DNA of 64,000 nt from Pseudomonas citri (GCF_025336485.1 NZ_JAODAB010000004.1:124001-188000), one strand, 5' to 3'. Shown: positions 1 to 64,000, numbered from the stretch's first letter. A program made the numbers and translations. The notes: a model not told the origin generated them from the sequence alone.

Positions 1-606
1 ATGGCAGGAAGCTTCCTGAATCAGGGACAGGTGTGCGCGACAAGCTCACGGGTGTACATCGAAGCACCGCTTTTCGACCGGTTGGTCGACGATTTCGAGA
101 CTGCCGTAAAGAGCCTGACCCTCGATCATGGGCTCGATCCTGCGGCACAAATCAATCCGCTGGTGTCGAAGGCGCACCAGGAAAAAGTGTTGGGCTACCT
201 GGCCGAGGCAGGCAGCGAAGTGATTCAAGGGCAAGCGGCGCCGACGCAGGGCTATTACGTTTCACCGACCTTAGTAGTTAATCCGCAGGATCAATTTCGC
301 CTGGTTCGCGAAGAAGTATTCGGCCCGGTGCTGAATCTGATTCGCGTAAAAGATGCGCAAGAGGTGTTGGTGAAAGCCAACGACAGCGACCTCGGACTGA
401 CTGCGAGCCTATGGACTCAGAACCTGAATCAGGCCATGAACCTGACGCCCAAAATTCAGGCGGGTACCGTCTGGGTGAACAGTCATACGGTCATTGATGC
501 CAATATGCCGTTTGGTGGCTACAAACAGTCTGGACTGGGCAGAGGCTTCGGCGTCGACTGGTTGGACGCCTACACTGAAACCAAGTCCGTGTGCTTGCGT
601 CACTAA
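1..606 (+). CDS. feaB: Aldehyde dehydrogenase, C-terminal part (phenylacetaldehyde dehydrogenase-like), cut by window start
   Basis: About 200 residues of an NAD(P)-dependent aldehyde dehydrogenase. The catalytic cysteine lies in [11 protein letters not shown] (near residue 12 here), the family motif [10 protein letters not shown] follows, and the protein ends [18 protein letters not shown]. That end resembles the C-terminus of FeaB, which oxidises phenylacetaldehyde to phenylacetate in phenylethylamine catabolism. Family members are about 490-500 aa, so the real start lies before the window and the ATG at base 1 is internal. The convergent neighbour is a FeaR-type activator, which supports the assignment. 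The FeaB name rests on memory of the C-terminal sequence; the aldehyde dehydrogenase family call is certain. Confidence 0.85.
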
Positions 607-612
607 CACCGG

Positions 613-639
613 AAATTACCCCGCCTGAATCGGTAATTT
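613..639. terminator. Weak inverted repeat between convergent genes
   Basis: AAATTACC (613-620) and GGTAATTT (632-639) form an 8-bp stem with an 11-nt loop. It sits where the aldehyde dehydrogenase and feaR genes converge and could serve both strands. The stem is AT-rich, overlaps the last codons of feaR and lacks a clear T-run, so this is tentative. Confidence 0.3.
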
Positions 640-1581
640 GATTGCCGTCTTCCGATGATTGGCGTCAGAACAACTGTAGGATTTACGGTATTCGCGAGGA
701 CTGATACCAAAGCGCGCCTTGAAGGCCGCAGAAAAGTAACTGTAATCACCGAATCCCCATTCACTACTGAGCGCCGAAAGACTTCTCCCTGCAGGCGCCC
801 GACGCAAAATCTCGGCACAACGATCCAGCCGATGACACTTGATGTGCTGAGAAACCATCAGTCCGCGGCGAGCGAACAGCCGATAAAGACCTCGAACAGA
901 AACGCCGATCTGACGACCGATCAGTTCTGGACACAGATCGACTTCATGGATATGAGTATCGATGTAAGCAATAGCCTTTTGAAACAGGCGCTCGCGGCTG
1001 TCCTGCTCTTCATGCACCTCAATTGCCGGGCTCAATAGCACCAACAGCGCCTCCAGAGTAGCCTCTCCATCCCGCGCGTCCATGTCTGGCTGAGTCGCTG
1101 CATACTGGATCAATTGGAGAGCAAGCCGAACACCCGGGCTTTTGGCAGAAATCACTTCACCGCAGCGCACACGCGTATTACGAAAACGTTGTTCGACATC
1201 GCGACGCGGGAGGATCACGGAGATCATCCGCGACGTCGCCTCATAAGAGGCACTGAAAGGACTAGACGCATCGATGATTACCATATCACCACGGTTCAGT
1301 TCAGAGGCGCAGCCGCCCATCTCCAGCCTCCCCTTGCCATCGAGCTGAAAAACTACGAAATACTTGTCGTTGTCGTCCTTGGCAATTTCCTTGAACGTAC
1401 GCCACAGTTTGACCTCGCGCGCCTGTACGACGCTGAGGCTTAACGGTCCACTGGAAAATGACTTGATCTGTCCATAGAAGCCTTCACTCAAATGGCGCCC
1501 GGCAAATGCTCCGCAAATCCGGTTGATCTCGCGCATCCAGGCATCCAAGGCCGCAGTTGGGCCTAATGAGTTGAAACTCAT
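616..1581 (-). CDS. feaR: FeaR-type AraC-family transcriptional activator
   Basis: A 321-aa regulator. Residues 1-190 form an AraC-binding-like sensor domain (the WMREINRICGAFAGR start resembles E. coli FeaR). The C-terminal ~100 residues carry the double helix-turn-helix with IGVSVRGLYRLFARRG and the second-helix motif WGFGDYSYFSAAFKARFG. FeaR activates amine oxidase and FeaB genes for 2-phenylethylamine and tyramine use. It lies convergent to the FeaB-like gene with only 9 bp between stops. Length is close to the E. coli protein (301 aa). The physiological inducer here is inferred. Confidence 0.85.
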   Translation of the reverse strand: MSFNSLGPTAALDAWMREINRICGAFAGRHLSEGFYGQIKSFSSGPLSLSVVQAREVKLWRTFKEIAKDDNDKYFVVFQLDGKGRLEMGGCASELNRGDMVIIDASSPFSASYEATSRMISVILPRRDVEQRFRNTRVRCGEVISAKSPGVRLALQLIQYAATQPDMDARDGEATLEALLVLLSPAIEVHEEQDSRERLFQKAIAYIDTHIHEVDLCPELIGRQIGVSVRGLYRLFARRGLMVSQHIKCHRLDRCAEILRRAPAGRSLSALSSEWGFGDYSYFSAAFKARFGISPREYRKSYSCSDANHRKTAIKLPIQAG

Positions 1582-1617
1582 CGTACTCGTCCCACCAAAA
1601 CTGGCGCTCGTAAAAAG

Positions 1618-3573
1618 TCAGATATTAAATTGATGAACCAGCGCTCGGAGTTCTCCCCCTAATCGAGCAAGCTCTGCACTGGAAGACGCAGTACGCCGAC
1701 TGGCATCGGCACTTTGTTCTCCAATGCCACTGACCCGGTTGACACTTTCATGGATATTCTGGGCAACGACACTTTGCTGTTCAGCCGCGGCGGCGATCTG
1801 CTGGTTCATTTGCTCGATAGTGCTCACTGAACGGGTAATACGGATCAAAGCATCACCCGCTTCGCCCGCCAGAGTGACGGTGCGTTGAGTTTGCTTGCAG
1901 CTACTGCCCATCTGCCGCATGGCGTGGTTCGCCAAGTTTTGCAGGCTGGCTATCAGCCTTTCGATTTCCTCTGTGGAGTCATGGGCACGACGAGCAAGAG
2001 CACGCACTTCATCGGCCACCACTGCAAACCCTCTCCCTTGCTCACCTGCGCGGGCCGCTTCGATAGCCGCGTTGAGCGCCAGCAGATTAGTCTGTTCAGC
2101 CACTGAGCGAATGACTTCAAGCACACTCCCGATCCGCGTGCTTTCCAGATTCAACGTAGAGATAACCTCGGAAGACTGTTCCACTTCAGCCGCCAACGCG
2201 CCCATTTGACCCACCACTTGTTGTACCACCCGATTACCCTGCTGCGCTTCAAGGTCAGCCTCCTGGGCCGCTTGCGATGCGCGCTCGGCGTCGCGGGCTA
2301 CTTCCTCCACGGTCGTAATCATCTGGTGTATGGCGGTGGCTGTCTGCTCGACTTCCAGCTTTTGTGTCTGCACGCCGCTGCTCGTCTGTGCGGTAATCGC
2401 TGAAAGCTGTTCGGCGGAGGCAGCGATTTGCGTGACACCTGCTCCTATACGCCCGACCAGGCTGCGCAGGCTAAGCGTCATACCTTGCATGGCGTCAAGC
2501 AGTTGACCCAGTTCATCACTGCGCTGCGGTGTAATGTCCTGGCTAAGGTCACCCTCGGCAATACGTTGGGCCAGCGCCACCGTCTGACGCAAGGGCAAGA
2601 CGATTTGATGCGTGATCAACAGCGAAGCGGCTACTCCGATCAGCACGGCAACACCGCCCATCAAGCCGAGTGCAAATAGCACCTGGCGACTGCCGGAGTT
2701 CATCGCTTGACCTTGCAGGTTTTTCGCTTCTTCGGCCAGCCCCAGAACAGAACGGGCCCTTTCAAGCATCGTGGCCTCGATTTCGGCAGTCGTCTTGCCC
2801 ACTCGCTGATAATTGAAGAACGCGTCCTGATAACGCTTGAGCGCGGCAAGGGCGGCATCGATACTGCCCCGCTGCTTCTCATCCAACCAGATACTCAGGT
2901 TACGCGCGAGTGCCTCCTGCTCGGTGTTGATGGAGGTCCAGTCCTCCAGGGCCGTGGGGGATCCGTCGATGATGTAAAGACTTTCATTGCTGCGCAGGTC
3001 GAGCATACGCTTGCTCATCGCGGATACCTTTTCGGCCAGGGACAGCGGATCACTGTCATCGGATGATTCGTTGCGCAGCCCCTTTTCACGCAAAGCGTCG
3101 TACATGTCCAGTTCGATCGCCTCGAACTGCCGGCGAGCCTCGTTGGCGGTTTGAGTCATCTGCTGTCGCGCCTCAAGGGCTTTACCCTGCTGCTCGACAA
3201 ACATCTCAAATTGTTCGAGATAGACCAGTGCGGCCTGATCCATGGCCCGCAACCGAACTTTTTGCTCTTCCCCGCCCGATTCAAGATATTGCTTGAGTAA
3301 CTCCCGCACTCGGGAAAGCCCCTCGCGCACCGCTTGAGCATGAACCTCGGCACGGCTTATCGCAAAATCCCGCTCACTACGCCGGGTCTGCAAGATCAAT
3401 GTGTCGACGGCCGAGAGTTGCATTCCCTGCTGGTAGTGCCCGAGCACCGATTTCACAGCGAAGAATCCTGTAACGGTCACTGCGCTAGTCAGGAAAAGAA
3501 CCAGTCCAAAACCACAAAGCAATTTCCTGCTGACAGAAAGATCCGCTAAAAAGCGTCTGAAGAAATCAAACAT
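1618..3573 (-). CDS. Methyl-accepting chemotaxis protein with large periplasmic sensor
   Basis: A 651-aa transmembrane chemoreceptor. The first membrane segment is near residues 17-38, followed by an all-helical periplasmic region of about 255 residues. That size fits a helical bimodular (HBM) sensor as in Pseudomonas McpS-type receptors. The second membrane segment is near 293-317, then HAMP and a signalling domain whose hairpin tip ([20 protein letters not shown]) is near 490-515. I chose the ATG at 3573, preceded by AGAGGGGTGG, over an ATG-like start 45 bp upstream that has no ribosome site. The ligand is unknown; HBM receptors often bind organic acids. No CheR-docking pentapeptide is seen at the C-terminus (ends VHQFNI). 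Confidence 0.9.
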
Positions 3574-3674
3574 TTTAACCACCCCTCTTGTTATGTACTT
3601 GATGGCTGAATTAGCCAATGGGGGGGAACAGCAGAGAAGGAGCCGTCAGATGTCAGCTGCATGGAGCTACGCTT

Positions 3675-3705
3675 GAAAGGGTGCCCACTCACGAGGGCAC
3701 CTTTC
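3675..3705 (-). terminator. Hairpin after the DUF1329 gene
   Basis: GGTGCCC (3680-3686) pairs with GGGCACC (3695-3701) around an 8-nt loop. Read on the minus strand it lies about 50 nt after the DUF1329 stop and is followed by CTTTC. It probably ends that transcript before the chemoreceptor gene. Confidence 0.5.
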
Positions 3706-3751
3706 CTTGATCAGCATTCGTGCAGCGACGATGCTCAGTCTCTACAGTTAT

Positions 3752-5104
3752 CTAGCGCAAACTATCCCCGACCAGTGAGTCAGCAGAAAATGCATCTTTG
3801 GCAAAGCGTGGCACGAGCGCATACTGCTTAGGTTTGTTATTGATCAGGACCTCGAAGCCTGTACCCGATATAAGGTCGTTGAAACCAAAGCTGGACATGA
3901 CCACAGCAGGAGCGTCGGGTGCAACGATGGCGTCCGCATGAAGCGTCTTCCAAAGTTGACCATTGGCATCCCAGCGGTCCCCCAACAAGCAGATCCAGCT
4001 ATCCTCATCGCAGTAGTAGCGACTCTTCACTGCCTGATGGCGCTTGCCGTTGCGCAAGGAGGCCTCCACTACCCAAACCCGGTGCAGCTCCCAACGCACA
4101 TGCTCAGGGTTGAGATGATGCGCGGACAAAAGCTCTTTATCGTCCTTGACCTGAAGTGCGGAGTTACTGTTGTAAGGGACGTATTTTTCCTGCTTGCCGA
4201 TAATCTTCCAGTCGAACCGATCGAGCCGACCTGCAAAGGTCGTGACCTCGTCAAAGCTCATCACCCCAGCTGTAGCCGGTGATGGAGTGTCGCAACAAGC
4301 ATTTGGCAATTTACGGACCCGACGCTGACCAACGAGATATACCCAGGCCTGAGTCTTGTCACCGTCCAGGTTTTCAACGCCCGCAAGCGCCTCACCTGCA
4401 CGGATGGCTGGCCCTGTTGTATCCAGACGCGAGCGCCAGTAATTATTAGTCTTGGCCAGCTCCTCAAGATTGCTGTCCGGCAGGTAATACGGCATCTCTA
4501 TGTTCTGAACCATGTCGGAAACCAGTACCGCCTGACCATTAGCCGTTAGTTGGTATCCTTTAAACATTTGCGATGTTGAAATACCCCGCCAGCGCAACAC
4601 ATGGTTCCACATCACCTCCGCACCACTTTGTGGAATGGGGAAAGGAACACCGCCGTAGACGCCTTCAGGAAGGTCACCATTCATCTTTCCATTGGTGGCA
4701 TTTTTAAAGGTGTTGTCATACACCCACTGGGGAGCCGCTGCCGTTCGATGGGTCTGATAGACATTGACCTTGAAACTGTCCGGATACTTCTTCAACAGTG
4801 CCACCGTCCCGTCGGTCAGCTTATCGGTATATTGGCCGACATTCGCGGGCGTAATGGAAAACAGCGGTTTCTCATCCTTGAAGGGATCACCCCGACGCCC
4901 ACCAGGCTCGTCGCCAGGGATGGGCTTGGTGTAACCGCCCGTCCAAGCCGGGATCGTGCCGTCCTTGTTCCCTGCTTTCTCAGCCCCCAAAGGGGTGAGC
5001 TCTTTGTTCAGCTTCGATGCCTCTTGGGCAGAGACGCCTGCAAATGCCTCAGGACCGAACACTATCAAGCTTGCAAATAGTGGGGCGAGTAATTGTTTGT
5101 TCAT
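3752..5104 (-). CDS. DUF1329 family exported protein
   Basis: A 450-aa protein with a signal peptide (MNKQLLAPLFASLIVFGPEAFAG). It matches the DUF1329 family, secreted proteins with a LolA/LolB-like outer-membrane-associated fold that often neighbour catabolic genes for hydrophobic compounds. Recognisable features are the early LTPLGAEKAGNKDGTIPAWTGG motif and VMWNHVLRWRG mid-protein. In many Pseudomonas genomes DUF1329 pairs with a DUF1302 porin, but none is seen here. The ATG at 5104 has AGGAGC 7 nt upstream; an upstream in-frame start at 5131 is less likely because it would precede the signal peptide. Function is unknown; a role in uptake or export of a lipid-like substrate is inference. 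Confidence 0.85.
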   Translation of the reverse strand: MNKQLLAPLFASLIVFGPEAFAGVSAQEASKLNKELTPLGAEKAGNKDGTIPAWTGGYTKPIPGDEPGGRRGDPFKDEKPLFSITPANVGQYTDKLTDGTVALLKKYPDSFKVNVYQTHRTAAAPQWVYDNTFKNATNGKMNGDLPEGVYGGVPFPIPQSGAEVMWNHVLRWRGISTSQMFKGYQLTANGQAVLVSDMVQNIEMPYYLPDSNLEELAKTNNYWRSRLDTTGPAIRAGEALAGVENLDGDKTQAWVYLVGQRRVRKLPNACCDTPSPATAGVMSFDEVTTFAGRLDRFDWKIIGKQEKYVPYNSNSALQVKDDKELLSAHHLNPEHVRWELHRVWVVEASLRNGKRHQAVKSRYYCDEDSWICLLGDRWDANGQLWKTLHADAIVAPDAPAVVMSSFGFNDLISGTGFEVLINNKPKQYALVPRFAKDAFSADSLVGDSLR

Positions 5105-5334
5105 CTGTTTGCTCCTGGTTTTAACTTGCAATGGAGCGACTGACTGGTAGCGCCCCTGAGCGATTTCTTATAAGGAAGCGATGTTCTCGGCACGCAATGG
5201 AACTGCGCCTCATGGCAACGCCGAGGCCTATCCAGAGTACGAACTGAAGAAGTGTTGTGTTAGCCAAATTTGGCATGAGCTAAAGATGCGAAACAACCCG
5301 AAATGCCACCCCGCCCCGACAAAAGGTCACGATC

Positions 5335-5425
5335 GCGGCCCCTTCCATGAGTACCAAGGCGACAGCTTTCGCATCAGAGATTTCACAGGGTGTTATTCAG
5401 TCGGCGATACGCCCGCTTGACGCCA
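5335..5425 (+). pseudogene. Remnant of an AraC regulator (middle segment)
   Basis: In one frame this reads EYQGDSFRIRDFTGCYSVGD and then TPA before a stop. It matches ECQGSNFRITDFPKCYPTGG then TPA in the intact AraC regulator at 14631-15596 at more than half the positions. The rest of the gene is missing or unrecognisable. The surrounding 5105-5522 holds no intact gene. A 7-bp inverted repeat CGCCAGC/GCTGGCG follows at 5421-5440. Confidence 0.5.
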
Positions 5426-5522
5426 GCAAGAAAGCTGGCGACTCCACCGGCAAGCGCATCATTCAGGCCGAGGCGAACTTCAATAGAAGACAACTCGCAG
5501 CCTCGACCCGAAAAAGCAAGTA

Positions 5523-6533
5523 TCAATAACCGCTCGAAAAATTGCTTTGCACACCTTTTTTCACGCGACTTAATGTTTCAGAAGGCAGTTCGTTGAATAT
5601 TTTTTTATACTCGGAACTGAACCGGCTAAGATGCCAGAACCCCCAACTGGCAACGACGTCCTTTACTTGTACCGTGCAGTCACTGGCATTCACCAAGTCA
5701 TGCCGTGCACCGTTCAGCCTGAGCAATCTTAGATAACTCACAGGATTGATATTCAGTAAGTCCTGAAAGCTGTATTGCAGGACTCGCCGAGAAATACGAA
5801 GTTCGCGACAAACATCGATAATCTGCGTGGGCTCGGAAATGTTATCCAGTAAAAACTCACGCGCTCGGCGCACGATCTGTACATGATTGAACTCTCGATG
5901 AACAATCGCCGGAACTTTGAAGTTTTGCAAAATCAACGGCGCCAGAGTCTCCATCGCCTTTTGCATCAAAGCCGAGCGCACTTCAGGATGACTGAGCACC
6001 TCGGGATCCTCATGACAAACGTCAAGCATCCCAATGAACACCTCGATCATGCTCGCGATACTCGCCGTGTCGTTAACCAAAAACATTCCACGTTTCAGCC
6101 AATCGTGCACGGCTACGTGCTCGACCGTCTCCATGTATTCGGCAACGATTTTACGAGATATGGCCACAATCAGCAGTTTGGTAGGAGGCACCAGCGCATC
6201 GTAATCATTCTCGCCGCGAAACATAACAAGTTCCCTGGCCATCCAGCTTCGACCGTTTACTCGCCCTTCGTGCGCCATGCTCCAAGGCAGCGCAAAAACA
6301 AAGGAGTCAGCCCATGCAATGCCAAACTGATGGCTAGTGACATTGCCAATCTCCGTATAGATCTGTAAGCCGGAGATCCATAATTCCTTGGTTTGACAAT
6401 GGTACTGACCCGGAGAAAGCTGGACATATTCCAGATCCCAGCCATCGAACGCTACAGAATTGGTGAAAGGATCCGAATGATCACCTGTGTGAACATAATA
6501 ATCATTGGTACGGCAAACATTCTCTGGTTTCAT
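5523..6533 (-). CDS. AraC-family transcriptional regulator
   Basis: A 336-aa regulator. The N-terminal ~210 residues are a sensor region of the type seen in EutR-like AraC proteins. The C-terminal ~110 residues hold two helix-turn-helix motifs, IIDVCRELRISRRVLQYSFQ and VVASWGFWHLSRFSSEYKKI. It is a paralogue of the regulator at 14631-15596, sharing length and the SRR-LQY-FQ and WGFWH-RFS patterns. The start at 6533 is preceded by AAGG at a longish distance. It has no close operon partner: the DUF1329 gene lies downstream on the same strand after a 418-bp gap. Its target and inducer are not evident. Confidence 0.85.
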   Translation of the reverse strand: MKPENVCRTNDYYVHTGDHSDPFTNSVAFDGWDLEYVQLSPGQYHCQTKELWISGLQIYTEIGNVTSHQFGIAWADSFVFALPWSMAHEGRVNGRSWMARELVMFRGENDYDALVPPTKLLIVAISRKIVAEYMETVEHVAVHDWLKRGMFLVNDTASIASMIEVFIGMLDVCHEDPEVLSHPEVRSALMQKAMETLAPLILQNFKVPAIVHREFNHVQIVRRAREFLLDNISEPTQIIDVCRELRISRRVLQYSFQDLLNINPVSYLRLLRLNGARHDLVNASDCTVQVKDVVASWGFWHLSRFSSEYKKIFNELPSETLSRVKKGVQSNFSSGY

Positions 6534-7001
6534 TTTTTTTATAACCTTCGGAAGCTACTACTTTTGCCAAGGCACCGAAAAATCCGGACGCACACAATGA
6601 CAAGCAAAATACGTTCCAGGGATCCCAATAGAATTAAAAAAACCACCCGCATTTTCAAAATGACGGGCGGCTATCTCCAAAGAAAAAAAATCATAATCAC
6701 GTTATAAAAACGGTTCGATCATCGCACCGAGGCATTTACCAGACACTCAGACTCTGCCTAGCCCTCAACACCTAAGCCTTTTTCAGACTCAGTATTTAAA
6801 AGAAACTGTAACCAAAATTCGCGTCTTCATTGTGGTGTAACCAAAATCCACCCCACTGAACTCAAGAAACCGCGCAAAAAAGCCAGGAACAGAACTGAAG
6901 ACATGACAGGGAAGCGGATAACAGGGATCGACCAGACGACTGTTAAGCGTGCGGGCCGATCCCGATCCGCGCCAAAAGGAGCATTTTTCTATGGAAATGC
7001 C
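6534..7001. other. AT-rich intergenic region without a gene
   Basis: 468 bp between the AraC regulator and the end of the amidohydrolase gene. It contains the minus-strand terminator listed separately and two copies of GTAACCAAAAT (near 6808 and 6837). Short open frames here have no family features. It should include the AraC promoter. Confidence 0.6.
6634..6670 (-). terminator. Rho-independent terminator
   Basis: On the minus strand CCGCCCG pairs with CGGGTGG (one mismatch), extended by CATTTT/AAAATG, and is followed directly by TTTTTT. This is a classic intrinsic terminator. It lies about 330 nt past the amidohydrolase stop and would insulate the AraC gene from it. Confidence 0.65.
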
Positions 7002-8828
7002 CTATTCATGGGCATGATTGCAACCCACCCCGCAGACATGTCCTTTCGTCGATCCGCGCTTCAGTGGCCGCGAACGCTCAGCAGATAACTCATCCACATC
7101 AAGGCGAGGTATCACGCCAGCGTCAAACACATCATTGCCGCCCATCACGGTGCGTAGAACCTGGGTTTTGGCTAATTGCTCGAGGCTACATGCCTGAATA
7201 TTCTGATCGACTATAGCAATGTCAGCTTTATAGCCCGGCATCAGCGCACCAATACCTTGCCACTGCATCAGTCGAGCATTGTTTACCGTCCAGGCGTCGA
7301 ATGCCTGCTGCCGATTGATGGTGTTACCAGGGCCGGAATGCTTGCGCCCCGAGCCGGAAAATTCGCGTGTTTCGGCAAGCGCCATGTGCTCGAAAGGACT
7401 GACTGGCCCCCAGTCAGAACCCAGCCCGACATTGGCACCGGAAGCCATCATCTTGCCTATCGGCACCAGATCTGGAAGCACATGCTCACCAATACGCTCT
7501 TGATAGAGATCGCCCTTGCCCCAGCAGAAGCTCAAGCTGCTGGTCAGGTGGAAGTTCAGTTCAGCATAGCGCTCGATGGTTTTCTCATCGGTAAGAATGT
7601 TGTGCTGCATGATCCATTCCCGTTCCTGCACGTTCCACTGGGAGAGGAACGGCTCAAGGGACTCCAGAAACTCCCTGTGATCCTGATAGCCGCCCTGCAC
7701 CATGTTCAATCGAACATTATTGCGCAGGCAATATTCGATGGCGTTGCGCTCAATGCTTTGTGACACGAATGCGCGTCCATTCGTTGGTTTTCCGTAAGGG
7801 TCTTTGTAGGTTTGATCGATTCTAAGAAAACCGGACCAGGCACCTCCCCCCCTCGCCAGCGACATGCCGTTAACACGGTACAAGGGGTCAGTGGTTTGCG
7901 ACAGCTTCATCGCCAATTCGAAGTTCTTGCGCACATTTTCTTCGGTCAGACCCAACCCCAGATCCCAGGACGTAGGAGCGACATCAAGTGCAGACATGAC
8001 CCGCATGCTCAGCAGACCTTCATCACGTACGCGCTGGTAAGCAGCGATGTGGGAAGCGTCCATCACATGCGCCTCATAACAGGCGGTTACCCCCTGATTG
8101 GCCGCCCTGATTTGGCCTGCCAACGCACCGTGATACCAAATGTCCTGGGGCGGCAGTGGCATCTTCGATACCACACGTGTCATCCAGAATGCACTGTCAT
8201 TGTAGTAATTGATCACGCTGCCCCGAAAAACACCGGTCAGCTCACCGGAATCGTCTTTTTCGATCCAGACATTGTCCACCACATCAGGCAAATCCCGTCC
8301 AAACCCCAGTACCTGCAATGCCTTGGAATTCATGACACTGATGTTTGGCACTTGCGGCGCGTAAGCCTGAATCCAGACCGGATGATCCGGTGCAGCGACG
8401 TCCAGCTCATATCGATTAGGCAGACGCCCTTCTGGCAAATCCCGCCAAGAGCGGCGGATAAAGTAATGGGGTTCACCCACAGGAGTGGTGACGATCCATC
8501 CGTTGGCAGGAGTGACTGCCGCCCGCTCTCGAATACGCGCTCGTATATCGTCATGGTTACGGGCATCGTAAAGATCGACACACATCCCATCGAAACTGGC
8601 CAAGTGAAGAAAATGCGGATGGTTGTCGATGATGCCAGGAATGACGCAGGCGCCATCGACATCAATTTTGTGAGCGCTGGGCCCAGCCAGACCACGCATG
8701 TCTGCCAACGCTCCGGTGGCGACCACGGAATCTCCCTCAAGGACTATGGCTTCATGAGTTTCCCGCCTTTGGTTCTGAGTTAAAACAGGGCCACCGAAAA
8801 TCAGCGTGCGACGAGTTGAACTTTCCAT
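7002..8828 (-). CDS. YtcJ-type amidohydrolase
   Basis: A 608-aa metal-dependent hydrolase of the amidohydrolase-3 group. The metal-binding H-x-H lies in DNHPHFLH (residues 70 and 72), and the catalytic aspartate is in GLGSDWGPVSP in the C-terminal third. These enzymes cleave amides, formamides or cyclic ureas; the substrate here is unknown. The start at 8828 has GAGGACC 9 nt upstream. It is monocistronic: a terminator follows, and upstream lies a patchwork of gene fragments. An oddity is the Cys/His-rich tail HVCGVGCNHAHE, which could bind an extra metal. The AraC gene downstream may or may not control it. Confidence 0.85.
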   Translation of the reverse strand: MESSTRRTLIFGGPVLTQNQRRETHEAIVLEGDSVVATGALADMRGLAGPSAHKIDVDGACVIPGIIDNHPHFLHLASFDGMCVDLYDARNHDDIRARIRERAAVTPANGWIVTTPVGEPHYFIRRSWRDLPEGRLPNRYELDVAAPDHPVWIQAYAPQVPNISVMNSKALQVLGFGRDLPDVVDNVWIEKDDSGELTGVFRGSVINYYNDSAFWMTRVVSKMPLPPQDIWYHGALAGQIRAANQGVTACYEAHVMDASHIAAYQRVRDEGLLSMRVMSALDVAPTSWDLGLGLTEENVRKNFELAMKLSQTTDPLYRVNGMSLARGGGAWSGFLRIDQTYKDPYGKPTNGRAFVSQSIERNAIEYCLRNNVRLNMVQGGYQDHREFLESLEPFLSQWNVQEREWIMQHNILTDEKTIERYAELNFHLTSSLSFCWGKGDLYQERIGEHVLPDLVPIGKMMASGANVGLGSDWGPVSPFEHMALAETREFSGSGRKHSGPGNTINRQQAFDAWTVNNARLMQWQGIGALMPGYKADIAIVDQNIQACSLEQLAKTQVLRTVMGGNDVFDAGVIPRLDVDELSAERSRPLKRGSTKGHVCGVGCNHAHE

Positions 8829-8994
8829 TTTTGGTCCTCGATGAAGGTCTTTCTGGGCTTAATCAACCGGTCAGCCACCATAAGGCCATCCGGGAAGGTT
8901 GCAGCTCTTTCTCATGAGGGTACGAGCGCAGCAAAAGTGTCGTTATCCGGTTTTGGCATCGTGTGCCACAGCGTCTGGTGTGGCCATTGCGTAA

Positions 8995-9066
8995 CTAACC
9001 AACGTTCACCAATGCGCGAATGGCTCGTTGCGCCTCATCCGCGCTGAGGGTCGCCATGAACTGATG
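8995..9066 (-). pseudogene. Remnant: last residues of an enoyl-CoA hydratase
   Basis: Minus-strand reading gives QFMATLSADEAQRAIRALVN and then a stop. It aligns with QFMDCLRASEAQRALRAFMG at the end of the intact enoyl-CoA hydratase at 23242-23991. Only about 24 codons remain, and they abut a SnoaL fragment. The match is short, so the call is moderate. The interval 8829-8994 shows no gene. Confidence 0.4.
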
Positions 9067-9215
9067 TTGACAACTTCATCGCTGAAGATGGCGCACGCAT
9101 CTCCATCCCCCTCATGGGAAGCTTCCGTGTTCACAGCGATGAGATTGTCGAATGGCGAGATTATTTCGATCTCAGTGACTTTACACGTCAGGCAGAGCGG
9201 GCAAATATACCGATC
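9066..9215 (+). pseudogene. Remnant of a SnoaL-like protein (C-terminal half)
   Basis: Reads as ARISIPLMGSFRVHSDEIVE and WRDYFDLSDFTRQAERANI, nearly the same as the last 50 residues of the intact SnoaL-like gene at 51766-52158. The N-terminal half and start are missing. It marks the left part of copy A of the repeated block. Confidence 0.75.
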
Positions 9216-9219
9216 CAAG

Positions 9220-9387
9220 CAGTTCAATGGTGCTGCGGCTGGCCAAACGGTCTACCACATACACGTACAAATCATTCCTCGCTGGGATGGCGAGGAACCC
9301 GGCGAGCATGCGAAGCATAGGGCAGATCCTGTTGAGCTCGAAACGCTGCAAGCGCGTTTGGTCGAGCGCATTCATTCAAACCACTGA
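9220..9387 (+). pseudogene. Remnant of a HIT-family hydrolase (C-terminal part)
   Basis: Reads QFNGAAAGQTVYHIHVQIIP then RWDGEEPGEH and about 25 further residues to a stop. The GQTVYHIHVQIIP stretch is the histidine-triad nucleotide-binding motif of HIT proteins, with Gln in the third His position. It is in a different frame from the preceding SnoaL fragment, so the two pieces were joined by a recombination event, not fused as a gene. No intact HIT gene is in the window. Confidence 0.65.
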
Positions 9388-9462
9388 CGCAAGGATGGAA
9401 CTTGTAAGTACCCGCACCCGGAAAGGGCGCGGTTGACCGGAGTGGTCACTCAAGGTAGCTGC

Positions 9463-10352
9463 TCATCCAGGTAAGCACCAACGCAGACCCAAAGCTGCTG
9501 GGTGGCGTATTACGCTCTCCACCTCAAGCAGCCAGATCCGTTCAGCCCCTTAAAAGAACTCAACTTGAGGTGCGCCGAGGAATACCTCGGCACGTCCGCT
9601 GAGCTGCAGTAGGTCGCCTGAGTTAAAGTCGATGAACAGCAAACCGGCACGCGGATTGAGCAGCAGGTTGCCCAAGGTATTGAAAAACCGGTTACCGGCA
9701 AAGTCTGGAATCGTCAGGCGACTGCCATCAATGCGCACGAAACCGGTCTCGCCACCCCGGCGAGAAACATCCACCGGGCGTCAGCCATCGACACCCACGT
9801 AGCTGGCGACAAAGAAGGTATCCGCCTCGGTGATTATCGCTCTGGCCGCATCATCCAATCCATCGAGATGCTGGACGATACGCATCGAAGGATCCGCCAA
9901 CGGCACCGAATGAAATTGCCGTAATTGAATGTATTTTGGGCAGTTGCCGAAAGACTGCCCCACCGATACGCCGAAGCCGCTCGCCGTCATGACCCCAACC
10001 CGGCCATTGATTCGGTTGCGCCGCCGGGTGTGCAGCTCGATACCCAACAGGCCGATGGCTGCCCCGGGATGCAACTGAGCAGGATCATCGGCAGCCGGCA
10101 GACAATCCAACAGCAACAGCGAAGGTGCGGGAGAATGAGCGAAGCCCACGGCCTTTCAAGAATACTGGCCCACGGGTTGCCATCGGCATCCACTGCACCG
10201 TACAACATGAAGGGGAGCTGCTGATAGAACTGGCGATGCTGGTCCGGCATTTCGCTGCGTATCGCCCTGCGGCCGTACGCTTCCATCTGCTCGATAACCC
10301 CTAGATGGCCTTGCAATTGTTTCTCGCCGGCATGCCAAGGTGAGTGCTCCAT
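9463..10352 (-). pseudogene. Pyridoxamine-phosphate-oxidase-like flavoprotein, copy A, inactivated
   Basis: Reconstructed product of about 295 residues of the FMN-binding split-barrel family. It starts MEHSPWHAGEKQ and contains LPFMLYGAVDADGNPWASIL, DVSRRGGETGFVR and FFNTLGNLLLNPRAGLLF. Lesions: a 1-nt deletion near 10150 (relative to copy B), an in-frame TGA at 9781-9783, and an in-frame TAA at 9550-9552 before GAERIWLLEVESV. The core 9661-10250 is nearly identical to copy B at 52549-53150, and both share the TGA. It sits directly downstream of the GST gene, probably once in one operon with it. Confidence 0.75.
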
Positions 10353-10414
10353 AATGCATCTCCATGCACCTGCGCGCACAATGTGAACGGCCCAACAGGG
10401 TTGGACCGTGAGCA

Positions 10415-11041
10415 TCAAGCGGTAGTCTGCAAACCAGCGATAGTGCGTGGCATGCCGACAAATCCTGGCAAGGCTTCCACTCGCGCCAACCAGGCCCGAA
10501 CGTTGGCGTAATCATCCAAGGACACGTTGCCTTCGGGCGCATGAGAGGTGTAGGTGTAAATGGCAACATCGGCGATGGTGGGTTCGGTGCCGGCGAGATA
10601 AGCAGTCTCGGCCAACTCCTGATCAAGCACCTTGAGCAATGCATGAGAGCGGCCAATCACCTCTTCCGCGTTAAAAGGTGCGCCAAACAAAGTGATCAAC
10701 CTGGCTATGCCAGGGCCAGAGGCCAGTTGACCGGCCGCAACCGACAACCAGCGCTGAACCTTGGCGGCCCCGACTGGGTCGGTGGGCAGCCAGCGGCCGT
10801 TACCGTATTTTTTTGCCAAGTACACCAGAATGGCATTCGAATCCGCCAGGATCACACCCTGATCGTCCAGCACTGGAATCTGGCCAAAGGCGTTGAGGGC
10901 CAGAAAGTCCGGCTGCTTATGCGCACCATTGACCAGATCGACAAAGATAAGCTCAGTCGGCAGTTTCAGCAGCGATAGCATCAACTCCACGCGATGTGCG
11001 TGGCCAGAACGGGGGAAATTATAGAGTTTGATCGTATGCAT
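10415..11041 (-). CDS. Glutathione S-transferase family protein, copy A
   Basis: A 208-aa GST. The thioredoxin-fold N-terminal domain (residues 1-80) has [18 protein letters not shown] and the glutathione-contacting pair FGQIPVLDD and [10 protein letters not shown]; the helical C-terminal domain follows with [15 protein letters not shown]. The start at 11041 is preceded by GGAGTC. It is still open, unlike its neighbours in copy A, and is about 88% identical to the copy at 53297-53923. Such GSTs conjugate or isomerise electrophiles; no substrate can be assigned. The dead LysR gene upstream was probably its regulator. Confidence 0.85.
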
Positions 11042-11146
11042 AGTGACTCCACTGGATGATCGCGCCGCTCCATAGTGAGCAACGCCGAGCGGAAGCCATT
11101 TTCCATCTACCACCAAAACAACAGAATAGCCAAAAAAAGCAAACCA

Positions 11147-12072
11147 CTATTTCACTGCGCGTAAAAGTTTATCGGGCATCAGAACAGGGTTTTCGCGTAG
11201 CGCCTTCATGACAAAATCCACAAAGCTACGAACCCGCGCGGGGACCTTGCCACCGGCCCGGTAAATGACATGGACGGGCAAGGGAGCAACTTCGAAATCT
11301 GCCAGTACAATCTCCAGCTCACCGGCGGCAACCTTACTCGCCACCTGGTAACACAGAGCACGAGTCAGTCCCAACCCCAAGCAAGCAGCTGTGATAGCGC
11401 CTGATTGCCGTGACTACCAGACAGGGTTCTGGACGAATACTGAACGACTCTCCGCCCTCCAGAAAGGACCAACTTCTTTGCTGACCTATGGCAGAAGTGG
11501 CGACAATGGGTAGCCCGATGAGATCGGTTGGATGCAGAGGCCTGCCGTGGACAGCCAGGAAGGCTGGAGACCGGAAAATCACCAGCCGCACTTCGCCAAC
11601 TCGAATTCCATGCCGGCTGCTGTCAGGTAACTCACCGATGCGCACGGCCACATCAATGTCTTCCTCCAGCATGCTCACGACCCGGTCAACCAACACAGTG
11701 TTGATGCTGACTTCCGGGAAGTGATTAAGGTAATCCACCATGATCGGCGTGACGAACAACTGACCGAACAGCACCGGAGCTGTGATCGTCAATTGCCCCC
11801 CGCAGTTGGGTATGACTTTCGGCCGCCGATTCTTCGGCGTCCTGTACGTCGGCGAGAATTCTCCGGCAGTCTTCCAGATAACGCTGACCGGCCTCATTCA
11901 AATTAACGGTACGGGTAGTACGCGTCAGCAACTGAGTACCGATACGCGCCTCCAGTGCCGCCACTGCCCGGCTGACACTGGCTGCCGACATCCCCAAACG
12001 CCGCGCTGCCGCAGAGAAGCCTTGCGCCTGGGAAACAGTGACGAATATTTGCATTTCCTTAAATCGGTCCAC
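11147..12072 (-). pseudogene. LysR-family regulator, copy A, two frameshifts
   Basis: Three consecutive frames make up one LysR protein. The helix-turn-helix N-terminus (MDRFKEMQIFVTVSQAQGFS) is at 11800-12072, the effector-binding middle at about 11400-11800, and the C-terminus ends PDKLLRAVK. Frameshifts lie at a CCCCCC tract near 11800 and near 11400 (2 nt fewer than copy B). The intact homologue is at 54051-54953. Loss is presumably recent, because the codons on both sides remain clean. Confidence 0.85.
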
Positions 12073-12217
12073 GAATCAACTCCTACTGGACGGGTATATC
12101 CCGCATGTAGCAATCAGGCGCGGTGATCTCACTGTTCCAGAAATTCGAATTATTGCGAGATGAGCTATCGGCTTAGACATCCATCGACGCTGTATGAGCT
12201 ACCAATCAGCGTCGGGG

Positions 12218-13858
12218 TCACAGTCGAAACTGGGCAACCCTTTGATTAAAGGAAACAGCCAATCTGGAAAGCTCCTGACTCGACACATTGCTCCGTTCAG
12301 CACCAGCAGTAGATTCAGCGGATGCATTTTGGATATTGATCAGATTGCGATCCACCTCCCGAGCGACCTGAGTTTGCTCCTCGGAAGCAGTTGCAATCAA
12401 AATGTTGCGGTCGTTGATTTCTCGCACACTATCCGCGATGTTCTCAAGCATATGCCCAGCCCCCTGAACCAGATCCTGGGTGTTAGCGGCCAACCCCTGA
12501 CTCTTGGCCATTGCAAGCACGGACTGATCAGCGCTGGTACGCACAGCATCGATCATACTTTCGATTTCTCCTGTGGATACTTGGGTGCGGTGTGCGAGAG
12601 CTCGAACCTCGTCGGCAACCACGGCAAAACCTCGACCCTGTTCACCAGCCCGAGCGGCCTCAATGGCGGCATTCAAAGCCAAGAGATTCGTCTGCTCGGC
12701 AATAGAGCGAATGACATCCAGAACCTTACCGATGTCACGGGTATTCTTCGCAAGCGTCTCGACCTGAACAGCCGATGCATCTAATTCCTCCGTCATGCTG
12801 TTGATCGCAATGATCGCACTCTGGGCTTGAGCACGCCCTTTCTGCGCCTCCTCGCTAGCGACCTGAGACGCACGGGAGGTAGAGACCGCATTACTGGCAA
12901 CCTCCTCGACTGCAGCGGTCATCTGGGTAACAGCCGTAGCAACCAAGTTGATTTCATCACTTTGCCGGGCAAGGCCGCGACGACTCTCATCGGTTACCGC
13001 ACTCAGTTCCTCTGCGGCAGAAGCGAGGTGGCCGGAGGCACCCGCAATGTGCTGAATAGTTCCTTTGAGACTGCTCTGCATGGCAGCCAAGGCGCCCAAT
13101 AATTGGCCCGCCTCATCGCGACGAGTGGCTAGGATTGTTTCCGTCAGATCCCCATTGGCGATCCGCTTTGCACTAGAGACGGCAAGAGCAATTGGACGAG
13201 AAATGATGCGAGTGATAAACATGCCTAGGGCAAGAGCCGCAAAAAAAGCAATGACGATCCCGGAGTAAAGCAAGAAACTAGCGGTTGCTGCATCCTCTTG
13301 CGCGGCGATGGAACCTTCACCAATTTGCCTATGAATGGAACCGGTCATAGTACCGAAACCAGCCAAAATTCGCTCATAGCCAGGCAAGGCCTCATTGAGC
13401 ATAATTGCTCGCGTAGCTTCGAGATCACCACGCTCAATCTGAAGCAGCACGCGATCCACACTACCCTGATATGCAGCCCACTCCTTCTCCCCCTGCTCAA
13501 TTGCCTTACGCTCGTCCTCTGCAACGGCGGTCTTTTGGTATACGGCAAATGCCTGTTCAGCTTCAGTTCGAGTATGCTTCAACCGATCTAGAATGAAATT
13601 CTTGTCAGCAGCGGGAGCATTAGTTGCCAACAACAGCAACATAAGATAAAGGTCACGATTCTGACTAATCGTGGCGGAGCGAGACTCAGCAATCTTCACC
13701 ACGGAAACCATACTATGGGAAAAAACGTGCTCAAGACTTGCCGACAACCGAGTTATTCCACGATTGCCAAGCAACCCGACCATAAGAGTTATCAGGGCAC
13801 ACAGAAAAAATGCGACCAATAACTTGGTTGCAAGCTTGGCATTGAGAAACCATGACAT
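12218..13858 (-). CDS. Methyl-accepting chemotaxis protein, four-helix-bundle sensor
   Basis: A 546-aa chemoreceptor. Membrane segments are near 11-30 and 190-212, enclosing a periplasmic domain of about 160 residues, the size of a Tar-like four-helix-bundle sensor. HAMP follows (RIISRPIALAVSSAKRIANGD), then the signalling domain with tip [20 protein letters not shown] near 387-406. The start at 13858 has AAGGAAA 9 nt upstream. It is monocistronic, and no adjacent che genes are present. The ligand is unknown; its position beside aromatic and amide catabolic genes suggests taxis to a related compound, which is inference. Confidence 0.9.
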   Translation of the reverse strand: MSWFLNAKLATKLLVAFFLCALITLMVGLLGNRGITRLSASLEHVFSHSMVSVVKIAESRSATISQNRDLYLMLLLLATNAPAADKNFILDRLKHTRTEAEQAFAVYQKTAVAEDERKAIEQGEKEWAAYQGSVDRVLLQIERGDLEATRAIMLNEALPGYERILAGFGTMTGSIHRQIGEGSIAAQEDAATASFLLYSGIVIAFFAALALGMFITRIISRPIALAVSSAKRIANGDLTETILATRRDEAGQLLGALAAMQSSLKGTIQHIAGASGHLASAAEELSAVTDESRRGLARQSDEINLVATAVTQMTAAVEEVASNAVSTSRASQVASEEAQKGRAQAQSAIIAINSMTEELDASAVQVETLAKNTRDIGKVLDVIRSIAEQTNLLALNAAIEAARAGEQGRGFAVVADEVRALAHRTQVSTGEIESMIDAVRTSADQSVLAMAKSQGLAANTQDLVQGAGHMLENIADSVREINDRNILIATASEEQTQVAREVDRNLINIQNASAESTAGAERSNVSSQELSRLAVSFNQRVAQFRL

Positions 13859-14630
13859 GGGCTATTTCCTTATTCAGGTAACACGCAAATGAGCAATAAC
13901 AAAAACAGCGACACTCAAAGCGCGAAAAAAAATTCGAAATCTCATAAAATCAGAGCAGCGCAAAACACACAAATGCAATATTCAAGCCCTAGCAAGCCAA
14001 AACTTCAGGGCAAAGTTATATCTTGCCAAAATATCGAGCGAGTGCCGAGCACAGACTTTAAGCGCTTCGAATGAGGAAGCCAGATTAAATGACGACAGAC
14101 AAGACTTTTTTCGACCAGGAGCAACGCTCTTTTTATACCCTACTCATTATTATTTTTCCTCGTAAAAGCTCACAAATCGACTTGAATTAATCTGCCTCGC
14201 ACGCCACCCTCAAACTCAATCATCAAAGTGATCCTAAAACACAAACAGACAACCGCGATATCCATTTTCAGCACATCTCCAAAAACTCACTTCCGAGACG
14301 CACCAATTCAGAGCAACGCCTGCCATGAAGACGCATAATGGTGCCTTCCGAGTACAAAGCAGGTCTTTGCCCCTTCCACCCAGCTCTCAAGCACCCTCTT
14401 CGGGCTTCGCCATGTCATCAAGGACAGCGGCATCCAGCACCACCTCCCGATTTAGCCTGAACCTCCGAAACTTGACGCCCCCTCTACCCTCTTTTGCCAG
14501 ACTGGCCTATCGACCCCGATCGAACCTCCCACCCGTCAACCTATCCATTTTCGGCACAATTTCAGAGAGGTATCAGGGAGAGGAATAGAACTTGCTCTTT
14601 CAATCAGCGATCATCCAATGGTGCCGTAAA
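13859..14630. other. AT-rich intergenic region without a supported gene
   Basis: About 770 bp between divergent chemoreceptor and AraC genes. An open frame at 14325-14588 has a Ser/Pro/Leu-rich composition, no family features and no good ribosome site, so I do not call it. The promoters of both genes should lie here; I see no convincing operator. Confidence 0.6.
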
Positions 14631-15596
14631 ATGAACAACAACACCCTGGCCCAGCCGGCGAAAGCACAACTACCTTACCTGAGCCGCATACAGACCCACG
14701 ATCCTGACGAGCACGCTCATCGCTTGAGTGGCTGGCGCCTTAGCTACGATCAGTTAAGCCATGGTCGCTTCGAAGGTGAACTCGACGAGTTTCGTTCGGA
14801 CAAGATTCAGATGGTCCGCGACCGCTCTAATCAGGCCATGAAGAAGAAAGGCGCGGCGGCAGAAGGTACGATTGCCTTCTGCGTTCCCCTGAAGAGACAC
14901 GATAATGTGTACTGCTCAGGACATCAGATCAGCGAGCCCTATGTAATGGTGGCGCATAGCGACAACATGCCCGAGCTCAAGGTCCCCGAAATTGTCGACA
15001 TCCTTCTGGTCGCGATCGATCAGGGCTCGCTACAACACACACTTGAGTGCCAGGGTAGCAATTTCCGAATTACCGATTTTCCCAAGTGTTACCCAACTGG
15101 CGGTACGCCGGCTTGGCATGAGCTGAAATGGTTGATCACTGAACTGGCAGGCGCCTCACCAGGCGGCGATGAACTTCAGCAGAAAACCATTCGCAGCGAC
15201 ATCAGCGACACAGTCATCATGCACCTGATCGACCTGATCACCAGCGATGAGACACTCTCACTCAAGCCGACAGCGCGCAAGCATACAGTCGATCGAGCCT
15301 GCGAATACGCCATGAGCCACCTGAACGAACCCTTCTCGATCCTTGATCTGTGCAACAGCATCGGTGCAAGCCGACGAAAGCTACAGTATTGCTTCCAGAA
15401 CGCCCTAGGCATCAATGCCGTCGCTTATCTTCGAGCTTTACGCCTCAATTCAGTGCGGCGCGAACTTCGAGAAAGCAACACGACACAGGCAATACAAGCG
15501 GTAGCAGAGCGCTGGGGCTTCTGGCATATGGGTCGCTTCTCCGCCGATTATCACTCCATGTTCGGCGAACGACCATCGAAAACCTTGGGCCGTTAA
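14631..15596 (+). CDS. AraC-family transcriptional regulator of the amidase locus
   Basis: A 321-aa regulator paralogous to the one at 5523-6533. The N-terminal sensor region is followed by two helix-turn-helix motifs in the last ~110 residues (LCNSIGASRRKLQYCFQNAL and AERWGFWHMGRFSADYHSMF). I chose the ATG at 14631; an in-frame TTG at 14592 would add 13 residues, and neither has a strong ribosome site. It is co-directional with the outer-membrane protein and amidase genes and probably controls them. Its C-terminal part was copied in the tandem duplication downstream (18300-18455). Confidence 0.85.
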   Translation: MNNNTLAQPAKAQLPYLSRIQTHDPDEHAHRLSGWRLSYDQLSHGRFEGELDEFRSDKIQMVRDRSNQAMKKKGAAAEGTIAFCVPLKRHDNVYCSGHQISEPYVMVAHSDNMPELKVPEIVDILLVAIDQGSLQHTLECQGSNFRITDFPKCYPTGGTPAWHELKWLITELAGASPGGDELQQKTIRSDISDTVIMHLIDLITSDETLSLKPTARKHTVDRACEYAMSHLNEPFSILDLCNSIGASRRKLQYCFQNALGINAVAYLRALRLNSVRRELRESNTTQAIQAVAERWGFWHMGRFSADYHSMFGERPSKTLGR

Positions 15597-15677
15597 TCTG
15601 TGCTGAAATCGGATATATAAAAAAACAGACGCACCACATCATGTCTCTTCTTCGTCAATTCGAATGAGGATTCTCCC

Positions 15678-16610
15678 TTGAACAACAAAAACAATAGCTG
15701 CGGAAAACACGTCATGGCACTCACACTCAGCCTGCTGGGTGCCTGGACGTCAGCAGAGGCCACCGAGAACGGTGTCCCAACCACGACCTTCGGTGTTTAT
15801 GATTTTGGGGCAGGCATGGCCCCGCCGCCTACTGAGAACGGAACGCTAAGCCTACGCACCGGCTTCTATTCCTCTAGGATCGTGAAGGACAACCAAGGCA
15901 ATCACTCCGACAATGATGTCGACCTTGATCTGTTGAGCATCGCAGCTTCCTACATACGGATGACAGAACATACCCTGTTTGGTGCCAATTACGGCTTTGG
16001 TATAGTTTTACCCTTCTTCAAAATAGATGCCGAACTCAAGGTTCAAACGCCTGCCGGGCCCATGAAACTTGAAGCCGATCCGTTTCGCATGGCGGATGCG
16101 TTTTTCATTCCAGTGATACTTCAATGGAATGTATCACCCAACTTTTTCGTCAATAGCTATTTTGGTGTCACTGCACCCACGGGTGATTACGACAAGAAAC
16201 GTCTGGCGTCGCCGGGCACTAACCACTGGGTCTATTCACCTGGTCTGAGCGCTACCTATATCACCGACAGTGGCTTCGAGGTTTCATCGAATTTTCAGGT
16301 GGACTTCAGCAGCCGAAACCAAGCCACTGATTATAAAAATGGCGTCGAATATCGCCACGAATTTGCGGTCGGACAACACATGGGCCCCTGGACGGTCGGT
16401 CTGGGAGGATTCTACTACCGTCAAATTAGTGACGATAACGCTCCGAATCTGACAAGCGGAAACCGCGCAGCAGTCTCGGCCTTAGGCCCTGCGGTGGCCT
16501 TCTTTAAACCTGGGCTACCCCCTGTCTCAGCGCACATTTATAAAGAGTTCGATGCACGAAACCGTTCGGAAGGCTATACCTTCGCCGTGCGCGTCTCGCA
16601 AAGCTTCTAA
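15678..16610 (+). CDS. Outer-membrane protein, phenol MetA-pathway type, copy 1
   Basis: A 310-aa protein with signal peptide (cleavage near TSAEA) and a beta-strand-rich body ending in Phe (VSQSF), as expected for an outer-membrane barrel. It resembles the Phenol_MetA_deg/transporter family found beside aromatic catabolic genes, giving a likely role in substrate passage. I chose TTG at 15678: GAGG lies upstream, and starting at the ATG at 15714 would remove the charged first part of the signal peptide (NNKNNSCGKHV). Copy 2 keeps the same upstream codons with CTG at the same position, which supports this unusual start. Confidence 0.8.
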   Translation: MNNKNNSCGKHVMALTLSLLGAWTSAEATENGVPTTTFGVYDFGAGMAPPPTENGTLSLRTGFYSSRIVKDNQGNHSDNDVDLDLLSIAASYIRMTEHTLFGANYGFGIVLPFFKIDAELKVQTPAGPMKLEADPFRMADAFFIPVILQWNVSPNFFVNSYFGVTAPTGDYDKKRLASPGTNHWVYSPGLSATYITDSGFEVSSNFQVDFSSRNQATDYKNGVEYRHEFAVGQHMGPWTVGLGGFYYRQISDDNAPNLTSGNRAAVSALGPAVAFFKPGLPPVSAHIYKEFDARNRSEGYTFAVRVSQSF

Positions 16611-16631
16611 CACTAAAAGGTCGCCCTTATC

Positions 16632-16761
16632 TTCAAGCTCCAACGGCAAACGGTAAACGCTTGACCGCAACAGCAGCGCGTTATCGTGTCACTTGAAACG
16701 AATCGACAATCAGTGGCGACTGCACTTGGATGTAATTAGCCGCGACAGCATAAATGGTTAA
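16632..16761 (+). pseudogene. Remnant of the SnoaL/DUF4440 gene in unit 1
   Basis: Reads GKRLTATAARYRVT, then after a 1-nt deletion RIDNQWRLHLDVISRD and a stop. This aligns with GQRVTAVAGRYLVTWKRLNG and VWRLHRDVVSRD in the intact gene at 19596-19997. Only the last third remains. It lies exactly where the intact gene sits in unit 2. Confidence 0.75.
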
Positions 16762-16820
16762 TACAGCGAGTAATTCGCTCATACGCATAAGCAATCTTTT
16801 TGATAGAGAGTACGCCCCGA

Positions 16821-18275
16821 ATGAAAAACACATCAGCCGGCAACACTAATACACCTCTTTCATCCAACGAACCTTGGGCCTGGAGCGCCGTAGACCTGGC
16901 CAAAGCAATCAGAACACGGAAAATCTCTTCCCGTGAGGCAGTGCAAAGCTGCTTGGCTCGTATTGATGCGATCAACCCGCAGATAAACGCTTTTACTGAA
17001 GTCAACCACGAGGATGCGCTGGCTTCGGCAGATGCCGCCGACCGCACCCTGGCCGCAGGAGAACCACTCGGCCCACTGCACGGCGTTCCCTTGTCAACCA
17101 AGGTCAACATCGATCAGCGTGGCCGCGCAACAACCAACGGGGTGACCTTGTTCGCCAACAATATAGCCAGTGAAGACTCCCCGTCGGTGGCTCGTGTGCG
17201 CCAGGCCGGTGCGATACTGACCGCCCGCAGTAATGTGCCAGCATTCTCGATGCGATGGTTCTCCAGTAACCTGCTGCATGGTGTCACCCTCAACCCTTGG
17301 AACAAGGACTACACACCTGGCGGTTCGAGCGGCGGTGCCGCCGCGGCGGTGGCAACCGGCATGATGCCACTGGCCATTGGCAATGATATTGGTGGCTCGA
17401 TTCGTCATCCTTCACATTGTTGCGGTGTGACGGGTATTCGCCCAACCGTAGGACGCATACCTCGCCGATTCGGCCCAACTAACATGGATCAGCCGCTCTG
17501 CGTACAAGCCATGGCCACGGATGGGCCAATCGCTCGCAGTGTTGGCGATCTGCGCCTGGCACTCTCCGTCATGAGCGGTTTCGATCCCCGCGACCCTCTA
17601 TCCTTACCGCTGCCTTATACCCTCGAGTCAGCCGTACGGCCTATCCGTGTTGGCGTGTTGCGCAATACAGGTACACGCCCTACGGCGGCAGTCGAAGCAG
17701 CGCTCAAGGACGCTGAACGCTATCTAGCCGATGCAGGTTACAGAGTAGAACCGGTCGAGCTGCCCATTCTGGAAGAAGCGTACCGCCTCTGGTATCTGCT
17801 GGCCTTGCGGGAGTTGCAAGAAATCACCCCGCTGGTCGAACAATCAGGCGACCAAGGGGCTCTGCAGTCCATGCAATACACCTGCGAGATCGCTAAAGAC
17901 TGGTGGGGTGCCGAGCCGAGCCTGACTGATTTCATGCACGGTTACGCGCGCCGCGGCACCCTGATTGCGCAGTTGCAAGCGTTTTTAGAGACCTATCCAA
18001 TTCTGCTGTTGCCGGTCAGTGCAGAGCAGGCGTTCCCACAGGACCTCGACATCGCAAATATTAACGGCATGCGCCGGGCAATCGAGGCCAACTGGTCGAT
18101 GATGGCGATTGCGAACTTGGGATTTCCGGCGATGTCGGTACCGGTCGGCGTTGCAGGAGGTCTGCCCTGCGGTGTGCAACTGCTAGGTCGGCGCTTCCGT
18201 GATGAAGATCTGCTGGATGCTGCCGAAGTCATCGAAGCTCGCGCGGGCTATTTAACCCCCATCAACCCTCGCTAA
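16821..18275 (+). CDS. Amidase signature family hydrolase, copy 1
   Basis: A 484-aa amidase. The Lys/cis-Ser/Ser triad is visible: K94 in LSTKVN, S169 in TPGGSSGG and nucleophile S193 in GNDIGGSIRHP. The glycine/serine-rich signature region and the C-terminal GLPCGVQLLGRRFRDEDLL motif are typical. It hydrolyses an amide to acid plus ammonia; the substrate is unknown. The start at 16821 is the first ATG; TTG at 16800 is an alternative. It is probably co-transcribed with the outer-membrane protein before it. Copy 2 is about three-quarters identical, so the pair may differ in substrate. Confidence 0.88.
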   Translation: MKNTSAGNTNTPLSSNEPWAWSAVDLAKAIRTRKISSREAVQSCLARIDAINPQINAFTEVNHEDALASADAADRTLAAGEPLGPLHGVPLSTKVNIDQRGRATTNGVTLFANNIASEDSPSVARVRQAGAILTARSNVPAFSMRWFSSNLLHGVTLNPWNKDYTPGGSSGGAAAAVATGMMPLAIGNDIGGSIRHPSHCCGVTGIRPTVGRIPRRFGPTNMDQPLCVQAMATDGPIARSVGDLRLALSVMSGFDPRDPLSLPLPYTLESAVRPIRVGVLRNTGTRPTAAVEAALKDAERYLADAGYRVEPVELPILEEAYRLWYLLALRELQEITPLVEQSGDQGALQSMQYTCEIAKDWWGAEPSLTDFMHGYARRGTLIAQLQAFLETYPILLLPVSAEQAFPQDLDIANINGMRRAIEANWSMMAIANLGFPAMSVPVGVAGGLPCGVQLLGRRFRDEDLLDAAEVIEARAGYLTPINPR

Positions 18276-18299
18276 ATATATAGGAGCTCAGATACATCA

Positions 18300-18455
18300 G
18301 CTATTGACTGGCGCATCTGAGCGACTATTCGTGCGGAACCTAATGAGCAAGGAATACAAACGATTGTCGAGCACTGGGGTTTCTGGCGCATAGGGCGTTT
18401 GTCTGTCGATTACCGCTCCATGCTCGGCGAACGCCCATCGCACTTGGCATACTGA
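18300..18455 (+). pseudogene. Remnant: C-terminal helix-turn-helix of the AraC regulator
   Basis: Reads IQTIVEHWGFWRIGRLSVDY then RSMLGERPSHLAY and a stop. It aligns with AIQAVAERWGFWHMGRFSAD and HSMFGERPSKTLGR at the end of the intact regulator. About 45 codons remain. It defines the left edge of tandem unit 2. Confidence 0.8.
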
Positions 18456-18538
18456 ATTTGTGCTGAAATCGGATATAAGAAAAAAAATACGCATCACATT
18501 ATGTCCTCTCTTCACCATCCCGGAATGAGGACATCACC

Positions 18539-19471
18539 CTGAATAAAAAAAATTATAACTGCGTAAGACACGCCATGACACTCACACTCAGCCTTTTGTG
18601 TGTCTGGACATCAGCAGAGGCCGTTGAGAACGGCGTGGTGAGCACGACCTTCGGCGTCAATGATTTCGGTGCCGGTCTCACCCCCCCACCCACTGCAAAC
18701 GGAACGTTAAGCATACGCACTGGCTTCTATTCCTCCAGGATCGTGAAGGACAATCAAGGCAATCGCGTCGATAATGATGTCGACCTTGATCTGCTGAGCA
18801 TCGTACCTTTCTACATACGGATGACGGAAAATACCCTGCTAGGCGCCAATTACGGCTTCGGCATAATTGTACCCTTTTTCAAAATGGATGCTGAGCTCAA
18901 GGTTCAGACGCCTGCCGGCCCCATGAAACTTGAAGCCGATCCGTTTCGCATGTCGGATGCGGTTTTCGTTCCATTGATACTTCAATGGAATGTGTCGCCC
19001 AACTTGTTCGTGAATAGCTATTTTTCTGTCACTGCACCCACTGGTGATTATGACAAGAAACGTCTGGTGTCACCGGGCATTAACCACTGGACCTATTCAC
19101 CAGGGCTGAGCGCCACCTACATTACAGATAGTGGCTTTGAAGTCTCATCGAATTTTCAGGTGGATGTCAGCAGCCGAAATAAAGCCACTGATTACAAAAA
19201 CGGCGTCGAATATCGCCACGAATTTGCGGTCGGACAGCATATTGGCCCCTGGACGGTCGGCTTGGGAGGTTTCTATTACCGTCAAATTAGCGACGATGAC
19301 GCTCCCCATCTAACCACCGGAAACCGCGCAGCAGTCTCGGCACTAGGTCCAGCGGTGGCCTTCTTTAAACCTGGACTACCCCCCATCTCAGCGCACCTTT
19401 ATAAAGAGTTCGATGCACGAAATCGCGCCGAAGGCTATACCTTCGCCGTGCGCGTCTCGCAAAGTTTCTAA
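18539..19471 (+). CDS. Outer-membrane protein, phenol MetA-pathway type, copy 2
   Basis: A 310-aa paralogue of 15678-16610, roughly 85-90% identical, with the same barrel features and terminal VSQSF. The first ATG is at 18575, but an upstream in-frame stretch (CTG AAT AAA ...) encodes LNKKNYNCVRHA. It aligns with the start of copy 1 and supplies the positively charged signal-peptide region. GAGG lies 9 nt before the CTG. I therefore propose CTG at 18539 as the start; an ATG start at 18575 gives 298 aa and cannot be excluded. It lies upstream of DUF4440 and amidase 2, probably one operon. Confidence 0.75.
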   Translation: MNKKNYNCVRHAMTLTLSLLCVWTSAEAVENGVVSTTFGVNDFGAGLTPPPTANGTLSIRTGFYSSRIVKDNQGNRVDNDVDLDLLSIVPFYIRMTENTLLGANYGFGIIVPFFKMDAELKVQTPAGPMKLEADPFRMSDAVFVPLILQWNVSPNLFVNSYFSVTAPTGDYDKKRLVSPGINHWTYSPGLSATYITDSGFEVSSNFQVDVSSRNKATDYKNGVEYRHEFAVGQHIGPWTVGLGGFYYRQISDDDAPHLTTGNRAAVSALGPAVAFFKPGLPPISAHLYKEFDARNRAEGYTFAVRVSQSF

Positions 19472-19595
19472 GTAAAGACAACAACTACATAGCTTCAGAA
19501 AATGCCGAAATTTTAAGAAACCAATTTTCTAGCGATTTTTTTACTTGGGCAGGCCATCGGGCCACTTACGAATATAGATCAAAAGAGAGAACACC

Positions 19596-19997
19596 ATGAA
19601 CCTTAAAGAGCAGATCCAGAACGCCGAACATGAATTAGCCACTGCAGTAGCTAGTCAGAACAGCCAGAACGTAGCCGCACTGTACACGAGGGACGCGTGC
19701 TTTCTTCCTGATGGCGCACCCACTCTTATAGGCCAATCTGCCATTGCTGAATTCTTCGAAGGGCTTTTTGCCAAAGGCATCATAGGTGGCGCCTTCACAA
19801 CCTTGGATGTCGACGGCGATGAGCATGCGGCAACAGAAATAGGTGCTTTCGAATTATTTGCGCAAACACCCCAAGGTCAACGCGTCACGGCTGTAGCGGG
19901 ACGTTATCTGGTCACCTGGAAACGTCTCAATGGTGTCTGGCGACTACACCGAGATGTAGTGAGTCGCGACCATCTGCCAGACGACATTCAGGCATGA
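19596..19997 (+). CDS. SnoaL-like/DUF4440 family protein
   Basis: A 133-aa NTF2-fold protein. It begins with a helical segment (NAEHELATAVASQNSQNVAA) and ends with a strand-rich half (GRYLVTWKRLNGVWRLHRDV). Such proteins include ketosteroid-isomerase-like enzymes and small binding proteins; many have no known activity. Its stop overlaps an ATG of the amidase frame (ATGA at 19994-19997), consistent with coupling. The copy in unit 1 is reduced to a fragment, so the protein is either dispensable or shared by both amidases. Confidence 0.8.
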   Translation: MNLKEQIQNAEHELATAVASQNSQNVAALYTRDACFLPDGAPTLIGQSAIAEFFEGLFAKGIIGGAFTTLDVDGDEHAATEIGAFELFAQTPQGQRVTAVAGRYLVTWKRLNGVWRLHRDVVSRDHLPDDIQA

Positions 19998-20026
19998 CGC
20001 ATTCGATCACACAAAAGGTAGAATCG

Positions 20027-21466
20027 ATGACTAACGATACTCAGCACATCTCAAACGCCCTTTGGTCGTGGAGCGCAGTAGATCTGGCCAAGGGGATCAG
20101 AACTCGACAACTATCGTCCCGTGAGGTTGTTGAGAGTTGTCTTGAGCGTATCGACGCGATAAACCCCATCATCAACGCCTTCACCGAGGTCAATCACGAA
20201 CAAGCTTTAGCCGCGGCAGATGAGGCCGATCGCGCCGTTGCCTCCGGAGATGTGCTTGGGCCGCTGCATGGCGTTCCGCTTTCGACCAAAGTCAACATTG
20301 ATCAGCGTGGCCACGCTACTACCAACGGGGTCACTCTATTTGCTGGCAACATCGCCACCGAGGACTCCCCATCAATTGCCAAGGTGCGTCAAGCCGGCGC
20401 CGTACTCACCGCACGAAGCAATGTACCCGCCTTCTCGCTACGCTGGTTCTCCAATAACAACTTGCATGGAGACACCCTCAATCCTTGGAACAAAGGCCAT
20501 ACGCCTGGCGGTTCAAGTGGCGGTGCTGCTGCAGCCGTTGCAGCCGGCATGATGCCAATTGCAATCGGTAACGACCTTGGCGGCTCAATCCGGCACCCCG
20601 CCTATTGCTGTGGTGTGACAGGAATCAGACCGACGGTTGGACGCGTTCCTCGTTGGTTTGGCCCTAAAAACCTCGATCAGCCCTTTTGTGTGCAAGTCAT
20701 GGCGACCGACGGACCTATTGCACGTAGCGTCGCAGATTTGCGGCTCGCACTTTCGGCTATGAGTGGTTTTGATCCAAAGGATTTGTTATCGCTTCCTTTG
20801 TCTTACAACACACAAAACTCGCAGAACTTGAAGCGTGTTGGGTTACTGCGTAAATCCGCTGAAGTAACAATCACACCGGAGGTCTCGGCGGCGCTAGACC
20901 GAGCAGCAGATTATCTCTCTGACGCGGGCTATATCGTCGAAGAAATCGAACTGCCCTTCCTGGAGGAAGCCTACCGCCTTTGGTATCTGCTTGCGTTAGA
21001 GGAGTTTCGTGAAATGCTTCCACTCATGGAGCAAGCGGGAGACCAAGGCGCGTTAACAGCGATAAAGTACTTCTTTGAAGTGGCAAGTGATTGGTGGGGC
21101 ACTCAGCCCACATTGAGCGACTACATGCACGGCTACGCAAGACGTGGAAGCCTGATAGCTCAACTGCAAACATTGCTGGAAACCTATCCAGTCGTATTGC
21201 TTCCCGTCTCTGCCGAACAGGCATTCACGCAGAACGTCGACATCGAAAGTGTCGAGAGCATGCGTCGAGTAATGAAAGCCAACTGGTCGATGATGGGGAT
21301 CGCCAATCTGGGCTTTCCAGCCATGTCTGTCCCTGTCGGCATTGAGAACGGACTACCCTGCGGTGTGCAATTGCTTGGTCGACGCTATCGCGAGTGTGAC
21401 CTGTTTGACGCTGCGCAGATCATTGAGGCAAGTGCAGGTCGACTAACGCCGATCGACCCTCGTTGA
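20027..21466 (+). CDS. Amidase signature family hydrolase, copy 2
   Basis: A 479-aa amidase with the full catalytic triad: Lys near residue 88 in LSTKVN, cis-Ser near 163 in TPGGSSGG, Ser near 187 in GNDLGGSIRHP. I chose ATG 20027, which has AAGGTAG upstream and aligns with the start of copy 1. ATG 19994, overlapping the previous stop, would add 11 residues and is a real alternative. Many silent differences from copy 1 and a lower GC third-position feel indicate long divergence. A terminator-like hairpin follows. It is likely the active partner of the intact SnoaL protein. Confidence 0.88.
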   Translation: MTNDTQHISNALWSWSAVDLAKGIRTRQLSSREVVESCLERIDAINPIINAFTEVNHEQALAAADEADRAVASGDVLGPLHGVPLSTKVNIDQRGHATTNGVTLFAGNIATEDSPSIAKVRQAGAVLTARSNVPAFSLRWFSNNNLHGDTLNPWNKGHTPGGSSGGAAAAVAAGMMPIAIGNDLGGSIRHPAYCCGVTGIRPTVGRVPRWFGPKNLDQPFCVQVMATDGPIARSVADLRLALSAMSGFDPKDLLSLPLSYNTQNSQNLKRVGLLRKSAEVTITPEVSAALDRAADYLSDAGYIVEEIELPFLEEAYRLWYLLALEEFREMLPLMEQAGDQGALTAIKYFFEVASDWWGTQPTLSDYMHGYARRGSLIAQLQTLLETYPVVLLPVSAEQAFTQNVDIESVESMRRVMKANWSMMGIANLGFPAMSVPVGIENGLPCGVQLLGRRYRECDLFDAAQIIEASAGRLTPIDPR

Positions 21467-21487
21467 GTAGGTAACATTAAATACCCA

Positions 21488-21521
21488 GTCGGGCACGTCA
21501 GCAAAAAACGATGTGCCTGAC
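21488..21521 (+). terminator. Hairpin after amidase copy 2
   Basis: GTCGGGCACGTC (21488-21499) pairs with GATGTGCCTGAC (21510-21521), a 12-bp stem with two G-U pairs and a 10-nt A-rich loop. No T-run follows, so strength is uncertain. It separates the amidase from the convergent PAS chemoreceptor. The rest of 21522-21758 shows no gene. Confidence 0.45.
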
Positions 21522-21758
21522 CATCCTTTCATCAGAGGAAACAAGCTAACTATTAATAGCCTACCAATCCATTGCGAAATACTAACCGCATGGAAGCGTA
21601 CGTCACTAGAGCTACTAATATAACCTAGTCCCCTTTCCCCCTTACTATAAGAAAGTCGTCTCTTTGGATAGCTCAGTTTTCTTGTAAAACTTTCTCGCCC
21701 TATCAATAAAGCAAACCCACCACGCATCGCCCCGCCGCTGCTTCCCCTCGAAGCAGAA

Positions 21759-23075
21759 TCACTTGCTCATCATGCTGGTCGCTTCCTGCGTGGCTTCAGT
21801 GGTTCGGGTAGCAAGTTTCCTGACTTCATCGGCCACCACCGCAAATCCGCGCCCAGCCTCGCCCGCTCGGGCTGCTTCAATAGCAGCGTTGAGTGCAAGC
21901 AAATTGGTTTGGCTGGCAATGCTCTGGATAGTGCCCACAATTTGCGTCAGCTGAGCAATGTTCTGCTCCAGCTTCTGCTGATGCTTGGCTTCGGTTTCGC
22001 GCAACTGTTCTTGTTCGTGCTGGAAATGGATGTCTACCAGCGCACCAACCGCTCGCAGTGGTGTGCCGCGCTCATCCCTACGGGTTTGGCCACGGGCGCG
22101 GAACCAGCGGAACTCACCGCTCTTGAGCTTGAGCCGATATTGAATGTCGAACGCGGTTCTGCCGGAGCGGTCATTCAAATGCTCAACTAATGCCGTCAGG
22201 CTGCGCTCCTTGTCCTCGGGGTGCAGGCGTGAAGTCCAGCTTTCGAGTACATCCGGAAACTCTTCGACTGTCTCAAAACCAAGCAGGCGGCGGAATTGCA
22301 GAGACCACCATATAGGGTTTCGTGGGTTAACCGGATCGCCAGCGATCACTTCCATGTCCCATAGACCATCGGTTAGCAACTCGCGGGAAAGCTCGAACCG
22401 GGTAAGGGTCACATCCAGCGCTCTTTCGCGTTCCCAGTCATCATGAATATCCCGTATCGATCCGGCGATCCGGATAGGCACGCCTTGCAGGTCGCGCAGC
22501 GTTTCGCCTTGTGAGAAGAACCAGCGGTACCCACCGCCCTTCAATGCCATCCGGATATTCACGCGATACGGTGTCTTCCCGGACTTATCATTCAAGTGTC
22601 GGCCAAACGCCTCAAACGCGGTTAGTCTGTCATCTGGGTGCATGCGATCAGACCAGCTGGATATGGCATTGGGAAATTCGCGCTCGTCGCTAAAACCCAG
22701 CAACTCACGCAATGTCTGTGACATCCAGCAGATGTTGTTCGGGCTCATTGGATCACCACCGACCACCTCCACGTCCCACAGACCTTCGTTGGACGCACGG
22801 TTGATAAGGTCAAAACGCTCCCTTTGGGCTTCAATCTTGTTCTCAGCCGCTGACAATAGCGCACGAGCTGCCTCAAGCTCAGCTTCCAATAAACTGACGT
22901 GTGTCATCAGTCCCTTTTCTCTACTGGCTGCGCTCTCCCATGCGCGCTTGAGTTCTTGATCCCTGGCGCTTGCGCGGAACTCGGGTTGGTCTTGCTTACC
23001 CTCTAAAGCCGCGATGAGCTGCAGGCGAGTTTTTCGATCACCGCGCAAACCTGGAAGACTGAACATTGTGGGCAT
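21759..23075 (-). CDS. Soluble chemoreceptor with two PAS domains
   Basis: A 438-aa protein without membrane segments. An N-terminal coiled coil (about 45-88) is followed by two PAS_3-type domains (about 90-205 and 215-335, each with a LLGF...FP...W..R.HP.D pattern). A shortened methyl-accepting signalling domain carries the tip [20 protein letters not shown] near 390. The signalling part is only about 90 residues, as in small cytoplasmic Aer/BdlA-like receptors. PAS domains of this class often bind FAD, haem or small ligands; the cofactor is not visible. It is the last gene of the leftward catabolic run, suggesting taxis linked to metabolism of the substrate. Confidence 0.85.
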
Positions 23076-23213
23076 GCTCTTCTTATTGGATGAGTTCTAA
23101 AGCACCTACAGGTGCTTGTGATACCGTCACAGCACATATTTTATGTATAGATACAGCCGGGATTTCGCTGAGGGCAGCTCACTATCTTCAATAATCCCTG
23201 GAACAGCAGCCGC

Positions 23214-23238
23214 GCGGGGCAGGCGCGAATGGCCCCGC
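23214..23238 (-). terminator. GC-rich hairpin after the enoyl-CoA hydratase gene
   Basis: GCGGGGC (23214-23220) and GCCCCGC (23232-23238) form a perfect 7-bp stem with an 11-nt loop just past the enoyl-CoA hydratase stop. There is no T-run. It may end or attenuate the operon before the PAS chemoreceptor. Confidence 0.35.
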
Positions 23239-23241
23239 TCA

Positions 23242-23991
23242 CTAGTCACCGCCCATAAACGCGCGAAGAGCGCGTTGTGCTTCACTCGCGCGAAGACAGT
23301 CCATGAATTGATCGACTTCGCTGTCGATGACCTTGGCAAGGGGCTGTCCCGGGTTCAATTTCATCATCGCTTTGGTCTGCTGTAATGCGAGTGGCGGTTT
23401 TCCAGCCAACAACTCTGCCATTGCCCAGCTTCGAACAATCAGTTGTTCCGTCGACAAAACGGCATTAACAATCCCCAATCGCTCGGCACTCGCAGCATCG
23501 AAGCCGCTTCCGGTCATCAGCAGCTCCGATGCGCGCCGATGGCCCAACATCAAGGGGAGCAGCGCGCTGCTCCCGCCTTCGGGTACCAGGCCAAGGTCCA
23601 CGAATGGAAGTCGGAAACGCGCGTCGGTTGCTGCGTAAACAAAATCAAAATGGAGTAGCATCGTTACCCCAATGCCTACTGCAATCCCATTCACTGCTGC
23701 TACCACCGGCTTTCTCTGACGATTCAACTGCTGCAAGAAAAGGCGTGCAGGGCTATCCAAAGCCCCATGCCGCGCCGCCGCCAAAAAATCTCCAATATCG
23801 TTGCCAGCGCAAAAACTGTCACCGGTGCCGGTAATATGAATGACTGCGACTGTATCGTCCTTATCACCCTGCACGAATAGACGGGTCAACGCTTCGTACA
23901 TTGCCGTACTAAGAGCGTTCTTTTTTCCCGCTCGATTGAGGGTGATCGAAAGTATTGTTCCAATGCATTCGCTTTGAATAAGCTCGTCCAT
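23242..23991 (-). CDS. Enoyl-CoA hydratase/isomerase family protein
   Basis: A 249-aa crotonase-fold enzyme. The oxyanion-hole segments are SFCAGNDIGDF (near 60) and AVNGIAVGIG (near 100-108). The two glutamates that catalyse hydration in rat enoyl-CoA hydratase are absent: T110 and F130 stand at those positions. A glutamate is present in GLVPEGGSS (E138), the arrangement of delta3,delta2-enoyl-CoA isomerases such as yeast Eci1. I therefore favour a double-bond isomerase in beta-oxidation of an unsaturated acyl-CoA. It follows the thiolase gene in the same direction (gap 106 bp). Confidence 0.85.
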   Translation of the reverse strand: MDELIQSECIGTILSITLNRAGKKNALSTAMYEALTRLFVQGDKDDTVAVIHITGTGDSFCAGNDIGDFLAAARHGALDSPARLFLQQLNRQRKPVVAAVNGIAVGIGVTMLLHFDFVYAATDARFRLPFVDLGLVPEGGSSALLPLMLGHRRASELLMTGSGFDAASAERLGIVNAVLSTEQLIVRSWAMAELLAGKPPLALQQTKAMMKLNPGQPLAKVIDSEVDQFMDCLRASEAQRALRAFMGGD

Positions 23992-24097
23992 TCCGTTTTA
24001 TCGCACCTTTGGTAAGTGGGTGAATCACTCCGTGCCATCGATGGCCACCAGCGTTCAACGGATTACTCTTGCCACCCCAACTGCCAACCAATTTTAT

Positions 24098-25282
24098 TTA
24101 GAGACGCTCAAACAGCGCGGCAATGCCTTGTCCACCACCGATACAAAGGCTAACCACCGCGAAGCGCCCCTTAATGCGCGCCAACTCGTGCAATGCCTTC
24201 ACGGTAATTACCGCACCCGTGGCACCGATAGGATGACCAAGCGAGATGCCGCTGCCGTTGGGGTTGAGTTTGTCACCGGGAATACCCAACTCTTTTGCCA
24301 CCGCCAATGCCTGGGCGGCAAACGCCTCATTGACTTCCCATAGATCGATATCGCTCACCACTAGGTTGGCGTTCTCCAGCAACTGCCGGATAGCCGGCAC
24401 CGGTCCAATACCCATGTATTTAGGATCCACTCCCGCAAAGCTATAACCCACCAATCTGGCCATGGGCTTAAGCCCCCGTGCCTCAGCCTCCCCCCGCTCC
24501 ATCAACACCAGCGCCGCAGCCGCATCGTTGAGGCCGGAGGCGTTACCGGCAGTGACTGTTCCATCCCGTTTGAATACCGGCTTGAGCGCAGCCATATCTT
24601 CAACCGTACAGTTATGGCGAACATGTTCATCCGTATCGAACAGCGTTACCCCTTTGCGGGACTTCAATTCGACTGGCACGATCTGCTCTTTGAAAAAGCC
24701 TTGCTCGATGGCGCGCTGGGCGCGATTGTGGCTTTCGTACGCTGCTTGATCCTGTTCCTGGCGGCTGATGGTCCACTTTTGCGCAATGTTTTCTGCAGTC
24801 ATCCCCATATGCACATTTTCGAACGGGCAGTGCAGCACTCCCACCATGGCATCTACCAATTGACCATTACCCATTCGGTAACCAAAACGGGCGTTGGGTA
24901 CCCAGTAAGGCACGCGACTCATATTCTCCGCACCACCCGCCACCGCAACGCTACAAACGCCGGTCTCTATCTGCTGGGCAGCGGTAATCACCGCCTGCAG
25001 GCCACTGCCGCACAGGCGATTGACAGTGACAGCGGGTGTTATGTGCGCCAGTCCACCCTTAAGGGCGGCCACTCGCGCCATGTATGCATCAGAAGCCTCA
25101 GTGTAAATAACATGGCCAAATACGCAGTGCCCGACTGTTTCAGGTGCGATACCTGCACGCGCGACCGCTTCACGTACTACGAGCCCTGCGAGCTCACCAG
25201 GCGGCTCCGCTTTGAGGCTTCCACCCAATGTACCGATGGCTGTGCGTACTCCACTCAGTACCACCACCTCATGCATTTTCAT
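24098..25282 (-). CDS. Acetyl-CoA C-acyltransferase (thiolase)
   Basis: A 394-aa thiolase of the usual length. It cleaves 3-ketoacyl-CoA with CoA to give acetyl-CoA (or propionyl-CoA) plus a shortened acyl-CoA. Catalytic residues are visible: C91 in NRLCGSGLQ, H350 in SLGHPIGATG and C380 in LCIGGGQG. The start at 25282 has GAGGAA 7 nt upstream. Biosynthetic (acetoacetyl-CoA, BktB-like) and degradative forms are hard to separate by eye; the context of acyl-CoA synthetase, ACADs and enoyl-CoA enzyme favours degradation. A fragment of a second thiolase is at 55969-56091. Confidence 0.88.
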   Translation of the reverse strand: MKMHEVVVLSGVRTAIGTLGGSLKAEPPGELAGLVVREAVARAGIAPETVGHCVFGHVIYTEASDAYMARVAALKGGLAHITPAVTVNRLCGSGLQAVITAAQQIETGVCSVAVAGGAENMSRVPYWVPNARFGYRMGNGQLVDAMVGVLHCPFENVHMGMTAENIAQKWTISRQEQDQAAYESHNRAQRAIEQGFFKEQIVPVELKSRKGVTLFDTDEHVRHNCTVEDMAALKPVFKRDGTVTAGNASGLNDAAAALVLMERGEAEARGLKPMARLVGYSFAGVDPKYMGIGPVPAIRQLLENANLVVSDIDLWEVNEAFAAQALAVAKELGIPGDKLNPNGSGISLGHPIGATGAVITVKALHELARIKGRFAVVSLCIGGGQGIAALFERL

Positions 25283-25416
25283 GAATAAATTCCTCGGTGC
25301 GCCAACGTCGGTCGGCTAAAAAATCGACATGATCAAATTTATGACGACCGCCGTACTGCCCAACTGCCAAGTCCCAAATTTCACTCTTTGAAGTCTCAAT
25401 GCAGCCAGAAAAATAC

Positions 25417-26823
25417 TCAGAAGTTCAATAATTTCAGCACTGCATCAACGCTGTCCTTGGCATCCCCGAATAGCATGCGTGTGTTATTTTTATAGAACAG
25501 TGGATTATCGACGCCAGCGTAGCCGGAGCTCATGCCACGCTTGAGCACGATCGTGTTTTTTCCTTTCCAAGGCTCCAGCACCGGCATTCCGGCGATGGGA
25601 CTATCAGCCTCTTCTTGCGCCGCCGGGTTAACGATATCGTTGGCACCGATCACGATCGAGACATCCACGTTGGGGAAGTCTTCGTTGATCTCATCCATTT
25701 CGTAGACTATGTCGTAGGGCACCTTGGCTTCTGCGAGTAGAACGTTCATGTGGCCCGGCATGCGGCCGGCCACGGGGTGAATACCAAAGCGCACCTTGAC
25801 GCCATTCTCACGTAATTTCTTGGCAATTTCGTACACGCTATGCTGCGCTTGGGCAACTGCCATACCATAGCCCGGCAAGATCATCACATTCTTGGCGCCG
25901 CCCAACAGATCGGCCGTCTCTTGGGCATCGATTGCCTGAACCTCGCCGGCTACGCCTGCCGGACTTGCCGAGCCAACGCCCTTGCTTGAGCCGGCACCGA
26001 AGCCACCGAGGATGACGTTGATGAACTTGCGATTCATCGCCTTGCACATGATGTAGCTGAGAATGGCACCGCTTGAGCCCACCAGGGCGCCGACCACAAT
26101 CAGCAAATCATTGCCGAGCATGAAGCCCATAGCTGCCGCGGCCCAGCCGGAATAGCTGTTGAGCATCGATACCACCACCGGCATGTCAGCGCCGCCGATC
26201 GCAACGACCATATGTACACCGAATACCAGCGCGACCAGGGTCATCAGCACCAACCAGACTAAACCATCGCCCGCGACTGAGCCTTCGATGAAGAACATCC
26301 CGAACAGGATCGCCAACACGGCCATGCCCGCATTGAATAGATGACGGCCCGGAAGCTGCAGCGGCTTGCCACTGATTCTGGCGCTGAGCTTAAGGTAGGC
26401 GGCGACAGAACCGGAGAAAGTCACTGCACCGATCAGAATGCCTATATAGGTCTCGACATCATGGATGGTCTTCTCGACATTGTTAATGACACTGCCATGG
26501 TCCATTGCGTTGGCATACCCGACCAAAACCGCTGCCAAGCCGACCAGGCTATGAAGGATCGCAACCAACTCCGGCATCTGAGTCATTTCGACTTTTTTTG
26601 CCAAATACCAGCCGATACCCCCGCCTGCGACCATGCCGGCGATCAGGAAGTATTGGTTATGGGCCACCAAGCCGAAGACGGTGACTGCTATCGCCAGACC
26701 CGTACCCAACATCCCGTAAAGGTTGCCCCGACGCGCACTTTCCTGATGGCGCAGACCGCCCAGGGCCAGGATAAAGAGTGCGCTGGCACCAATGTATGAA
26801 GCTGTGATGACACCTGTATTCAT
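25417..26823 (-). CDS. pntB: NAD(P) transhydrogenase subunit beta
   Basis: A 468-aa membrane protein close in length to E. coli PntB (462). The first ~270 residues contain a series of membrane helices. The C-terminal NADP-binding domain III shows [34 protein letters not shown] and [10 protein letters not shown]. With PntA it couples proton entry to hydride transfer from NADH to NADP, making NADPH. pntA precedes it with an 11-bp gap. Placement in a catabolic operon suggests NADPH supply for the flavin monooxygenase. Confidence 0.95.
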
Positions 26824-26834
26824 CTTAGGGAACC

Positions 26835-28412
26835 TTATTTGCGGAACATCCGCAGCATTCGCTGGGTAACGGCGAAGCCACCGACGATATTGATGCTGGT
26901 GAGAAATACGGCCAACGCCGCAAGTATCACCACCGGCTGACTGTTACTGGATATCTGGATTAGCGCGCCGATGACGATGATGCTACTGATCGCGTTGGTG
27001 AGGCTCATCAGGGGTGTGTGCAGCGAATGGGATACACCCCAGATCACCATGTAACCGACAAAGCAGGACAGCATGAACACTGTCAGGTGGGCCATGAACG
27101 CCGGCGGTGCCACTGAGCCAAGACCTAACAGCGCAATGCCTGCCAGTGCTAGCGGCGCAAGAAATGTCAGCGGACTTGCCGGCTTGGGTTCGGCTTTTTG
27201 CAGTACTGCGTTGGCCTTATTGTCCGTATCAACCTTGGGGGCGACCGACAGGCGCGGTGCGGGCGGTGGCCAGGTCACTAGACCTTCCTTGACTACCGTT
27301 GCACCCCGGATCACTTCGTCATTCATATTGACGAAAATCTCACCGTTCTTCTCAGGGCACAGCTCCGTCAGCAAGTGGCGCAGGTTGGTGGCATACAACT
27401 GGCTGGACTGCGCTGCCAAGCGGCTGGGTAGATTGGTGTAACCGATCAAGGTGACGCCGTGCCTTACAACCACCTCGTTGGCGACCGTCAGTTTGCAGTT
27501 ACCACCTGCCTCCGCCGCCAGATCGACGATGACACTACCCCGCTTCATGCTGGAAACCATTTCCTCGGTGATCAACTCAGGGGCAGGTTTTCCCGGGATC
27601 AGGGCGGTGGTGATGATGATGTCGACATCCTTGGCCTGCTCAGCGAACAACTCCATTTCAGCTTTGATGAATTCTGGGCTCATGGTCTTGGCGTAACCGC
27701 CTTGGCCGCTGCCGTCCTCACCCTCGAAATTGAGCATCAAGAACTCGCCGTCCATGCTCTCGACTTGTTCTTTGACCTCGGGACGAGTGTCGAACGCACG
27801 CACAATGGCGCCCATACTTTTGGCCGTGCCGATGGCGGCCAAACCCGCGACACCGGCACCGATCACCAGCACCTTGGCCGGCGGGATCTTGCCGGCGGCA
27901 GTGATCTGGCCGGTGAAAAAGCGACCGAAGTGCTGTGCTGCCTCGACTACGGCACGGTAGCCGGCGATGTTGGCCATGGAGCTCAGGGCATCCATTTTCT
28001 GAGCGCGGGAAATACGAGGTACCGAGTCCATCGACAACGCCGTGACGCCTCGACGGGACAGCTCTTTTAGCATCTCGGGGTTCTGGGCCGGATACAGGAA
28101 GCTGATCAAGGTTTGCCCCTTGCCCAGAAGCTCTACACCATAAAAACCCAATTCCGGATGCTCAATCGGTGGGCGTACCTTCATGACGATATCGGATGTG
28201 CGCCATAGCTCTTTCGGATCTTCGATAATGTCCACGCCCGCTTCACGAAACTGATCATCGTCGAAATTGGCCAGTGCACCGGCGCCGGTTTCAATGGCCA
28301 AACTGAAGCCTAGCGCCTTCAACTGTCTGGCGACTTCCGGGGTCAGTGCTACGCGCGCTTCCCCTTCGTCTATCTCCTTCGGAACACCTATTCGCATCGG
28401 ATTCAAATTCAT
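26835..28412 (-). CDS. pntA: NAD(P) transhydrogenase subunit alpha, single-chain form
   Basis: A 525-aa protein with the NAD-binding domain I (about 1-380; [19 protein letters not shown] start and [18 protein letters not shown]ossmann loop). Four membrane helices at the C-terminus end [11 protein letters not shown], as in E. coli PntA. Many Pseudomonas genomes carry this subunit as two genes (PntAA and PntAB); here it is fused, as in enterobacteria. GGAGAG precedes the start at 28412. It forms the transhydrogenase with PntB. Whether another chromosomal pnt set exists cannot be seen. Confidence 0.95.
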
Positions 28413-28570
28413 TATTTAACTCTCCGAGTACATTTAAAAACCACGACACAAAGCAATTTCGGAAAACCCGAAAGTTGCTGAGAGCGCGTTATTGATAAGA
28501 AAAACCAGGTAAAAACTGTTATCAGTCTTTTCGTTTGCCTTCAAACAAGGCCTATTCAGACCACCGCCAG

Positions 28571-29698
28571 CTAAAAATGAAAACTGTATCCAACTGATGC
28601 CACGATCAAATCCGTATCGATCTTATTGCCCGCACTCACTCCAGTTCCAACCGCGGGCGAGTCAAAAGTGTATTCCACGCCAAATGTTAATTCGTCACCA
28701 TCGGAAAAGGTTTTCGTCGCCCCGATGGAGGCTGCTTTCGAATTGATCGCAACCAACATAAGATTCCTTACCGTATCGTCAGAATCAAATGTACGATTCG
28801 CGTAACTTACACCGGCACGAACTGCCCAGCTGTCATTCACCGCATAGTTAAGCCCGATCCTCCGAACTTTCTGATCGTTCCATCCAAACAGGGGGGCAAA
28901 CTGCGTCCCCCCCCAGCGAATTCGAAGAAAATCGGCAGCCAGCGTGAGCTTAGGGGTTAAGTTAACAGCAACGCCAATCCCATATTGCTCCGGCACATCC
29001 AACGCGCCGTTAGTGCCGGCGAGAGCTTGTTCGCCGTAACCATCGAAGGAACCCATTTTGATTTTTGAGCCATACATGGCGCCGAACGACCAGATATCAT
29101 TGGCTCGCCACAGGACCCCAGTGCGCCAGCCAAGTCCCGTTGCGAATTCGTACCCGTCGTGTGTCACTCCTGGAAAATTTTCGAGATTAATGGCCGAGAC
29201 TGCTGGAGCAAGAGAGAAACCAATTGCCAAATCCGGAGTGGGTTTATAGGTGACTGTCGGCAATATAATTTGTGTGATGACAGTTCCCTTCGTTCCGTCG
29301 CTTCCGCCGGTAGCAATATTGTTGTCATACTCAAAACCGGCGCCATTGGAGGCGTTTGAAAGACCTATCGTCCACTGTTCATTGAGAACATGGTTGTAAC
29401 CAATCTCCGGGGTAAAACTGACGCCCGCACCATGGTTTGTCATCGGTCCACTACGACTGTCCGTATGATCCCAAAGCGCTTGCGTACCAAGATAAAGTTG
29501 GTCCCCGACATAAGCCATCCCGGCGGGGTTATTCGCCGCGGCCATGGCATCCTGTGGAAAAGCGATAGAGGCGCCCCCCATTCCTTGGGCCTTACTTCCA
29601 TAACCGGTCAATTGCAATCCGTTCACTGCACTAGCTTCACCGCCCAGAATAGGCAGCAGAACCGCCGCGCAACTTGTGGCCAGGTACTTAACTTTCAT
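28571..29698 (-). CDS. FadL/TodX-type outer-membrane transport protein
   Basis: A 375-aa protein with a signal peptide (cleavage near GGEASA). The FadL-family hatch motif at the mature N-terminus is NGLQLTGYGSKAQGMGGASI with DAMAAANNPAGMA. The C-terminus ends VGYSFHF, an outer-membrane barrel signature. Family members import long-chain fatty acids or hydrophobic aromatics across the outer membrane. It is a little shorter than E. coli FadL (446). GAGGGTG precedes the start. It lies between acyl-CoA synthetase and pntA on the same strand with gaps of about 150 bp, so it may have its own promoter. It is the likely entry point for the cluster substrate. Confidence 0.85.
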   Translation of the reverse strand: MKVKYLATSCAAVLLPILGGEASAVNGLQLTGYGSKAQGMGGASIAFPQDAMAAANNPAGMAYVGDQLYLGTQALWDHTDSRSGPMTNHGAGVSFTPEIGYNHVLNEQWTIGLSNASNGAGFEYDNNIATGGSDGTKGTVITQIILPTVTYKPTPDLAIGFSLAPAVSAINLENFPGVTHDGYEFATGLGWRTGVLWRANDIWSFGAMYGSKIKMGSFDGYGEQALAGTNGALDVPEQYGIGVAVNLTPKLTLAADFLRIRWGGTQFAPLFGWNDQKVRRIGLNYAVNDSWAVRAGVSYANRTFDSDDTVRNLMLVAINSKAASIGATKTFSDGDELTFGVEYTFDSPAVGTGVSAGNKIDTDLIVASVGYSFHF

Positions 29699-29852
29699 GA
29701 TTCACCCTCTAATTATTATTTTTATTCAGGTAGTGCAATTGGGTTATTTTCTAGGACGCAACAGTCGACGCATCGCGATCTAAGCCGGAAGCTCGATTAT
29801 TTTTTCATATGACCCAAAGTATTCGAAAACTCAGGCAAGACAATGTTCGGTT

Positions 29853-31499
29853 TTAATGGACAGTATTCTCCTCGTTAAGTAATTCCGCTACGCGTTCACG
29901 CAGGATGTTTTTCTGGATCTTTCCCGTGAGAGTCTTGGGCAAGTCTCCAAATTCAAAATGCTTGGGTGTCTTGTACCCAGCCAATCGCTCCTTGCAAAAA
30001 ACGATTAAGGCTTCGGGGGTCGGCCTGACAGTGTTCGGCTTCAAGGTGATGAATGCCATCGGTGTTTCGCCCCATTTAGGATCAGGACGTGCAACTACGG
30101 CGGCCTCCATAACGTCCGGGTGCAGATAGAGCACCTCTTCGATTTCAAGGCTCGATACGTTTTCCCCGCCGGAGATGATGATGTCTTTGGATCGGTCCTT
30201 GATCTCAACATAGCCATCAGGATGAGTGACCCCCAGGTCACCAGTTCGGAACCAACCACCTGTGAAGGCCTTGGCCGTGGCTTCTGGATTCTTGAGATAG
30301 CCTTTCATCGTTGTATTGCCGCGCACCATGATCTCGCCGATGGTCAGGCCATCCCAGGGCAAGGGGACCATGTCATCAGGATTGCGCACCGAAACGTCCC
30401 CGACCAAAGGATGTGGGACGCCCTGTCGAGCCATTAGCCGTGCGCGCTCTGAGAGCGGTAAATTGGCCCACTCTTTCTGCGGCTCGCAAATGAGGTTCGG
30501 GCCGTAGGTCTCGGTCAGGCCATAAAGATGGGTGACAGAGAAACCCAGATCCTCCATCGCCTTAATCACCGCGCTTGGGGGAGCAGCGCCACCAGTAGCA
30601 ATCCGCACCACATGATCGAATCTGCGACGGTCGGACTCTGGCGCATGAATCAACATCGACAGCACCACAGGCGCAGCGGCCAGATGGGTTACGCTATGTT
30701 TTGCTATCAGATTAAAGACCGTTGCCGGCTCGGTCTTTCGCATACAGACTTGAGTGCCGCCGACAACAGCCAGGGCCCAGCAATGCGTCCAGCCGTTGCA
30801 ATGAAACAGCGGCAGCGTCCAAAGGTAGGTGCTGCTCGGTCCGAACCCCATCGACAAAGCGTTGCCAAGTGCATTCAGTGCCGCCCCTCGATGGGAATAG
30901 ACGACTCCTTTGGGATCGCCTGTCGTGCCCGAGGTATAACTCAGCGAAATGGCCGCATCTTCGTCAACGATCTCGGGTAGCTCACCACAAGGGTCTCCCT
31001 TCGCCAGGAACGCTTCATATCCTTTAGTGTGATCGTCTTCCACAATATCAATGACCAAGATATCGAGGGAGCTATCGGATCGCACGGCATTGGCGACTGC
31101 TGCAAACTCTTCATCTACAAAGAAAACACGCGCCTGGGCGTGGTGCAGTATCGCAATAACGGCATTGGTGTCCAGGCGTGTGTTGATAGTGTTAAGCACC
31201 GCACCGGCCATTGGCACAGCAAAATGCGCCTCAATCATGGCCTGCACATTTGGCGCCATGATCGACACCACGTCGCCTGCTCCAACCCCGGATTTGCACA
31301 GCACATCGGCCAGCTGGTGACAGCGTCTGTTCATTTCGGCGTAGGTAGTACACCGGTTTCCATCAATAACGGCTGCCTTGGTCGGAAAAACACGAGCTGC
31401 GCGCGCCAGCGTGCTTATAGGTGTCAACGCGATTTTGTTCGCGGGGCCCGGGATAAAGTCGTCAAAAGCTGACCGGACTATGTGTTCAAACTTTTCCAT
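29853..31499 (-). CDS. Acyl-CoA synthetase (AMP-binding)
   Basis: A 548-aa adenylate-forming ligase. Motifs: YTSGTTGDPKGVVYSHRG (ATP phosphate loop), LYGLTETYGPN, GWFRTGDLG and KDIIISGGENVSSLEIEE, with the C-terminal catalytic lysine in PKTLTGKIQKN. It activates a carboxylic acid to its CoA thioester with ATP. The sequence type is that of medium/long-chain or aryl-acid synthetases; chain length cannot be told. ATG 31499 has AAGGAG 8 nt upstream, better than the start 21 bp further out. It follows the cupin gene and is the first committed CoA step for the leftward operon. Confidence 0.9.
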   Translation of the reverse strand: MEKFEHIVRSAFDDFIPGPANKIALTPISTLARAARVFPTKAAVIDGNRCTTYAEMNRRCHQLADVLCKSGVGAGDVVSIMAPNVQAMIEAHFAVPMAGAVLNTINTRLDTNAVIAILHHAQARVFFVDEEFAAVANAVRSDSSLDILVIDIVEDDHTKGYEAFLAKGDPCGELPEIVDEDAAISLSYTSGTTGDPKGVVYSHRGAALNALGNALSMGFGPSSTYLWTLPLFHCNGWTHCWALAVVGGTQVCMRKTEPATVFNLIAKHSVTHLAAAPVVLSMLIHAPESDRRRFDHVVRIATGGAAPPSAVIKAMEDLGFSVTHLYGLTETYGPNLICEPQKEWANLPLSERARLMARQGVPHPLVGDVSVRNPDDMVPLPWDGLTIGEIMVRGNTTMKGYLKNPEATAKAFTGGWFRTGDLGVTHPDGYVEIKDRSKDIIISGGENVSSLEIEEVLYLHPDVMEAAVVARPDPKWGETPMAFITLKPNTVRPTPEALIVFCKERLAGYKTPKHFEFGDLPKTLTGKIQKNILRERVAELLNEENTVH

Positions 31500-31676
31500 A
31501 GCTTTCACTCCTTGGAGCAATGCTCATGATCGCTTTGTAACCTGCAACCCGATCAGTGTTGGAAGCCTCACATTGCCGATGTCCCGGCCCGCAGCCGAAA
31601 CAGGGGAAATGCTGCTCCACAGTGAGTCACCGCTTGAGAATGGACTCAGGCATATCGAACGGGCGCTCTATGTTGA

Positions 31677-32219
31677 TCAGGAAATACGATTTGCCCCGAC
31701 AAGCACAAAGAGTACCGGAACCGGCTTATCTGATCGGTTGCGCCATGCATGGCGGGTGCCGTTCTGAACGATAACGTCATGCTTTTTGACCAGGGTGGTC
31801 GTACCGTCATCCAGCTCCATGATCAGTTCGCCATCAAGCAAAATGCCGTAGTCGACGGTGTCAGTTGTATGAAAGCCCGGGTTTTGCGCCTCAAACTTGC
31901 AAGCGAAACCAGGCAGTTTCCCAAGGAACTCCCCCCCCGCAGCCATAGGATCGAAATCCGGCGCCATCATCACCGAGTCAGGAGGAAACACCACGACCAT
32001 GGCTACGCTGCCGCCCGGCGCCGGTGTCCAGCAGGTGACCGAATCCGTAGGGTCCGTTGCCGGCTTACCTACACTTTGATCAGGAGCAGTCGTCCAGAGA
32101 AGTGATACGTGCATCTCTGGGGTATGGTTGAAATCATGGCTGGTCGCTGGCTGTCCATCGGACAAAATGACTGATTTTCCGGCGTCATCGTACCCGGTCA
32201 CAATACGGCGAAATTCCAT
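31677..32219 (-). CDS. Cupin-domain protein
   Basis: A 180-aa protein. The C-terminal half is a cupin barrel (VDYGILLDGELIMELDDGTT ... IVQNGTRHAWRN). The first motif lacks the usual H-x-H pair, while the second keeps its His and Asn, so metal binding is uncertain. Similar proteins occur in aromatic and terpene catabolic clusters with unknown roles. GAGGAG precedes the start, and it lies 20 bp after the dehydrogenase stop, so it is co-transcribed. Alternatives are a small-molecule binding regulator or a non-canonical isomerase. Confidence 0.8.
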   Translation of the reverse strand: MEFRRIVTGYDDAGKSVILSDGQPATSHDFNHTPEMHVSLLWTTAPDQSVGKPATDPTDSVTCWTPAPGGSVAMVVVFPPDSVMMAPDFDPMAAGGEFLGKLPGFACKFEAQNPGFHTTDTVDYGILLDGELIMELDDGTTTLVKKHDVIVQNGTRHAWRNRSDKPVPVLFVLVGANRIS

Positions 32220-32239
32220 CAGGTTTCTCCTCGCAGTCG

Positions 32240-33352
32240 TTAATGCACAATAACGATGTTAGTGAAACCACCGTCCCGAACTTCGAGCGCTGCAAGGGCT
32301 TCATCGACCTTTTCAATCGAATAACTCTGATGCTCGAAAACCTGCAGGTTCAGTACACCCGCCTCGGCCATATCGGCCATCGCCTGCCCTTCAGCGGTAG
32401 TGAACCAAAGCGAACCAAGAATGGACTTCTGGTGAGTCATCAGATCGACGGTGTCAATTGGAAGTGGCTCAAAAAGGCCACCGGTGTTGACGTAAATGCC
32501 CCCACGACGCAACGCTTTTATGGAGGTCACCACAGACTTTGCAGGCGCGTTGGCTCCCAAGCATTGGATGATCACATCCACGCCCAGGCCGTGCGTATTC
32601 TGCAAAATTTCTTCGACCACCCCTTCTCCCGCAACCAAGGCATGTATGCGGTTTGGGGCGACGGATTTGAGCCTTGCGAGGAGGTCGGTATTCCGACCAG
32701 TAACAAAAATTTTTGCCGCCCCCATGGCGAGCGCGCAAATCGTTGCGCCAACACCCAGAGTGCCCGTGCCACCGTCGATCATGACTGTTTGACCGGCTTG
32801 CAGGTTCGCCTTGCGCAGACCGGAATAAGCTGTGCCGATGTAGCCAAATCGCGCGGCGGCCTCATAGCTGACGTTGTCTGGAAGCTTTACCAGATTACGT
32901 GCGGGCGCTGTCAGGAATTCCCCGAAACCGCCATACGGATAGTCCTTGAACATATCAACCGAGCCCGGACCGAAGCCGAAATACCCCATGAAGGTATAGG
33001 CCGAGCAATTCACATCTTGCCCAGCGCGGCAGGCTGTGCAGCTTCCGCAAGAAAGGCCGGGGTTCACATAAACCCGATCGCCCGGTTTGATGTCCTGACG
33101 CACTCGCTCTCCGACCGCTACGACCACACCAGCAGAGTCCAAACCGTAGGTAGCGGGAAGCTCTGCCATCGGCAAAGACGGGAACCATTGAGCGAAATGG
33201 TGGATGACGTTGGGAAGATTCGGGATCACACCCGAAGCTTTCACCTGAACAATCACGTCAGTATCACGAATTTGCGGCATAGGTACTTCGTCGACCTGGA
33301 ACTGACCACCGGGTTCATGCAAACGAGCAGCACGCATCATTGGTTTGAACAT
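32240..33352 (-). CDS. Zinc-type alcohol dehydrogenase-like protein lacking the catalytic zinc ligands
   Basis: A 370-aa medium-chain dehydrogenase/reductase. The structural-zinc lobe is complete (C102, C105, C108, C116 in SCGSCTACRAGQDVNC). The catalytic-zinc ligands are missing: the usual Cys after ASGV is I43, and the GHE motif is GLD (70-72). The nucleotide fold is present (GGTGTLGVGATICALAMGA). It probably binds NAD(P)H and acts as an enoyl or quinone-type reductase rather than an alcohol dehydrogenase, which is inference. It lies 165 bp after the SDR gene in the same direction. Confidence 0.85.
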   Translation of the reverse strand: MFKPMMRAARLHEPGGQFQVDEVPMPQIRDTDVIVQVKASGVIPNLPNVIHHFAQWFPSLPMAELPATYGLDSAGVVVAVGERVRQDIKPGDRVYVNPGLSCGSCTACRAGQDVNCSAYTFMGYFGFGPGSVDMFKDYPYGGFGEFLTAPARNLVKLPDNVSYEAAARFGYIGTAYSGLRKANLQAGQTVMIDGGTGTLGVGATICALAMGAAKIFVTGRNTDLLARLKSVAPNRIHALVAGEGVVEEILQNTHGLGVDVIIQCLGANAPAKSVVTSIKALRRGGIYVNTGGLFEPLPIDTVDLMTHQKSILGSLWFTTAEGQAMADMAEAGVLNLQVFEHQSYSIEKVDEALAALEVRDGGFTNIVIVH

Positions 33353-33517
33353 TATTATTTTTCTCCGTGTCAGATTTATCGGCAGTTATGACTGCTTTTG
33401 TTTTATGGTCCGCAGACTCGTCTCCCGCGAACTCCGTTCGTTATGCACTCACCAACCTTTACTCAAAATACCAGCCAGGCAACATCGCAGGCACAACGAT
33501 GTGATTAGCGAGCCGCA

Positions 33518-34399
33518 TCATGGATTGACCTCATATCTGGACCCCGGAGGAAGTGGATCCTTGGGATCGACGAAAATATCAGGTAGAAGCGCGGTATTTG
33601 GATCATTGCGATAGCGATCAAAATTATTCACCCCTTCCTCTGACAGAACGTCATCATCCAGCACAAAATTTCCAGTGAAGATGCGGGCATCGCGGCAAAG
33701 GATGGCGTAGGCGGCATCCGCCATAATCTGGGGAGTACGTGATTGACGCAGCATGGCATCGCCGCCCAATGCGAACTCGACTGCGGCTGTCGCCACCGTT
33801 GTGCGGGGCCACAAAGCATTGCAGGCAATGCCCTCTTCACGCAGTTCCTGCGCCAGCCCCAACATCACCATCGACATGCCATATTTGGACAAAGTGTAGG
33901 GCAGGTGCTGAGCGAACCAGTCGGCGCGCATCTGCAACGGCGGTGATAGCGCCAGAATATGAGGATTGCTGCTTTGACGCAGATACGGAATGCAGGCGCG
34001 TGAGGTCACGAATGTTCCACGCATATTGATCTGCTGGATAAGATCAAACCGCTTCAACGCGATGTCCGAGCTCTTGGACAGGTCGATCGCTGAAGCGTTG
34101 TTGATGCATGCATCGATGCCACCAAAACGTGCAACGGTTTCGGCTACGGCTTCCTTTACTCGATCCTCGTCGCGCACGTCCACGATGAGAGGCAGTGCCT
34201 TGCCGCCTGCCGCCTCGATGGCCTCCGCCGCCGAATAGATCGTGCCTGGCAGCTTGGGATGCGGTTCGGCGGTTTTAGCAGCAATCGCGACGTTTGCCCC
34301 ATCGGCCGCAGCGCGCAGAGCAATGGCAAGGCCAATTCCGCGGCTTGCCCCAGTGATGAATAGAGTCTTACCCGCCAGGGGCTTATTAAAGGCACTCAT
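33518..34399 (-). CDS. Short-chain dehydrogenase/reductase (HSDL2-like)
   Basis: A 293-aa SDR. The nucleotide-binding motif is TGASRGIG near 18-25, and NNAS follows near 95. The active-site YTLSKYGMSM keeps the Tyr and Lys of the Y-x-x-x-K motif, though the usual Ser region reads ILALSPP as in hydroxysteroid-dehydrogenase-like HSDL2 proteins. The ATG at 34399 overlaps the monooxygenase stop by 4 bp (ATGA), so I prefer it over the start 27 bp upstream. It oxidises or reduces a hydroxyl/keto group; the substrate is unknown. Confidence 0.85.
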   Translation of the reverse strand: MSAFNKPLAGKTLFITGASRGIGLAIALRAAADGANVAIAAKTAEPHPKLPGTIYSAAEAIEAAGGKALPLIVDVRDEDRVKEAVAETVARFGGIDACINNASAIDLSKSSDIALKRFDLIQQINMRGTFVTSRACIPYLRQSSNPHILALSPPLQMRADWFAQHLPYTLSKYGMSMVMLGLAQELREEGIACNALWPRTTVATAAVEFALGGDAMLRQSRTPQIMADAAYAILCRDARIFTGNFVLDDDVLSEEGVNNFDRYRNDPNTALLPDIFVDPKDPLPPGSRYEVNP

Positions 34400-36096
34400 G
34401 CCACGCCCTCTTCGGAGTTGACGCATTCAAAACTGGTGATCTGATCTGCCCCATCAGAAGACACAACTTTCGCTCGCCCGGTCAGAACATCAAATACCTT
34501 GTCGACATCAAACGTCTTACCGTTGTCGCGCCAAGCCACATGATGATCAGGGCGCACAATAACAGCACGTGATGCAAAAAGTTCTCTTAGTTGAGGATCG
34601 TGGATGTGATGAATGACGAGGGGAATCCCTCTTTTTTCCGCGGCGGCTTGAAAGGTCTTCGAGAGAGAGTCGCCCTCAGTCTCGATAAGCGTGTAAACCT
34701 TATCGACGAGGTCTAGTGTCGAACGACCATCCATTAGCCAGGCATGCGGAAGCCTGTGACCGGGACGAGCCACTTGGGTGTATTGAACGATATCGTCAGC
34801 AGGTTCGGGTGAGCCATCATCTACAATCACAGGTGAACCGGAGTAGCGGTAGCCCAGCGGAGTGCCCAAGGAGTTGTATTCGCGCTTGAAGACCCTCGTA
34901 ATCAGCTCACCGATCACTTTACGCGATGCGTCACCTTCAGCGTCTTCTTGATTCAGATTCGGGAGATGCTGATCGATGGTCGGCTTCACCCTCCCCCAAT
35001 CACGATACAGCTCACCAGCCATGGCTGCGGTCCGCGCCGCACCCATTTTCCGATCATATTCATAGCTATCGAGTAATGCTTCATCGGCCCAGCCTTGGAG
35101 CACCCCGGTCAACTTCCATCCGAGGTCAAATCCATCCAAGATTCCGGTATTCATTCCGTGACCACCAGCAGGCGGCATGGTGTGCGCGGCGTCTCCTGCG
35201 ATGAAAACCCGCCCATCGCGGAATCGCTCTGCGGTCCGCTCTCGATTCAGCCAAGGTAAAAGCTCGGTCAGATATTTGAACTCGACCTTCTGTCCGACTA
35301 CTTGCTCGACGGCCTCATCCATGCGTGCCTTGTCGACTTTGTCTGGTTCGGCGACCAACACAATGCGGAATTGATCAATACCGTCATAGGGCAGCAAGGT
35401 CACTGACACACCGTTATTTGTCACTGCGGTATAACGACCACCGATGCGCGGCCGGGCAAGATCAGCGATTTCCTTACTTTGGATAATCGCCTCAGCCGAA
35501 TGCCCATAGATGCCGGAGCACTGGTATTGAACACCAATTTTCTGGCGTACTTCGCTACGAGCGCCATCACAACCCACCAAGTATTTTGCGCGGATCGAGA
35601 AAACATCACCGCCCTTCAGCGGCTGAACCTCAATCGACACTCCATGCTCATCCTGGGTCATGTCCAGGAATTTATGCTCCCATAGGAATTCAACCGAATC
35701 GAAACTGCCTGCCAAGCGATGGAGGATCGGGTTGAACCAGCTTTGTGGGCAACGCTGCGCAAAGGTCGGGCTTTCTTGCGGCGGCTCCATCTTGCTAATT
35801 GCAGCCCATGGAATCCGCGCCAGTTCGTACCCAACGAGGGAGGTCAGGTAGGCAGCGTCCTGAGGGTGATCCGCCGGCCATCCGCAACCGCGCAATTGAT
35901 CAGTAATACCCCAAGTACGGACCAACTCCATGGTTCGAATGCTGATCGCGTGCAAGCGCGGATCTGTGAAAACACCGTCCGTCATTTCGACAATGATGCA
36001 TTTTATGCCACGGCGACCCAATTCCGTAGCCAGACCACATCCAACAGGTCCGGCACCGACCACCACGACGTCCGCATCGATAGTAGCTTTCTGCAT
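34396..36096 (-). CDS. FAD-dependent aromatic-ring monooxygenase (MhpA/PheA-like)
   Basis: A 566-aa class A flavoprotein monooxygenase. It has the FAD motif VVVGAGPVGCGLATEL near 12-27, the DG motif LVGCDGARSEVRQ near 180, the GD motif GRVFIAGDAAHTMPPAGGHG near 300 and a thioredoxin-like C-terminal domain. Relatives such as 3-(3-hydroxyphenyl)propionate hydroxylase hydroxylate phenolic rings using NAD(P)H and O2. It is the first gene of the leftward operon; GGAGA precedes the start, and a LacI-type operator lies 125-140 bp upstream. The substrate could be phenolic or another activated ring or ketone. Confidence 0.88.
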   Translation of the reverse strand: MQKATIDADVVVVGAGPVGCGLATELGRRGIKCIIVEMTDGVFTDPRLHAISIRTMELVRTWGITDQLRGCGWPADHPQDAAYLTSLVGYELARIPWAAISKMEPPQESPTFAQRCPQSWFNPILHRLAGSFDSVEFLWEHKFLDMTQDEHGVSIEVQPLKGGDVFSIRAKYLVGCDGARSEVRQKIGVQYQCSGIYGHSAEAIIQSKEIADLARPRIGGRYTAVTNNGVSVTLLPYDGIDQFRIVLVAEPDKVDKARMDEAVEQVVGQKVEFKYLTELLPWLNRERTAERFRDGRVFIAGDAAHTMPPAGGHGMNTGILDGFDLGWKLTGVLQGWADEALLDSYEYDRKMGAARTAAMAGELYRDWGRVKPTIDQHLPNLNQEDAEGDASRKVIGELITRVFKREYNSLGTPLGYRYSGSPVIVDDGSPEPADDIVQYTQVARPGHRLPHAWLMDGRSTLDLVDKVYTLIETEGDSLSKTFQAAAEKRGIPLVIHHIHDPQLRELFASRAVIVRPDHHVAWRDNGKTFDVDKVFDVLTGRAKVVSSDGADQITSFECVNSEEGVA

Positions 36097-36220
36097 GCAG
36101 AAGTCTCCTCACTATTGTTTTTGTTGTTAGCCCGCGCCACAGACCTACCTGGACTACCAGCAAGCCCTGAAGCTCACCGCTACAGCAGTCCCAGGATGAC
36201 ATCCTTCGGCTGACTTGTTA

Positions 36221-36236
36221 TGCCTAACGTTAGCAC
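36221..36236. promoter_or_regulatory. LacI-type operator O1 (monooxygenase side)
   Basis: TGCCTAACGTTAGCAC: the right half GTTAGCAC is perfect and the left half matches GTGCTAAC at its inner five positions. The central CG with flanking AA/TT is typical of LacI/GalR family operators. It lies in the divergent promoter region upstream of the monooxygenase operon. Confidence 0.65.
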
Positions 36237-36338
36237 AAAAAAATCAAAATAAAATCCCCACCTCAGTATTATTCAAAAAAACAGAAGGTAATCCCCCTTA
36301 GATCCGAAATATTTAGCAGCGAAAAGCGCACCACGTCT

Positions 36339-36354
36339 GCTATAACGTTAGCAC
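36339..36354. promoter_or_regulatory. LacI-type operator O2 (acyl-CoA dehydrogenase side)
   Basis: GCTATAACGTTAGCAC: the right half is perfect and the left half partial. TATAAC inside it could be a -10 box for the rightward acyl-CoA dehydrogenase gene, so a bound repressor would block RNA polymerase. No good -35 is seen. The rest of 36097-36494 is AT-rich non-coding DNA. Confidence 0.65.
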
Positions 36355-36494
36355 AAATGAAGCACTCATAGTCGTCACCCTCTCGCAGTTGAGTTCAGTG
36401 CAACGAGACCAGATTCCAGCAACGCTGGAGCCGGCGACGACGTGATCAATTCATTGATCAACCACATCCGTCCACGCTTCCATAGGGCACCAAA

Positions 36495-38291
36495 ATGACT
36501 GAATTTGTCCGCGATCGAGAAATCGAATTCTTGCTTTATGAGTTTCTCGATACGACAGCGCTCCATGCGCGCCCGAGATACGCCGAGCAAGACCGAACGA
36601 TTTATGATGAAATTCTGCGCTCAGCACGCGCTGCTTCCGAACGCTACCTGCTGCCCTTCTATCAGAAGGGCGACGAGAAGGAGGTGCAAATGGTGGACGG
36701 CGCAGTCGTCTCAACACCTGAAGTCATCTTGGCGTGGCGTGCGATCTGCGATGGTGGCTTCATGGACATGTCCGCCGACGTCGACGCTGGCGGACTGCAA
36801 GTACCCGAAGTCATTTCACGGGCAGTGCAGACGTATTTTCAAAGCGCCAACACCAGTTTCGCGGTCTATCCATTCCTTACGCAGGGCGTCATCAATCTGA
36901 TTCGCAGCTTCGGGACTCAGGCGCAGCAGGAGCTATGGATTCCGCAACTCGTCAGCGGTACGTCCATCGGCACCATGGCCCTTACGGAACCGGCGCAAGG
37001 CTCGGCACTTGCCGACATAACTACACGAGCCGAACCACAAAAGGATGGAACCTGGCTCATTTTTGGGCAAAAGATCTATATCTCCGCCGGTGATTCGGAT
37101 GTGGCGCACAACATAGTTCATATGGTTCTCGCCAAAACGAAGGGCGCGCCAGCGGGGGCCGCGGGCATCTCACTCTTCCTTACGCCCAAATGGCTTCCCG
37201 ACAATGAAGGCAAGTTGTCGAAGCGCAATGATGTGCACCTTGCCGGTGTGCTGCACAAAATGGGGCAGCGCAGCTCGCCCACTACCGCCCTTAGTTTTGG
37301 CGAAAACGGGGGGGCAGTCGGCTGGCTGGTAGGAGAAGAAGGTAAGGGGCTGGCAGCCATGTTTCAGATGATGAATGAAGCACGGATTGGCGTGGGCATC
37401 ATCAGCGCCGCACTGGCTTATCGGGGTTTTCTCTATTCGCTTCATTATGCGAGCGAACGCCCGCAAGGCCGGCTGCCGTCTAGCAAGGACCCGAAATCGC
37501 CGCAAGTGATGCTGACCAAACACGCAGACGTGCGCCGTCTGCTCCTGATGCAGAAATGCTATTCCGAAGGAGCACTGGCACTGTGTTTTTTTGCAGCATC
37601 CCTGTTTGAGGACCAACATACACATCCAGATATTGAAGAACGCAAGCGCTCAGGCCTATTGCTTGATCTGCTGACGCCCATTGTCAAATCGTGGTCCGCA
37701 AAATATGGCTGCGCATCGAACGATCAAGCAATCCAGATATTGGGAGGAGCGGGTTATACGCGGGAGTATATCGTCGAGCAGCTGTTCCGCGACCAGCGGA
37801 TCAACCCAATCCACGAGGGCGCCGAGGCCATTCATGGACTGGATATTCTCAGCAGGAAAGTACGAATTTCTGGAGGCGCTGCAGTCAATGCATTTGCCGC
37901 CCAGGTAACTTCAACGATCGAGGCAGCGGAACGCTCGGACCAAGATCTCCCAGGATTGGCGCGCGACCTCAAAAAACGATTGGAACGCCTGATCCGCCTC
38001 ACCCAAGACTTGCTTGAGCGCCATACCAAGGATGCTGACGAGGCCTTGGCCAATGCAACTATTTACCTCGACGTATTCGGTCGCGTCTGTGTGGCCTGGC
38101 TCTGGTTGAAGCAAGCAGTGGTGGCGCAGGAAAAGAAAGATACGACGCAAAACGAAGCACTCTATTACGAGGGCAAGCTGACAGCGGCGCGTTATTACCT
38201 TGAATGGGAATTGCCACAAACAGATCGCCAGATGGACCTGTTAGAGACCCCAAACCTCATTCCATTCAGGGCAAACCCAAAGACGTTTTGA
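36495..38291 (+). CDS. Acyl-CoA dehydrogenase, long form (DmdC-like)
   Basis: A 598-aa FAD enzyme, longer than classical ACADs (~390) because of an N-terminal extension and a C-terminal helical domain. These are as in 3-methylmercaptopropionyl-CoA dehydrogenase (DmdC) and FadE-type proteins. The core has GTMALTEPAQGSALADITTR (FAD/substrate site) and the catalytic-Glu region NPIHEGAEAIHGLD near 440. It introduces a trans-2 double bond into an acyl-CoA. It stands alone on the plus strand under operator O2 and ends at a strong hairpin. AGGG precedes the ATG by about 7 nt. Confidence 0.9.
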   Translation: MTEFVRDREIEFLLYEFLDTTALHARPRYAEQDRTIYDEILRSARAASERYLLPFYQKGDEKEVQMVDGAVVSTPEVILAWRAICDGGFMDMSADVDAGGLQVPEVISRAVQTYFQSANTSFAVYPFLTQGVINLIRSFGTQAQQELWIPQLVSGTSIGTMALTEPAQGSALADITTRAEPQKDGTWLIFGQKIYISAGDSDVAHNIVHMVLAKTKGAPAGAAGISLFLTPKWLPDNEGKLSKRNDVHLAGVLHKMGQRSSPTTALSFGENGGAVGWLVGEEGKGLAAMFQMMNEARIGVGIISAALAYRGFLYSLHYASERPQGRLPSSKDPKSPQVMLTKHADVRRLLLMQKCYSEGALALCFFAASLFEDQHTHPDIEERKRSGLLLDLLTPIVKSWSAKYGCASNDQAIQILGGAGYTREYIVEQLFRDQRINPIHEGAEAIHGLDILSRKVRISGGAAVNAFAAQVTSTIEAAERSDQDLPGLARDLKKRLERLIRLTQDLLERHTKDADEALANATIYLDVFGRVCVAWLWLKQAVVAQEKKDTTQNEALYYEGKLTAARYYLEWELPQTDRQMDLLETPNLIPFRANPKTF

Positions 38292-38314
38292 GGTTCCGAT
38301 TTTAAAAACAAAAG

Positions 38315-38366
38315 GGCCGATGCAGAAGCACGAAAGATGGCATCAAACGTGTTTCATGCATCGGCC
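38315..38366. terminator. Bidirectional terminator between convergent operons
   Basis: GGCCGATGCA (38315-38324) pairs with TGCATCGGCC (38357-38366). The stem continues as GAAGCACG/CGTGTTTC with one G-U pair and a single bulge, giving about 18 bp and a 15-nt loop. It lies between the ends of the convergent ACAD and phosphotransferase genes. Confidence 0.7.
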
Positions 38367-38381
38367 AAACCAAATACCAGA

Positions 38382-39410
38382 CTATTTACGCGACGCCTCA
38401 TAGCGCAAAGCACATTGCCAAGCGATCGCCGCAAGCGGACCCGCCTTAGCCCCAGTCTGAGTGGCATCCTTCGCTGCTGCTGTTCCGTCTGCAGCGCGCT
38501 GGGCAATCCCGTGCAGGATTGCTGCCATCCGAAACAAGTTGAACGCCATGTAGAAATCCCAGTGTTCGAGCGCACGCTGGCGGCCAGTTGCCAAGACGTA
38601 TTTGCGCACGTAATCGGACTCCTCAGGTATTCCGAGTCTGGCAAGATTCAGCCCTGCGATCCCGCGCCAAAGCGTGGGGGGAATGTGCCATCCCATACAG
38701 TGATAGGAAAAATCCGCCAGTGGATCTCCCAAGGTGGACAGCTCCCAGTCAAGGATGCCAATCGCCTTGGGCTCAGTCGGATGCAACACGAGATTATCCA
38801 GGCGAAAATCGCCATGAACCAGGGTTGTTTCATCGTCGGTGGGAACGTGCTCCGGCAGCCAATCCATCAAACGCCGCATGTCCGCGGTGATCGGCACAGT
38901 AGCCTCGCTGCATTGACGCGACCAACGACGAACTTGCCGTTCGATGTAGTTGCCCGCCACGCCGTAGGTCTCAAGTCCAATCGCGCGGTAATCAACCGCA
39001 TGAAGACGCGCGATCAGACTGTTCATCTCGCGATAGATCGCAACGCGCTCATGCGCAGACATCCCGGGCAAAGACTGATCGGTAATCACCCGCCCAGCAA
39101 GGAATTCCATTAGGTAAAACTGCGCTCCCAGAATGCTCTCGTCCTCGCAAAAGGCCAGCATCTCTGGTACCGGAATGCTTGTTTCACCCAGAGCCCGCAT
39201 GACACGATATTCACGGTCGACCGCATGTGCTCCCGGCAATAGCTTGCCTTCGGGTCTTTTGCGAAGTACGTATTTTCGGGTTTTGGTTTCAAGGCAAAAG
39301 GTCGGATTGGACTGCCCACCTGTGAGCGGAACAGCGATCAAACCATCTGCCGCAAGCCCCTGACCCGACAGATAGGATTGCAATGCGGGGATATTAAGTG
39401 TCTTAGTCAT
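38382..39410 (-). CDS. Phosphotransferase family protein (ACAD10/LvaA-like kinase)
   Basis: A 342-aa aminoglycoside-phosphotransferase-fold kinase. The catalytic loop is HGDFRLDNLVLHP near 206 and the metal-binding segment ILDWELSTLGDPLAD near 226. It is the kind found next to or fused with acyl-CoA dehydrogenases (human ACAD10/11). In Pseudomonas putida LvaA, with LvaB, phosphorylates 4-hydroxyacyl-CoA. It overlaps the SDR gene by 4 bp, and the next gene upstream is an ACAD, the same combination as lvaA/lvaD/lvaC. I infer phosphorylation of a hydroxyacyl-CoA. It is the last gene of the leftward operon. Confidence 0.88.
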   Translation of the reverse strand: MTKTLNIPALQSYLSGQGLAADGLIAVPLTGGQSNPTFCLETKTRKYVLRKRPEGKLLPGAHAVDREYRVMRALGETSIPVPEMLAFCEDESILGAQFYLMEFLAGRVITDQSLPGMSAHERVAIYREMNSLIARLHAVDYRAIGLETYGVAGNYIERQVRRWSRQCSEATVPITADMRRLMDWLPEHVPTDDETTLVHGDFRLDNLVLHPTEPKAIGILDWELSTLGDPLADFSYHCMGWHIPPTLWRGIAGLNLARLGIPEESDYVRKYVLATGRQRALEHWDFYMAFNLFRMAAILHGIAQRAADGTAAAKDATQTGAKAGPLAAIAWQCALRYEASRK

Positions 39411-40177
39411 AGCGTACTCACCAGATGACCTGCATCTACCGGCAGCGTTGCCCCCGTTATCGAGGCACCTGCATCACTGGCAAGGAGCAAAAGTGGGCCA
39501 TCTAAATCTGCCAGCTCTACAAAGCGACGGCTTGGAATACGTGACCTAAGTTTGTCCCCCTGCTCCCCGAGCAAAAAATCACGATTGAGAGCTGTGATGA
39601 CATAACCAGGCAGGAGTGCATTGACTCGAATGTCATAACGCGCCAGCTCTAGCGCCAATGCCTTGGTGGCCTGAATAACGCCCGCCTTGGAAATCGCATA
39701 AGGCGCAACGCCACCGGCTACCCGCTCCCCCAGAATTGAGGCAATGTTGACGATACTGCCAGCACGTCCGACAGACACCATGCGCCGGGCTGCCTCTGTG
39801 GCGACGAGCCAGGCTCCTTTGAGGTTGGTATCCATCACCAGGTCAAAGTCAGCCGGAGTTTGCTTGAGGGCGGATTGGGTAACAGTGACGCCAGCGTTGT
39901 TGACGACAACGTCCGGCACACCCCAGTCGGCAATTTCGTCAAAGCATTGGCTTACGCTGGCCGGATCGGTTACATCCAAGGCCACTGCACGAGCCTCTCC
40001 CCCACTCTCCGAGATTTCGCTAACCAATGCTTTAAGCTTTTCCACGCTGCGTGCAGCCACAACCACTCGTGCGCCCTGAGCCGCGAGAAGCCGAGCGAAG
40101 TGATCGCCCAGACCACTTGATGCGCCAGTCACTAAAGCTTGCTTGCCAAGCAGAGAGAAACAATCAGATCCGCTCAT
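39407..40177 (-). CDS. Short-chain dehydrogenase/reductase
   Basis: A 256-aa SDR with TGASSGLGDHFARLL near 17-31, NNAGVTVTQ near 90 and the YAISKAGVIQATKALALELA catalytic helix. It has overlapping start/stop codons with both neighbours (ATGA at each end), so translation is coupled within a kinase-SDR-ACAD trio. The likely role is oxidation of a hydroxyacyl-CoA to ketoacyl-CoA, or the reverse reduction of a keto acid. By analogy it is closest in position to LvaD, though sequence alone does not fix the substrate. Confidence 0.88.
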   Translation of the reverse strand: MSGSDCFSLLGKQALVTGASSGLGDHFARLLAAQGARVVVAARSVEKLKALVSEISESGGEARAVALDVTDPASVSQCFDEIADWGVPDVVVNNAGVTVTQSALKQTPADFDLVMDTNLKGAWLVATEAARRMVSVGRAGSIVNIASILGERVAGGVAPYAISKAGVIQATKALALELARYDIRVNALLPGYVITALNRDFLLGEQGDKLRSRIPSRRFVELADLDGPLLLLASDAGASITGATLPVDAGHLVSTL

Positions 40178-41361
40178 TGCGTCGACTCCTTCGCATCTTC
40201 AAATGCCTTGATGATCTTGCGCGCCATACTCCAGCGATGCACTTCATTCGGGCCATCATAGATACGGAATGCACGCATATCGGTGAAGATGCGCATGGCG
40301 GCGGTTTCACCAGTCATACCTTGCCCCCCCAGGATCTGCACCGCACGATCAACCACGCGCCATTCAGCCTCCGAGCAAACCACTTTTGCCCGGCTTGATT
40401 CAAAATTGCATTGGTTACCTTGATCCATCATCCAGGCGGTATGCCAGATGTGAAGCCGGGCGGTTTGAAGGTCCATGTCGTTGTCGGCCAACATGAATCC
40501 CACGCCTTCGTGCTTGCCAAGTGGCCTGCCAAAGGCTTCGCGGCGGCTTGCATATTCCACTGCCAGATCATGAGCGCGGCGTGCTTGTCCGAGCCAGCGC
40601 ATGCAATGGGTTAGACGAGCAGGTGCCAGACGGACTTGGGCATAGCGAAATCCTTTGCCAACTTCCCCAAGGACGTTTGCCGCAGGCACCCGTAGGTTAC
40701 TAAAACGTAAAACACCATGCCCACCGGTGAAGCAACGATCCATCGCATCCATCTTGCGTTCTAGCGTAATGCCATCGGCGTCCATATCACTCAGAAACAT
40801 CGTCGCATCACCGCCCTCCGTTCGAGCCATGATGATGACGTAATCGGCGCCATCAGCACCGGTGATCAGCCATTTCAAACCATTGATGATGAAGGTATCG
40901 CCATCGCGAACAGCACTGGTCTGGAGCATGCTTGGATCTGCCCCCGCCCCAGGGGAAGGCTCGGTCATCGCAAAACAAGAGCGAGTTTGCCCCGCGACTT
41001 GCGGGCGCAACCAACGTTCCTTTTGTTCCTGTGTAGCAACCGCCTCCATCAAGTGAATATTGCCCTCATCGGGTGCGTGAATATTCATTGCAGTGGGGCC
41101 GAGCCACGAATAGCCAGCCTCTTCAAATACCACCGCCTTTTCAATGTGGCTGAGACCCAAACCGCCCAGCTCTTTACCTGCATGTGGCGTCAAAAGTCCT
41201 TCGGCGCGGGCCAGTTCGACCAGATCTCGGCGCAAATCTGCGCTTGGACCATGCGCGCCTTGGCGTGGATCATTTTCAAAAGGAATGATCTTGTCAGCAA
41301 TGAATCGCCGCGTGTGATCACGCAGGCTTTCAAGCTCAGGGGATAGATTAAAGTTCATCAT
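40174..41361 (-). CDS. Acyl-CoA dehydrogenase, ACAD10/11-like
   Basis: A 395-aa ACAD. FAD and substrate motifs: CFAMTEPSPGAGADPSMLQT and KWLITGADGADY. The C-terminus reads RAFRIYDGPNEVHRWSMARK. The classical catalytic Glu (YEG) is Asp here (YDG), as in ACAD10/11 proteins that handle 4-phosphoacyl-CoA elimination. I chose ATG 41361; a TTG 18 bp upstream is weaker. It overlaps the SDR by 4 bp. Together with the kinase it could convert 4-hydroxyacyl-CoA through a phosphorylated intermediate to an enoyl-CoA. Confidence 0.88.
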   Translation of the reverse strand: MMNFNLSPELESLRDHTRRFIADKIIPFENDPRQGAHGPSADLRRDLVELARAEGLLTPHAGKELGGLGLSHIEKAVVFEEAGYSWLGPTAMNIHAPDEGNIHLMEAVATQEQKERWLRPQVAGQTRSCFAMTEPSPGAGADPSMLQTSAVRDGDTFIINGLKWLITGADGADYVIIMARTEGGDATMFLSDMDADGITLERKMDAMDRCFTGGHGVLRFSNLRVPAANVLGEVGKGFRYAQVRLAPARLTHCMRWLGQARRAHDLAVEYASRREAFGRPLGKHEGVGFMLADNDMDLQTARLHIWHTAWMMDQGNQCNFESSRAKVVCSEAEWRVVDRAVQILGGQGMTGETAAMRIFTDMRAFRIYDGPNEVHRWSMARKIIKAFEDAKESTQ

Positions 41362-41403
41362 GTCATCCGTCTGCGTCAAGGAATGGCGAGTTGCGTCGGG
41401 TTA

Positions 41404-41922
41404 TCAGCACTTCTTTCGAAGTCTGCCTAGGTAGTCGATCTTTCCAATGTCGAGGCCTTGCGCGCGCAAGATGGCGTAGCCTATGGAGGTGTGGAAATAG
41501 AAGTTCGGTAACGAGAACGAGAGCAGGAAATTTTCAGCCGTAAACTCGGCTTGGTAATCCACCGCCATGAAGAGAAGGTCCTTATCAGCAAAAGCATTGA
41601 CTTCATCCTTGTCTAAAGCTGACAGCTCTTCAATCGCTATATCCACGCCCCCCTTCATTGCACCGAAGCTTTCAGGCCACGAAAGGTCGGGCGAAAACCG
41701 GCCCCGGCGCACCGCATTGATAGCGCCACTGGAATGGCTTATAGCGGCCTTGACCTGATAGCTCAGCGGGCGCATATCAAGCGCCAAACGCGCATTGATC
41801 AGCACTTGTGGCTCCACTCCGCACACTGCGCAATGGTGCTCGGCCTTATCCATCAGACCGGACATGGATTCCAGAACTTGTATCCAGGAAGGCACCAGCG
41901 CATCAAAAAGTGAAACTGTCAT
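41404..41922 (-). CDS. DUF1993 family protein
   Basis: A 172-aa all-helical protein matching DUF1993 (MTVSLFDALVPSWIQVLESM start, FYFHTSIGYAILRAQGLDIGK near the end). This family is distantly related to DinB-like four-helix bundles. Function is unknown. AAGGAGAG precedes the ATG, which overlaps the oxidoreductase stop by 4 bp, so it belongs to the operon. In the P. putida lva operon a small helper (LvaB) is needed by the kinase; this protein sits one gene from the ACAD but is not evidently LvaB-like. Confidence 0.8.
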   Translation of the reverse strand: MTVSLFDALVPSWIQVLESMSGLMDKAEHHCAVCGVEPQVLINARLALDMRPLSYQVKAAISHSSGAINAVRRGRFSPDLSWPESFGAMKGGVDIAIEELSALDKDEVNAFADKDLLFMAVDYQAEFTAENFLLSFSLPNFYFHTSIGYAILRAQGLDIGKIDYLGRLRKKC

Positions 41923-44900
41923 AGGCTCTCCTTGCATTCCAGGACGGTGTTCTTCGGAGCCTCGCCCTGGGAGAGCACATTGCGAAGCCTCTCCCGAAGC
42001 GTCACACGTTCACCAGCAATCTTGTTGGCGTGGTCGGCGCGCACATGCCCATAGCCACGAATTTTCTCAGGCAGTGAAGCCAGGGCTAACGCATCAGCAA
42101 TGCCTTGTTGCCTACCCGTGCACTCATTAATCAGAACCAAATCCTCCTCATAGTTCTTGAGAAGCTCGCGCGCCAATTTGCTTTCCGCGTTGTAGCGGAA
42201 CGGATCAATCAGCGTTCCGCGAATGGCTCGAATCGATTTAAGAGCCCGCATGATCGGGAACACCCAGGAACCTACTTCGCATTTTTGTAGGTTTCCCGTG
42301 ACGGGGTCCCTCTTTGAAAACGGCCACGCCCCAAGGTTTAGGTGCAGCCGGTAGTCACCTTCAAATTGGCTCTCGACCTCTTCGCGAAACGCGGGGGAAG
42401 AGTAAATCCGCGCCACCTCATACTCGTCCTTGTGCGCTAGCAACTTGTAGTAATACCGCGCTACGGCACTGGCCAAAGCGCCCTCGGCCCCCATTTCAGC
42501 ATCTTTGTCCTGTGCACGTTTCACAGCGCTCGTATATCGCTTGGCTAAAGCCTTCCCCTGATATGCGATGAGACGCGAGCTGCGATCTTCAACGATGTCA
42601 TTCACGCCAGGATTGGGCTCAATGATCCGCACAACACTTTCATTGCCCGACCTGGCTTGGCTCATCCACTCGCGGCGAACAGCCTCTGGATCGACAGCCA
42701 TGCGACGTCCCCATTCAAAACTCTGAATGTTGAAATCCACCTTCACTCCGTTGAGCTCAATCGAATGATGAAGCGACTTGAGGCCGACAGGGACACGCCC
42801 CTGCTGCCAAGCAAAGCCCAGCATGAACATGTTCACTGCGAGGGTATCGCCCATCAGGCCTGTCGCTATGTGGCTGGCCTCAAGTGTGTGAATCTTCCCT
42901 CCAGTCGTCACGCTTAAGCGCTCTATTAGCCCCTCGGCATTGGCCTTCCAGTCAGGTCGTTTAGGGAAGTCCGAAGTTGGCGCTATAACAGAATTGATGA
43001 CGGCATGGCTCCGGCTGAGGCTTAGCTTGCTGACCGCCTCTTCACCGGAAGCCACAATCAGGTCACAACCGATGACAAGATCTGCCTCGCCCAAACCTAA
43101 CCGGGAGCTTCGCAGCGTCTCGCCTGCTGGAGCAAAACGCAGATGAGACATCACAGCACCGTATTTCTGAGCGATGCCCGTCACATCAAGCACACTACTT
43201 TCACGCCCCTCAAGGGTTGCAGCCATATTCAGGATTGCCCCGATGGTTACAATACCTGTGCCTCCAATACCGGCAACGAGCACCCCATATCCGCCCTTGG
43301 TATCGGGCAGAATCGGCTCCGGCAAATCGCCCCATCTGTCTGAGGCATTCGCGCTGACACCTACCTGGCGTTTAAGCTTTCCGCCGCGGACAGTCACGAA
43401 ACTTGGGCAGAATCCCTCAACACAGGTGAGATCCTTGTTGCAGCTCGACTGATTGATTTTTCGCTTGCGGCCCAATTCTGTTTCGAGCGGCTCAATCGAC
43501 ATACAGTTGGATTTTCGACCACAATCGCCGCAGCCCTCGCACACCTCGGCATTGATCAAAACACGCCTCGCCACATCGATTGCAGGGTTGCGTTTGCGTT
43601 GGCGCCGTAGCTCAGTGGCGCAGGCCTGGTCGTAAATCAGCACCGACACGCCCTCAAACTCACGGAGCTCTCGCTGCACCGCATCCAGATCATTGCGAGG
43701 GCGCAAATCGACGCCTGGCGCCAGACTGACTCCGTGATAGCGCGTCACGTCATCGGTTACGAGCACGATCCGCTCCACCCCCTCGGCGCGGACCAGATCA
43801 ATTGCACGCGGGACCGTTAGCTCACCGTCCACGAGCTGCCCGCCGGTCATCGAGACATATCCGTTATAAAGCAGTTTGTACGTCACTCTCACTCGGGCGG
43901 CGACTGCCTGTCGAATCGCCATGCTTCCAGAATGAAAAAAAGTGCCATCCCCGAGATTCACAAAAACGTGCTTTTCGGTGGTGAAACGTGATTGCCCAAC
44001 CCAGAACATTCCTTCAGCACCCATGTGGGTCACAGTGCCAGTGGTCTCGGGCCGGATCCACATAGCCATGCCATGGCAACCGATCCCAGCCATCGTTCGA
44101 CTGCCATCAGGCACCACAGTGGATCGATTGTGCGGACAGCCCGAACAAAAATTCGGAGTGCGCAACAGCGCCGGCACATCGAGTGAAAGCCCGCCACCCT
44201 CCTCGTCAGATGCAAGAGCCTTCAGACCAACCAGCCCTGCGATGGTGCGGGAAATGATTTTGGGAGAAAGCTCTCCCGACATTGGCAATAAAGGCACACC
44301 TTCAGACGTATGGCTTGCACCAGACGGATCCGCCTTACCCCAAACCTTCACATGCTGCCCTCCCGCTTGCAGGATGGCGCGAACTTGCTCCTCAACAAAG
44401 GGCCGTTTTTCTTCGACGATCAATACACAGTCCAGATCTTTCACAAACGCTTCAACGATTTGCGGATCGATCGGATAAGTCATGCCCAGCTTTAGAAGGC
44501 GTATACCCTCATTCGTGGCGACTTCATCGGTCAGCCCCAGATCGCTCATAGCGCTGCGCGTATCAGTCCAACTTTTTCCTGCAGAAACGATACCCAACCT
44601 GGGTCTGATTGGAGTCAGCATAATTCGATTGAGCCCATTGGCCCGCGCATAAGCGATGGCAGCAGGAACTCGATGCTCATAAAGCCGCGCTTCCATTTCA
44701 AGCGGCGGCTCGTTGGCAAGAATATGCACCCCCTTCGGCGCCAGTGTGGGCATGGCGGGGAGTACGGGACGTGCGCGATTCGGGCCGACTTCGACGGTCG
44801 AGGTTGTTTCCACGACATCCGTAACCAGTTTGATCGCGACCCAAAGACCTGCATATCGGCTCATGGCGATGCCGTGCAGACCGTAATCCAAAATTTCCTG

Positions 44901-45440
44901 AGTGTTCGAGGGATACAGGATCGGCATCCCGCAAGCCTTCAACTGCATGTCCGATTGCGCAGATCGAGAAGATGATTTAGCCGCATGATCATCTCCAACC
45001 AGAGCAATCACCCCGCCGCTTGGTGCTGTGCCCGCGGTGTTGGCGTGTTGAAAGGCATCGCCACTGCGATCAACGCCGGGGCTTTTGCCATACCAAATAC
45101 CAAACACTCCATCGACCTTGGCACCGGGATAGAGGTTGACGTATTGCGTCCCCCAAACGGCGGTTGCAGCCAGATCCTCGTTAACTCCAGGCAAGAATTC
45201 GACGTTCAGCTCGCTCAGCTTGGCTCTGATCCGCATCAGCTCCATGTCATAGGAGCCCAAGGGAGAACCGCGATAACCAGAGATGAAGCCACCCGTGTTA
45301 AGACCAACGCTCTGGTCGCGCCAGCGCTGCTCAAGCGGCAAACGGGAGAGCGCCTGCGTGCCAGACAGAGCGACGACCCCCTCACGCAGCTCATAGCGAT
45401 CTTCAAGCTTGGTTTGGCGTGGTTTATCTAACACTGCCAT
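41919..45440 (-). CDS. Single-chain 2-oxoacid (indolepyruvate-type) ferredoxin oxidoreductase
   Basis: A 1173-aa fusion of IorA- and IorB-like parts. Order: pyrimidine-binding domain (1-~420), Cys motif NFCSGCPHN (432-438), thiamine-pyrophosphate domain with LGDGTFFHSG (498-506), [4Fe-4S] cluster cysteines at about 634-678 (CEGCGDCGRKSNC and later C-x-C sets), gamma domain from ~718 (VAGIGGTGIVTIGAIL), and a C-terminal DUF6537-like region. It decarboxylates 2-oxoacids to acyl-CoA. ATG 45440 has GGAGTCC upstream. In this cluster it may convert an aryl- or branched 2-oxoacid into acyl-CoA. Such long aerobic forms are known, but their electron acceptor is often unclear. Confidence 0.92.
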   Translation of the reverse strand: MAVLDKPRQTKLEDRYELREGVVALSGTQALSRLPLEQRWRDQSVGLNTGGFISGYRGSPLGSYDMELMRIRAKLSELNVEFLPGVNEDLAATAVWGTQYVNLYPGAKVDGVFGIWYGKSPGVDRSGDAFQHANTAGTAPSGGVIALVGDDHAAKSSSRSAQSDMQLKACGMPILYPSNTQEILDYGLHGIAMSRYAGLWVAIKLVTDVVETTSTVEVGPNRARPVLPAMPTLAPKGVHILANEPPLEMEARLYEHRVPAAIAYARANGLNRIMLTPIRPRLGIVSAGKSWTDTRSAMSDLGLTDEVATNEGIRLLKLGMTYPIDPQIVEAFVKDLDCVLIVEEKRPFVEEQVRAILQAGGQHVKVWGKADPSGASHTSEGVPLLPMSGELSPKIISRTIAGLVGLKALASDEEGGGLSLDVPALLRTPNFCSGCPHNRSTVVPDGSRTMAGIGCHGMAMWIRPETTGTVTHMGAEGMFWVGQSRFTTEKHVFVNLGDGTFFHSGSMAIRQAVAARVRVTYKLLYNGYVSMTGGQLVDGELTVPRAIDLVRAEGVERIVLVTDDVTRYHGVSLAPGVDLRPRNDLDAVQRELREFEGVSVLIYDQACATELRRQRKRNPAIDVARRVLINAEVCEGCGDCGRKSNCMSIEPLETELGRKRKINQSSCNKDLTCVEGFCPSFVTVRGGKLKRQVGVSANASDRWGDLPEPILPDTKGGYGVLVAGIGGTGIVTIGAILNMAATLEGRESSVLDVTGIAQKYGAVMSHLRFAPAGETLRSSRLGLGEADLVIGCDLIVASGEEAVSKLSLSRSHAVINSVIAPTSDFPKRPDWKANAEGLIERLSVTTGGKIHTLEASHIATGLMGDTLAVNMFMLGFAWQQGRVPVGLKSLHHSIELNGVKVDFNIQSFEWGRRMAVDPEAVRREWMSQARSGNESVVRIIEPNPGVNDIVEDRSSRLIAYQGKALAKRYTSAVKRAQDKDAEMGAEGALASAVARYYYKLLAHKDEYEVARIYSSPAFREEVESQFEGDYRLHLNLGAWPFSKRDPVTGNLQKCEVGSWVFPIMRALKSIRAIRGTLIDPFRYNAESKLARELLKNYEEDLVLINECTGRQQGIADALALASLPEKIRGYGHVRADHANKIAGERVTLRERLRNVLSQGEAPKNTVLECKESL

Positions 45441-45659
45441 TTCGGACTCCAGAGATGTGAACGGCTTTGAGTTTGTTGGCCACGCCGTTACGGCGTGCGC
45501 CGGAGTCGGCGGCATCAGCGCATGCCGAAACCGCGAAAACCCAGGACACGCTAAAACGAAAAATCACGTGGGATAGCGCTTTGCAACGCCACTTCACTTA
45601 TAGGAAAAAGCTGCAGGTGCCCTATGAACCATTTAAGGACGTGCGGCGTTCAGGCTGAC

Positions 45660-46835
45660 TCAAAGCAACTGGCGAGCCTCTAGCCACCTACGGACAATGT
45701 TTGTCGCCTCGGCGATCTGCTCAGGCTGATTTGCGTAGTAATGCGTTGCCCCTTTGATGACATGCATTTCTTTGTCCTGAGAGCCAGCCGCTTCAAAAAT
45801 TCGCCTGGAATCGGGCTGAGGAACACCATCATCAGCGCTCCCTTCGATCACAAGAAGCGGAGAGGTCATCGCGGCGGCGCATACAAAACCATTGGCGCGG
45901 GAATCCTCTGGAGACCATTGCGAAAGCCAGGCACGCAATGTCGAGAACCGTGCCAAACCAATCGGTCCGGAATTTACGGTTTCAGGATCTCCTAGAAGTC
46001 TCCCGCCCGGCGCACGGTCATTGGGATCGAGCGTCGGGTCCAGGAAGCGAAGATCAGCCCAGGTGCGATGCACAACGAACCCTCGCTCAAGCTCGCCGGT
46101 GCCGCGGGACTTAAGTTCCTCGAGCGTGTCTTTCACCCAGTCTGTGATCCTGCGAAGACGAGCCCGTTGAGCGGCACGATAACGAGCGACATATTCGGAC
46201 GCATATGGCGGCTGGTTCGGGTTTCGCGGGTCGTAGATATCGAGCTCCACATCCCGATCATCCGGATTCGCCTCATCACGCACGGAGGGATCAATCACCT
46301 CGGCAAGATTCAAGGCTCGCCCTGCGTGTGCAGACTGAAAAACCACGGCGTCTGCGGGTATCAGCCCAGCCCCTGCGATATCGACAGGGTCACCCGCCGG
46401 GGTATCGATGATCGTAGGTGTCTCAGCCTGCGACTGGTAAAACAGCGATAGTGATCCACCACCACTCCAACCCAGGAGGACGATTTTCTCGTAACCCCAC
46501 GACTCCTTTGCGTGGCGAATGTAAGCACCGAGATCAAGAACAACTTTCTCCATGATGAGCGCTGTATCGTTCTTGGGATAACGACTGCCCGCGCATAGAA
46601 CATGCAACCCTGACCGCGCAAAGGCCTGAGGCACAGGAAGCAAATGCAGTGTGGAGCTGGGGTGCATCAAAATAATGAGGGTCTTGGAAGACCCTTTAGT
46701 TGGGCGCAGAAGCATGCCCTCTAAATTGACCTTGCCCTGTGTGCCCGAGTAACCATAAGTTTCGGCGAAACGTGAACGCTCCTCGTAAGTTATATGTACC
46801 CATTCACAAGAAAAGACGTGATCTTGGCTTGCCAT
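45660..46835 (-). CDS. Alpha/beta hydrolase
   Basis: A 391-aa hydrolase-fold protein. The nucleophile elbow is LLGWSGGGSLSL (Ser near 124), the acid is in VIEGSADDGVPQPDS and the His in IKGATHYYANQ near the C-terminus, so the triad is complete. A long insertion (~150-290) forms a lid. There is no signal peptide. It could hydrolyse an ester, lactone or C-C bond in a ring-cleavage product. AAGGAGAGG precedes the start, 13 bp after the VOC gene. About 220 bp separate it from the oxidoreductase, with no gene in the gap. Confidence 0.85.
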   Translation of the reverse strand: MASQDHVFSCEWVHITYEERSRFAETYGYSGTQGKVNLEGMLLRPTKGSSKTLIILMHPSSTLHLLPVPQAFARSGLHVLCAGSRYPKNDTALIMEKVVLDLGAYIRHAKESWGYEKIVLLGWSGGGSLSLFYQSQAETPTIIDTPAGDPVDIAGAGLIPADAVVFQSAHAGRALNLAEVIDPSVRDEANPDDRDVELDIYDPRNPNQPPYASEYVARYRAAQRARLRRITDWVKDTLEELKSRGTGELERGFVVHRTWADLRFLDPTLDPNDRAPGGRLLGDPETVNSGPIGLARFSTLRAWLSQWSPEDSRANGFVCAAAMTSPLLVIEGSADDGVPQPDSRRIFEAAGSQDKEMHVIKGATHYYANQPEQIAEATNIVRRWLEARQLL

Positions 46836-46848
46836 GATGTGCCTCTCC

Positions 46849-47418
46849 TTAACCCTTCAGCGCTGTGGCAGGCTGCGCCTTTATTTTGTTCCAAGCCTTC
46901 AAAGACTTATGAGCATCGCGCTTGTGATGTTCCCACGCCTCGGCATTCTCCTCAGAGTAAGTAATAAACTCTAAGCGATAGCCATTCGGGTCATGAAAAT
47001 ACAGCGATGTGCAGACTCCGTGATCAACCGGGCCGTCGCATTTCACTCCACGCTCTTGCAGGCGATCCTGCCATTCATGAATGGCCTCGATACTTTTTAC
47101 TTTGATGGCGAAATGCAGGTCCATGCCCCATTGGCGCTTGAATTCAAAGACTGAACCATCAGGAACATCCGCCACGTCAAAAAATGCCAAGTAGGACGAC
47201 TCGCCGGGGACATTGGTCCCGATGTCGAAGAACAAGTGCAAATAGCGCATCTCCTCCCCTGTAGTCGGGTGCCGTTCGTTGATCATGGCAACCTCAAGCG
47301 GGAAGCCGAGCACACCTTCGTAAAAGTCACATGTCTCTTGCGCGTCCCTGCATCGATACGCAGCGTGATCCAACCCGAAGATTTGCGGCAATTCGGGATT
47401 GCGCGGACATCTAGTCAT
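46849..47418 (-). CDS. VOC superfamily protein (glyoxalase/extradiol-dioxygenase-like)
   Basis: A 189-aa protein with two beta-alpha-beta modules of the vicinal-oxygen-chelate fold. The first starts GLDHAAYRCRDAQETCDFYE and the second ends SLYFHDPNGYRLEFITYSEE. His20-like, His in LHFAIKV and Glu in RLEFI are at metal-ligand positions, so it is probably a metal enzyme. It might be a single-domain extradiol dioxygenase, a glyoxalase or an epimerase. I chose ATG 47418; GTG 47421 is adjacent, and AGGAG lies upstream of both. It is the first gene of the leftward operon, and operator O3 is 64-79 bp upstream. Confidence 0.85.
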   Translation of the reverse strand: MTRCPRNPELPQIFGLDHAAYRCRDAQETCDFYEGVLGFPLEVAMINERHPTTGEEMRYLHLFFDIGTNVPGESSYLAFFDVADVPDGSVFEFKRQWGMDLHFAIKVKSIEAIHEWQDRLQERGVKCDGPVDHGVCTSLYFHDPNGYRLEFITYSEENAEAWEHHKRDAHKSLKAWNKIKAQPATALKG

Positions 47419-47481
47419 CACTTGTCTCCTGTCGATTTGCGCTTGAGCAAGCGCATGGGTGACCTGTAAACCTTCAGCACA

Positions 47482-47497
47482 GTGCTAACGTTAGTTT
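47482..47497. promoter_or_regulatory. LacI-type operator O3 (VOC operon side)
   Basis: GTGCTAACGTTAGTTT: the left half GTGCTAAC is perfect and the right half partial. On the minus strand TATAAA lies just upstream and may be the -10 box of the VOC operon. The site would then overlap the transcription start. Confidence 0.65.
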
Positions 47498-47616
47498 TTT
47501 TATAGCCAACTGTAAAGTGAGAATGCCATACGATTCGTCAGCATTCAGAGCGCTTATGTCCATAAATATGCAAAAAAGCTTGAGATATAGGGGCTATCCA
47601 TTGCAGTGCGTCAGGT

Positions 47617-47645
47617 TTGAGCATCCTAAAATCGTGTGTTATAAC
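47617..47645 (+). promoter_or_regulatory. Sigma-70 promoter of the lyase operon
   Basis: TTGAGC (47617-47622), a 17-bp spacer, then TATAAC (47640-47645), ending 63 bp before the lyase ATG. The -10 box is inside operator O4, a usual repression geometry. Confidence 0.55.
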
Positions 47646-47653
47646 GATTGCAC
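47638..47653. promoter_or_regulatory. LacI-type operator O4 (lyase operon side)
   Basis: GTTATAACGATTGCAC matches GTGCTAACGTTAGCAC at 12 of 16 positions and overlaps the predicted -10 box. It is the weakest of the four sites, but its position mirrors O2. Confidence 0.5.
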
Positions 47654-47708
47654 AGATTAAGCAATTTGCAGGTCGATACATGACCAAAAATGAAGCAAGA
47701 GGTGATGA

Positions 47709-48599
47709 ATGGCAAAGCGTCAAACCTTCAGTCAGCTAGTCGCCACAGGAGCGCCGCTGGTCATGCCCTGCGCTCACGATGCGCTCACTGCGCGACTGAT
47801 CGAACAGGCTGGTTTCCCAGCATTCGCGATCAGCGGCTCTGGCGCACTCGCTGCTCGCTTTGCACTTCCCGACCTGGGAATAGCGGGTCTTGCAGACGTT
47901 TGCGATGTAACTCGCAACATTCTCGATGCCACATCAATACCCTGCATGGTCGACGGCGATGACGGCTACGGCGACGTGAAATCCGTCGCGCGGACCGTTC
48001 GTGCAAATGAGGCCCTCGGTGTCAGTGCGCTCGTACTTGAAGATCAAAAACGTGCGTTTAAACGTCCCGGCCAGAGTGCTGCCGTCGGCGTGGTGCATGA
48101 CGAAGAAATCGCGGCAAAACTGAAGGTGGCCCTCGATACTCGTGATAGCAAAGATATGTGGATCATCGGGCGCACCGACGCCTATGGCGCACAAAGTTTA
48201 GATGCCGCAATCCGCCGTGCGGAGCTGTATTTGAAGAGCGGTGTGGATGGTTTGTTTCTCGCAGGCGTACGCAAGCCCGAAGAGCTTGAACGTATCGGAG
48301 AGGTGTTCCGTGGCACGCCGCTTATCGCCGTTGTTTATGGAGGAAAAGACTGGTCGGCACTGACTGTCAGTGAACTCCATGGTATGGGCTATACACAGAT
48401 CTTGTATCCGCTTGCACTGCTGTTGCCAATGTGCACGTTGTTTGACGACGCACTCCAGGCGCTTCGCTTGAGCGCTATAAACGGCACGCCACCACCTGTG
48501 CTGGAGGATGAAAAACGCGCTCGCGCCCTTCTCGCCAGCGCCGTTAAAGCCGAGGAATGGCTATCACTTGAAAAGGTCACTGGAGGTATCACCGAATGA
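47709..48599 (+). CDS. Isocitrate lyase/PEP mutase family enzyme
   Basis: A 296-aa protein of the isocitrate-lyase superfamily. It has the Mg-binding MVDGDDGYGDVKS near 80, VSALVLEDQ near 110 and IIGRTDAYGAQSLD near 155. The K-[KR]-C-G-H catalytic loop of true isocitrate and methylisocitrate lyases is not seen (here KRAFKRPGQ), so a C-C lyase such as 2,3-dimethylmalate lyase, or an oxaloacetate-decarboxylase-like enzyme, is more likely. AGAGGTGA precedes the start. It is first in a three-gene rightward operon, coupled to the next gene by a 4-bp overlap. Confidence 0.88.
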   Translation: MAKRQTFSQLVATGAPLVMPCAHDALTARLIEQAGFPAFAISGSGALAARFALPDLGIAGLADVCDVTRNILDATSIPCMVDGDDGYGDVKSVARTVRANEALGVSALVLEDQKRAFKRPGQSAAVGVVHDEEIAAKLKVALDTRDSKDMWIIGRTDAYGAQSLDAAIRRAELYLKSGVDGLFLAGVRKPEELERIGEVFRGTPLIAVVYGGKDWSALTVSELHGMGYTQILYPLALLLPMCTLFDDALQALRLSAINGTPPPVLEDEKRARALLASAVKAEEWLSLEKVTGGITE

Positions 48600-49564
48600 A
48601 AGGGCTCATCGTTGATGATAGTACGCCGGATAAACCCCGGCTCATGTTGGCGCATATACCAAAACCCAAAATCAGCGAAAGCGAACTCCTTATTCGCGTT
48701 AGGGTTTCAGGCCTTAATCGCTCAGATCTGGGGCTGACCCCCGATCACTACGCACCTAACACGGTCGTCGGCACCGAACTGGCTGGAGAAGTCGTCGAAG
48801 TGGGTGCTAGTTGCAGCGGTTTTTCTGAGGGGGACCGAGTCATGGCGCTTTCAAGCGGGTCCCACGCTGAGTTTGCCAAGGTCGACCATAGAATCGCAGT
48901 AAAACTGCCGGATGATATTGACTGGCAGACTGCCGCCTCGTTACCCGCATGGTTCATGACGGCATATGACGCGTTGATCACGCAGGGTAAATTGCGCGCG
49001 GGAGAGACGGTACTCATCCAGGGGATCACCTCAGGGGTGGGTCAAGCTGCTGCGCAACTAGCCAAGTTAAACGGCGCGAAAACCGTTATTGGCGTCGCAC
49101 GCTCGCAAGACAAACTGGATCAGTTAACGAGCGAGGAAGTGGATCAGACCTTTGCCATGAAGGACGGCTGGGCCGAAGCTGTGCGCGAGGCCACAGGCGG
49201 ACAAGGTGTAGATCTCATAATCGACATGGTTGGCGGCGGGGCTTTGAACGGCAACCTTCAGGCTCTCGCCATTTGCGGCCGTATGGTTGCAGTAGGCCGC
49301 CTGGGCGGTGCAAGCGACACGCTGGATATCGGCATGCTTGCTTTCAAGCGCGCACAGATTACCGGAGTGACATTTCGGTCTCGGAATATTGAAGAAAAAG
49401 CCGCCATCGCCAGAGCTTTTGCCTCGCACATTATCCCCCTCGTCGTTGCGGGCAAACTCAAACCACGTATAGACCGTATAGCTCAACTTGCCGAAGCAGG
49501 CGCCGCACAGGAGCTGATGCGGGACAACAAACACTTCGGAAAAATATTGTTGGCAATCGTATGA
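48596..49564 (+). CDS. Quinone-oxidoreductase-like medium-chain reductase
   Basis: A 322-aa zinc-free medium-chain reductase. The GroES-like N-terminal domain (about 1-120; VSGLNRSDLGL, VGTELAGEVVEVG) is followed by the NADPH fold (GITSGVGQAAAQLAKLNGA near 140). Family members reduce quinones, enones or enoyl groups with NADPH. Start and stop overlap neighbours by 4 bp on both sides, so translation is coupled. The substrate is unknown; reduction of an unsaturated intermediate fits the cluster. Confidence 0.85.
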   Translation: MKGLIVDDSTPDKPRLMLAHIPKPKISESELLIRVRVSGLNRSDLGLTPDHYAPNTVVGTELAGEVVEVGASCSGFSEGDRVMALSSGSHAEFAKVDHRIAVKLPDDIDWQTAASLPAWFMTAYDALITQGKLRAGETVLIQGITSGVGQAAAQLAKLNGAKTVIGVARSQDKLDQLTSEEVDQTFAMKDGWAEAVREATGGQGVDLIIDMVGGGALNGNLQALAICGRMVAVGRLGGASDTLDIGMLAFKRAQITGVTFRSRNIEEKAAIARAFASHIIPLVVAGKLKPRIDRIAQLAEAGAAQELMRDNKHFGKILLAIV

Positions 49565-50364
49565 GCTCACCATTCAGCAAGACAGAAACGCTTTCGATGA
49601 CGCATAGCGGGGCACACCAACGCCTTTCGGGGAGACGCATTGTTATCACAGGCGGCGGAACCGGAATTGGTCGTGCGATAGCCGAGCGGTGCAGTTTGGA
49701 AGGCGCAATCGTCTCGGTCATTGGCCGACGGCAAGCACCACTATCTCAGGTGCAGGCAGTTACGGGCGGCTATTCCGCATGCGCCGATCTACGCGACGAG
49801 GATGCAACCAAGCGCGCCGTCTACGAATGTGCCGCATCCATGGGCGGTCTTGACGGACTGGTGAATGCGGTGGGGGTCCTTGACGTCTGCACCCTGGAGG
49901 AGTGCAACCTGGATCGCTGGAATCAAAGCATCTTGGCTAATCTGACGGCCCCGTTTTTGGCCTGTCGGGCAGCACTTCCATTTTTGCGCGAGGCAGCAGG
50001 AAATGGAAAGAGCGCGGCCATCGTCAACATCGCGGCGCTCGCAGCGATAATGCCAGGTGTCAGTAGCGCAGGTTATTCCGCCGCCAAGGCAGGCTTAGTG
50101 CAATACAGCCGAACCATTGCCAAAGAATTGGGGCCGGATATTCGGGTAAATAGTGTCTGCCCCGGTGCAGTCGAAACCCCCATGACCGATGGCTTCCTTT
50201 CCAGAGAAGGAGTGAACCGGGAAGGCTTCATTTCCCGTTACACGCTAGGTCGCTTGTCCCAAGCGGCAGAAGTGGCCAACGTTGTCGTCTTCCTTTTAAG
50301 CAACGAAGCCTCATGCGTTATTGGCAGCAACTTTATCGTGGACGGAGGGCGCGCTTTCCAGTAG
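49561..50364 (+). CDS. Short-chain dehydrogenase/reductase
   Basis: A 267-aa SDR with ITGGGTGIGRAIAERC near 30-45, VNAVGVLD near 102, the catalytic segment GYSAAKAGLVQYSRTIAKEL (Tyr and Lys) and IRVNSVCPGAVETPMTDG. The first ATG overlaps the previous stop (ATGA); an internal ATG at 49597 would remove 12 unconserved residues. It is last in the lyase operon and ends just before a hairpin terminator. It probably interconverts a hydroxyl and a keto group of a pathway intermediate. Confidence 0.87.
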   Translation: MSSPFSKTETLSMTHSGAHQRLSGRRIVITGGGTGIGRAIAERCSLEGAIVSVIGRRQAPLSQVQAVTGGYSACADLRDEDATKRAVYECAASMGGLDGLVNAVGVLDVCTLEECNLDRWNQSILANLTAPFLACRAALPFLREAAGNGKSAAIVNIAALAAIMPGVSSAGYSAAKAGLVQYSRTIAKELGPDIRVNSVCPGAVETPMTDGFLSREGVNREGFISRYTLGRLSQAAEVANVVVFLLSNEASCVIGSNFIVDGGRAFQ

Positions 50365-50370
50365 TTGCCT

Positions 50371-50392
50371 CGATAGGTGTTTTCACCTATCG
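50371..50392. terminator. Bidirectional terminator
   Basis: CGATAGGTG (50371-50379), TTTT loop, CACCTATCG (50384-50392): a perfect 9-bp stem between the convergent SDR and LacI genes. There is no T-run on either side. Confidence 0.65.
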
Positions 50393-50406
50393 AGATGCCC
50401 GAGCCG

Positions 50407-51459
50407 TTAAAGCAGCTCTCGACTTTCCAGAGCGGTAGCTGGTGACGAAAATAACTTGCTAGGAGCGCCGGAGCTACCTCTCACAATTAACTCTCCGGGC
50501 GTAACTGACCCGAAGGAAGTATTCGATGCCGCACTGCCCACCTTCATTTGATGCAGAAGCCAAAGGCCACACGCCGTGGCAATCTGAGCGTTCGGTACAG
50601 AAACCGTCGTCAAGCCGGGCTGCCACCAGCGGAAGCCAGGTTCGTCACCGAAGCCTACGACTGAAAACTGTTCGGGAATCCTCAAACCTTGATCAATCAC
50701 CTCATCCAAAATACCCCGAGTGATCTGCAATGAGCCGAGCACAATACCCGTCGGCGGCTCATTCAAAGCAAGAAGCTGTCGCAAGGCCGTACGCCCGAAC
50801 TCTGAGGAGGCGCCAGGACCGAACACCATCAGTTCCTCATCGATGACCATGTTCTTTTGCGCTATATAAAAACCTTTGAGGCGTTCTTCGCCCGCGAAGG
50901 TTGTTGGCATCAACCCGATGTAACCAATCCGTTTATGGCCCAAGGCGATAAGATGCTCGGTACCGACCTCAAGTGCTTTGACGTTATCGAAACAAAACCA
51001 TTGCTCGCCCAGAGACGGATGTCGCCTGATCCATTGAACATGCGGCGTGGACTTGAGAAGCCGGATGGTTTCGGGACGCGGATTTTTGGTTGGGGTAATC
51101 ACAATCCCGGCGGCGCTGGCGCTGATCAATTCGCGCAACTGACGCAATTCTGCATCGGGATCATCATTGGTTTCGGAGAGGACCAGTTGGTAGCCCTCCT
51201 CCTCCAAAGTTTTCGAAAGGGCGTGCGCGCCAATACTGTATTGGCTGTTACCTAGATCAGAGAGCACGAGACCGACAAGCTTACTCGAGCCACCGCGCAT
51301 CATTTGGGCCGCGCGGTTGGCAACATAGCCAGAACGCTCAGCCTCCTTCATGACCCGCTGTCGTGTCTCTGCACTGATTCGAGGGTCATTGGCAAGTGCA
51401 CGCCCCACCGTCGATACGGACAAATTCAAATGCTTGGCGAGATCTTTTGCTGTCGTCAT
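50407..51459 (-). CDS. LacI-family transcriptional regulator of the catabolic cluster
   Basis: A 350-aa regulator. The N-terminal helix-turn-helix and hinge are at 1-60 (TAKDLAKHLNLSVSTVGRAL then RAAQMMRGGSSKLVGLVL), followed by a periplasmic-binding-protein-like effector domain (KALEVGTEHLIALGHKRIGY; FSVVGFGDEPG). It is the only LacI protein in the window and lies at the end of the cluster; the four AACGTT-centred palindromes fit this family. I infer that it represses both divergent promoter pairs until a CoA ester or other pathway compound binds. No clear ribosome site precedes its ATG, so expression may be low. Confidence 0.9.
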   Translation of the reverse strand: MTTAKDLAKHLNLSVSTVGRALANDPRISAETRQRVMKEAERSGYVANRAAQMMRGGSSKLVGLVLSDLGNSQYSIGAHALSKTLEEEGYQLVLSETNDDPDAELRQLRELISASAAGIVITPTKNPRPETIRLLKSTPHVQWIRRHPSLGEQWFCFDNVKALEVGTEHLIALGHKRIGYIGLMPTTFAGEERLKGFYIAQKNMVIDEELMVFGPGASSEFGRTALRQLLALNEPPTGIVLGSLQITRGILDEVIDQGLRIPEQFSVVGFGDEPGFRWWQPGLTTVSVPNAQIATACGLWLLHQMKVGSAASNTSFGSVTPGELIVRGSSGAPSKLFSSPATALESRELL

Positions 51460-51765
51460 TAGGGTACACGTAGTGGATGGATGATACGGGATGGAATCAC
51501 CTTAACATGGCACTCCGTTTTTCCCATGTTCAACGCTTGAGCGAATAATAACGTGTACTGAAAGGCAGGGTTAAGGATTCTCCGAGCAAGTCTGCACCGA
51601 GCACTCAACGGTGCTGAAATGATGCTGCTGCCAGCCTCAAAAATAATCCGCGTGCAGCCGCCCTGCATCGTCCAAGCATCTAGCCAGGACAGCCACTCAG
51701 AAATCGTGACTTAGAGAGTATTACAAAAGAGCCTGTATCCATCGGTACTTCAAAGGAGACTCATC
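51460..51765. other. Intergenic region between divergent LacI and SnoaL-like genes
   Basis: 306 bp without an open frame of note. It should hold both promoters. I find no copy of the AACGTT operator here, so LacI autoregulation by the same site is not supported. Confidence 0.6.
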
Positions 51766-52158
51766 ATGTCAGAACCAATCCAAGTCGTTGAGAGCTTCAT
51801 CCAGCACATCAACTCAGGGCAGATCGATAAAGCCATGGATCACCTCAGCGAAAACGTTTTTTATCACAACATTCCACTGCCCCCCATCAATGGAAGAGAG
51901 GCTGCTCGCGAGTTTGCCCATGCTTTTGGCATGGGCAGTCGACTAACATCAAGCTGGAAGACAGTCGCAATCGCAGCTGCCGGGGAGGTCGTGCTCACAG
52001 AGCGGGTTGACGACTTCATCACTGAAGATGGCGGACGTATCTCCATTCCACTGATGGGAAGTTTCCGCGTTCGAAACGGTGAAATCGTCGAATGGCGAGA
52101 CTATTTCGATCTCGGCGATCTTACGCGTCAAGCGGAACGCGCAAATATCGCGCTCTGA
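51766..52158 (+). CDS. SnoaL-like (limonene-epoxide-hydrolase-type) protein
   Basis: A 130-aa NTF2-fold protein close to limonene-1,2-epoxide hydrolase and SnoaL-like proteins. N-terminal helices (VVESFIQHINSGQIDKAMDH) and the strands SIPLMGSFRVRNGEIVEWRD with YFDLGDLTRQ are typical. WRDYFD near the C-terminus carries the Arg/Asp pair that, in epoxide hydrolases, activates water. AAAGGAGAC precedes the ATG. It could open an epoxide or isomerise a ketosteroid-like compound. A truncated copy is at 9066-9215. Confidence 0.8.
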   Translation: MSEPIQVVESFIQHINSGQIDKAMDHLSENVFYHNIPLPPINGREAAREFAHAFGMGSRLTSSWKTVAIAAAGEVVLTERVDDFITEDGGRISIPLMGSFRVRNGEIVEWRDYFDLGDLTRQAERANIAL

Positions 52159-52346
52159 GCCTGCACCTTCGCTCGCTCCAATTAGCCTGAGGAAAGCCCC
52201 GACTCACCGACCTGAACATTGCCTGGCGAACCCCGGGCTGATCAGGCGGCTGTCGCGGCTTCCCGCCAAGCACATATTACTGCCGCTCATTCTTCAACAA
52301 CCCGTCACTCCTGAACTTGCAAACGAGTCCTCACAGGTACCTGTCG

Positions 52347-53241
52347 TTAAGGTGCTGGGGGAAAGCGCCAGCGCAGAACAAGCGCCGCGGGACGGCGTAT
52401 CACGCTTTCCACCTCGAATACCCAAATTCTCTCAGCCCCTTGAACGAATTCGACTTGAGAGGCCAAGGATAATCTCGATGCGGCCGCTGAGCAGCAACAG
52501 GTCGCCGGAGTTGAAGTCGATGAACAACAATCCGGCACGCGGATTGAGCAGCAGGTTGCCCAAGGTATTGAAAAACCGGTTACCGGCAAAGTCTGGAATC
52601 GTCAGGCGACTGCCATCAATGCGCACGAAACCGGTCTCGCCACCCCGGCGAGAAACATCCACCGGGCGTCAGCCATCGACATCCACGTAGCTGGCGACAA
52701 AGAAGGTATCCGCCTCGGTGATTATCGCTCTGGCCGCATCATCCAATCCATCGAGATGCTGGACGATACGCATCGAAGGATCCGCCAACGGCACCGAATG
52801 AAATTGCCGTAATTGAATGTATTTTGGGCAGTTGCCGAAAGACTGCCCCACCGATACGCCGAAGCCGCTCGCCGTCATGACCCCAACCCGGCCATTGATT
52901 CGGTTGCGCCGCCGGGTGTGCAGCTCGATACCCAACAGGCCGATGGCTGCCCCGGGATGCAACTGAGCAGGATCATCGGCGGCCGGCAGGCAATCCAACA
53001 GCAACAGCGAAGGTGCGGGAGAATGAGCGAAGCCCAACGGCCCTTCAAGAATACTGGCCCACGGGTTGCCATCGGCATCCACCACACCGTACAACATGAA
53101 GGGAAGCTGCTGATAGAACTGGCGATGCTGGTCCGGCATTTCGCTGCGTATAGCTTTTCGACCGTACACCTCCATCTGCTCGGCAATCCCTAAATGGGCT
53201 TGCAACTGTTTCTCGCCGGCATGCCAAGGTGAACGGTTCAT
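52347..53241 (-). pseudogene. Pyridoxamine-phosphate-oxidase-like flavoprotein, copy B, inactivated
   Basis: Reconstructed product of about 298 residues starting MNRSPWHAGEKQ (AGGAG 8 nt upstream). The reading frame runs to YVDVDG, then an in-frame TGA at 52669-52671, then RPVDVSRRGGETGFVR in the same frame. A further frameshift near 52475 shifts to GAERIWVFEVESVIRRPAAL. The TGA is identical in copy A. The N-terminal 190 residues could still be translated from 53241 to 52669. It follows the GST gene by about 55 bp. Confidence 0.75.
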
Positions 53242-53296
53242 AACGCCACTCCTGCGCACAATGTGAACAGCCTGACAAAAAGTCAGGCCGTGGTCT

Positions 53297-53923
53297 TCAG
53301 GCAGTTACCTGCAAACCGGCGATGGTGCGCGGCATACCGACAAACCCTGGCAAGGCCTCGATCCGTGCCAACCAGGCCCGAACGTTGGTGTACTCCTCCA
53401 GTGACACATTGCCTTCGGGTGCATGCGCTGTGTAGCTATAGACCGCAACATCGGCGATGGTTGGCTCGTTGCCGGCCAGATAAGCAGTATCAGCTAACTC
53501 TTGGTCAATCACTTTGAGCAAGGCATGAGAGCGACCAATCACCTCTTCGGCGTCATAAGGTGCACCAAATAAAGTGATCAACCTGGCGATGCCCGGACCA
53601 GAGGCTAGCGGCCCTGCTGCGACAGACAACCAACGCTGAACCTTGGCGGCACCGACCGGGTCGGTTGGCAGCCAGCGGCCGTCACCGTATTTGTTTGCCA
53701 AGTACACCAGGATGGCGTTCGAATCCGCCAGAACCACGCCCTGATCATCCAACACCGGAATCTGCCCAAAGGAGTTGAGCGCAAGGAAATCCGGCTGCTT
53801 ATGCGCACCATTGACCAGATCGACAAAAACCAGCTCAGTCGGCAGTTGAAGCAGCGACAGCATCAGTTCCACGCGGTGTGCGTGGCCAGAACGGGGGAAA
53901 TGATAGAGCTTAATAGCGGGCAT
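53297..53923 (-). CDS. Glutathione S-transferase family protein, copy B
   Basis: A 208-aa GST with the same features as copy [21 protein letters not shown] at the start, [20 protein letters not shown] in the thioredoxin domain and [20 protein letters not shown] in the helical domain. CGGAG precedes the ATG. The divergence between copies is largely silent or conservative, suggesting both stayed functional for some time. The intact LysR gene upstream on the same strand probably regulates it. Confidence 0.87.
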
Positions 53924-54050
53924 AGCGACTCCGCTGGGTGATGGCTCCGTTCCATCGTGAACAACGCGCGGGAGCTATCTTCCATCCACTTTCAACACAA
54001 CAGAGTACTCATAGAATGCAATCCATTATTTCATCCAGCGCAATAGCGTT

Positions 54051-54953
54051 TTAACCGTTCAAGGCAGGATCTTCGCGCAACGCTCTCACGATAAAATCCA
54101 CAAAACTACGAACCCGCGCTGGGGCCTTGCGCCTACCTTGGTAAACAACATGGACGGGTAAAGGGGGGATCTCGAAATCTGCCAGAACAACTTCCAGCTC
54201 ACCGGCCGCAATATTGCTCGCTACTTGATAAGACAGAACCCGGGTTAATCCCAGCCCCAGGCAAGCGGCCGTGATGGCCGCTTGATTGGCAGTGACTACC
54301 AGTCGTGGTTCTGGACGAATGCTCAGCGACTTTCCTGCCTTCAGAAATAGCCAACTTCTCTGCTGCCCAATGGCAGAGGTCGCGACTATGGGCAGCCCGT
54401 AGAGATCCTCGGGATGCTGAGGCCGGCCACGGGCTGCCAGGAAGTCTGGAGAACCGCAAATCACCAGCCGCACTTCACCGACCCGAATCGCGTGCTGGTT
54501 ACTGTCGGGTAACTCACCAATGCGTACAGCCACATCGATGCCTTCCTCGACCATGCTCACCACGCGGTCGACCAATACGCCGTTAATGCTGACTTCCGGG
54601 AATTGATCAAGGTAATCCACCATGATCGGCGTAACGAATAGCTGACCGAAAAAAACCGGAGCAGTGATCGTTAGTTGCCCGCGGGGTTGGGCATGACTCC
54701 CGGCCGCCGAATCTTCGGCTTCCTGTACCTCTGCGAGAATTCTCCGACAGTCCTCCAGATAACGTTGACCGGCCTCGCTCAAATTGACGGTGCGGGTAGT
54801 ACGCGTCAGCAACTGAGTACCAATACGCGCCTCCAGTGCTGCTACTGCCCGACTGACACTGGCCGGCGACATCCCCAGTTGCCGTGCCGCCGTGGAGAAG
54901 CCTTGCACTTGGGCTACTGTGACGAAAATCTGCATCTCCTGAAATCGGTCCAT
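54051..54953 (-). CDS. LysR-family transcriptional regulator, copy B
   Basis: A 300-aa LysR protein. The winged helix-turn-helix is at 1-60 (MDRFQEMQIFVTVAQVQGFS, SPASVSRAVAALEARIGTQL) and the effector-binding domain (about 90-295) begins GQLTITAPVFFGQLFVTPIM. This subtype belongs with LysR proteins that control glutathione transferase or quinone-stress genes. AGGAAATTAATCC precedes the ATG. It is the intact homologue of the broken gene at 11147-12072. Its targets are presumably the GST gene 127 bp downstream and possibly that of copy A. Confidence 0.9.
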   Translation of the reverse strand: MDRFQEMQIFVTVAQVQGFSTAARQLGMSPASVSRAVAALEARIGTQLLTRTTRTVNLSEAGQRYLEDCRRILAEVQEAEDSAAGSHAQPRGQLTITAPVFFGQLFVTPIMVDYLDQFPEVSINGVLVDRVVSMVEEGIDVAVRIGELPDSNQHAIRVGEVRLVICGSPDFLAARGRPQHPEDLYGLPIVATSAIGQQRSWLFLKAGKSLSIRPEPRLVVTANQAAITAACLGLGLTRVLSYQVASNIAAGELEVVLADFEIPPLPVHVVYQGRRKAPARVRSFVDFIVRALREDPALNG

Positions 54954-55154
54954 GGATTAATTTCCTACTACTGCCATATCGGCACTTATATTCGAAACTG
55001 GCTCACTAAGCCCTGTTGGCATTGCACCCAATCAGCACTGGCGGAACAAGCCTGCTCGGCTCCGACCGCTATCTGATATGCACCATGAGTGGTGGATTCA
55101 GATGATGACAGCTCTAATGATGAGCCAGTCATCACTAACTCATGATGCAATTGA

Positions 55155-55380
55155 TTAGCGCTTGAGCGCTTTCAAGTCATTGAGCAGCTCCAACAGCGTT
55201 TGCAGCCTCTCTTATCCCAACTGCGTCTGCAGGCTCTGATAATTTTCTCCCATGCTCTGGCTCATCAAGTTGGAACACGCTTTGCCTTTTTCCGTCATTC
55301 GCACCAACACCCGCCTCTAATCCTGTTCGGCCTTGCGCCCTTCAACCATGCCGGCTGCATCCATGCCCGCTGCGCGCACT
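55155..55380 (-). pseudogene. Remnant of a MarR-family regulator
   Basis: Minus-strand reading: MDAAGMVEGRKAEQD, TAG, RRVLVRMTEKGKACSNLMSQ, SMGENYQSLQTQLG, TAA, ERLQTLLELLNDLKALKR and the normal stop. The wing motif (R-RVLVRMTEKGKA) and the C-terminal dimerisation helix identify MarR. There are two nonsense codons, and the N-terminal half is missing. Confidence 0.7.
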
Positions 55381-55466
55381 CGGCGTCGGCGAAGGTCATC
55401 TGCTTCATTGGGGAACTCGTGTGGCGTGGAACGCATATTCCACCAGAAACGGGAAGCCTCCTCTAC

Positions 55467-55930
55467 TTAGCACCGACAACGAAAGCATCGACCTGATTTA
55501 TGCCTGAGAACATACTGACACTCGGCGAGAAAGCGCCTGGCACCTGGAAGCGGGATGGACCTTCAGCGGCCAATGAAGCCTGTAGTAAAATATCGCTATA
55601 GTCGCTCCTCCGAATGCTACGATCCGATGTTCTACGACAATGGCCGGGCACTAGGCACCTGTTCCCGGCGAGGTTGCAAGCAACTATGCAGGCCCTGTTA
55701 AAATCAATACCCAAATCCACCATGCTGGCTTCAATGCGGTTGTCTCCCGACCGTGAATGCCGGCGCGCTGCTCTATGACTTCTCGAGCCTGAACCGCAGC
55801 GTACAAAACCTCGACACACGCGGGGCCAACCTCTACGCAGAGTGGAACATCATAAGCATTTCATGCTGATACCGCGGGTCGGGCTATACAAACCTGAACA
55901 CAGTACCGAGAGTGGCGATACACAGTGGGA
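55467..55930 (+). pseudogene. Remnant of an alginate-export-type outer-membrane porin
   Basis: Barrel-like strands in successive frames: VVKYRYSRSSECYDPMFYDN, EVASNYAGPVKINTQIHHAG, PTVNAGALLYDFSSLNRSVQ, NLDTRGANLYAEWNI and MLIPRVGLYKPEHSTESGD. At least three frameshifts and an in-frame stop break it. The pattern resembles the C-terminal half of alginate_exp family porins of Pseudomonas. The family name rests on recognition of the strand pattern. Confidence 0.6.
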
Positions 55931-55968
55931 GCTCCCGGGTTCAAGATCTGCAGGTGCAAAGCTTTCAA

Positions 55969-56091
55969 ATTCCATGGCGTTATTTCCGCACCACCCGTCT
56001 CCACCGTGACACTGCGTACGCCGGTCTCTGTTTGCCAGGCAGTGATAAGCACCGCCTGCAGACTGCTGCCGTACAGACGGGCAACCGATAT
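55969..56091 (-). pseudogene. Remnant of a thiolase (active-site segment)
   Basis: Reads VARLYGSSLQAVLITAWQTE then TGVRSVTVETGGAE. It aligns with VNRLCGSGLQAVITAAQQIE and TGVCSVAVAGGAE of the intact thiolase at 24098-25282. The catalytic Cys is replaced by Tyr, so it is dead. About 40 codons remain. The flanks 56092-56340 show no gene. Confidence 0.65.
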
Positions 56092-56487
56092 TTTTGCTGC
56101 GCAAGGCGGGATACAAAGCGCTACTGAAAGAACACGGCATCCCCCAGTAAAATAGCGATGCCCATAGTAATGGCTGATGCGGTTTTCACTCAAATTGTTC
56201 TTTTTATGTGTGCTCGCCAAGCTGGCATTGGTCCCGTTCGCATCAAGACATGTTTGTGCCAATTCCGGCTAACGCTAGCATTCCAGGCTACGTAGGATAG
56301 ATCTATCGGACTTTGACTTCTGAGTTCATTTCAGAAGGAAACAATGGATATAGGACAAAGGCACTGTCAACGGGCCTGCGCACTGACTTTAAAATGGCCA
56401 GTCATCGTGATCCCGTCATTGAAGCCAATAAAACCGATAAATCTTAGTAGTGCTCCTGATTTGGAGTCGCTGCACGCGGAGAATGCG

Positions 56488-57960
56488 ATGAAAGTTGAAA
56501 ACAGAAGTATTCTGGACAGCTTGGGAACCAGCCTCCCAACAGAGGAAGCCGATACGCTCCGCCCGAGCCTAGGTACATTGCGTCTTATTTTTCTGATCAT
56601 CGCTGCAGCGGCACCGATGGCGGCGGTACTGGGTGTCGTTCCCATCGCCTTTGCTTTTGGTAATGGACTGGGGGTACCACTCACTTTCGCGGGAGTCGCC
56701 GTCATTCTGGGCTTTTTTACGGTCGGCTATAACGCGATGAGCAAGGAGGTGGTGAATGTTGGTGCATTCTACGCTTATGTAGCCCGTGGCTTCGGTAGTG
56801 TATTGGGGCTTGGCTCAGCCTTCCTGGCGATACTCTCCTACACGGTTTTCGTGTGTGGGGTCGTTGGTTATGTGGCTTTCTTTACACAGGTTGCGTTAAG
56901 CGATCTATTCGGTATCAACGTGCACTGGATAGTGCCGGCAATAGTTGCTGTGGTACTCGCAGCGATCCTTGGCTATCGGCAGATCGATTTCAGCTCACGG
57001 ATGCTCGCCATTCTGCTGGCGGTCGAATTCGCCGTGCTGATTGCACTGAACATTAGCATTATCTGGAGCAAAGGGGCAGACGCATTTCCCGTCAGTGTTT
57101 TCAGTTTGAGTGCGGTTTTCAGCGGGGCACCGGGCATCGCCATCATGTTGGCGTTCACCTGTTTCATCGGCGTGGAATCTGCAGCACTGTATTCCGAAGA
57201 GACCCATTCACCTTCGCGCAGTATCGGGCTGGCAACCTTCGGGGCTGTTTTTCTCACGGCGTTGTTCTATTTCGTGACCACGTGGATCACCATTGGTGCC
57301 GTGGGCAGCGATGTCCAGAATGTCGCGACGAGTCAGTTGGCAACGCTCTACTTCAATCTCGGGGACCAATACCTCAATAAGCTTGCCACCCATACCATGG
57401 AACTGTTCCTTTCGACGAGCATGTTCGCAACCTTGCTTGCGATTCATAATGTGGCCAGTCGCTATATCTTTGCCCTTGGCCGACAGGGCTGTCTCCCAGC
57501 ATTTTTAGGGCGTGTACATCCGACGCATGCCTCACCTCACAATGCGAGTGCGCTTATTACCCTGATCACTGTTACCGTTGTCGCCATCACCTTTGAATTT
57601 GGCCTTGATCCCCTACTAGGCTTGGGGGCAGTCGGAATCGGATTCGGTACGGTTGGTATCATCGCGCTTCAGGCGCTTACCAGCCTTGCCATCATCGCTT
57701 ACTTCCGTCGCAAGGGCCGCACTCATTGGTGGCGCACTCTAACCGCACCCATCGTAAGCTTCATCGGTCTTGCATTGGCAGTGTCGCTTGCCGTAAGAAA
57801 TTTCGATCTCCTGACCGGAAGTAAGAGCCCAGTAGTAATTCTTCTGCCCTACCTGCTTGTCCTGGCGTTTATCATCGGTGGCCTGTATGCCATTCGCCTT
57901 AAGAAGTCTCATCCGGACGTATACTCCGCAATCGCTCAGAACGTTAACTCGGAGGGCTAA
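56488..57960 (+). CDS. APC-superfamily amino-acid/amine permease
   Basis: A 490-aa inner-membrane transporter with about 12 hydrophobic segments. The first (LRLIFLIIAAAAPMAAVLGV) is near 30-50; the family region GVESAALYSEETHSPSRSIG after segment 6 is typical of APC permeases. It probably imports an amino acid or amine by proton symport; the substrate is unknown. ATG 56488 has CGGAGA upstream and gives the normal length. ATG 56344 with AAGGAA upstream would add 48 residues without family features. It is the only intact gene between 55 and 60 kb, with a good terminator after it. Confidence 0.87.
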   Translation: MKVENRSILDSLGTSLPTEEADTLRPSLGTLRLIFLIIAAAAPMAAVLGVVPIAFAFGNGLGVPLTFAGVAVILGFFTVGYNAMSKEVVNVGAFYAYVARGFGSVLGLGSAFLAILSYTVFVCGVVGYVAFFTQVALSDLFGINVHWIVPAIVAVVLAAILGYRQIDFSSRMLAILLAVEFAVLIALNISIIWSKGADAFPVSVFSLSAVFSGAPGIAIMLAFTCFIGVESAALYSEETHSPSRSIGLATFGAVFLTALFYFVTTWITIGAVGSDVQNVATSQLATLYFNLGDQYLNKLATHTMELFLSTSMFATLLAIHNVASRYIFALGRQGCLPAFLGRVHPTHASPHNASALITLITVTVVAITFEFGLDPLLGLGAVGIGFGTVGIIALQALTSLAIIAYFRRKGRTHWWRTLTAPIVSFIGLALAVSLAVRNFDLLTGSKSPVVILLPYLLVLAFIIGGLYAIRLKKSHPDVYSAIAQNVNSEG

Positions 57961-57974
57961 CATCTATTCAGCTT

Positions 57975-57999
57975 GCTGACTGGGCTCGTACCAGTCAGC
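57975..57999 (+). terminator. Terminator of the permease gene
   Basis: GCTGACTGG (57975-57983), 7-nt loop, CCAGTCAGC (57991-57999): a perfect 9-bp stem starting 15 bp after the permease stop, followed by CAATCTT. Confidence 0.6.
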
Positions 58000-58275
58000 C
58001 AATCTTGGTCCTGGTCGACACCTCGCAAAAGGTAGTCGACCAAATCGAAGAGCACGCGAGCATTTCCGGCGCCAGCGGATACATGATTAATCCCTTGTTC
58101 AGTCCCGGCACATCTAAAATTTGTGTAACTAATCATCCACGAATTACTGAAGCGCGGCCTCTACAGAACCCAGCCGCAAAGTGGTACCTTCAGGCCCAGG
58201 CTGTCGGAGGATGGCGGCAGTCATTTACCCGATTCTGCTCATGGAGACTCGCTCCGCCTCGGTAGCAACCTATAG
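58000..58275 (+). pseudogene. Remnant of a luciferase-like monooxygenase (NtaA/SnaA/DszA type), C-terminus
   Basis: Frame 1 reads VDQIEEHASISGASGYMINP then LFSPGT. After a frameshift near 58115 and a stop the next frame reads LIIHELLKRGLYRTQPQSGT and then F and about 30 residues. The DQIEE...GASGYMINP and ELLKRGLYRT pattern is the C-terminus of flavin-dependent NtaA/SnaA/DszA monooxygenases. Only about 90 codons are left. Confidence 0.6.
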
Positions 58276-58690
58276 CCCGAAGGCGACTGCTTAAGTTATC
58301 AAAATGTGCCGAGCGATCGACAATAACATCATGGACCATGGGTAGCCCCATCGCTGCCGTATAAAACTATACAGCGTAAGAAGCAGGGCAGAGGTACAGA
58401 CCCGAGATTGATCCAGCTAACGGGCGTAAATGAACAAGGGCTGTTCACGGACCTGCTCCAGATTCAACTGTGCGACCTCAATCTATCCTTACATCTAAAG
58501 AAGCAGCGGTGCGGATGTGGGTCGTTCGAAAAACACTTTCAACCCCGCGTCCCGCAACACTTCAACCACTTGCACTTTCGTCCTCAGTGGCACCTTCAAA
58601 TCCAGACTCACCAATTGATGCTGGCTTTTTTTACAGGACTGGTAAGGACCACCTGATTCTTGCGCTCACTGGGGCTGGGTACACAGCATG
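58276..58690. other. Decayed region without an identifiable gene
   Basis: Open frames are short on both strands. On the minus strand LKVPLRTKVQVVEVLRDAGL then KVFFERPTS (about 58510-58610) has protein-like composition and may be a gene fragment, but I do not recognise it. Confidence 0.4.
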
Positions 58691-58695
58691 GATAT

Positions 58696-58890
58696 TCACA
58701 GCTCGAGGTTTTCGATCAAAAAGCCCACTAAGTCTAGAGGGCTCTCGCTGTCGATCACCTTGTAGATCAAATCGCGTTTACTGCGCGGCAACTTCTTGAC
58801 CACGCTCTTCGCCGAAACCCTGACGGCTTCGTCGGTCCCATGGATACGTGCCGCGAGCAGCAGCACAAGCGTGGCGTCAGTGAGGTTCAT
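58696..58890 (-). CDS. Small hypothetical protein
   Basis: A 64-aa helical protein starting MNLTDATLVLLLAARIHGTD and ending DLVGFLIENLEL, rich in Leu, Val and Lys. Codon use looks normal, and it is longer and cleaner than chance frames nearby. There is no good ribosome site: only GGGTG lies upstream. I do not recognise a family. It could be a real small protein or the end of a decayed gene of the same island. Confidence 0.4.
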   Translation of the reverse strand: MNLTDATLVLLLAARIHGTDEAVRVSAKSVVKKLPRSKRDLIYKVIDSESPLDLVGFLIENLEL

Positions 58891-59117
58891 GGCAGCACCC
58901 AAAAAATTTACGCGGCAGTGTACCGACTCTTGTCTTTGCCGAGATAGCCCTCCCAACAAAACGATGTTTAGTAGTGTAGATATTCTGATTGCCGCACATA
59001 GGGGGGCACAAGCCAAAAAGAACGGGTAAGGGTCGGAAGGGAATGGTGATTCAAGGATAAGAGCTCTATCCGAAAAGGTTAAAAGACTATTGTCCCAGCT
59101 ATTTCCCGGAGGTCACG

Positions 59118-59330
59118 ATGCTCAATCTATTTCGCCACAAAAGGCAGAAGCCCTCTCCGCCACCGACCGTGAGCGTCGCCGCAAGTTACCTGCCCATCGA
59201 GTCTGCCCACAGCCTGTTAGCAGCGGAGCACCACCGCCAGTAGCTAGATCGCATCTGACAGTACACCACCTTCGCCCATGCGCAGTTCATCCAACTCTAT
59301 TAAAATCCGATCCATCATCACGTAGAAGAA
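59118..59330 (+). pseudogene. Remnant of a MobH/TraI-type conjugative relaxase, N-terminus
   Basis: ATG at 59118 with GGAGG 6 nt upstream reads MLNLFRHKRQKPSPPPTVSV, then YLPIESAHSLLAAEHHRQ, TAG, LDRI, TGA, QYTTFAHAQFIQLY, TAA, all in one frame. It resembles the N-terminus of TraI-domain relaxases of integrating conjugative elements (R-KR-P-P...L-PES---LL---R-Q-L---IWQ-T--S---F--LY). Nonsense codons replace residues such as the Trp of IWQ (TGG to TGA). The rest of the gene is absent. Confidence 0.55.
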
Positions 59331-59366
59331 AGCGTTCAGGGAACGCAGCTTCCGAACTCCAGCATT

Positions 59367-59463
59367 AAGGGCGATGGTGTCCGCTCATTTTGATCTGACC
59401 CCGAAATTTTGGACATCAACATTGGGGGGGGGCAGATCATTTTAAGCGGACGCAATAGCCCTT
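59367..59463. repeat. 97-bp imperfect palindrome resembling paired insertion-sequence ends
   Basis: The left arm contains GTCCGCTCATTTTGATCTGA (59379-59398) and then CCCC; the right arm contains GGGGCAGATCATTTTAAGCG (59429-59448) and then GAC, its near-perfect reverse complement. Outer AAGGGC and GCCCTT also match. About 26 bp lie between the arms. It could be a MITE or an insertion sequence collapsed to its ends. It sits at the break of the relaxase remnant. Confidence 0.6.
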
Positions 59464-59489
59464 AACGCCAGGACTTCCACCCGCCATTA

Positions 59490-60165
59490 GCCCATCAGTC
59501 TATCGCTGAGAACGGCCTGCTCTGGCAAAATTCGCGGCATGACTTCCTCGCTCAACCTCGACCAAATGTCCCCGGGCCCGATGTGCCGCTCCAGCCCTTG
59601 GTCGATGCTCTACGCGAAACAGTGCTTGCTCAAGGCGTGATCCACGCTGACGAAACGCCAGTGCAGATACTCGCACCGGAAGAGAAAAAACCACCAAGCT
59701 TGCGTCTAGGCTACTGCACCACTCGTTATTGGGCATTCAAAACGGTGGGTTACAACTTCACCCCAAGCCGTGCGAGCGAACATGCACACAACTATCTTGG
59801 TCAGTGGAATGGCAAGCTGGTTTGCGACGATTTCGCCTGCTACAAAACAAGCTTCCGGCAAGGCATCGCCGACATCGATTGCATGGCCCAAGCCCGCCCC
59901 AAATTTTTCGATTTACACGCGACGAACAAAAGCCAACCGGCCGAGCATACGCCGCACCCAATTGGCGGGTTGTACGAACCTGAACGGTAAGCACTGGAGA
60001 TGATCGACGAAGATCGCTGGCGAATACGTCAGGAAAAAGCGGCACCCCATATCGACGCACTGTATACCAATATGTTGGCCCAGCGCGACCTTGTGCCCGA
60101 AAGACCGGCTATCGTCAAAGCTATGGATTACAGCCACAAGCGCTGGACGGACCGTTCGTACCGAT
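59490..60165 (+). mobile_element. IS66-family transposase remnant
   Basis: The central part of an IS66 TnpC transposase: LQPLVDALRETVLAQGVIHA, DETPVQIL, YWAFKTVGYNF, YLGQWNGKLVCDDFACYKTS, then ARPKFFDLHATNKSQPAE. An in-frame TAA at 59988 precedes ALEMIDEDRWRIRQEKAAPH and DYSHKRW. The N-terminus, the C-terminal end and the terminal repeats are missing. The DDE residues HADETP and CDD are still present, but the gene is dead. It separates the island from the GC-richer patatin region. Confidence 0.8.
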
Positions 60166-60195
60166 GCAGCTACCTTTCCCGACTCATGACGACGC

Positions 60196-61245
60196 TCATA
60201 GAAATTCCTGTCGGATGTCGATACTCGACCGTTCGCCAATATTCCGATAGTTCTCACTGAGCCATGCCTCGGCCTCGCGGCGTCCGTTGTCGCGCAGTCC
60301 GCAAAGGAAGTCCCAGCCTGCGTTGTACTTGCTGGACACGCTGAGCGCGCACATCGCTGCGTCGGATCGAATGGAGTGGATCAGCATCTCCTTCATCTCA
60401 CCGCGATCGACTTTGCCTTGCTGGATGAGGTCGGTGACAAAGGCGATGGTGCGCATCTCACGCATCAGCGAAGAGTTGAAGCTGATTTCATTGATGCGAT
60501 TAAGGATGCTGGCAGCTGTAATAGGCACGCCCGGGCGGACGAGTGGGTTGATGTGGACGATCACCACATCGCGCGTATTGCAGTGGTAGATCAACGGGAA
60601 AATGGCCGGGTTTCCCATATAGCCACCATCCCAGTAGTGCTGGCCGTCGATCGTGATCGCCCTGAACAATGTTGGCACACAGGCCGAAGCAAGCACCGCT
60701 TCGACGCAGACGTCCTCGTCCGAGAAGATGCGTATCTTCCCCGTCTCTACATTGGTCGCGCACAGATAGAGGTGAAACGGGCATTGCTTTCGCAAGGCGG
60801 CGAAATCGACCTGACTCTCCAGCACCTCTCGCAGCGGATTCAGGTTCTGGCGATTGAACTGGTAAGGCGAGAAAATACGAAGCGCCATGTCCGCGAACGC
60901 ATAAATGGGTGAATGGTCCAGCCCGAAGCTGTGCGTCCCTTTCAACCATGGCGTCCAGCGCAACGGGTTATGACGCTCGGCGGACTGCGCCACGGCGGAC
61001 CAGAAATCGTGCAGCGCCTGGCGCGCGCCGGCCACGTCACCCTGCAGCATGCCGTAGGCCAACACGACGGCATTCATCGCGCCGGCACTGGTTGCGCTCA
61101 CTCCTTCAATGGCAAGCCTGCCGTCCTCGAGCAACCGATCGAGCACCCCCCAGGTGAACGCGCCGTGCATCCCGCCGCCCTGCAAAGCCAGCGCGACCAG
61201 CTTACGCTCGTCACTACCCCGATGCGCTCCGTTCTTCGTGGTCAT
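60196..61245 (-). CDS. Patatin-like phospholipase
   Basis: A 349-aa patatin-fold lipid hydrolase. The oxyanion loop is ALQGGGMHGAF near 20-30, the nucleophile Ser53 is in SATSAGAMNAV and the catalytic Asp in YWDGGYMGNPAIFPL near 208, so the Ser-Asp dyad is complete. There is no signal peptide. It would release fatty acids from phospholipid or polyester granules. GAGGAG precedes the start at 61245. It is followed immediately by the IS66 remnant; its own C-terminus seems complete (IGERSSIDIRQEFL), though the junction is very close. The promoter lies in the 113 bp before the next gene. Confidence 0.9.
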   Translation of the reverse strand: MTTKNGAHRGSDERKLVALALQGGGMHGAFTWGVLDRLLEDGRLAIEGVSATSAGAMNAVVLAYGMLQGDVAGARQALHDFWSAVAQSAERHNPLRWTPWLKGTHSFGLDHSPIYAFADMALRIFSPYQFNRQNLNPLREVLESQVDFAALRKQCPFHLYLCATNVETGKIRIFSDEDVCVEAVLASACVPTLFRAITIDGQHYWDGGYMGNPAIFPLIYHCNTRDVVIVHINPLVRPGVPITAASILNRINEISFNSSLMREMRTIAFVTDLIQQGKVDRGEMKEMLIHSIRSDAAMCALSVSSKYNAGWDFLCGLRDNGRREAEAWLSENYRNIGERSSIDIRQEFL

Positions 61246-61358
61246 TCTTGGACTCCTCGCCGGTGCTGAGCAGCATCAGGCGCTTGGCGCGGTGTTTCGC
61301 CCCGTTATACACTTACCGACGACACGCCGATGCTCGATTCAGCACTATGTGTCATCGA

Positions 61359-64000
61359 TCATTTACCCCCCGATGCCCATGCATCGAGCAGCGTCTTGGC
61401 TTGTAGCAAATCAACGCTGTCGAAGCCTTCAGTGAAAAAGCTGTAAATGTCGGCCAGCATTTGCCTGGCCGCCGCCTTGTCTCGTGTTTCCCATAGCTGA
61501 GCAAGGCTCACTGTGGCTCGTAACTCGAGTGACTTTGCCCCTTGTCGTCGAGCGACCGAGATCGCCTTGTGAAAGCATGCTTGCGCTTGCTGCTGCACGG
61601 CAGAACCCTGTCTGTCTGCGCCCGGGCATTGGAGGGTAAGGGTTCCTTTGAGCCGGTACAGCTCTGCCTCGTAAAAGTGCTCGCCTGTTCTGTTCACCAT
61701 AGCCAACGCGTCGGTCACGGCATCCAGTCCTGCTTGCGGTTTCCCGGCGCGCTCGTGCGCTGCGGCCAGCAGAGCCAGAAAATAAGAGCATCCAAGCTCT
61801 GCTCCAGCTGCCTGGTAATTGGCGATACCCTCGGTTATTTGAGCGATTCCCTCGCCAATATTCCCCTGCTCGGCGCGAGCCCAACCTTGGACGATAGTTC
61901 CCCATGCCCAATAAAACGGAAATCCTCGTTCGAGTGAAAGCTTGATGGCGGCATCGGCGCACTCTTCGGCTAGTTGTACGTCGTGCCGAAACTGTCCCAG
62001 AATCGACGTAGCGGACAGGGTGAAGGCCAAGCTAATTGGGTGAGAGATCTTCTTGTCCAGAGCAAGGGTATCCCGGCTGCGCGTGCTTGCCTGATCGGGG
62101 AAACCCAGGTACCAAAGACTCCAGGCCGAAAATGTCAGGACGTAGCCCGGATCCATGCCGTAGGTAATGGCATGTGTGCGATGACGGTCCGGGGAGTAGA
62201 GGGCACGCGCTCGCTCCTGGTGTTCATGGGCATCGCGCAGCTTACCTTGGAAAAACAATGTAGCCCCTAGTGCCGCATGGGCATCTACGAGCAAATCCGG
62301 ATCCTGCGCAACTTGCGCAATATTGAGCAATCGTTCAGCCAGTTCGCATGCAGTTGCGTATTGCGCACGCAACGAGTAGTAAGTCCCCAGCCCAAACAGC
62401 GATGGGAAAAGCACTGAGTCGTCACCTACTTGTTGCGCGCATAACGCCAGTGCGCGGGTGTAAGTAGTCGCCACCTCGGGCGCGGCATAGCCTCGAACGG
62501 CCATCAAAGCCGGGCCCAACGCAAGTAGCAATGTCAGTTCCTGATGAGCACGCGCGGGCGTGTCGGGCAAATGCTCGAGCAATTCCAGTGCCGCGCCGAG
62601 GTGACGCATCGCCTCGATATTGGCAGAATGCTGGAGGGCCTGTTGCCCGGTACGGTGCAGGTATTCCACGGCCTTCGGAACATTGCCGCTCAACCTGTAG
62701 TGGTGCGCCAGTTCGCTGCAATAATCTGCAATGCGGGTGGGGAACAGTTCTTCGATGGCCTGCGCCGTGCGTTCATGCAGCGCGTTACGCCGCTCCGTAA
62801 GTAGCGAGCTGCCCGCGACCTCCTGGGTCAGCGCATGCTTGAACGAATATTCCACCTCCGGAAATGCGGGCCGCTGGTAAATGAACTCCGCGGCCTCCAA
62901 TCGGGCCAGCAGATGGAGTAAATGTTCGTCCGTCCAAGCGCCCCATCCATCACAGATGCGCTGGATCAGACTGATTGCAAACTCCTTGCCAATGACGGCG
63001 AGTGTCTGCAGTAATTCCTTCTGCGCAACGGGGAGCCGGTCGATACGGGCGGCGAGCACACCCTGCACGGTGGTGGGAATATGCAGTGCGGTCGGAGTTT
63101 GCTCAATCCGATAACGGCCGGGTTCGCCGAGCAGCGATTTCTCCTCGACCAGCGTTTGGACCACTTCCTCCATGAAGAAAGGGTTGCCCTCCGTCTTCTC
63201 CAGGATGAGCTGTTTGAGGGGGACGAGGGTGAGATCGTCCCCAAGCAGAGCTCCAAGCAGTCCCTGGGCTTCGGCCGGGCCCAGCGGTTCGAGCCGCAAC
63301 TGGCTGCAATGACCCGCGCGCGTCCACGCAGGCTGATACTCGGGCCGGTAGTTCACGAGAATCAGGATCGGGGCACTCGTCACGCGGCCAATGAGGTACG
63401 TGAGAAATGCTTCGGTCTCGCGGTCCAGCCATTGCAGGTCCTCGAACAGCAGTTCGATCGGCTGATCGTGACTCTCGCGCGCCAGAAGCTGGGTAATCGC
63501 GTCGAAGATGCGATCGCGCCGGATCTGAGGATCCATTTCCGCGAGCGCCGAATTGCGTTCGCCAATGCCCAGCAGATAGAGCAGGTAGGGCACGAGTTCC
63601 TCGAAGCTGCGCTCGAGCGTCAGGGTCTTGCCCATGACCTTTTCCCGGCACCGCCGCTCGTCGTCCAGGGCAGTGATCTGAAAGTAGTTTTTCAGAAGCT
63701 CGATGAGCGGAAGATAGGCAAAGGCCTTGCCGTGCGACACCGAGAACGTCTCCAGCACCAGACAGCCGTGCCGCGAGTCTTCCTTGAACTCATGGAACAG
63801 CCGCGACTTCCCGACCCCGGCCTCCCCCACCACCTCGACAATCTGCCCATGGCCCGCTTTGGCTTGCTCGAGCGCCTGATGCAACTGGTCCAACTCGATC
63901 TGGCGGCCGACAAACCTGGCCAACCCGCGATGCGCCGCCACCTGCAGGCGCGTGCGCAGAGCACCGAGCCCCTGCACCTCGTACACGACGAGCGGATCGG
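61359..64000 (-). CDS. AAA ATPase-TPR signalling protein (adenylate-cyclase-like family), cut by window end
   Basis: About 880 residues of a large multidomain protein. An ATPase domain has Walker A GEAGVGKSRL near 54 and Walker B ELLFEDLQWLD near 180. A long TPR-rich C-terminal half (about 430-870) follows, with repeated ALxxx--A--LG patterns. The first visible residues (VYEVQGLGALRTRLQ) are the linker that normally follows a class III adenylate/guanylate cyclase domain, and the frame stays open to base 64000, so that domain probably lies outside. The GTG at 63986 is internal. High GC and strong third-position G/C set it apart from the catabolic island. Its ligand and target are unknown. Confidence 0.85.
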   Translation of the reverse strand, partial: DPLVVYEVQGLGALRTRLQVAAHRGLARFVGRQIELDQLHQALEQAKAGHGQIVEVVGEAGVGKSRLFHEFKEDSRHGCLVLETFSVSHGKAFAYLPLIELLKNYFQITALDDERRCREKVMGKTLTLERSFEELVPYLLYLLGIGERNSALAEMDPQIRRDRIFDAITQLLARESHDQPIELLFEDLQWLDRETEAFLTYLIGRVTSAPILILVNYRPEYQPAWTRAGHCSQLRLEPLGPAEAQGLLGALLGDDLTLVPLKQLILEKTEGNPFFMEEVVQTLVEEKSLLGEPGRYRIEQTPTALHIPTTVQGVLAARIDRLPVAQKELLQTLAVIGKEFAISLIQRICDGWGAWTDEHLLHLLARLEAAEFIYQRPAFPEVEYSFKHALTQEVAGSSLLTERRNALHERTAQAIEELFPTRIADYCSELAHHYRLSGNVPKAVEYLHRTGQQALQHSANIEAMRHLGAALELLEHLPDTPARAHQELTLLLALGPALMAVRGYAAPEVATTYTRALALCAQQVGDDSVLFPSLFGLGTYYSLRAQYATACELAERLLNIAQVAQDPDLLVDAHAALGATLFFQGKLRDAHEHQERARALYSPDRHRTHAITYGMDPGYVLTFSAWSLWYLGFPDQASTRSRDTLALDKKISHPISLAFTLSATSILGQFRHDVQLAEECADAAIKLSLERGFPFYWAWGTIVQGWARAEQGNIGEGIAQITEGIANYQAAGAELGCSYFLALLAAAHERAGKPQAGLDAVTDALAMVNRTGEHFYEAELYRLKGTLTLQCPGADRQGSAVQQQAQACFHKAISVARRQGAKSLELRATVSLAQLWETRDKAAARQMLADIYSFFTEGFDSVDLLQAKTLLDAWASGGK

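What the first reader, a model, noticed from the sequence alone, without database searches (positions are those of the whole stretch)
21759..50364. A possibly undescribed acyl-CoA-dependent catabolic system
About 20 genes combine a ring monooxygenase, alpha/beta hydrolase, VOC enzyme, single-chain 2-oxoacid ferredoxin oxidoreductase, two unlike ACADs, a phosphotransferase, four SDR/MDR-type redox partners per arm, an ICL-fold lyase, PntAB, a FadL porin and a soluble chemoreceptor. I do not recognise this set as any named pathway (not benzoate, phenylacetate paa, camphor, atu/liu or steroid kst). The shared operator makes it one functional unit.
Basis: inference. Interest (0 to 1): 0.75.

Follow-up and report, generated by a model that had tools for sequence, protein, structure and literature searches.

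The report
Ring catabolism feeding a levulinate-type pathway
A bacterium, likely a Pseudomonas, carries 22 neighbouring enzyme, transport and sensing genes around two regions that share a repeated DNA motif; the set is predicted to break open a plant-type aromatic such as coumarin and would then likely burn the leftover chain by the phosphate-tagging route known for levulinic acid, a pairing that our searches did not find described.

Summary
The gene inventory is real: 22 genes (21759-50364) plus a LacI-type regulator (50407-51459). Four of the window's five copies of TAACGNTNGCA sit in the two divergent promoter regions (0.33 expected in the window; 0 of 100 shuffles reach 5). 'No named pathway' is half right: ACAD401, the SDR and the acyl-CoA synthetase match LvaC, LvaD and LvaE of the levulinate pathway (69, 59, 54% identity to a plasmid lva operon). 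The kinase is ACAD10/11-like, not LvaA-like, and LvaB was not found. ACAD401 has the HCMR motif and catalytic Asp that handle 4-phosphoacyl-CoA. The front end looks aromatic. The VOC protein's nearest solved relative is a VOC-fold homogentisate 1,2-dioxygenase (9u42), with three aligned metal-type residues kept. An MDR-cupin pair also sits beside mhp genes on Pseudomonas plasmid pSTY and beside gentisate genes in Variovorax, and resembles hcdE-hcdF of 7-hydroxycoumarin degradation. Best reading: a 3-(hydroxyphenyl)propanoate, likely from a coumarin, is ring-cleaved to a 4-oxo acid (levulinate) and burned through kinase/ACAD chemistry. Substrate and hydrolase cut are inferred; IOR, ICL-fold, DUF1993 and the 598-aa ACAD are unassigned. 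New variant of known kinds; no activity was measured.

The parts
21759..23075 (-). PAS-type methyl-accepting chemotaxis protein (MCP), end of operon A
   Evidence: Pfam PAS_3 (two stretches) and MCPsignal
23242..23991 (-). enoyl-CoA hydratase (ECH)
   Evidence: ECH_1; best NCBIfam PRK06023, below its cut-off
24098..25282 (-). BktB-type beta-ketothiolase
   Evidence: PRK09051 above cut-off (634 over 565), BktB equivalog model below its cut-off (635 under 725); 61% identical to the thiolase beside lva-type genes of Massilia
25417..26823 (-). PntB transhydrogenase beta
   Evidence: PRK09444, 675.6 bits against cut-off 689
26835..28412 (-). PntA transhydrogenase alpha
   Evidence: PRK09424 and TIGR00561 above cut-off
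28571..29698 (-). FadL/TodX-type porin
   Evidence: Toluene_X PF03349 above cut-off
29853..31520 (-). acyl-CoA synthetase, LvaE-like
   Evidence: PRK08162 above cut-off; 54% to the synthetase of the plasmid lva operon L039
31677..32219 (-). cupin protein paired with MDR1 (compare hcdF)
   Evidence: Cupin_2; adjacent pair conserved in Variovorax and pSTY
32240..33352 (-). zinc-type MDR (MDR1; compare hcdE)
   Evidence: ADH_N/ADH_zinc_N; 63% Variovorax, 55% pSTY, 54% and 48% Rhodococcus opacus
33518..34426 (-). SDR, PRK08278 type; overlaps FMO gene
   Evidence: PRK08278 above cut-off; 62% to the SDR next to an FMO in Bradyrhizobium
34396..36096 (-). flavin aromatic-ring monooxygenase (FMO), first gene of operon A
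   Evidence: PRK06126 above cut-off, FAD_binding_3 and Rng_hyd_C; RebC, dichlorophenol and hydroxybiphenyl monooxygenase PDB matches
36225..36235 (+). operator-like site 1
   Evidence: TAACGTTAGCA
36343..36353 (+). operator-like site 2
   Evidence: TAACGTTAGCA
36495..38291 (+). 598-aa acyl-CoA dehydrogenase with PF12806 C-terminal domain
38382..39410 (-). APH-type kinase, predicted 4-hydroxyacyl-CoA kinase (LvaA role)
   Evidence: ACAD11 kinase domain, 246 bits over residues 10-335; HGD and DWE motifs
39407..40177 (-). SDR, LvaD-like
   Evidence: 59% to the SDR of lva operon L039, 71% in L037 and L038
40174..41379 (-). acyl-CoA dehydrogenase, LvaC-like (ACAD401)
   Evidence: 69% to the lvaC position of L039; HCMR motif and Asp kept
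41404..41937 (-). DUF1993 protein, role unknown
   Evidence: PF09351
41919..45515 (-). single-chain indolepyruvate-type 2-oxoacid:ferredoxin oxidoreductase (IOR)
   Evidence: PRK13030 and PRK13029 above cut-off
45660..46835 (-). alpha/beta hydrolase (ABH), predicted ring-fission product hydrolase
   Evidence: VOC within 2 kb in 17 of 29 loci
46849..47421 (-). one-domain VOC protein, predicted ring-cleaving dioxygenase, first gene of operon C
   Evidence: nearest PDB sequence 9u42, VOC-fold homogentisate 1,2-dioxygenase; H19, H103, E151 kept in 17 of 17
47483..47493 (-). operator-like site 3
   Evidence: TAACGTTAGCA
47642..47652 (+). operator-like site 4
   Evidence: TAACGATTGCA
47709..48599 (+). 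ICL/PEP-mutase-fold lyase, substrate unknown
   Evidence: PF13714; methylisocitrate-lyase-like, below cut-off
48596..49564 (+). MDR, PIG3-type quinone oxidoreductase-like (MDR2)
   Evidence: TIGR02824 265.8 bits, below cut-off
49561..50364 (+). SDR (SDR231)
   Evidence: PRK07231 below cut-off; 52% to an SDR in the Bradyrhizobium cluster
50407..51459 (-). LacI-family regulator, presumed reader of the operator
   Evidence: PF00356, Peripla_BP_3

Best explanation
The block likely encodes a catabolic pathway that is predicted to open the ring of a 3-(hydroxyphenyl)propanoate, likely made from a coumarin-type lactone, and would feed the side-chain fragment, likely levulinate or another 4-oxo acid, into a kinase/acyl-CoA-dehydrogenase route like that of the lva operon.

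Inferred steps: (1) MDR1, with the cupin, reduces the lactone double bond using NADPH kept up by PntAB, giving the 3-(hydroxyphenyl)propanoate. (2) FMO adds a hydroxyl group so that the ring becomes a hydroquinone or trihydroxybenzene. (3) VOC cleaves the ring next to the side chain as homogentisate dioxygenase does. (4) ABH hydrolyses the resulting beta-diketone; with a CH2CH2COOH side chain the methyl-ketone fragment is levulinate, where homogentisate itself gives acetoacetate. (5) The synthetase makes levulinyl-CoA. (6) The SDR at 39407 reduces it to 4-hydroxyvaleryl-CoA. (7) The kinase phosphorylates the 4-hydroxyl. (8) ACAD401 removes the phosphate to give a pentenoyl-CoA. (9) ECH and BktB give acetyl-CoA and propionyl-CoA.

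Shown here: gene content and order, motif copies, homology, conserved active-site residues. Not assigned: IOR, the ICL-fold enzyme, DUF1993, the 598-aa ACAD, MDR2 and the two other SDRs.
For: lva-like back end: ACAD401 is 69% identical to the ACAD directly after the gene annotated lvaB in a P. aeruginosa plasmid operon, the SDR 59%, the synthetase 54%. ACAD401 keeps R, HCMR and the Asp that PMC12440821 assigns to 4-phosphoacyl-CoA handling (passages). The kinase matches the ACAD11 kinase domain over nearly its whole length. BktB is 61% identical to a thiolase in a Massilia lva-type cluster.

Aromatic front end: VOC's nearest solved structure by sequence (93 bits, E 2.4e-25) is 9u42, which is also Foldseek rank 1 and is titled homogentisate 1,2-dioxygenase from Acinetobacter; the residues at H19, H103, E151 are H, H, E in 17 of 17 relatives. 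In a Rhodococcus opacus plasmid with FMO 46%, ABH 42% and two MDR1 relatives (54%, 48%), no VOC relative was found and a cupin beside ABH has hmgA as its only NCBIfam match at E 1e-8, weak at 46.6 bits.

Substrate class: the MDR1-cupin pair stands next to mhpB, a BphD-like hydrolase, mhpD, mhpE, mhpT and an FMO on pSTY of Pseudomonas sp. VLB120, and beside salicylyl-CoA-5-hydroxylase-like and gentisate dioxygenase genes in Variovorax. In P. mandelii 7HK4 the MDR HcdE reduces 7-hydroxycoumarin with NADPH only and lies in a putative operon with the cupin HcdF; HcdA is an FMO, HcdB an extradiol dioxygenase (PMC6222606, PMC7913881; passages and one section).

Unity: motif copies in both divergent regions; 4-base overlaps ACAD401-SDR-kinase.
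Against: The ABH model resembles esterases and lipases, not a C-C hydrolase in particular. The VOC model superposes poorly on 9u42 (TM 0.41/0.46, rmsd 16), and the next fold matches are methylmalonyl-CoA epimerases, then extradiol dioxygenases. VOC was found within 2 kb of ABH in 17 of 29 loci, but FMO within 3 kb in only 3 of 29, and at least two of the 17 (L033, L034) lie in P450 clusters with no clear aromatic theme. IOR is in tight order with ACAD401-SDR-kinase and has no place in the scheme. The kinase is only 24% identical to the LvaA-position kinase of L039, and one query with an LvaB found nothing in the genome (no positive control). The regulator is LacI-type, not the PrpR-like one beside the plasmid lva operon.
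Confidence: 0.45

Rival explanations
1. IOR-first model: the ring-fission product is a 2-oxo acid that IOR decarboxylates straight to an acyl-CoA, as proposed for EdcC in estrogen breakdown, and thiolase and the lva-like enzymes dismantle the resulting oxo-acyl-CoA; ABH opens an ester or lactone instead of cutting a C-C bond.
For: IOR overlaps DUF1993 and lies in tight order with ACAD401-SDR-kinase. EdcC acts on a meta-cleavage product in vivo (PMC7793797, passages). A Bradyrhizobium plasmid stretch has FMO 33%, SDR 62%, IOR 43%, ICL-fold 46%, SDR 52% and an MCP, with no match to ACAD401 or the kinase. A Massilia plasmid stretch has IOR 48% about 10 kb from ACAD (31%) and kinase (33%) relatives. 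The ABH model is esterase-like.
Against: Extradiol products would give 5-oxo, not 4-oxo, acyl-CoA, so the lva-like step would not fit directly (inference). The cluster also carries an LvaE-like synthetase, which would be idle. IOR is common in the order (82 of 244 genomes), so its family says little about substrate. The annotated VOC of the Bradyrhizobium stretch did not match the window's VOC at E 1e-5.
Confidence: 0.25
2. Gamma-lactone or 4-hydroxy-acid catabolism: ABH opens a hydrophobic lactone or ester brought in by FadL, the synthetase activates the 4-hydroxy acid, and kinase plus ACAD401 pass it into beta-oxidation; FMO and VOC modify or detoxify something else.
For: FadL-type porin, a second ACAD, ECH and BktB fit fatty acids; ABH is esterase-like with a weak match to an N-acyl-homoserine lactonase model (25 bits). 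4-Hydroxy acids for ACAD10/11 assays were made by opening gamma-lactones (PMC11342911, PMC12440821, passages).
Against: Leaves VOC, FMO, IOR and the MDR1-cupin pair without a role, although the same motif stands before their operons; MDR1-cupin is tied to hydroxyphenylpropanoid-type genes elsewhere.
Confidence: 0.15
3. A chance neighbourhood of separate modules (levulinate module, aromatic module, PntAB and so on) with no common substrate.
For: The modules occur apart elsewhere: lva-like genes without these ring genes in Comamonas, Azoarcus and Massilia stretches; VOC-ABH without ACAD401-type genes at LvaC-level identity in the other loci compared.
Against: Shared motif at both divergent regions; contig-length coincidences in the homologue lists suggest that FMO, ABH and ICL-fold travel together in other genomes.
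Confidence: 0.1

Closest known systems
lva operon for levulinate (lvaABCDE; described for P. putida KT2440, here seen as a P. aeruginosa plasmid operon, L039)
   Same: LvaC-, LvaD- and LvaE-like enzymes (69, 59, 54% identity), a kinase for the 4-hydroxyl (predicted), and a BktB-type thiolase
   Different: Kinase of the ACAD10/11 type, LvaB not found, LacI instead of the PrpR-like regulator, and aromatic-type genes behind the same motif
ACAD10/ACAD11 4-hydroxy-acid route (PMC11342911, PMC12440821)
   Same: Kinase domain relative and ACAD with HCMR motif and catalytic Asp
   Different: Separate bacterial proteins; source of the 4-hydroxyacyl-CoA is proposed to be ring cleavage
hcd cluster for 7-hydroxycoumarin, P. 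mandelii 7HK4 (PMC6222606, PMC7913881)
   Same: Gene kinds: MDR plus cupin, FMO, small VOC-type dioxygenase, hydrolase
   Different: No DUF1185 or FMN-reductase gene among the cluster genes scanned; lva-like genes, IOR, PntAB added; sequence relation not tested
Homogentisate pathway (hmgA and its VOC-fold counterpart 9u42)
   Same: VOC relative of 9u42; expected beta-diketone product
   Different: A propanoate side chain would give levulinate, not acetoacetate; the genome has a separate canonical hmgA
edc estrogen cluster (PMC7793797)
   Same: VOC dioxygenase and single-chain IOR in one cluster
   Different: No P450 hydroxylase or TonB receptor among the cluster genes; lva-like genes present

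Membership tests
lva levulinate pathway | LvaC-type ACAD with motif for 4-phosphoacyl-CoA | tested here: met
   69% to L039 LvaC position; QVRLAPARLTHCMR and YDGP conserved
lva levulinate pathway | LvaD-type SDR and LvaE-type synthetase | tested here: met
   59% and 54% identity to L039; activity not tested
lva levulinate pathway | LvaA-type kinase | tested here: not met
   24% to the L039 kinase but ACAD11-like
lva levulinate pathway | LvaB partner protein | tested here: inconclusive
   One LvaB query found nothing in the genome; no positive control in that search
lva levulinate pathway | PrpR-like LvaR activator and transport genes | tested here: not met
   LacI-type regulator and FadL-type porin instead; no DUF485/acetate symporter among the cluster genes scanned
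ACAD10/11 4-hydroxy-acid route | 4-hydroxyacyl-CoA kinase and 4-phosphoacyl-CoA elimination activity | not testable with these tools
   Residues conserved; needs enzyme assay
hcd 7-hydroxycoumarin cluster | MDR ene-reductase next to a cupin gene | tested here: inconclusive
   Same gene kinds adjacent; hcd sequences not available for comparison
hcd 7-hydroxycoumarin cluster | HcdD (DUF1185) and HcdG (FMN reductase) | tested here: not met
   Not among the cluster genes scanned
VOC-fold homogentisate 1,2-dioxygenase | Metal-type residues H, H, E | tested here: met
   Aligned with 9u42; 17 of 17 relatives
VOC-fold homogentisate 1,2-dioxygenase | Ring-cleaving activity | not testable with these tools
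   Needs enzyme assay
mhp 3-(3-hydroxyphenyl)propionate pathway | mhpB, mhpD, mhpE | tested here: not met
   Absent from the cluster genes scanned; present on pSTY
edc estrogen pathway | P450 4-hydroxylase EdcA | tested here: not met
   No P450 among the cluster genes scanned

The most novel reading that the evidence does not exclude
A homogentisate-like pathway one carbon longer: ring cleavage of 3-(2,5-dihydroxyphenyl)- or 3-(2,3,5-trihydroxyphenyl)propanoate releases levulinate instead of acetoacetate, and the levulinate is burned by an ACAD10/11-type kinase and an LvaC dehydrogenase. That would give levulinate catabolism a natural, plant-aromatic source and add a further fate for coumarins.
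Probability: 0.33. Interest if true: 0.8.

Novelty: new variant of a known kind. Interest (0 to 1): 0.6.

Why it matters
Levulinate breakdown was worked out on a biomass-derived chemical; what it is for in nature is unclear to me (recalled, no call). If ring cleavage of common plant phenylpropanoids releases levulinate or another 4-oxo acid, the kinase/ACAD route shared with mammalian ACAD10/11 gains a natural role. A single expression experiment in a laboratory Pseudomonas could decide it. It would also supply enzymes from plant aromatics to levulinate, a chemical of industrial use (PMC10164729, abstract start in the listing).

Tried and rejected
Considered and set aside: estrogen edc pathway (no P450 in the cluster); plain mhp pathway (no mhpB/D/E in the cluster); plain levulinate operon (aromatic-type genes behind the same motif, LvaA-type kinase absent); fde naringenin pathway (passages of one paper read; no decisive comparison possible); zearalenone, gingerol-type, alkylresorcinol and tocopherol substrates (thought through only, no test).

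Led nowhere: ABH as a marker for the whole cluster; its relatives lie in many different clusters. The ABH structure gave only a general esterase/lipase fold. Searches of 95, 398, 399 and 296 genomes with ABH (E limits 1e-3, 1e-100, 1e-150, 1e-150) and 398 genus genomes with FMO (E 1e-70) gave no second full cluster in the stretches that I fetched; I did not fetch every match. Five relatives of FMO at 32-39% in four genus genomes had no VOC match at E 1e-4 in the stretches fetched. A plasmid DNA search with 24 kb matched only the pnt part in the 20 of 21 records listed. My ORF caller was poor in GC-rich loci; the counts that I use come from tblastn.

Contig names were not seen. For the ABH alignment and model I used 21 of the 120 listed homologues plus the window protein.

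One search took 29 of the loci then held, all chosen because they carry an ABH relative; L026 and L027 come from one genome; L072 has ABH cut at its end, and L007, L013, L074 and L078 have a flank under 3 kb on one side, so their misses are not fair ones. Paper searches: 10 of 10 used. Papers opened: PMC11342911, PMC12440821, PMC7793797, PMC6222606, PMC11303751, PMC7913881, PMC9399607; passages only, with the outline of PMC6222606 and the Discussion of PMC7913881. A Pfam scan of neighbour genes gave no lead; the Foldseek viral library was not used.

Full report
WHAT IS THERE. Searches confirm 22 genes between 21759 and 50364 and a LacI-family regulator at 50407-51459. Four transcription units diverge from two intergenic regions. 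Operon A (minus, from 36096): FMO, SDR278, MDR1, cupin, acyl-CoA synthetase, FadL-type porin, PntA, PntB, BktB-type thiolase, enoyl-CoA hydratase, chemoreceptor; seven gaps of 106-166 bases remain, so internal promoters are possible. Unit B (plus): the 598-aa ACAD. Operon C (minus, from 47421): VOC, ABH, then after 144 bases IOR, DUF1993, ACAD401, SDR, kinase, the last five overlapping or within 24 bases. Operon D (plus): ICL-fold enzyme, MDR2, SDR. The genome is 6.24 Mb; the nearest named ABH homologue is 97% identical and from Pseudomonas baetica, so the host is likely a Pseudomonas. Window GC is 51-58% in 3-kb steps with no break at the cluster.

OPERATOR. TAACGNTNGCA occurs at 36225, 36343, 47483 (minus) and 47642, all in the two divergent regions, and once at 56270, 64 bases before an amino-acid-permease ORF. 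The window has 5 copies against 0.33 expected, and none of 100 shuffles reached 5. The exact 10-mer occurs 4 times in the genome, 3 of them here; its reversed control occurs 11 times. A looser 14-mer scan was weaker: 4 of 100 shuffles reached the observed 5. That the LacI protein reads these sites is inferred from its position.

THE LEVULINATE-LIKE MODULE. In a P. aeruginosa plasmid the annotation names lvaB between a phosphotransferase and an ACAD, followed by an SDR and an acyl-CoA synthetase. Against it the window has ACAD401 69%, SDR 59%, synthetase 54%, but kinase only 24%. In Comamonas endophytica the same ACAD-SDR-kinase order has 78, 71 and 64% identity. The window kinase is closest to 3dxp (391 bits) and the ACAD11 kinase (246 bits) in the PDB. 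PMC12440821 (passages) assigns R626, H634, R637 and D753 of ACAD11 to 4-phosphoacyl-CoA handling; ACAD401 has R, HCMR and D at the aligned places. PMC11342911 (passages) reports that a bacterial kinase and ACAD, made as separate proteins, can each replace the matching ACAD10 part. One LvaB query found nothing in the genome, with no positive control. The next ACAD in the genome is 38% identical, so this block holds the only close LvaC found. The route itself (LvaE, LvaD, LvaA/B, LvaC to acetyl-CoA and propionyl-CoA) is as told in PMC9399607 (passages). BktB and ECH would fit the last steps.

THE RING SIDE. FMO scores above the PRK06126 cut-off and has the aromatic-ring hydroxylase C-terminal domain; the FMO of the pSTY mhp cluster is 30% identical and also has PRK06126 as best match, below cut-off. 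VOC has one solved relative at E 2.4e-25, 9u42; Foldseek ranks 9u42 first and gives its title as homogentisate 1,2-dioxygenase from Acinetobacter, but the superposition is poor (TM 0.41/0.46, rmsd 16). Later ranks mix methylmalonyl-CoA epimerases and extradiol dioxygenases. The model has mean pLDDT 77.6 with residues 1-19 poor, so the sequence match is the stronger support. The three aligned metal-type residues are H, H, E in 17 of 17 relatives lying within 2 kb of an ABH relative, out of 29 loci examined. FMO relatives were within 3 kb of ABH in 3 of 29; in one of these three, L012, a relative of the 598-aa ACAD (33%) is also near. In Rhodococcus opacus DSM 44186 a plasmid cluster carries FMO 46%, ABH 42%, MDR1 relatives 54% and 48%, no VOC match, and beside ABH a cupin that matches hmgA weakly (46.6 bits, cut-off 510.75).

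THE ENTRY STEP. MDR1 and the cupin are adjacent here and in Variovorax boronicumulans (63%, 56%), V. paradoxus (61%, 54%, two records, adjacency from coordinates) and Pseudomonas sp. VLB120 pSTY (55%, 39%). On pSTY they stand before mhpB (above cut-off), a BphD-like hydrolase (below cut-off), mhpD, acetaldehyde dehydrogenase, mhpE, mhpT and an FMO. In V. boronicumulans they stand with a salicylyl-CoA 5-hydroxylase-like FMO (371.5 bits over 376 residues of a longer model, below its cut-off), gentisate dioxygenase above cut-off, ligase, hydratase and an ACAD 33% identical to the window's 598-aa one. Both settings suit a 2-hydroxyphenylpropanoid such as melilotate from coumarin (inference). In P. 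mandelii 7HK4 the MDR HcdE reduces 7-hydroxycoumarin with NADPH only, in a putative operon with cupin HcdF (PMC7913881, Discussion and passages), and HcdA, HcdB and HcdC degrade 3-(2,4-dihydroxyphenyl)propanoate (PMC6222606, passages). Those authors did not identify the hydrolysis products and suggested succinate. PntAB in operon A would supply NADPH.

CHEMISTRY (inferred). Homogentisate-type cleavage next to a side chain R gives a beta-diketone that ends in CO-CH2-CO-R. Hydrolysis as in fumarylacetoacetate hydrolase releases CH3-CO-R. With R = CH2COOH this is acetoacetate; with R = CH2CH2COOH it is levulinate. For the 2,3,5-trihydroxy ring the other product is oxaloacetate, which an ICL-fold enzyme could use; 3b8i, PA4872 oxaloacetate decarboxylase, is among its PDB matches at 77 bits, well below the best at 117.

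GAPS. IOR, DUF1993, ICL-fold, the 598-aa ACAD, MDR2 and two SDRs are not assigned. The tight link of IOR with the lva-like genes is the strongest point for the IOR-first rival; a Massilia plasmid also has an IOR (48%) about 10 kb from ACAD (31%) and kinase (33%) relatives. A Bradyrhizobium guangxiense plasmid stretch with FMO 33%, SDR 62%, IOR 43%, ICL-fold 46%, SDR 52%, an MCP, a gentisate-dioxygenase-like cupin (below cut-off) and no match to ACAD401 or the kinase suggests that FMO, IOR and ICL-fold belong to ring chemistry; its annotated VOC and hydrolase did not match the window's at E 1e-5.

SPREAD. Among 95 genomes, own included, ABH was found in 9 at E 0.001, with one other of the same genus at 35%. 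In 398 genus genomes an FMO at E 1e-70 was found in 5, own included, the others at 32-39%. Homologue lists for ABH, FMO and ICL-fold share several contig lengths, which suggests that the set recurs in Bradyrhizobium, the Burkholderia cepacia complex and metagenomes; this is circumstantial.

VERDICT. A real, likely co-regulated catabolic unit with a recognisable levulinate-like back end and a likely phenylpropanoid ring-cleaving front end. The combination was not found in print in the searches made here, which cover open-licence papers only; some searches asked for it most directly.

Noticed in passing
56270-56280: A fifth copy of the operator motif lies 64 bases before an amino-acid-permease-like ORF (56344-57960, +), which could be a further member of the regulon.
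   Followed up: partly
14592-21466: An AraC-type regulator followed by two copies of a cassette of Phenol_MetA_deg porin-like protein and PRK07487-type amidase (15678-18275 and 18575-21466); a weak MetA-type relative (26%) also sits after the MDR-cupin pair on pSTY.
   Followed up: partly
53297-53923: A GST-like protein with maleylacetoacetate isomerase (maiA) as best NCBIfam match, 78 bits against a cut-off of 171, beside a PNPOx-like ORF and a LysR regulator.
   Followed up: partly
51766-52158: A limonene-epoxide-hydrolase/SnoaL-fold protein directly beyond the LacI gene.
   Followed up: no
60196-63986: A patatin-like phospholipase next to an 875-aa ATPase that matches part of the TOMM kinase/cyclase fusion model, below cut-off.
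   Followed up: no
41404-41937: DUF1993 gene overlapping IOR; DUF1993 relatives also lie about 3-5 kb from ABH relatives on Variovorax and Diaphorobacter plasmids (L032, L043).
   Followed up: partly
L037 13980-17955: In Comamonas endophytica an ORF annotated DOPA 4,5-dioxygenase family lies about 1.7 kb from the lvaC-lvaD-kinase set.
   Followed up: no
50365-50406: An inverted repeat between the convergent operon D and the LacI gene, seen by eye in the sequence, looks like a two-way terminator.
   Followed up: no
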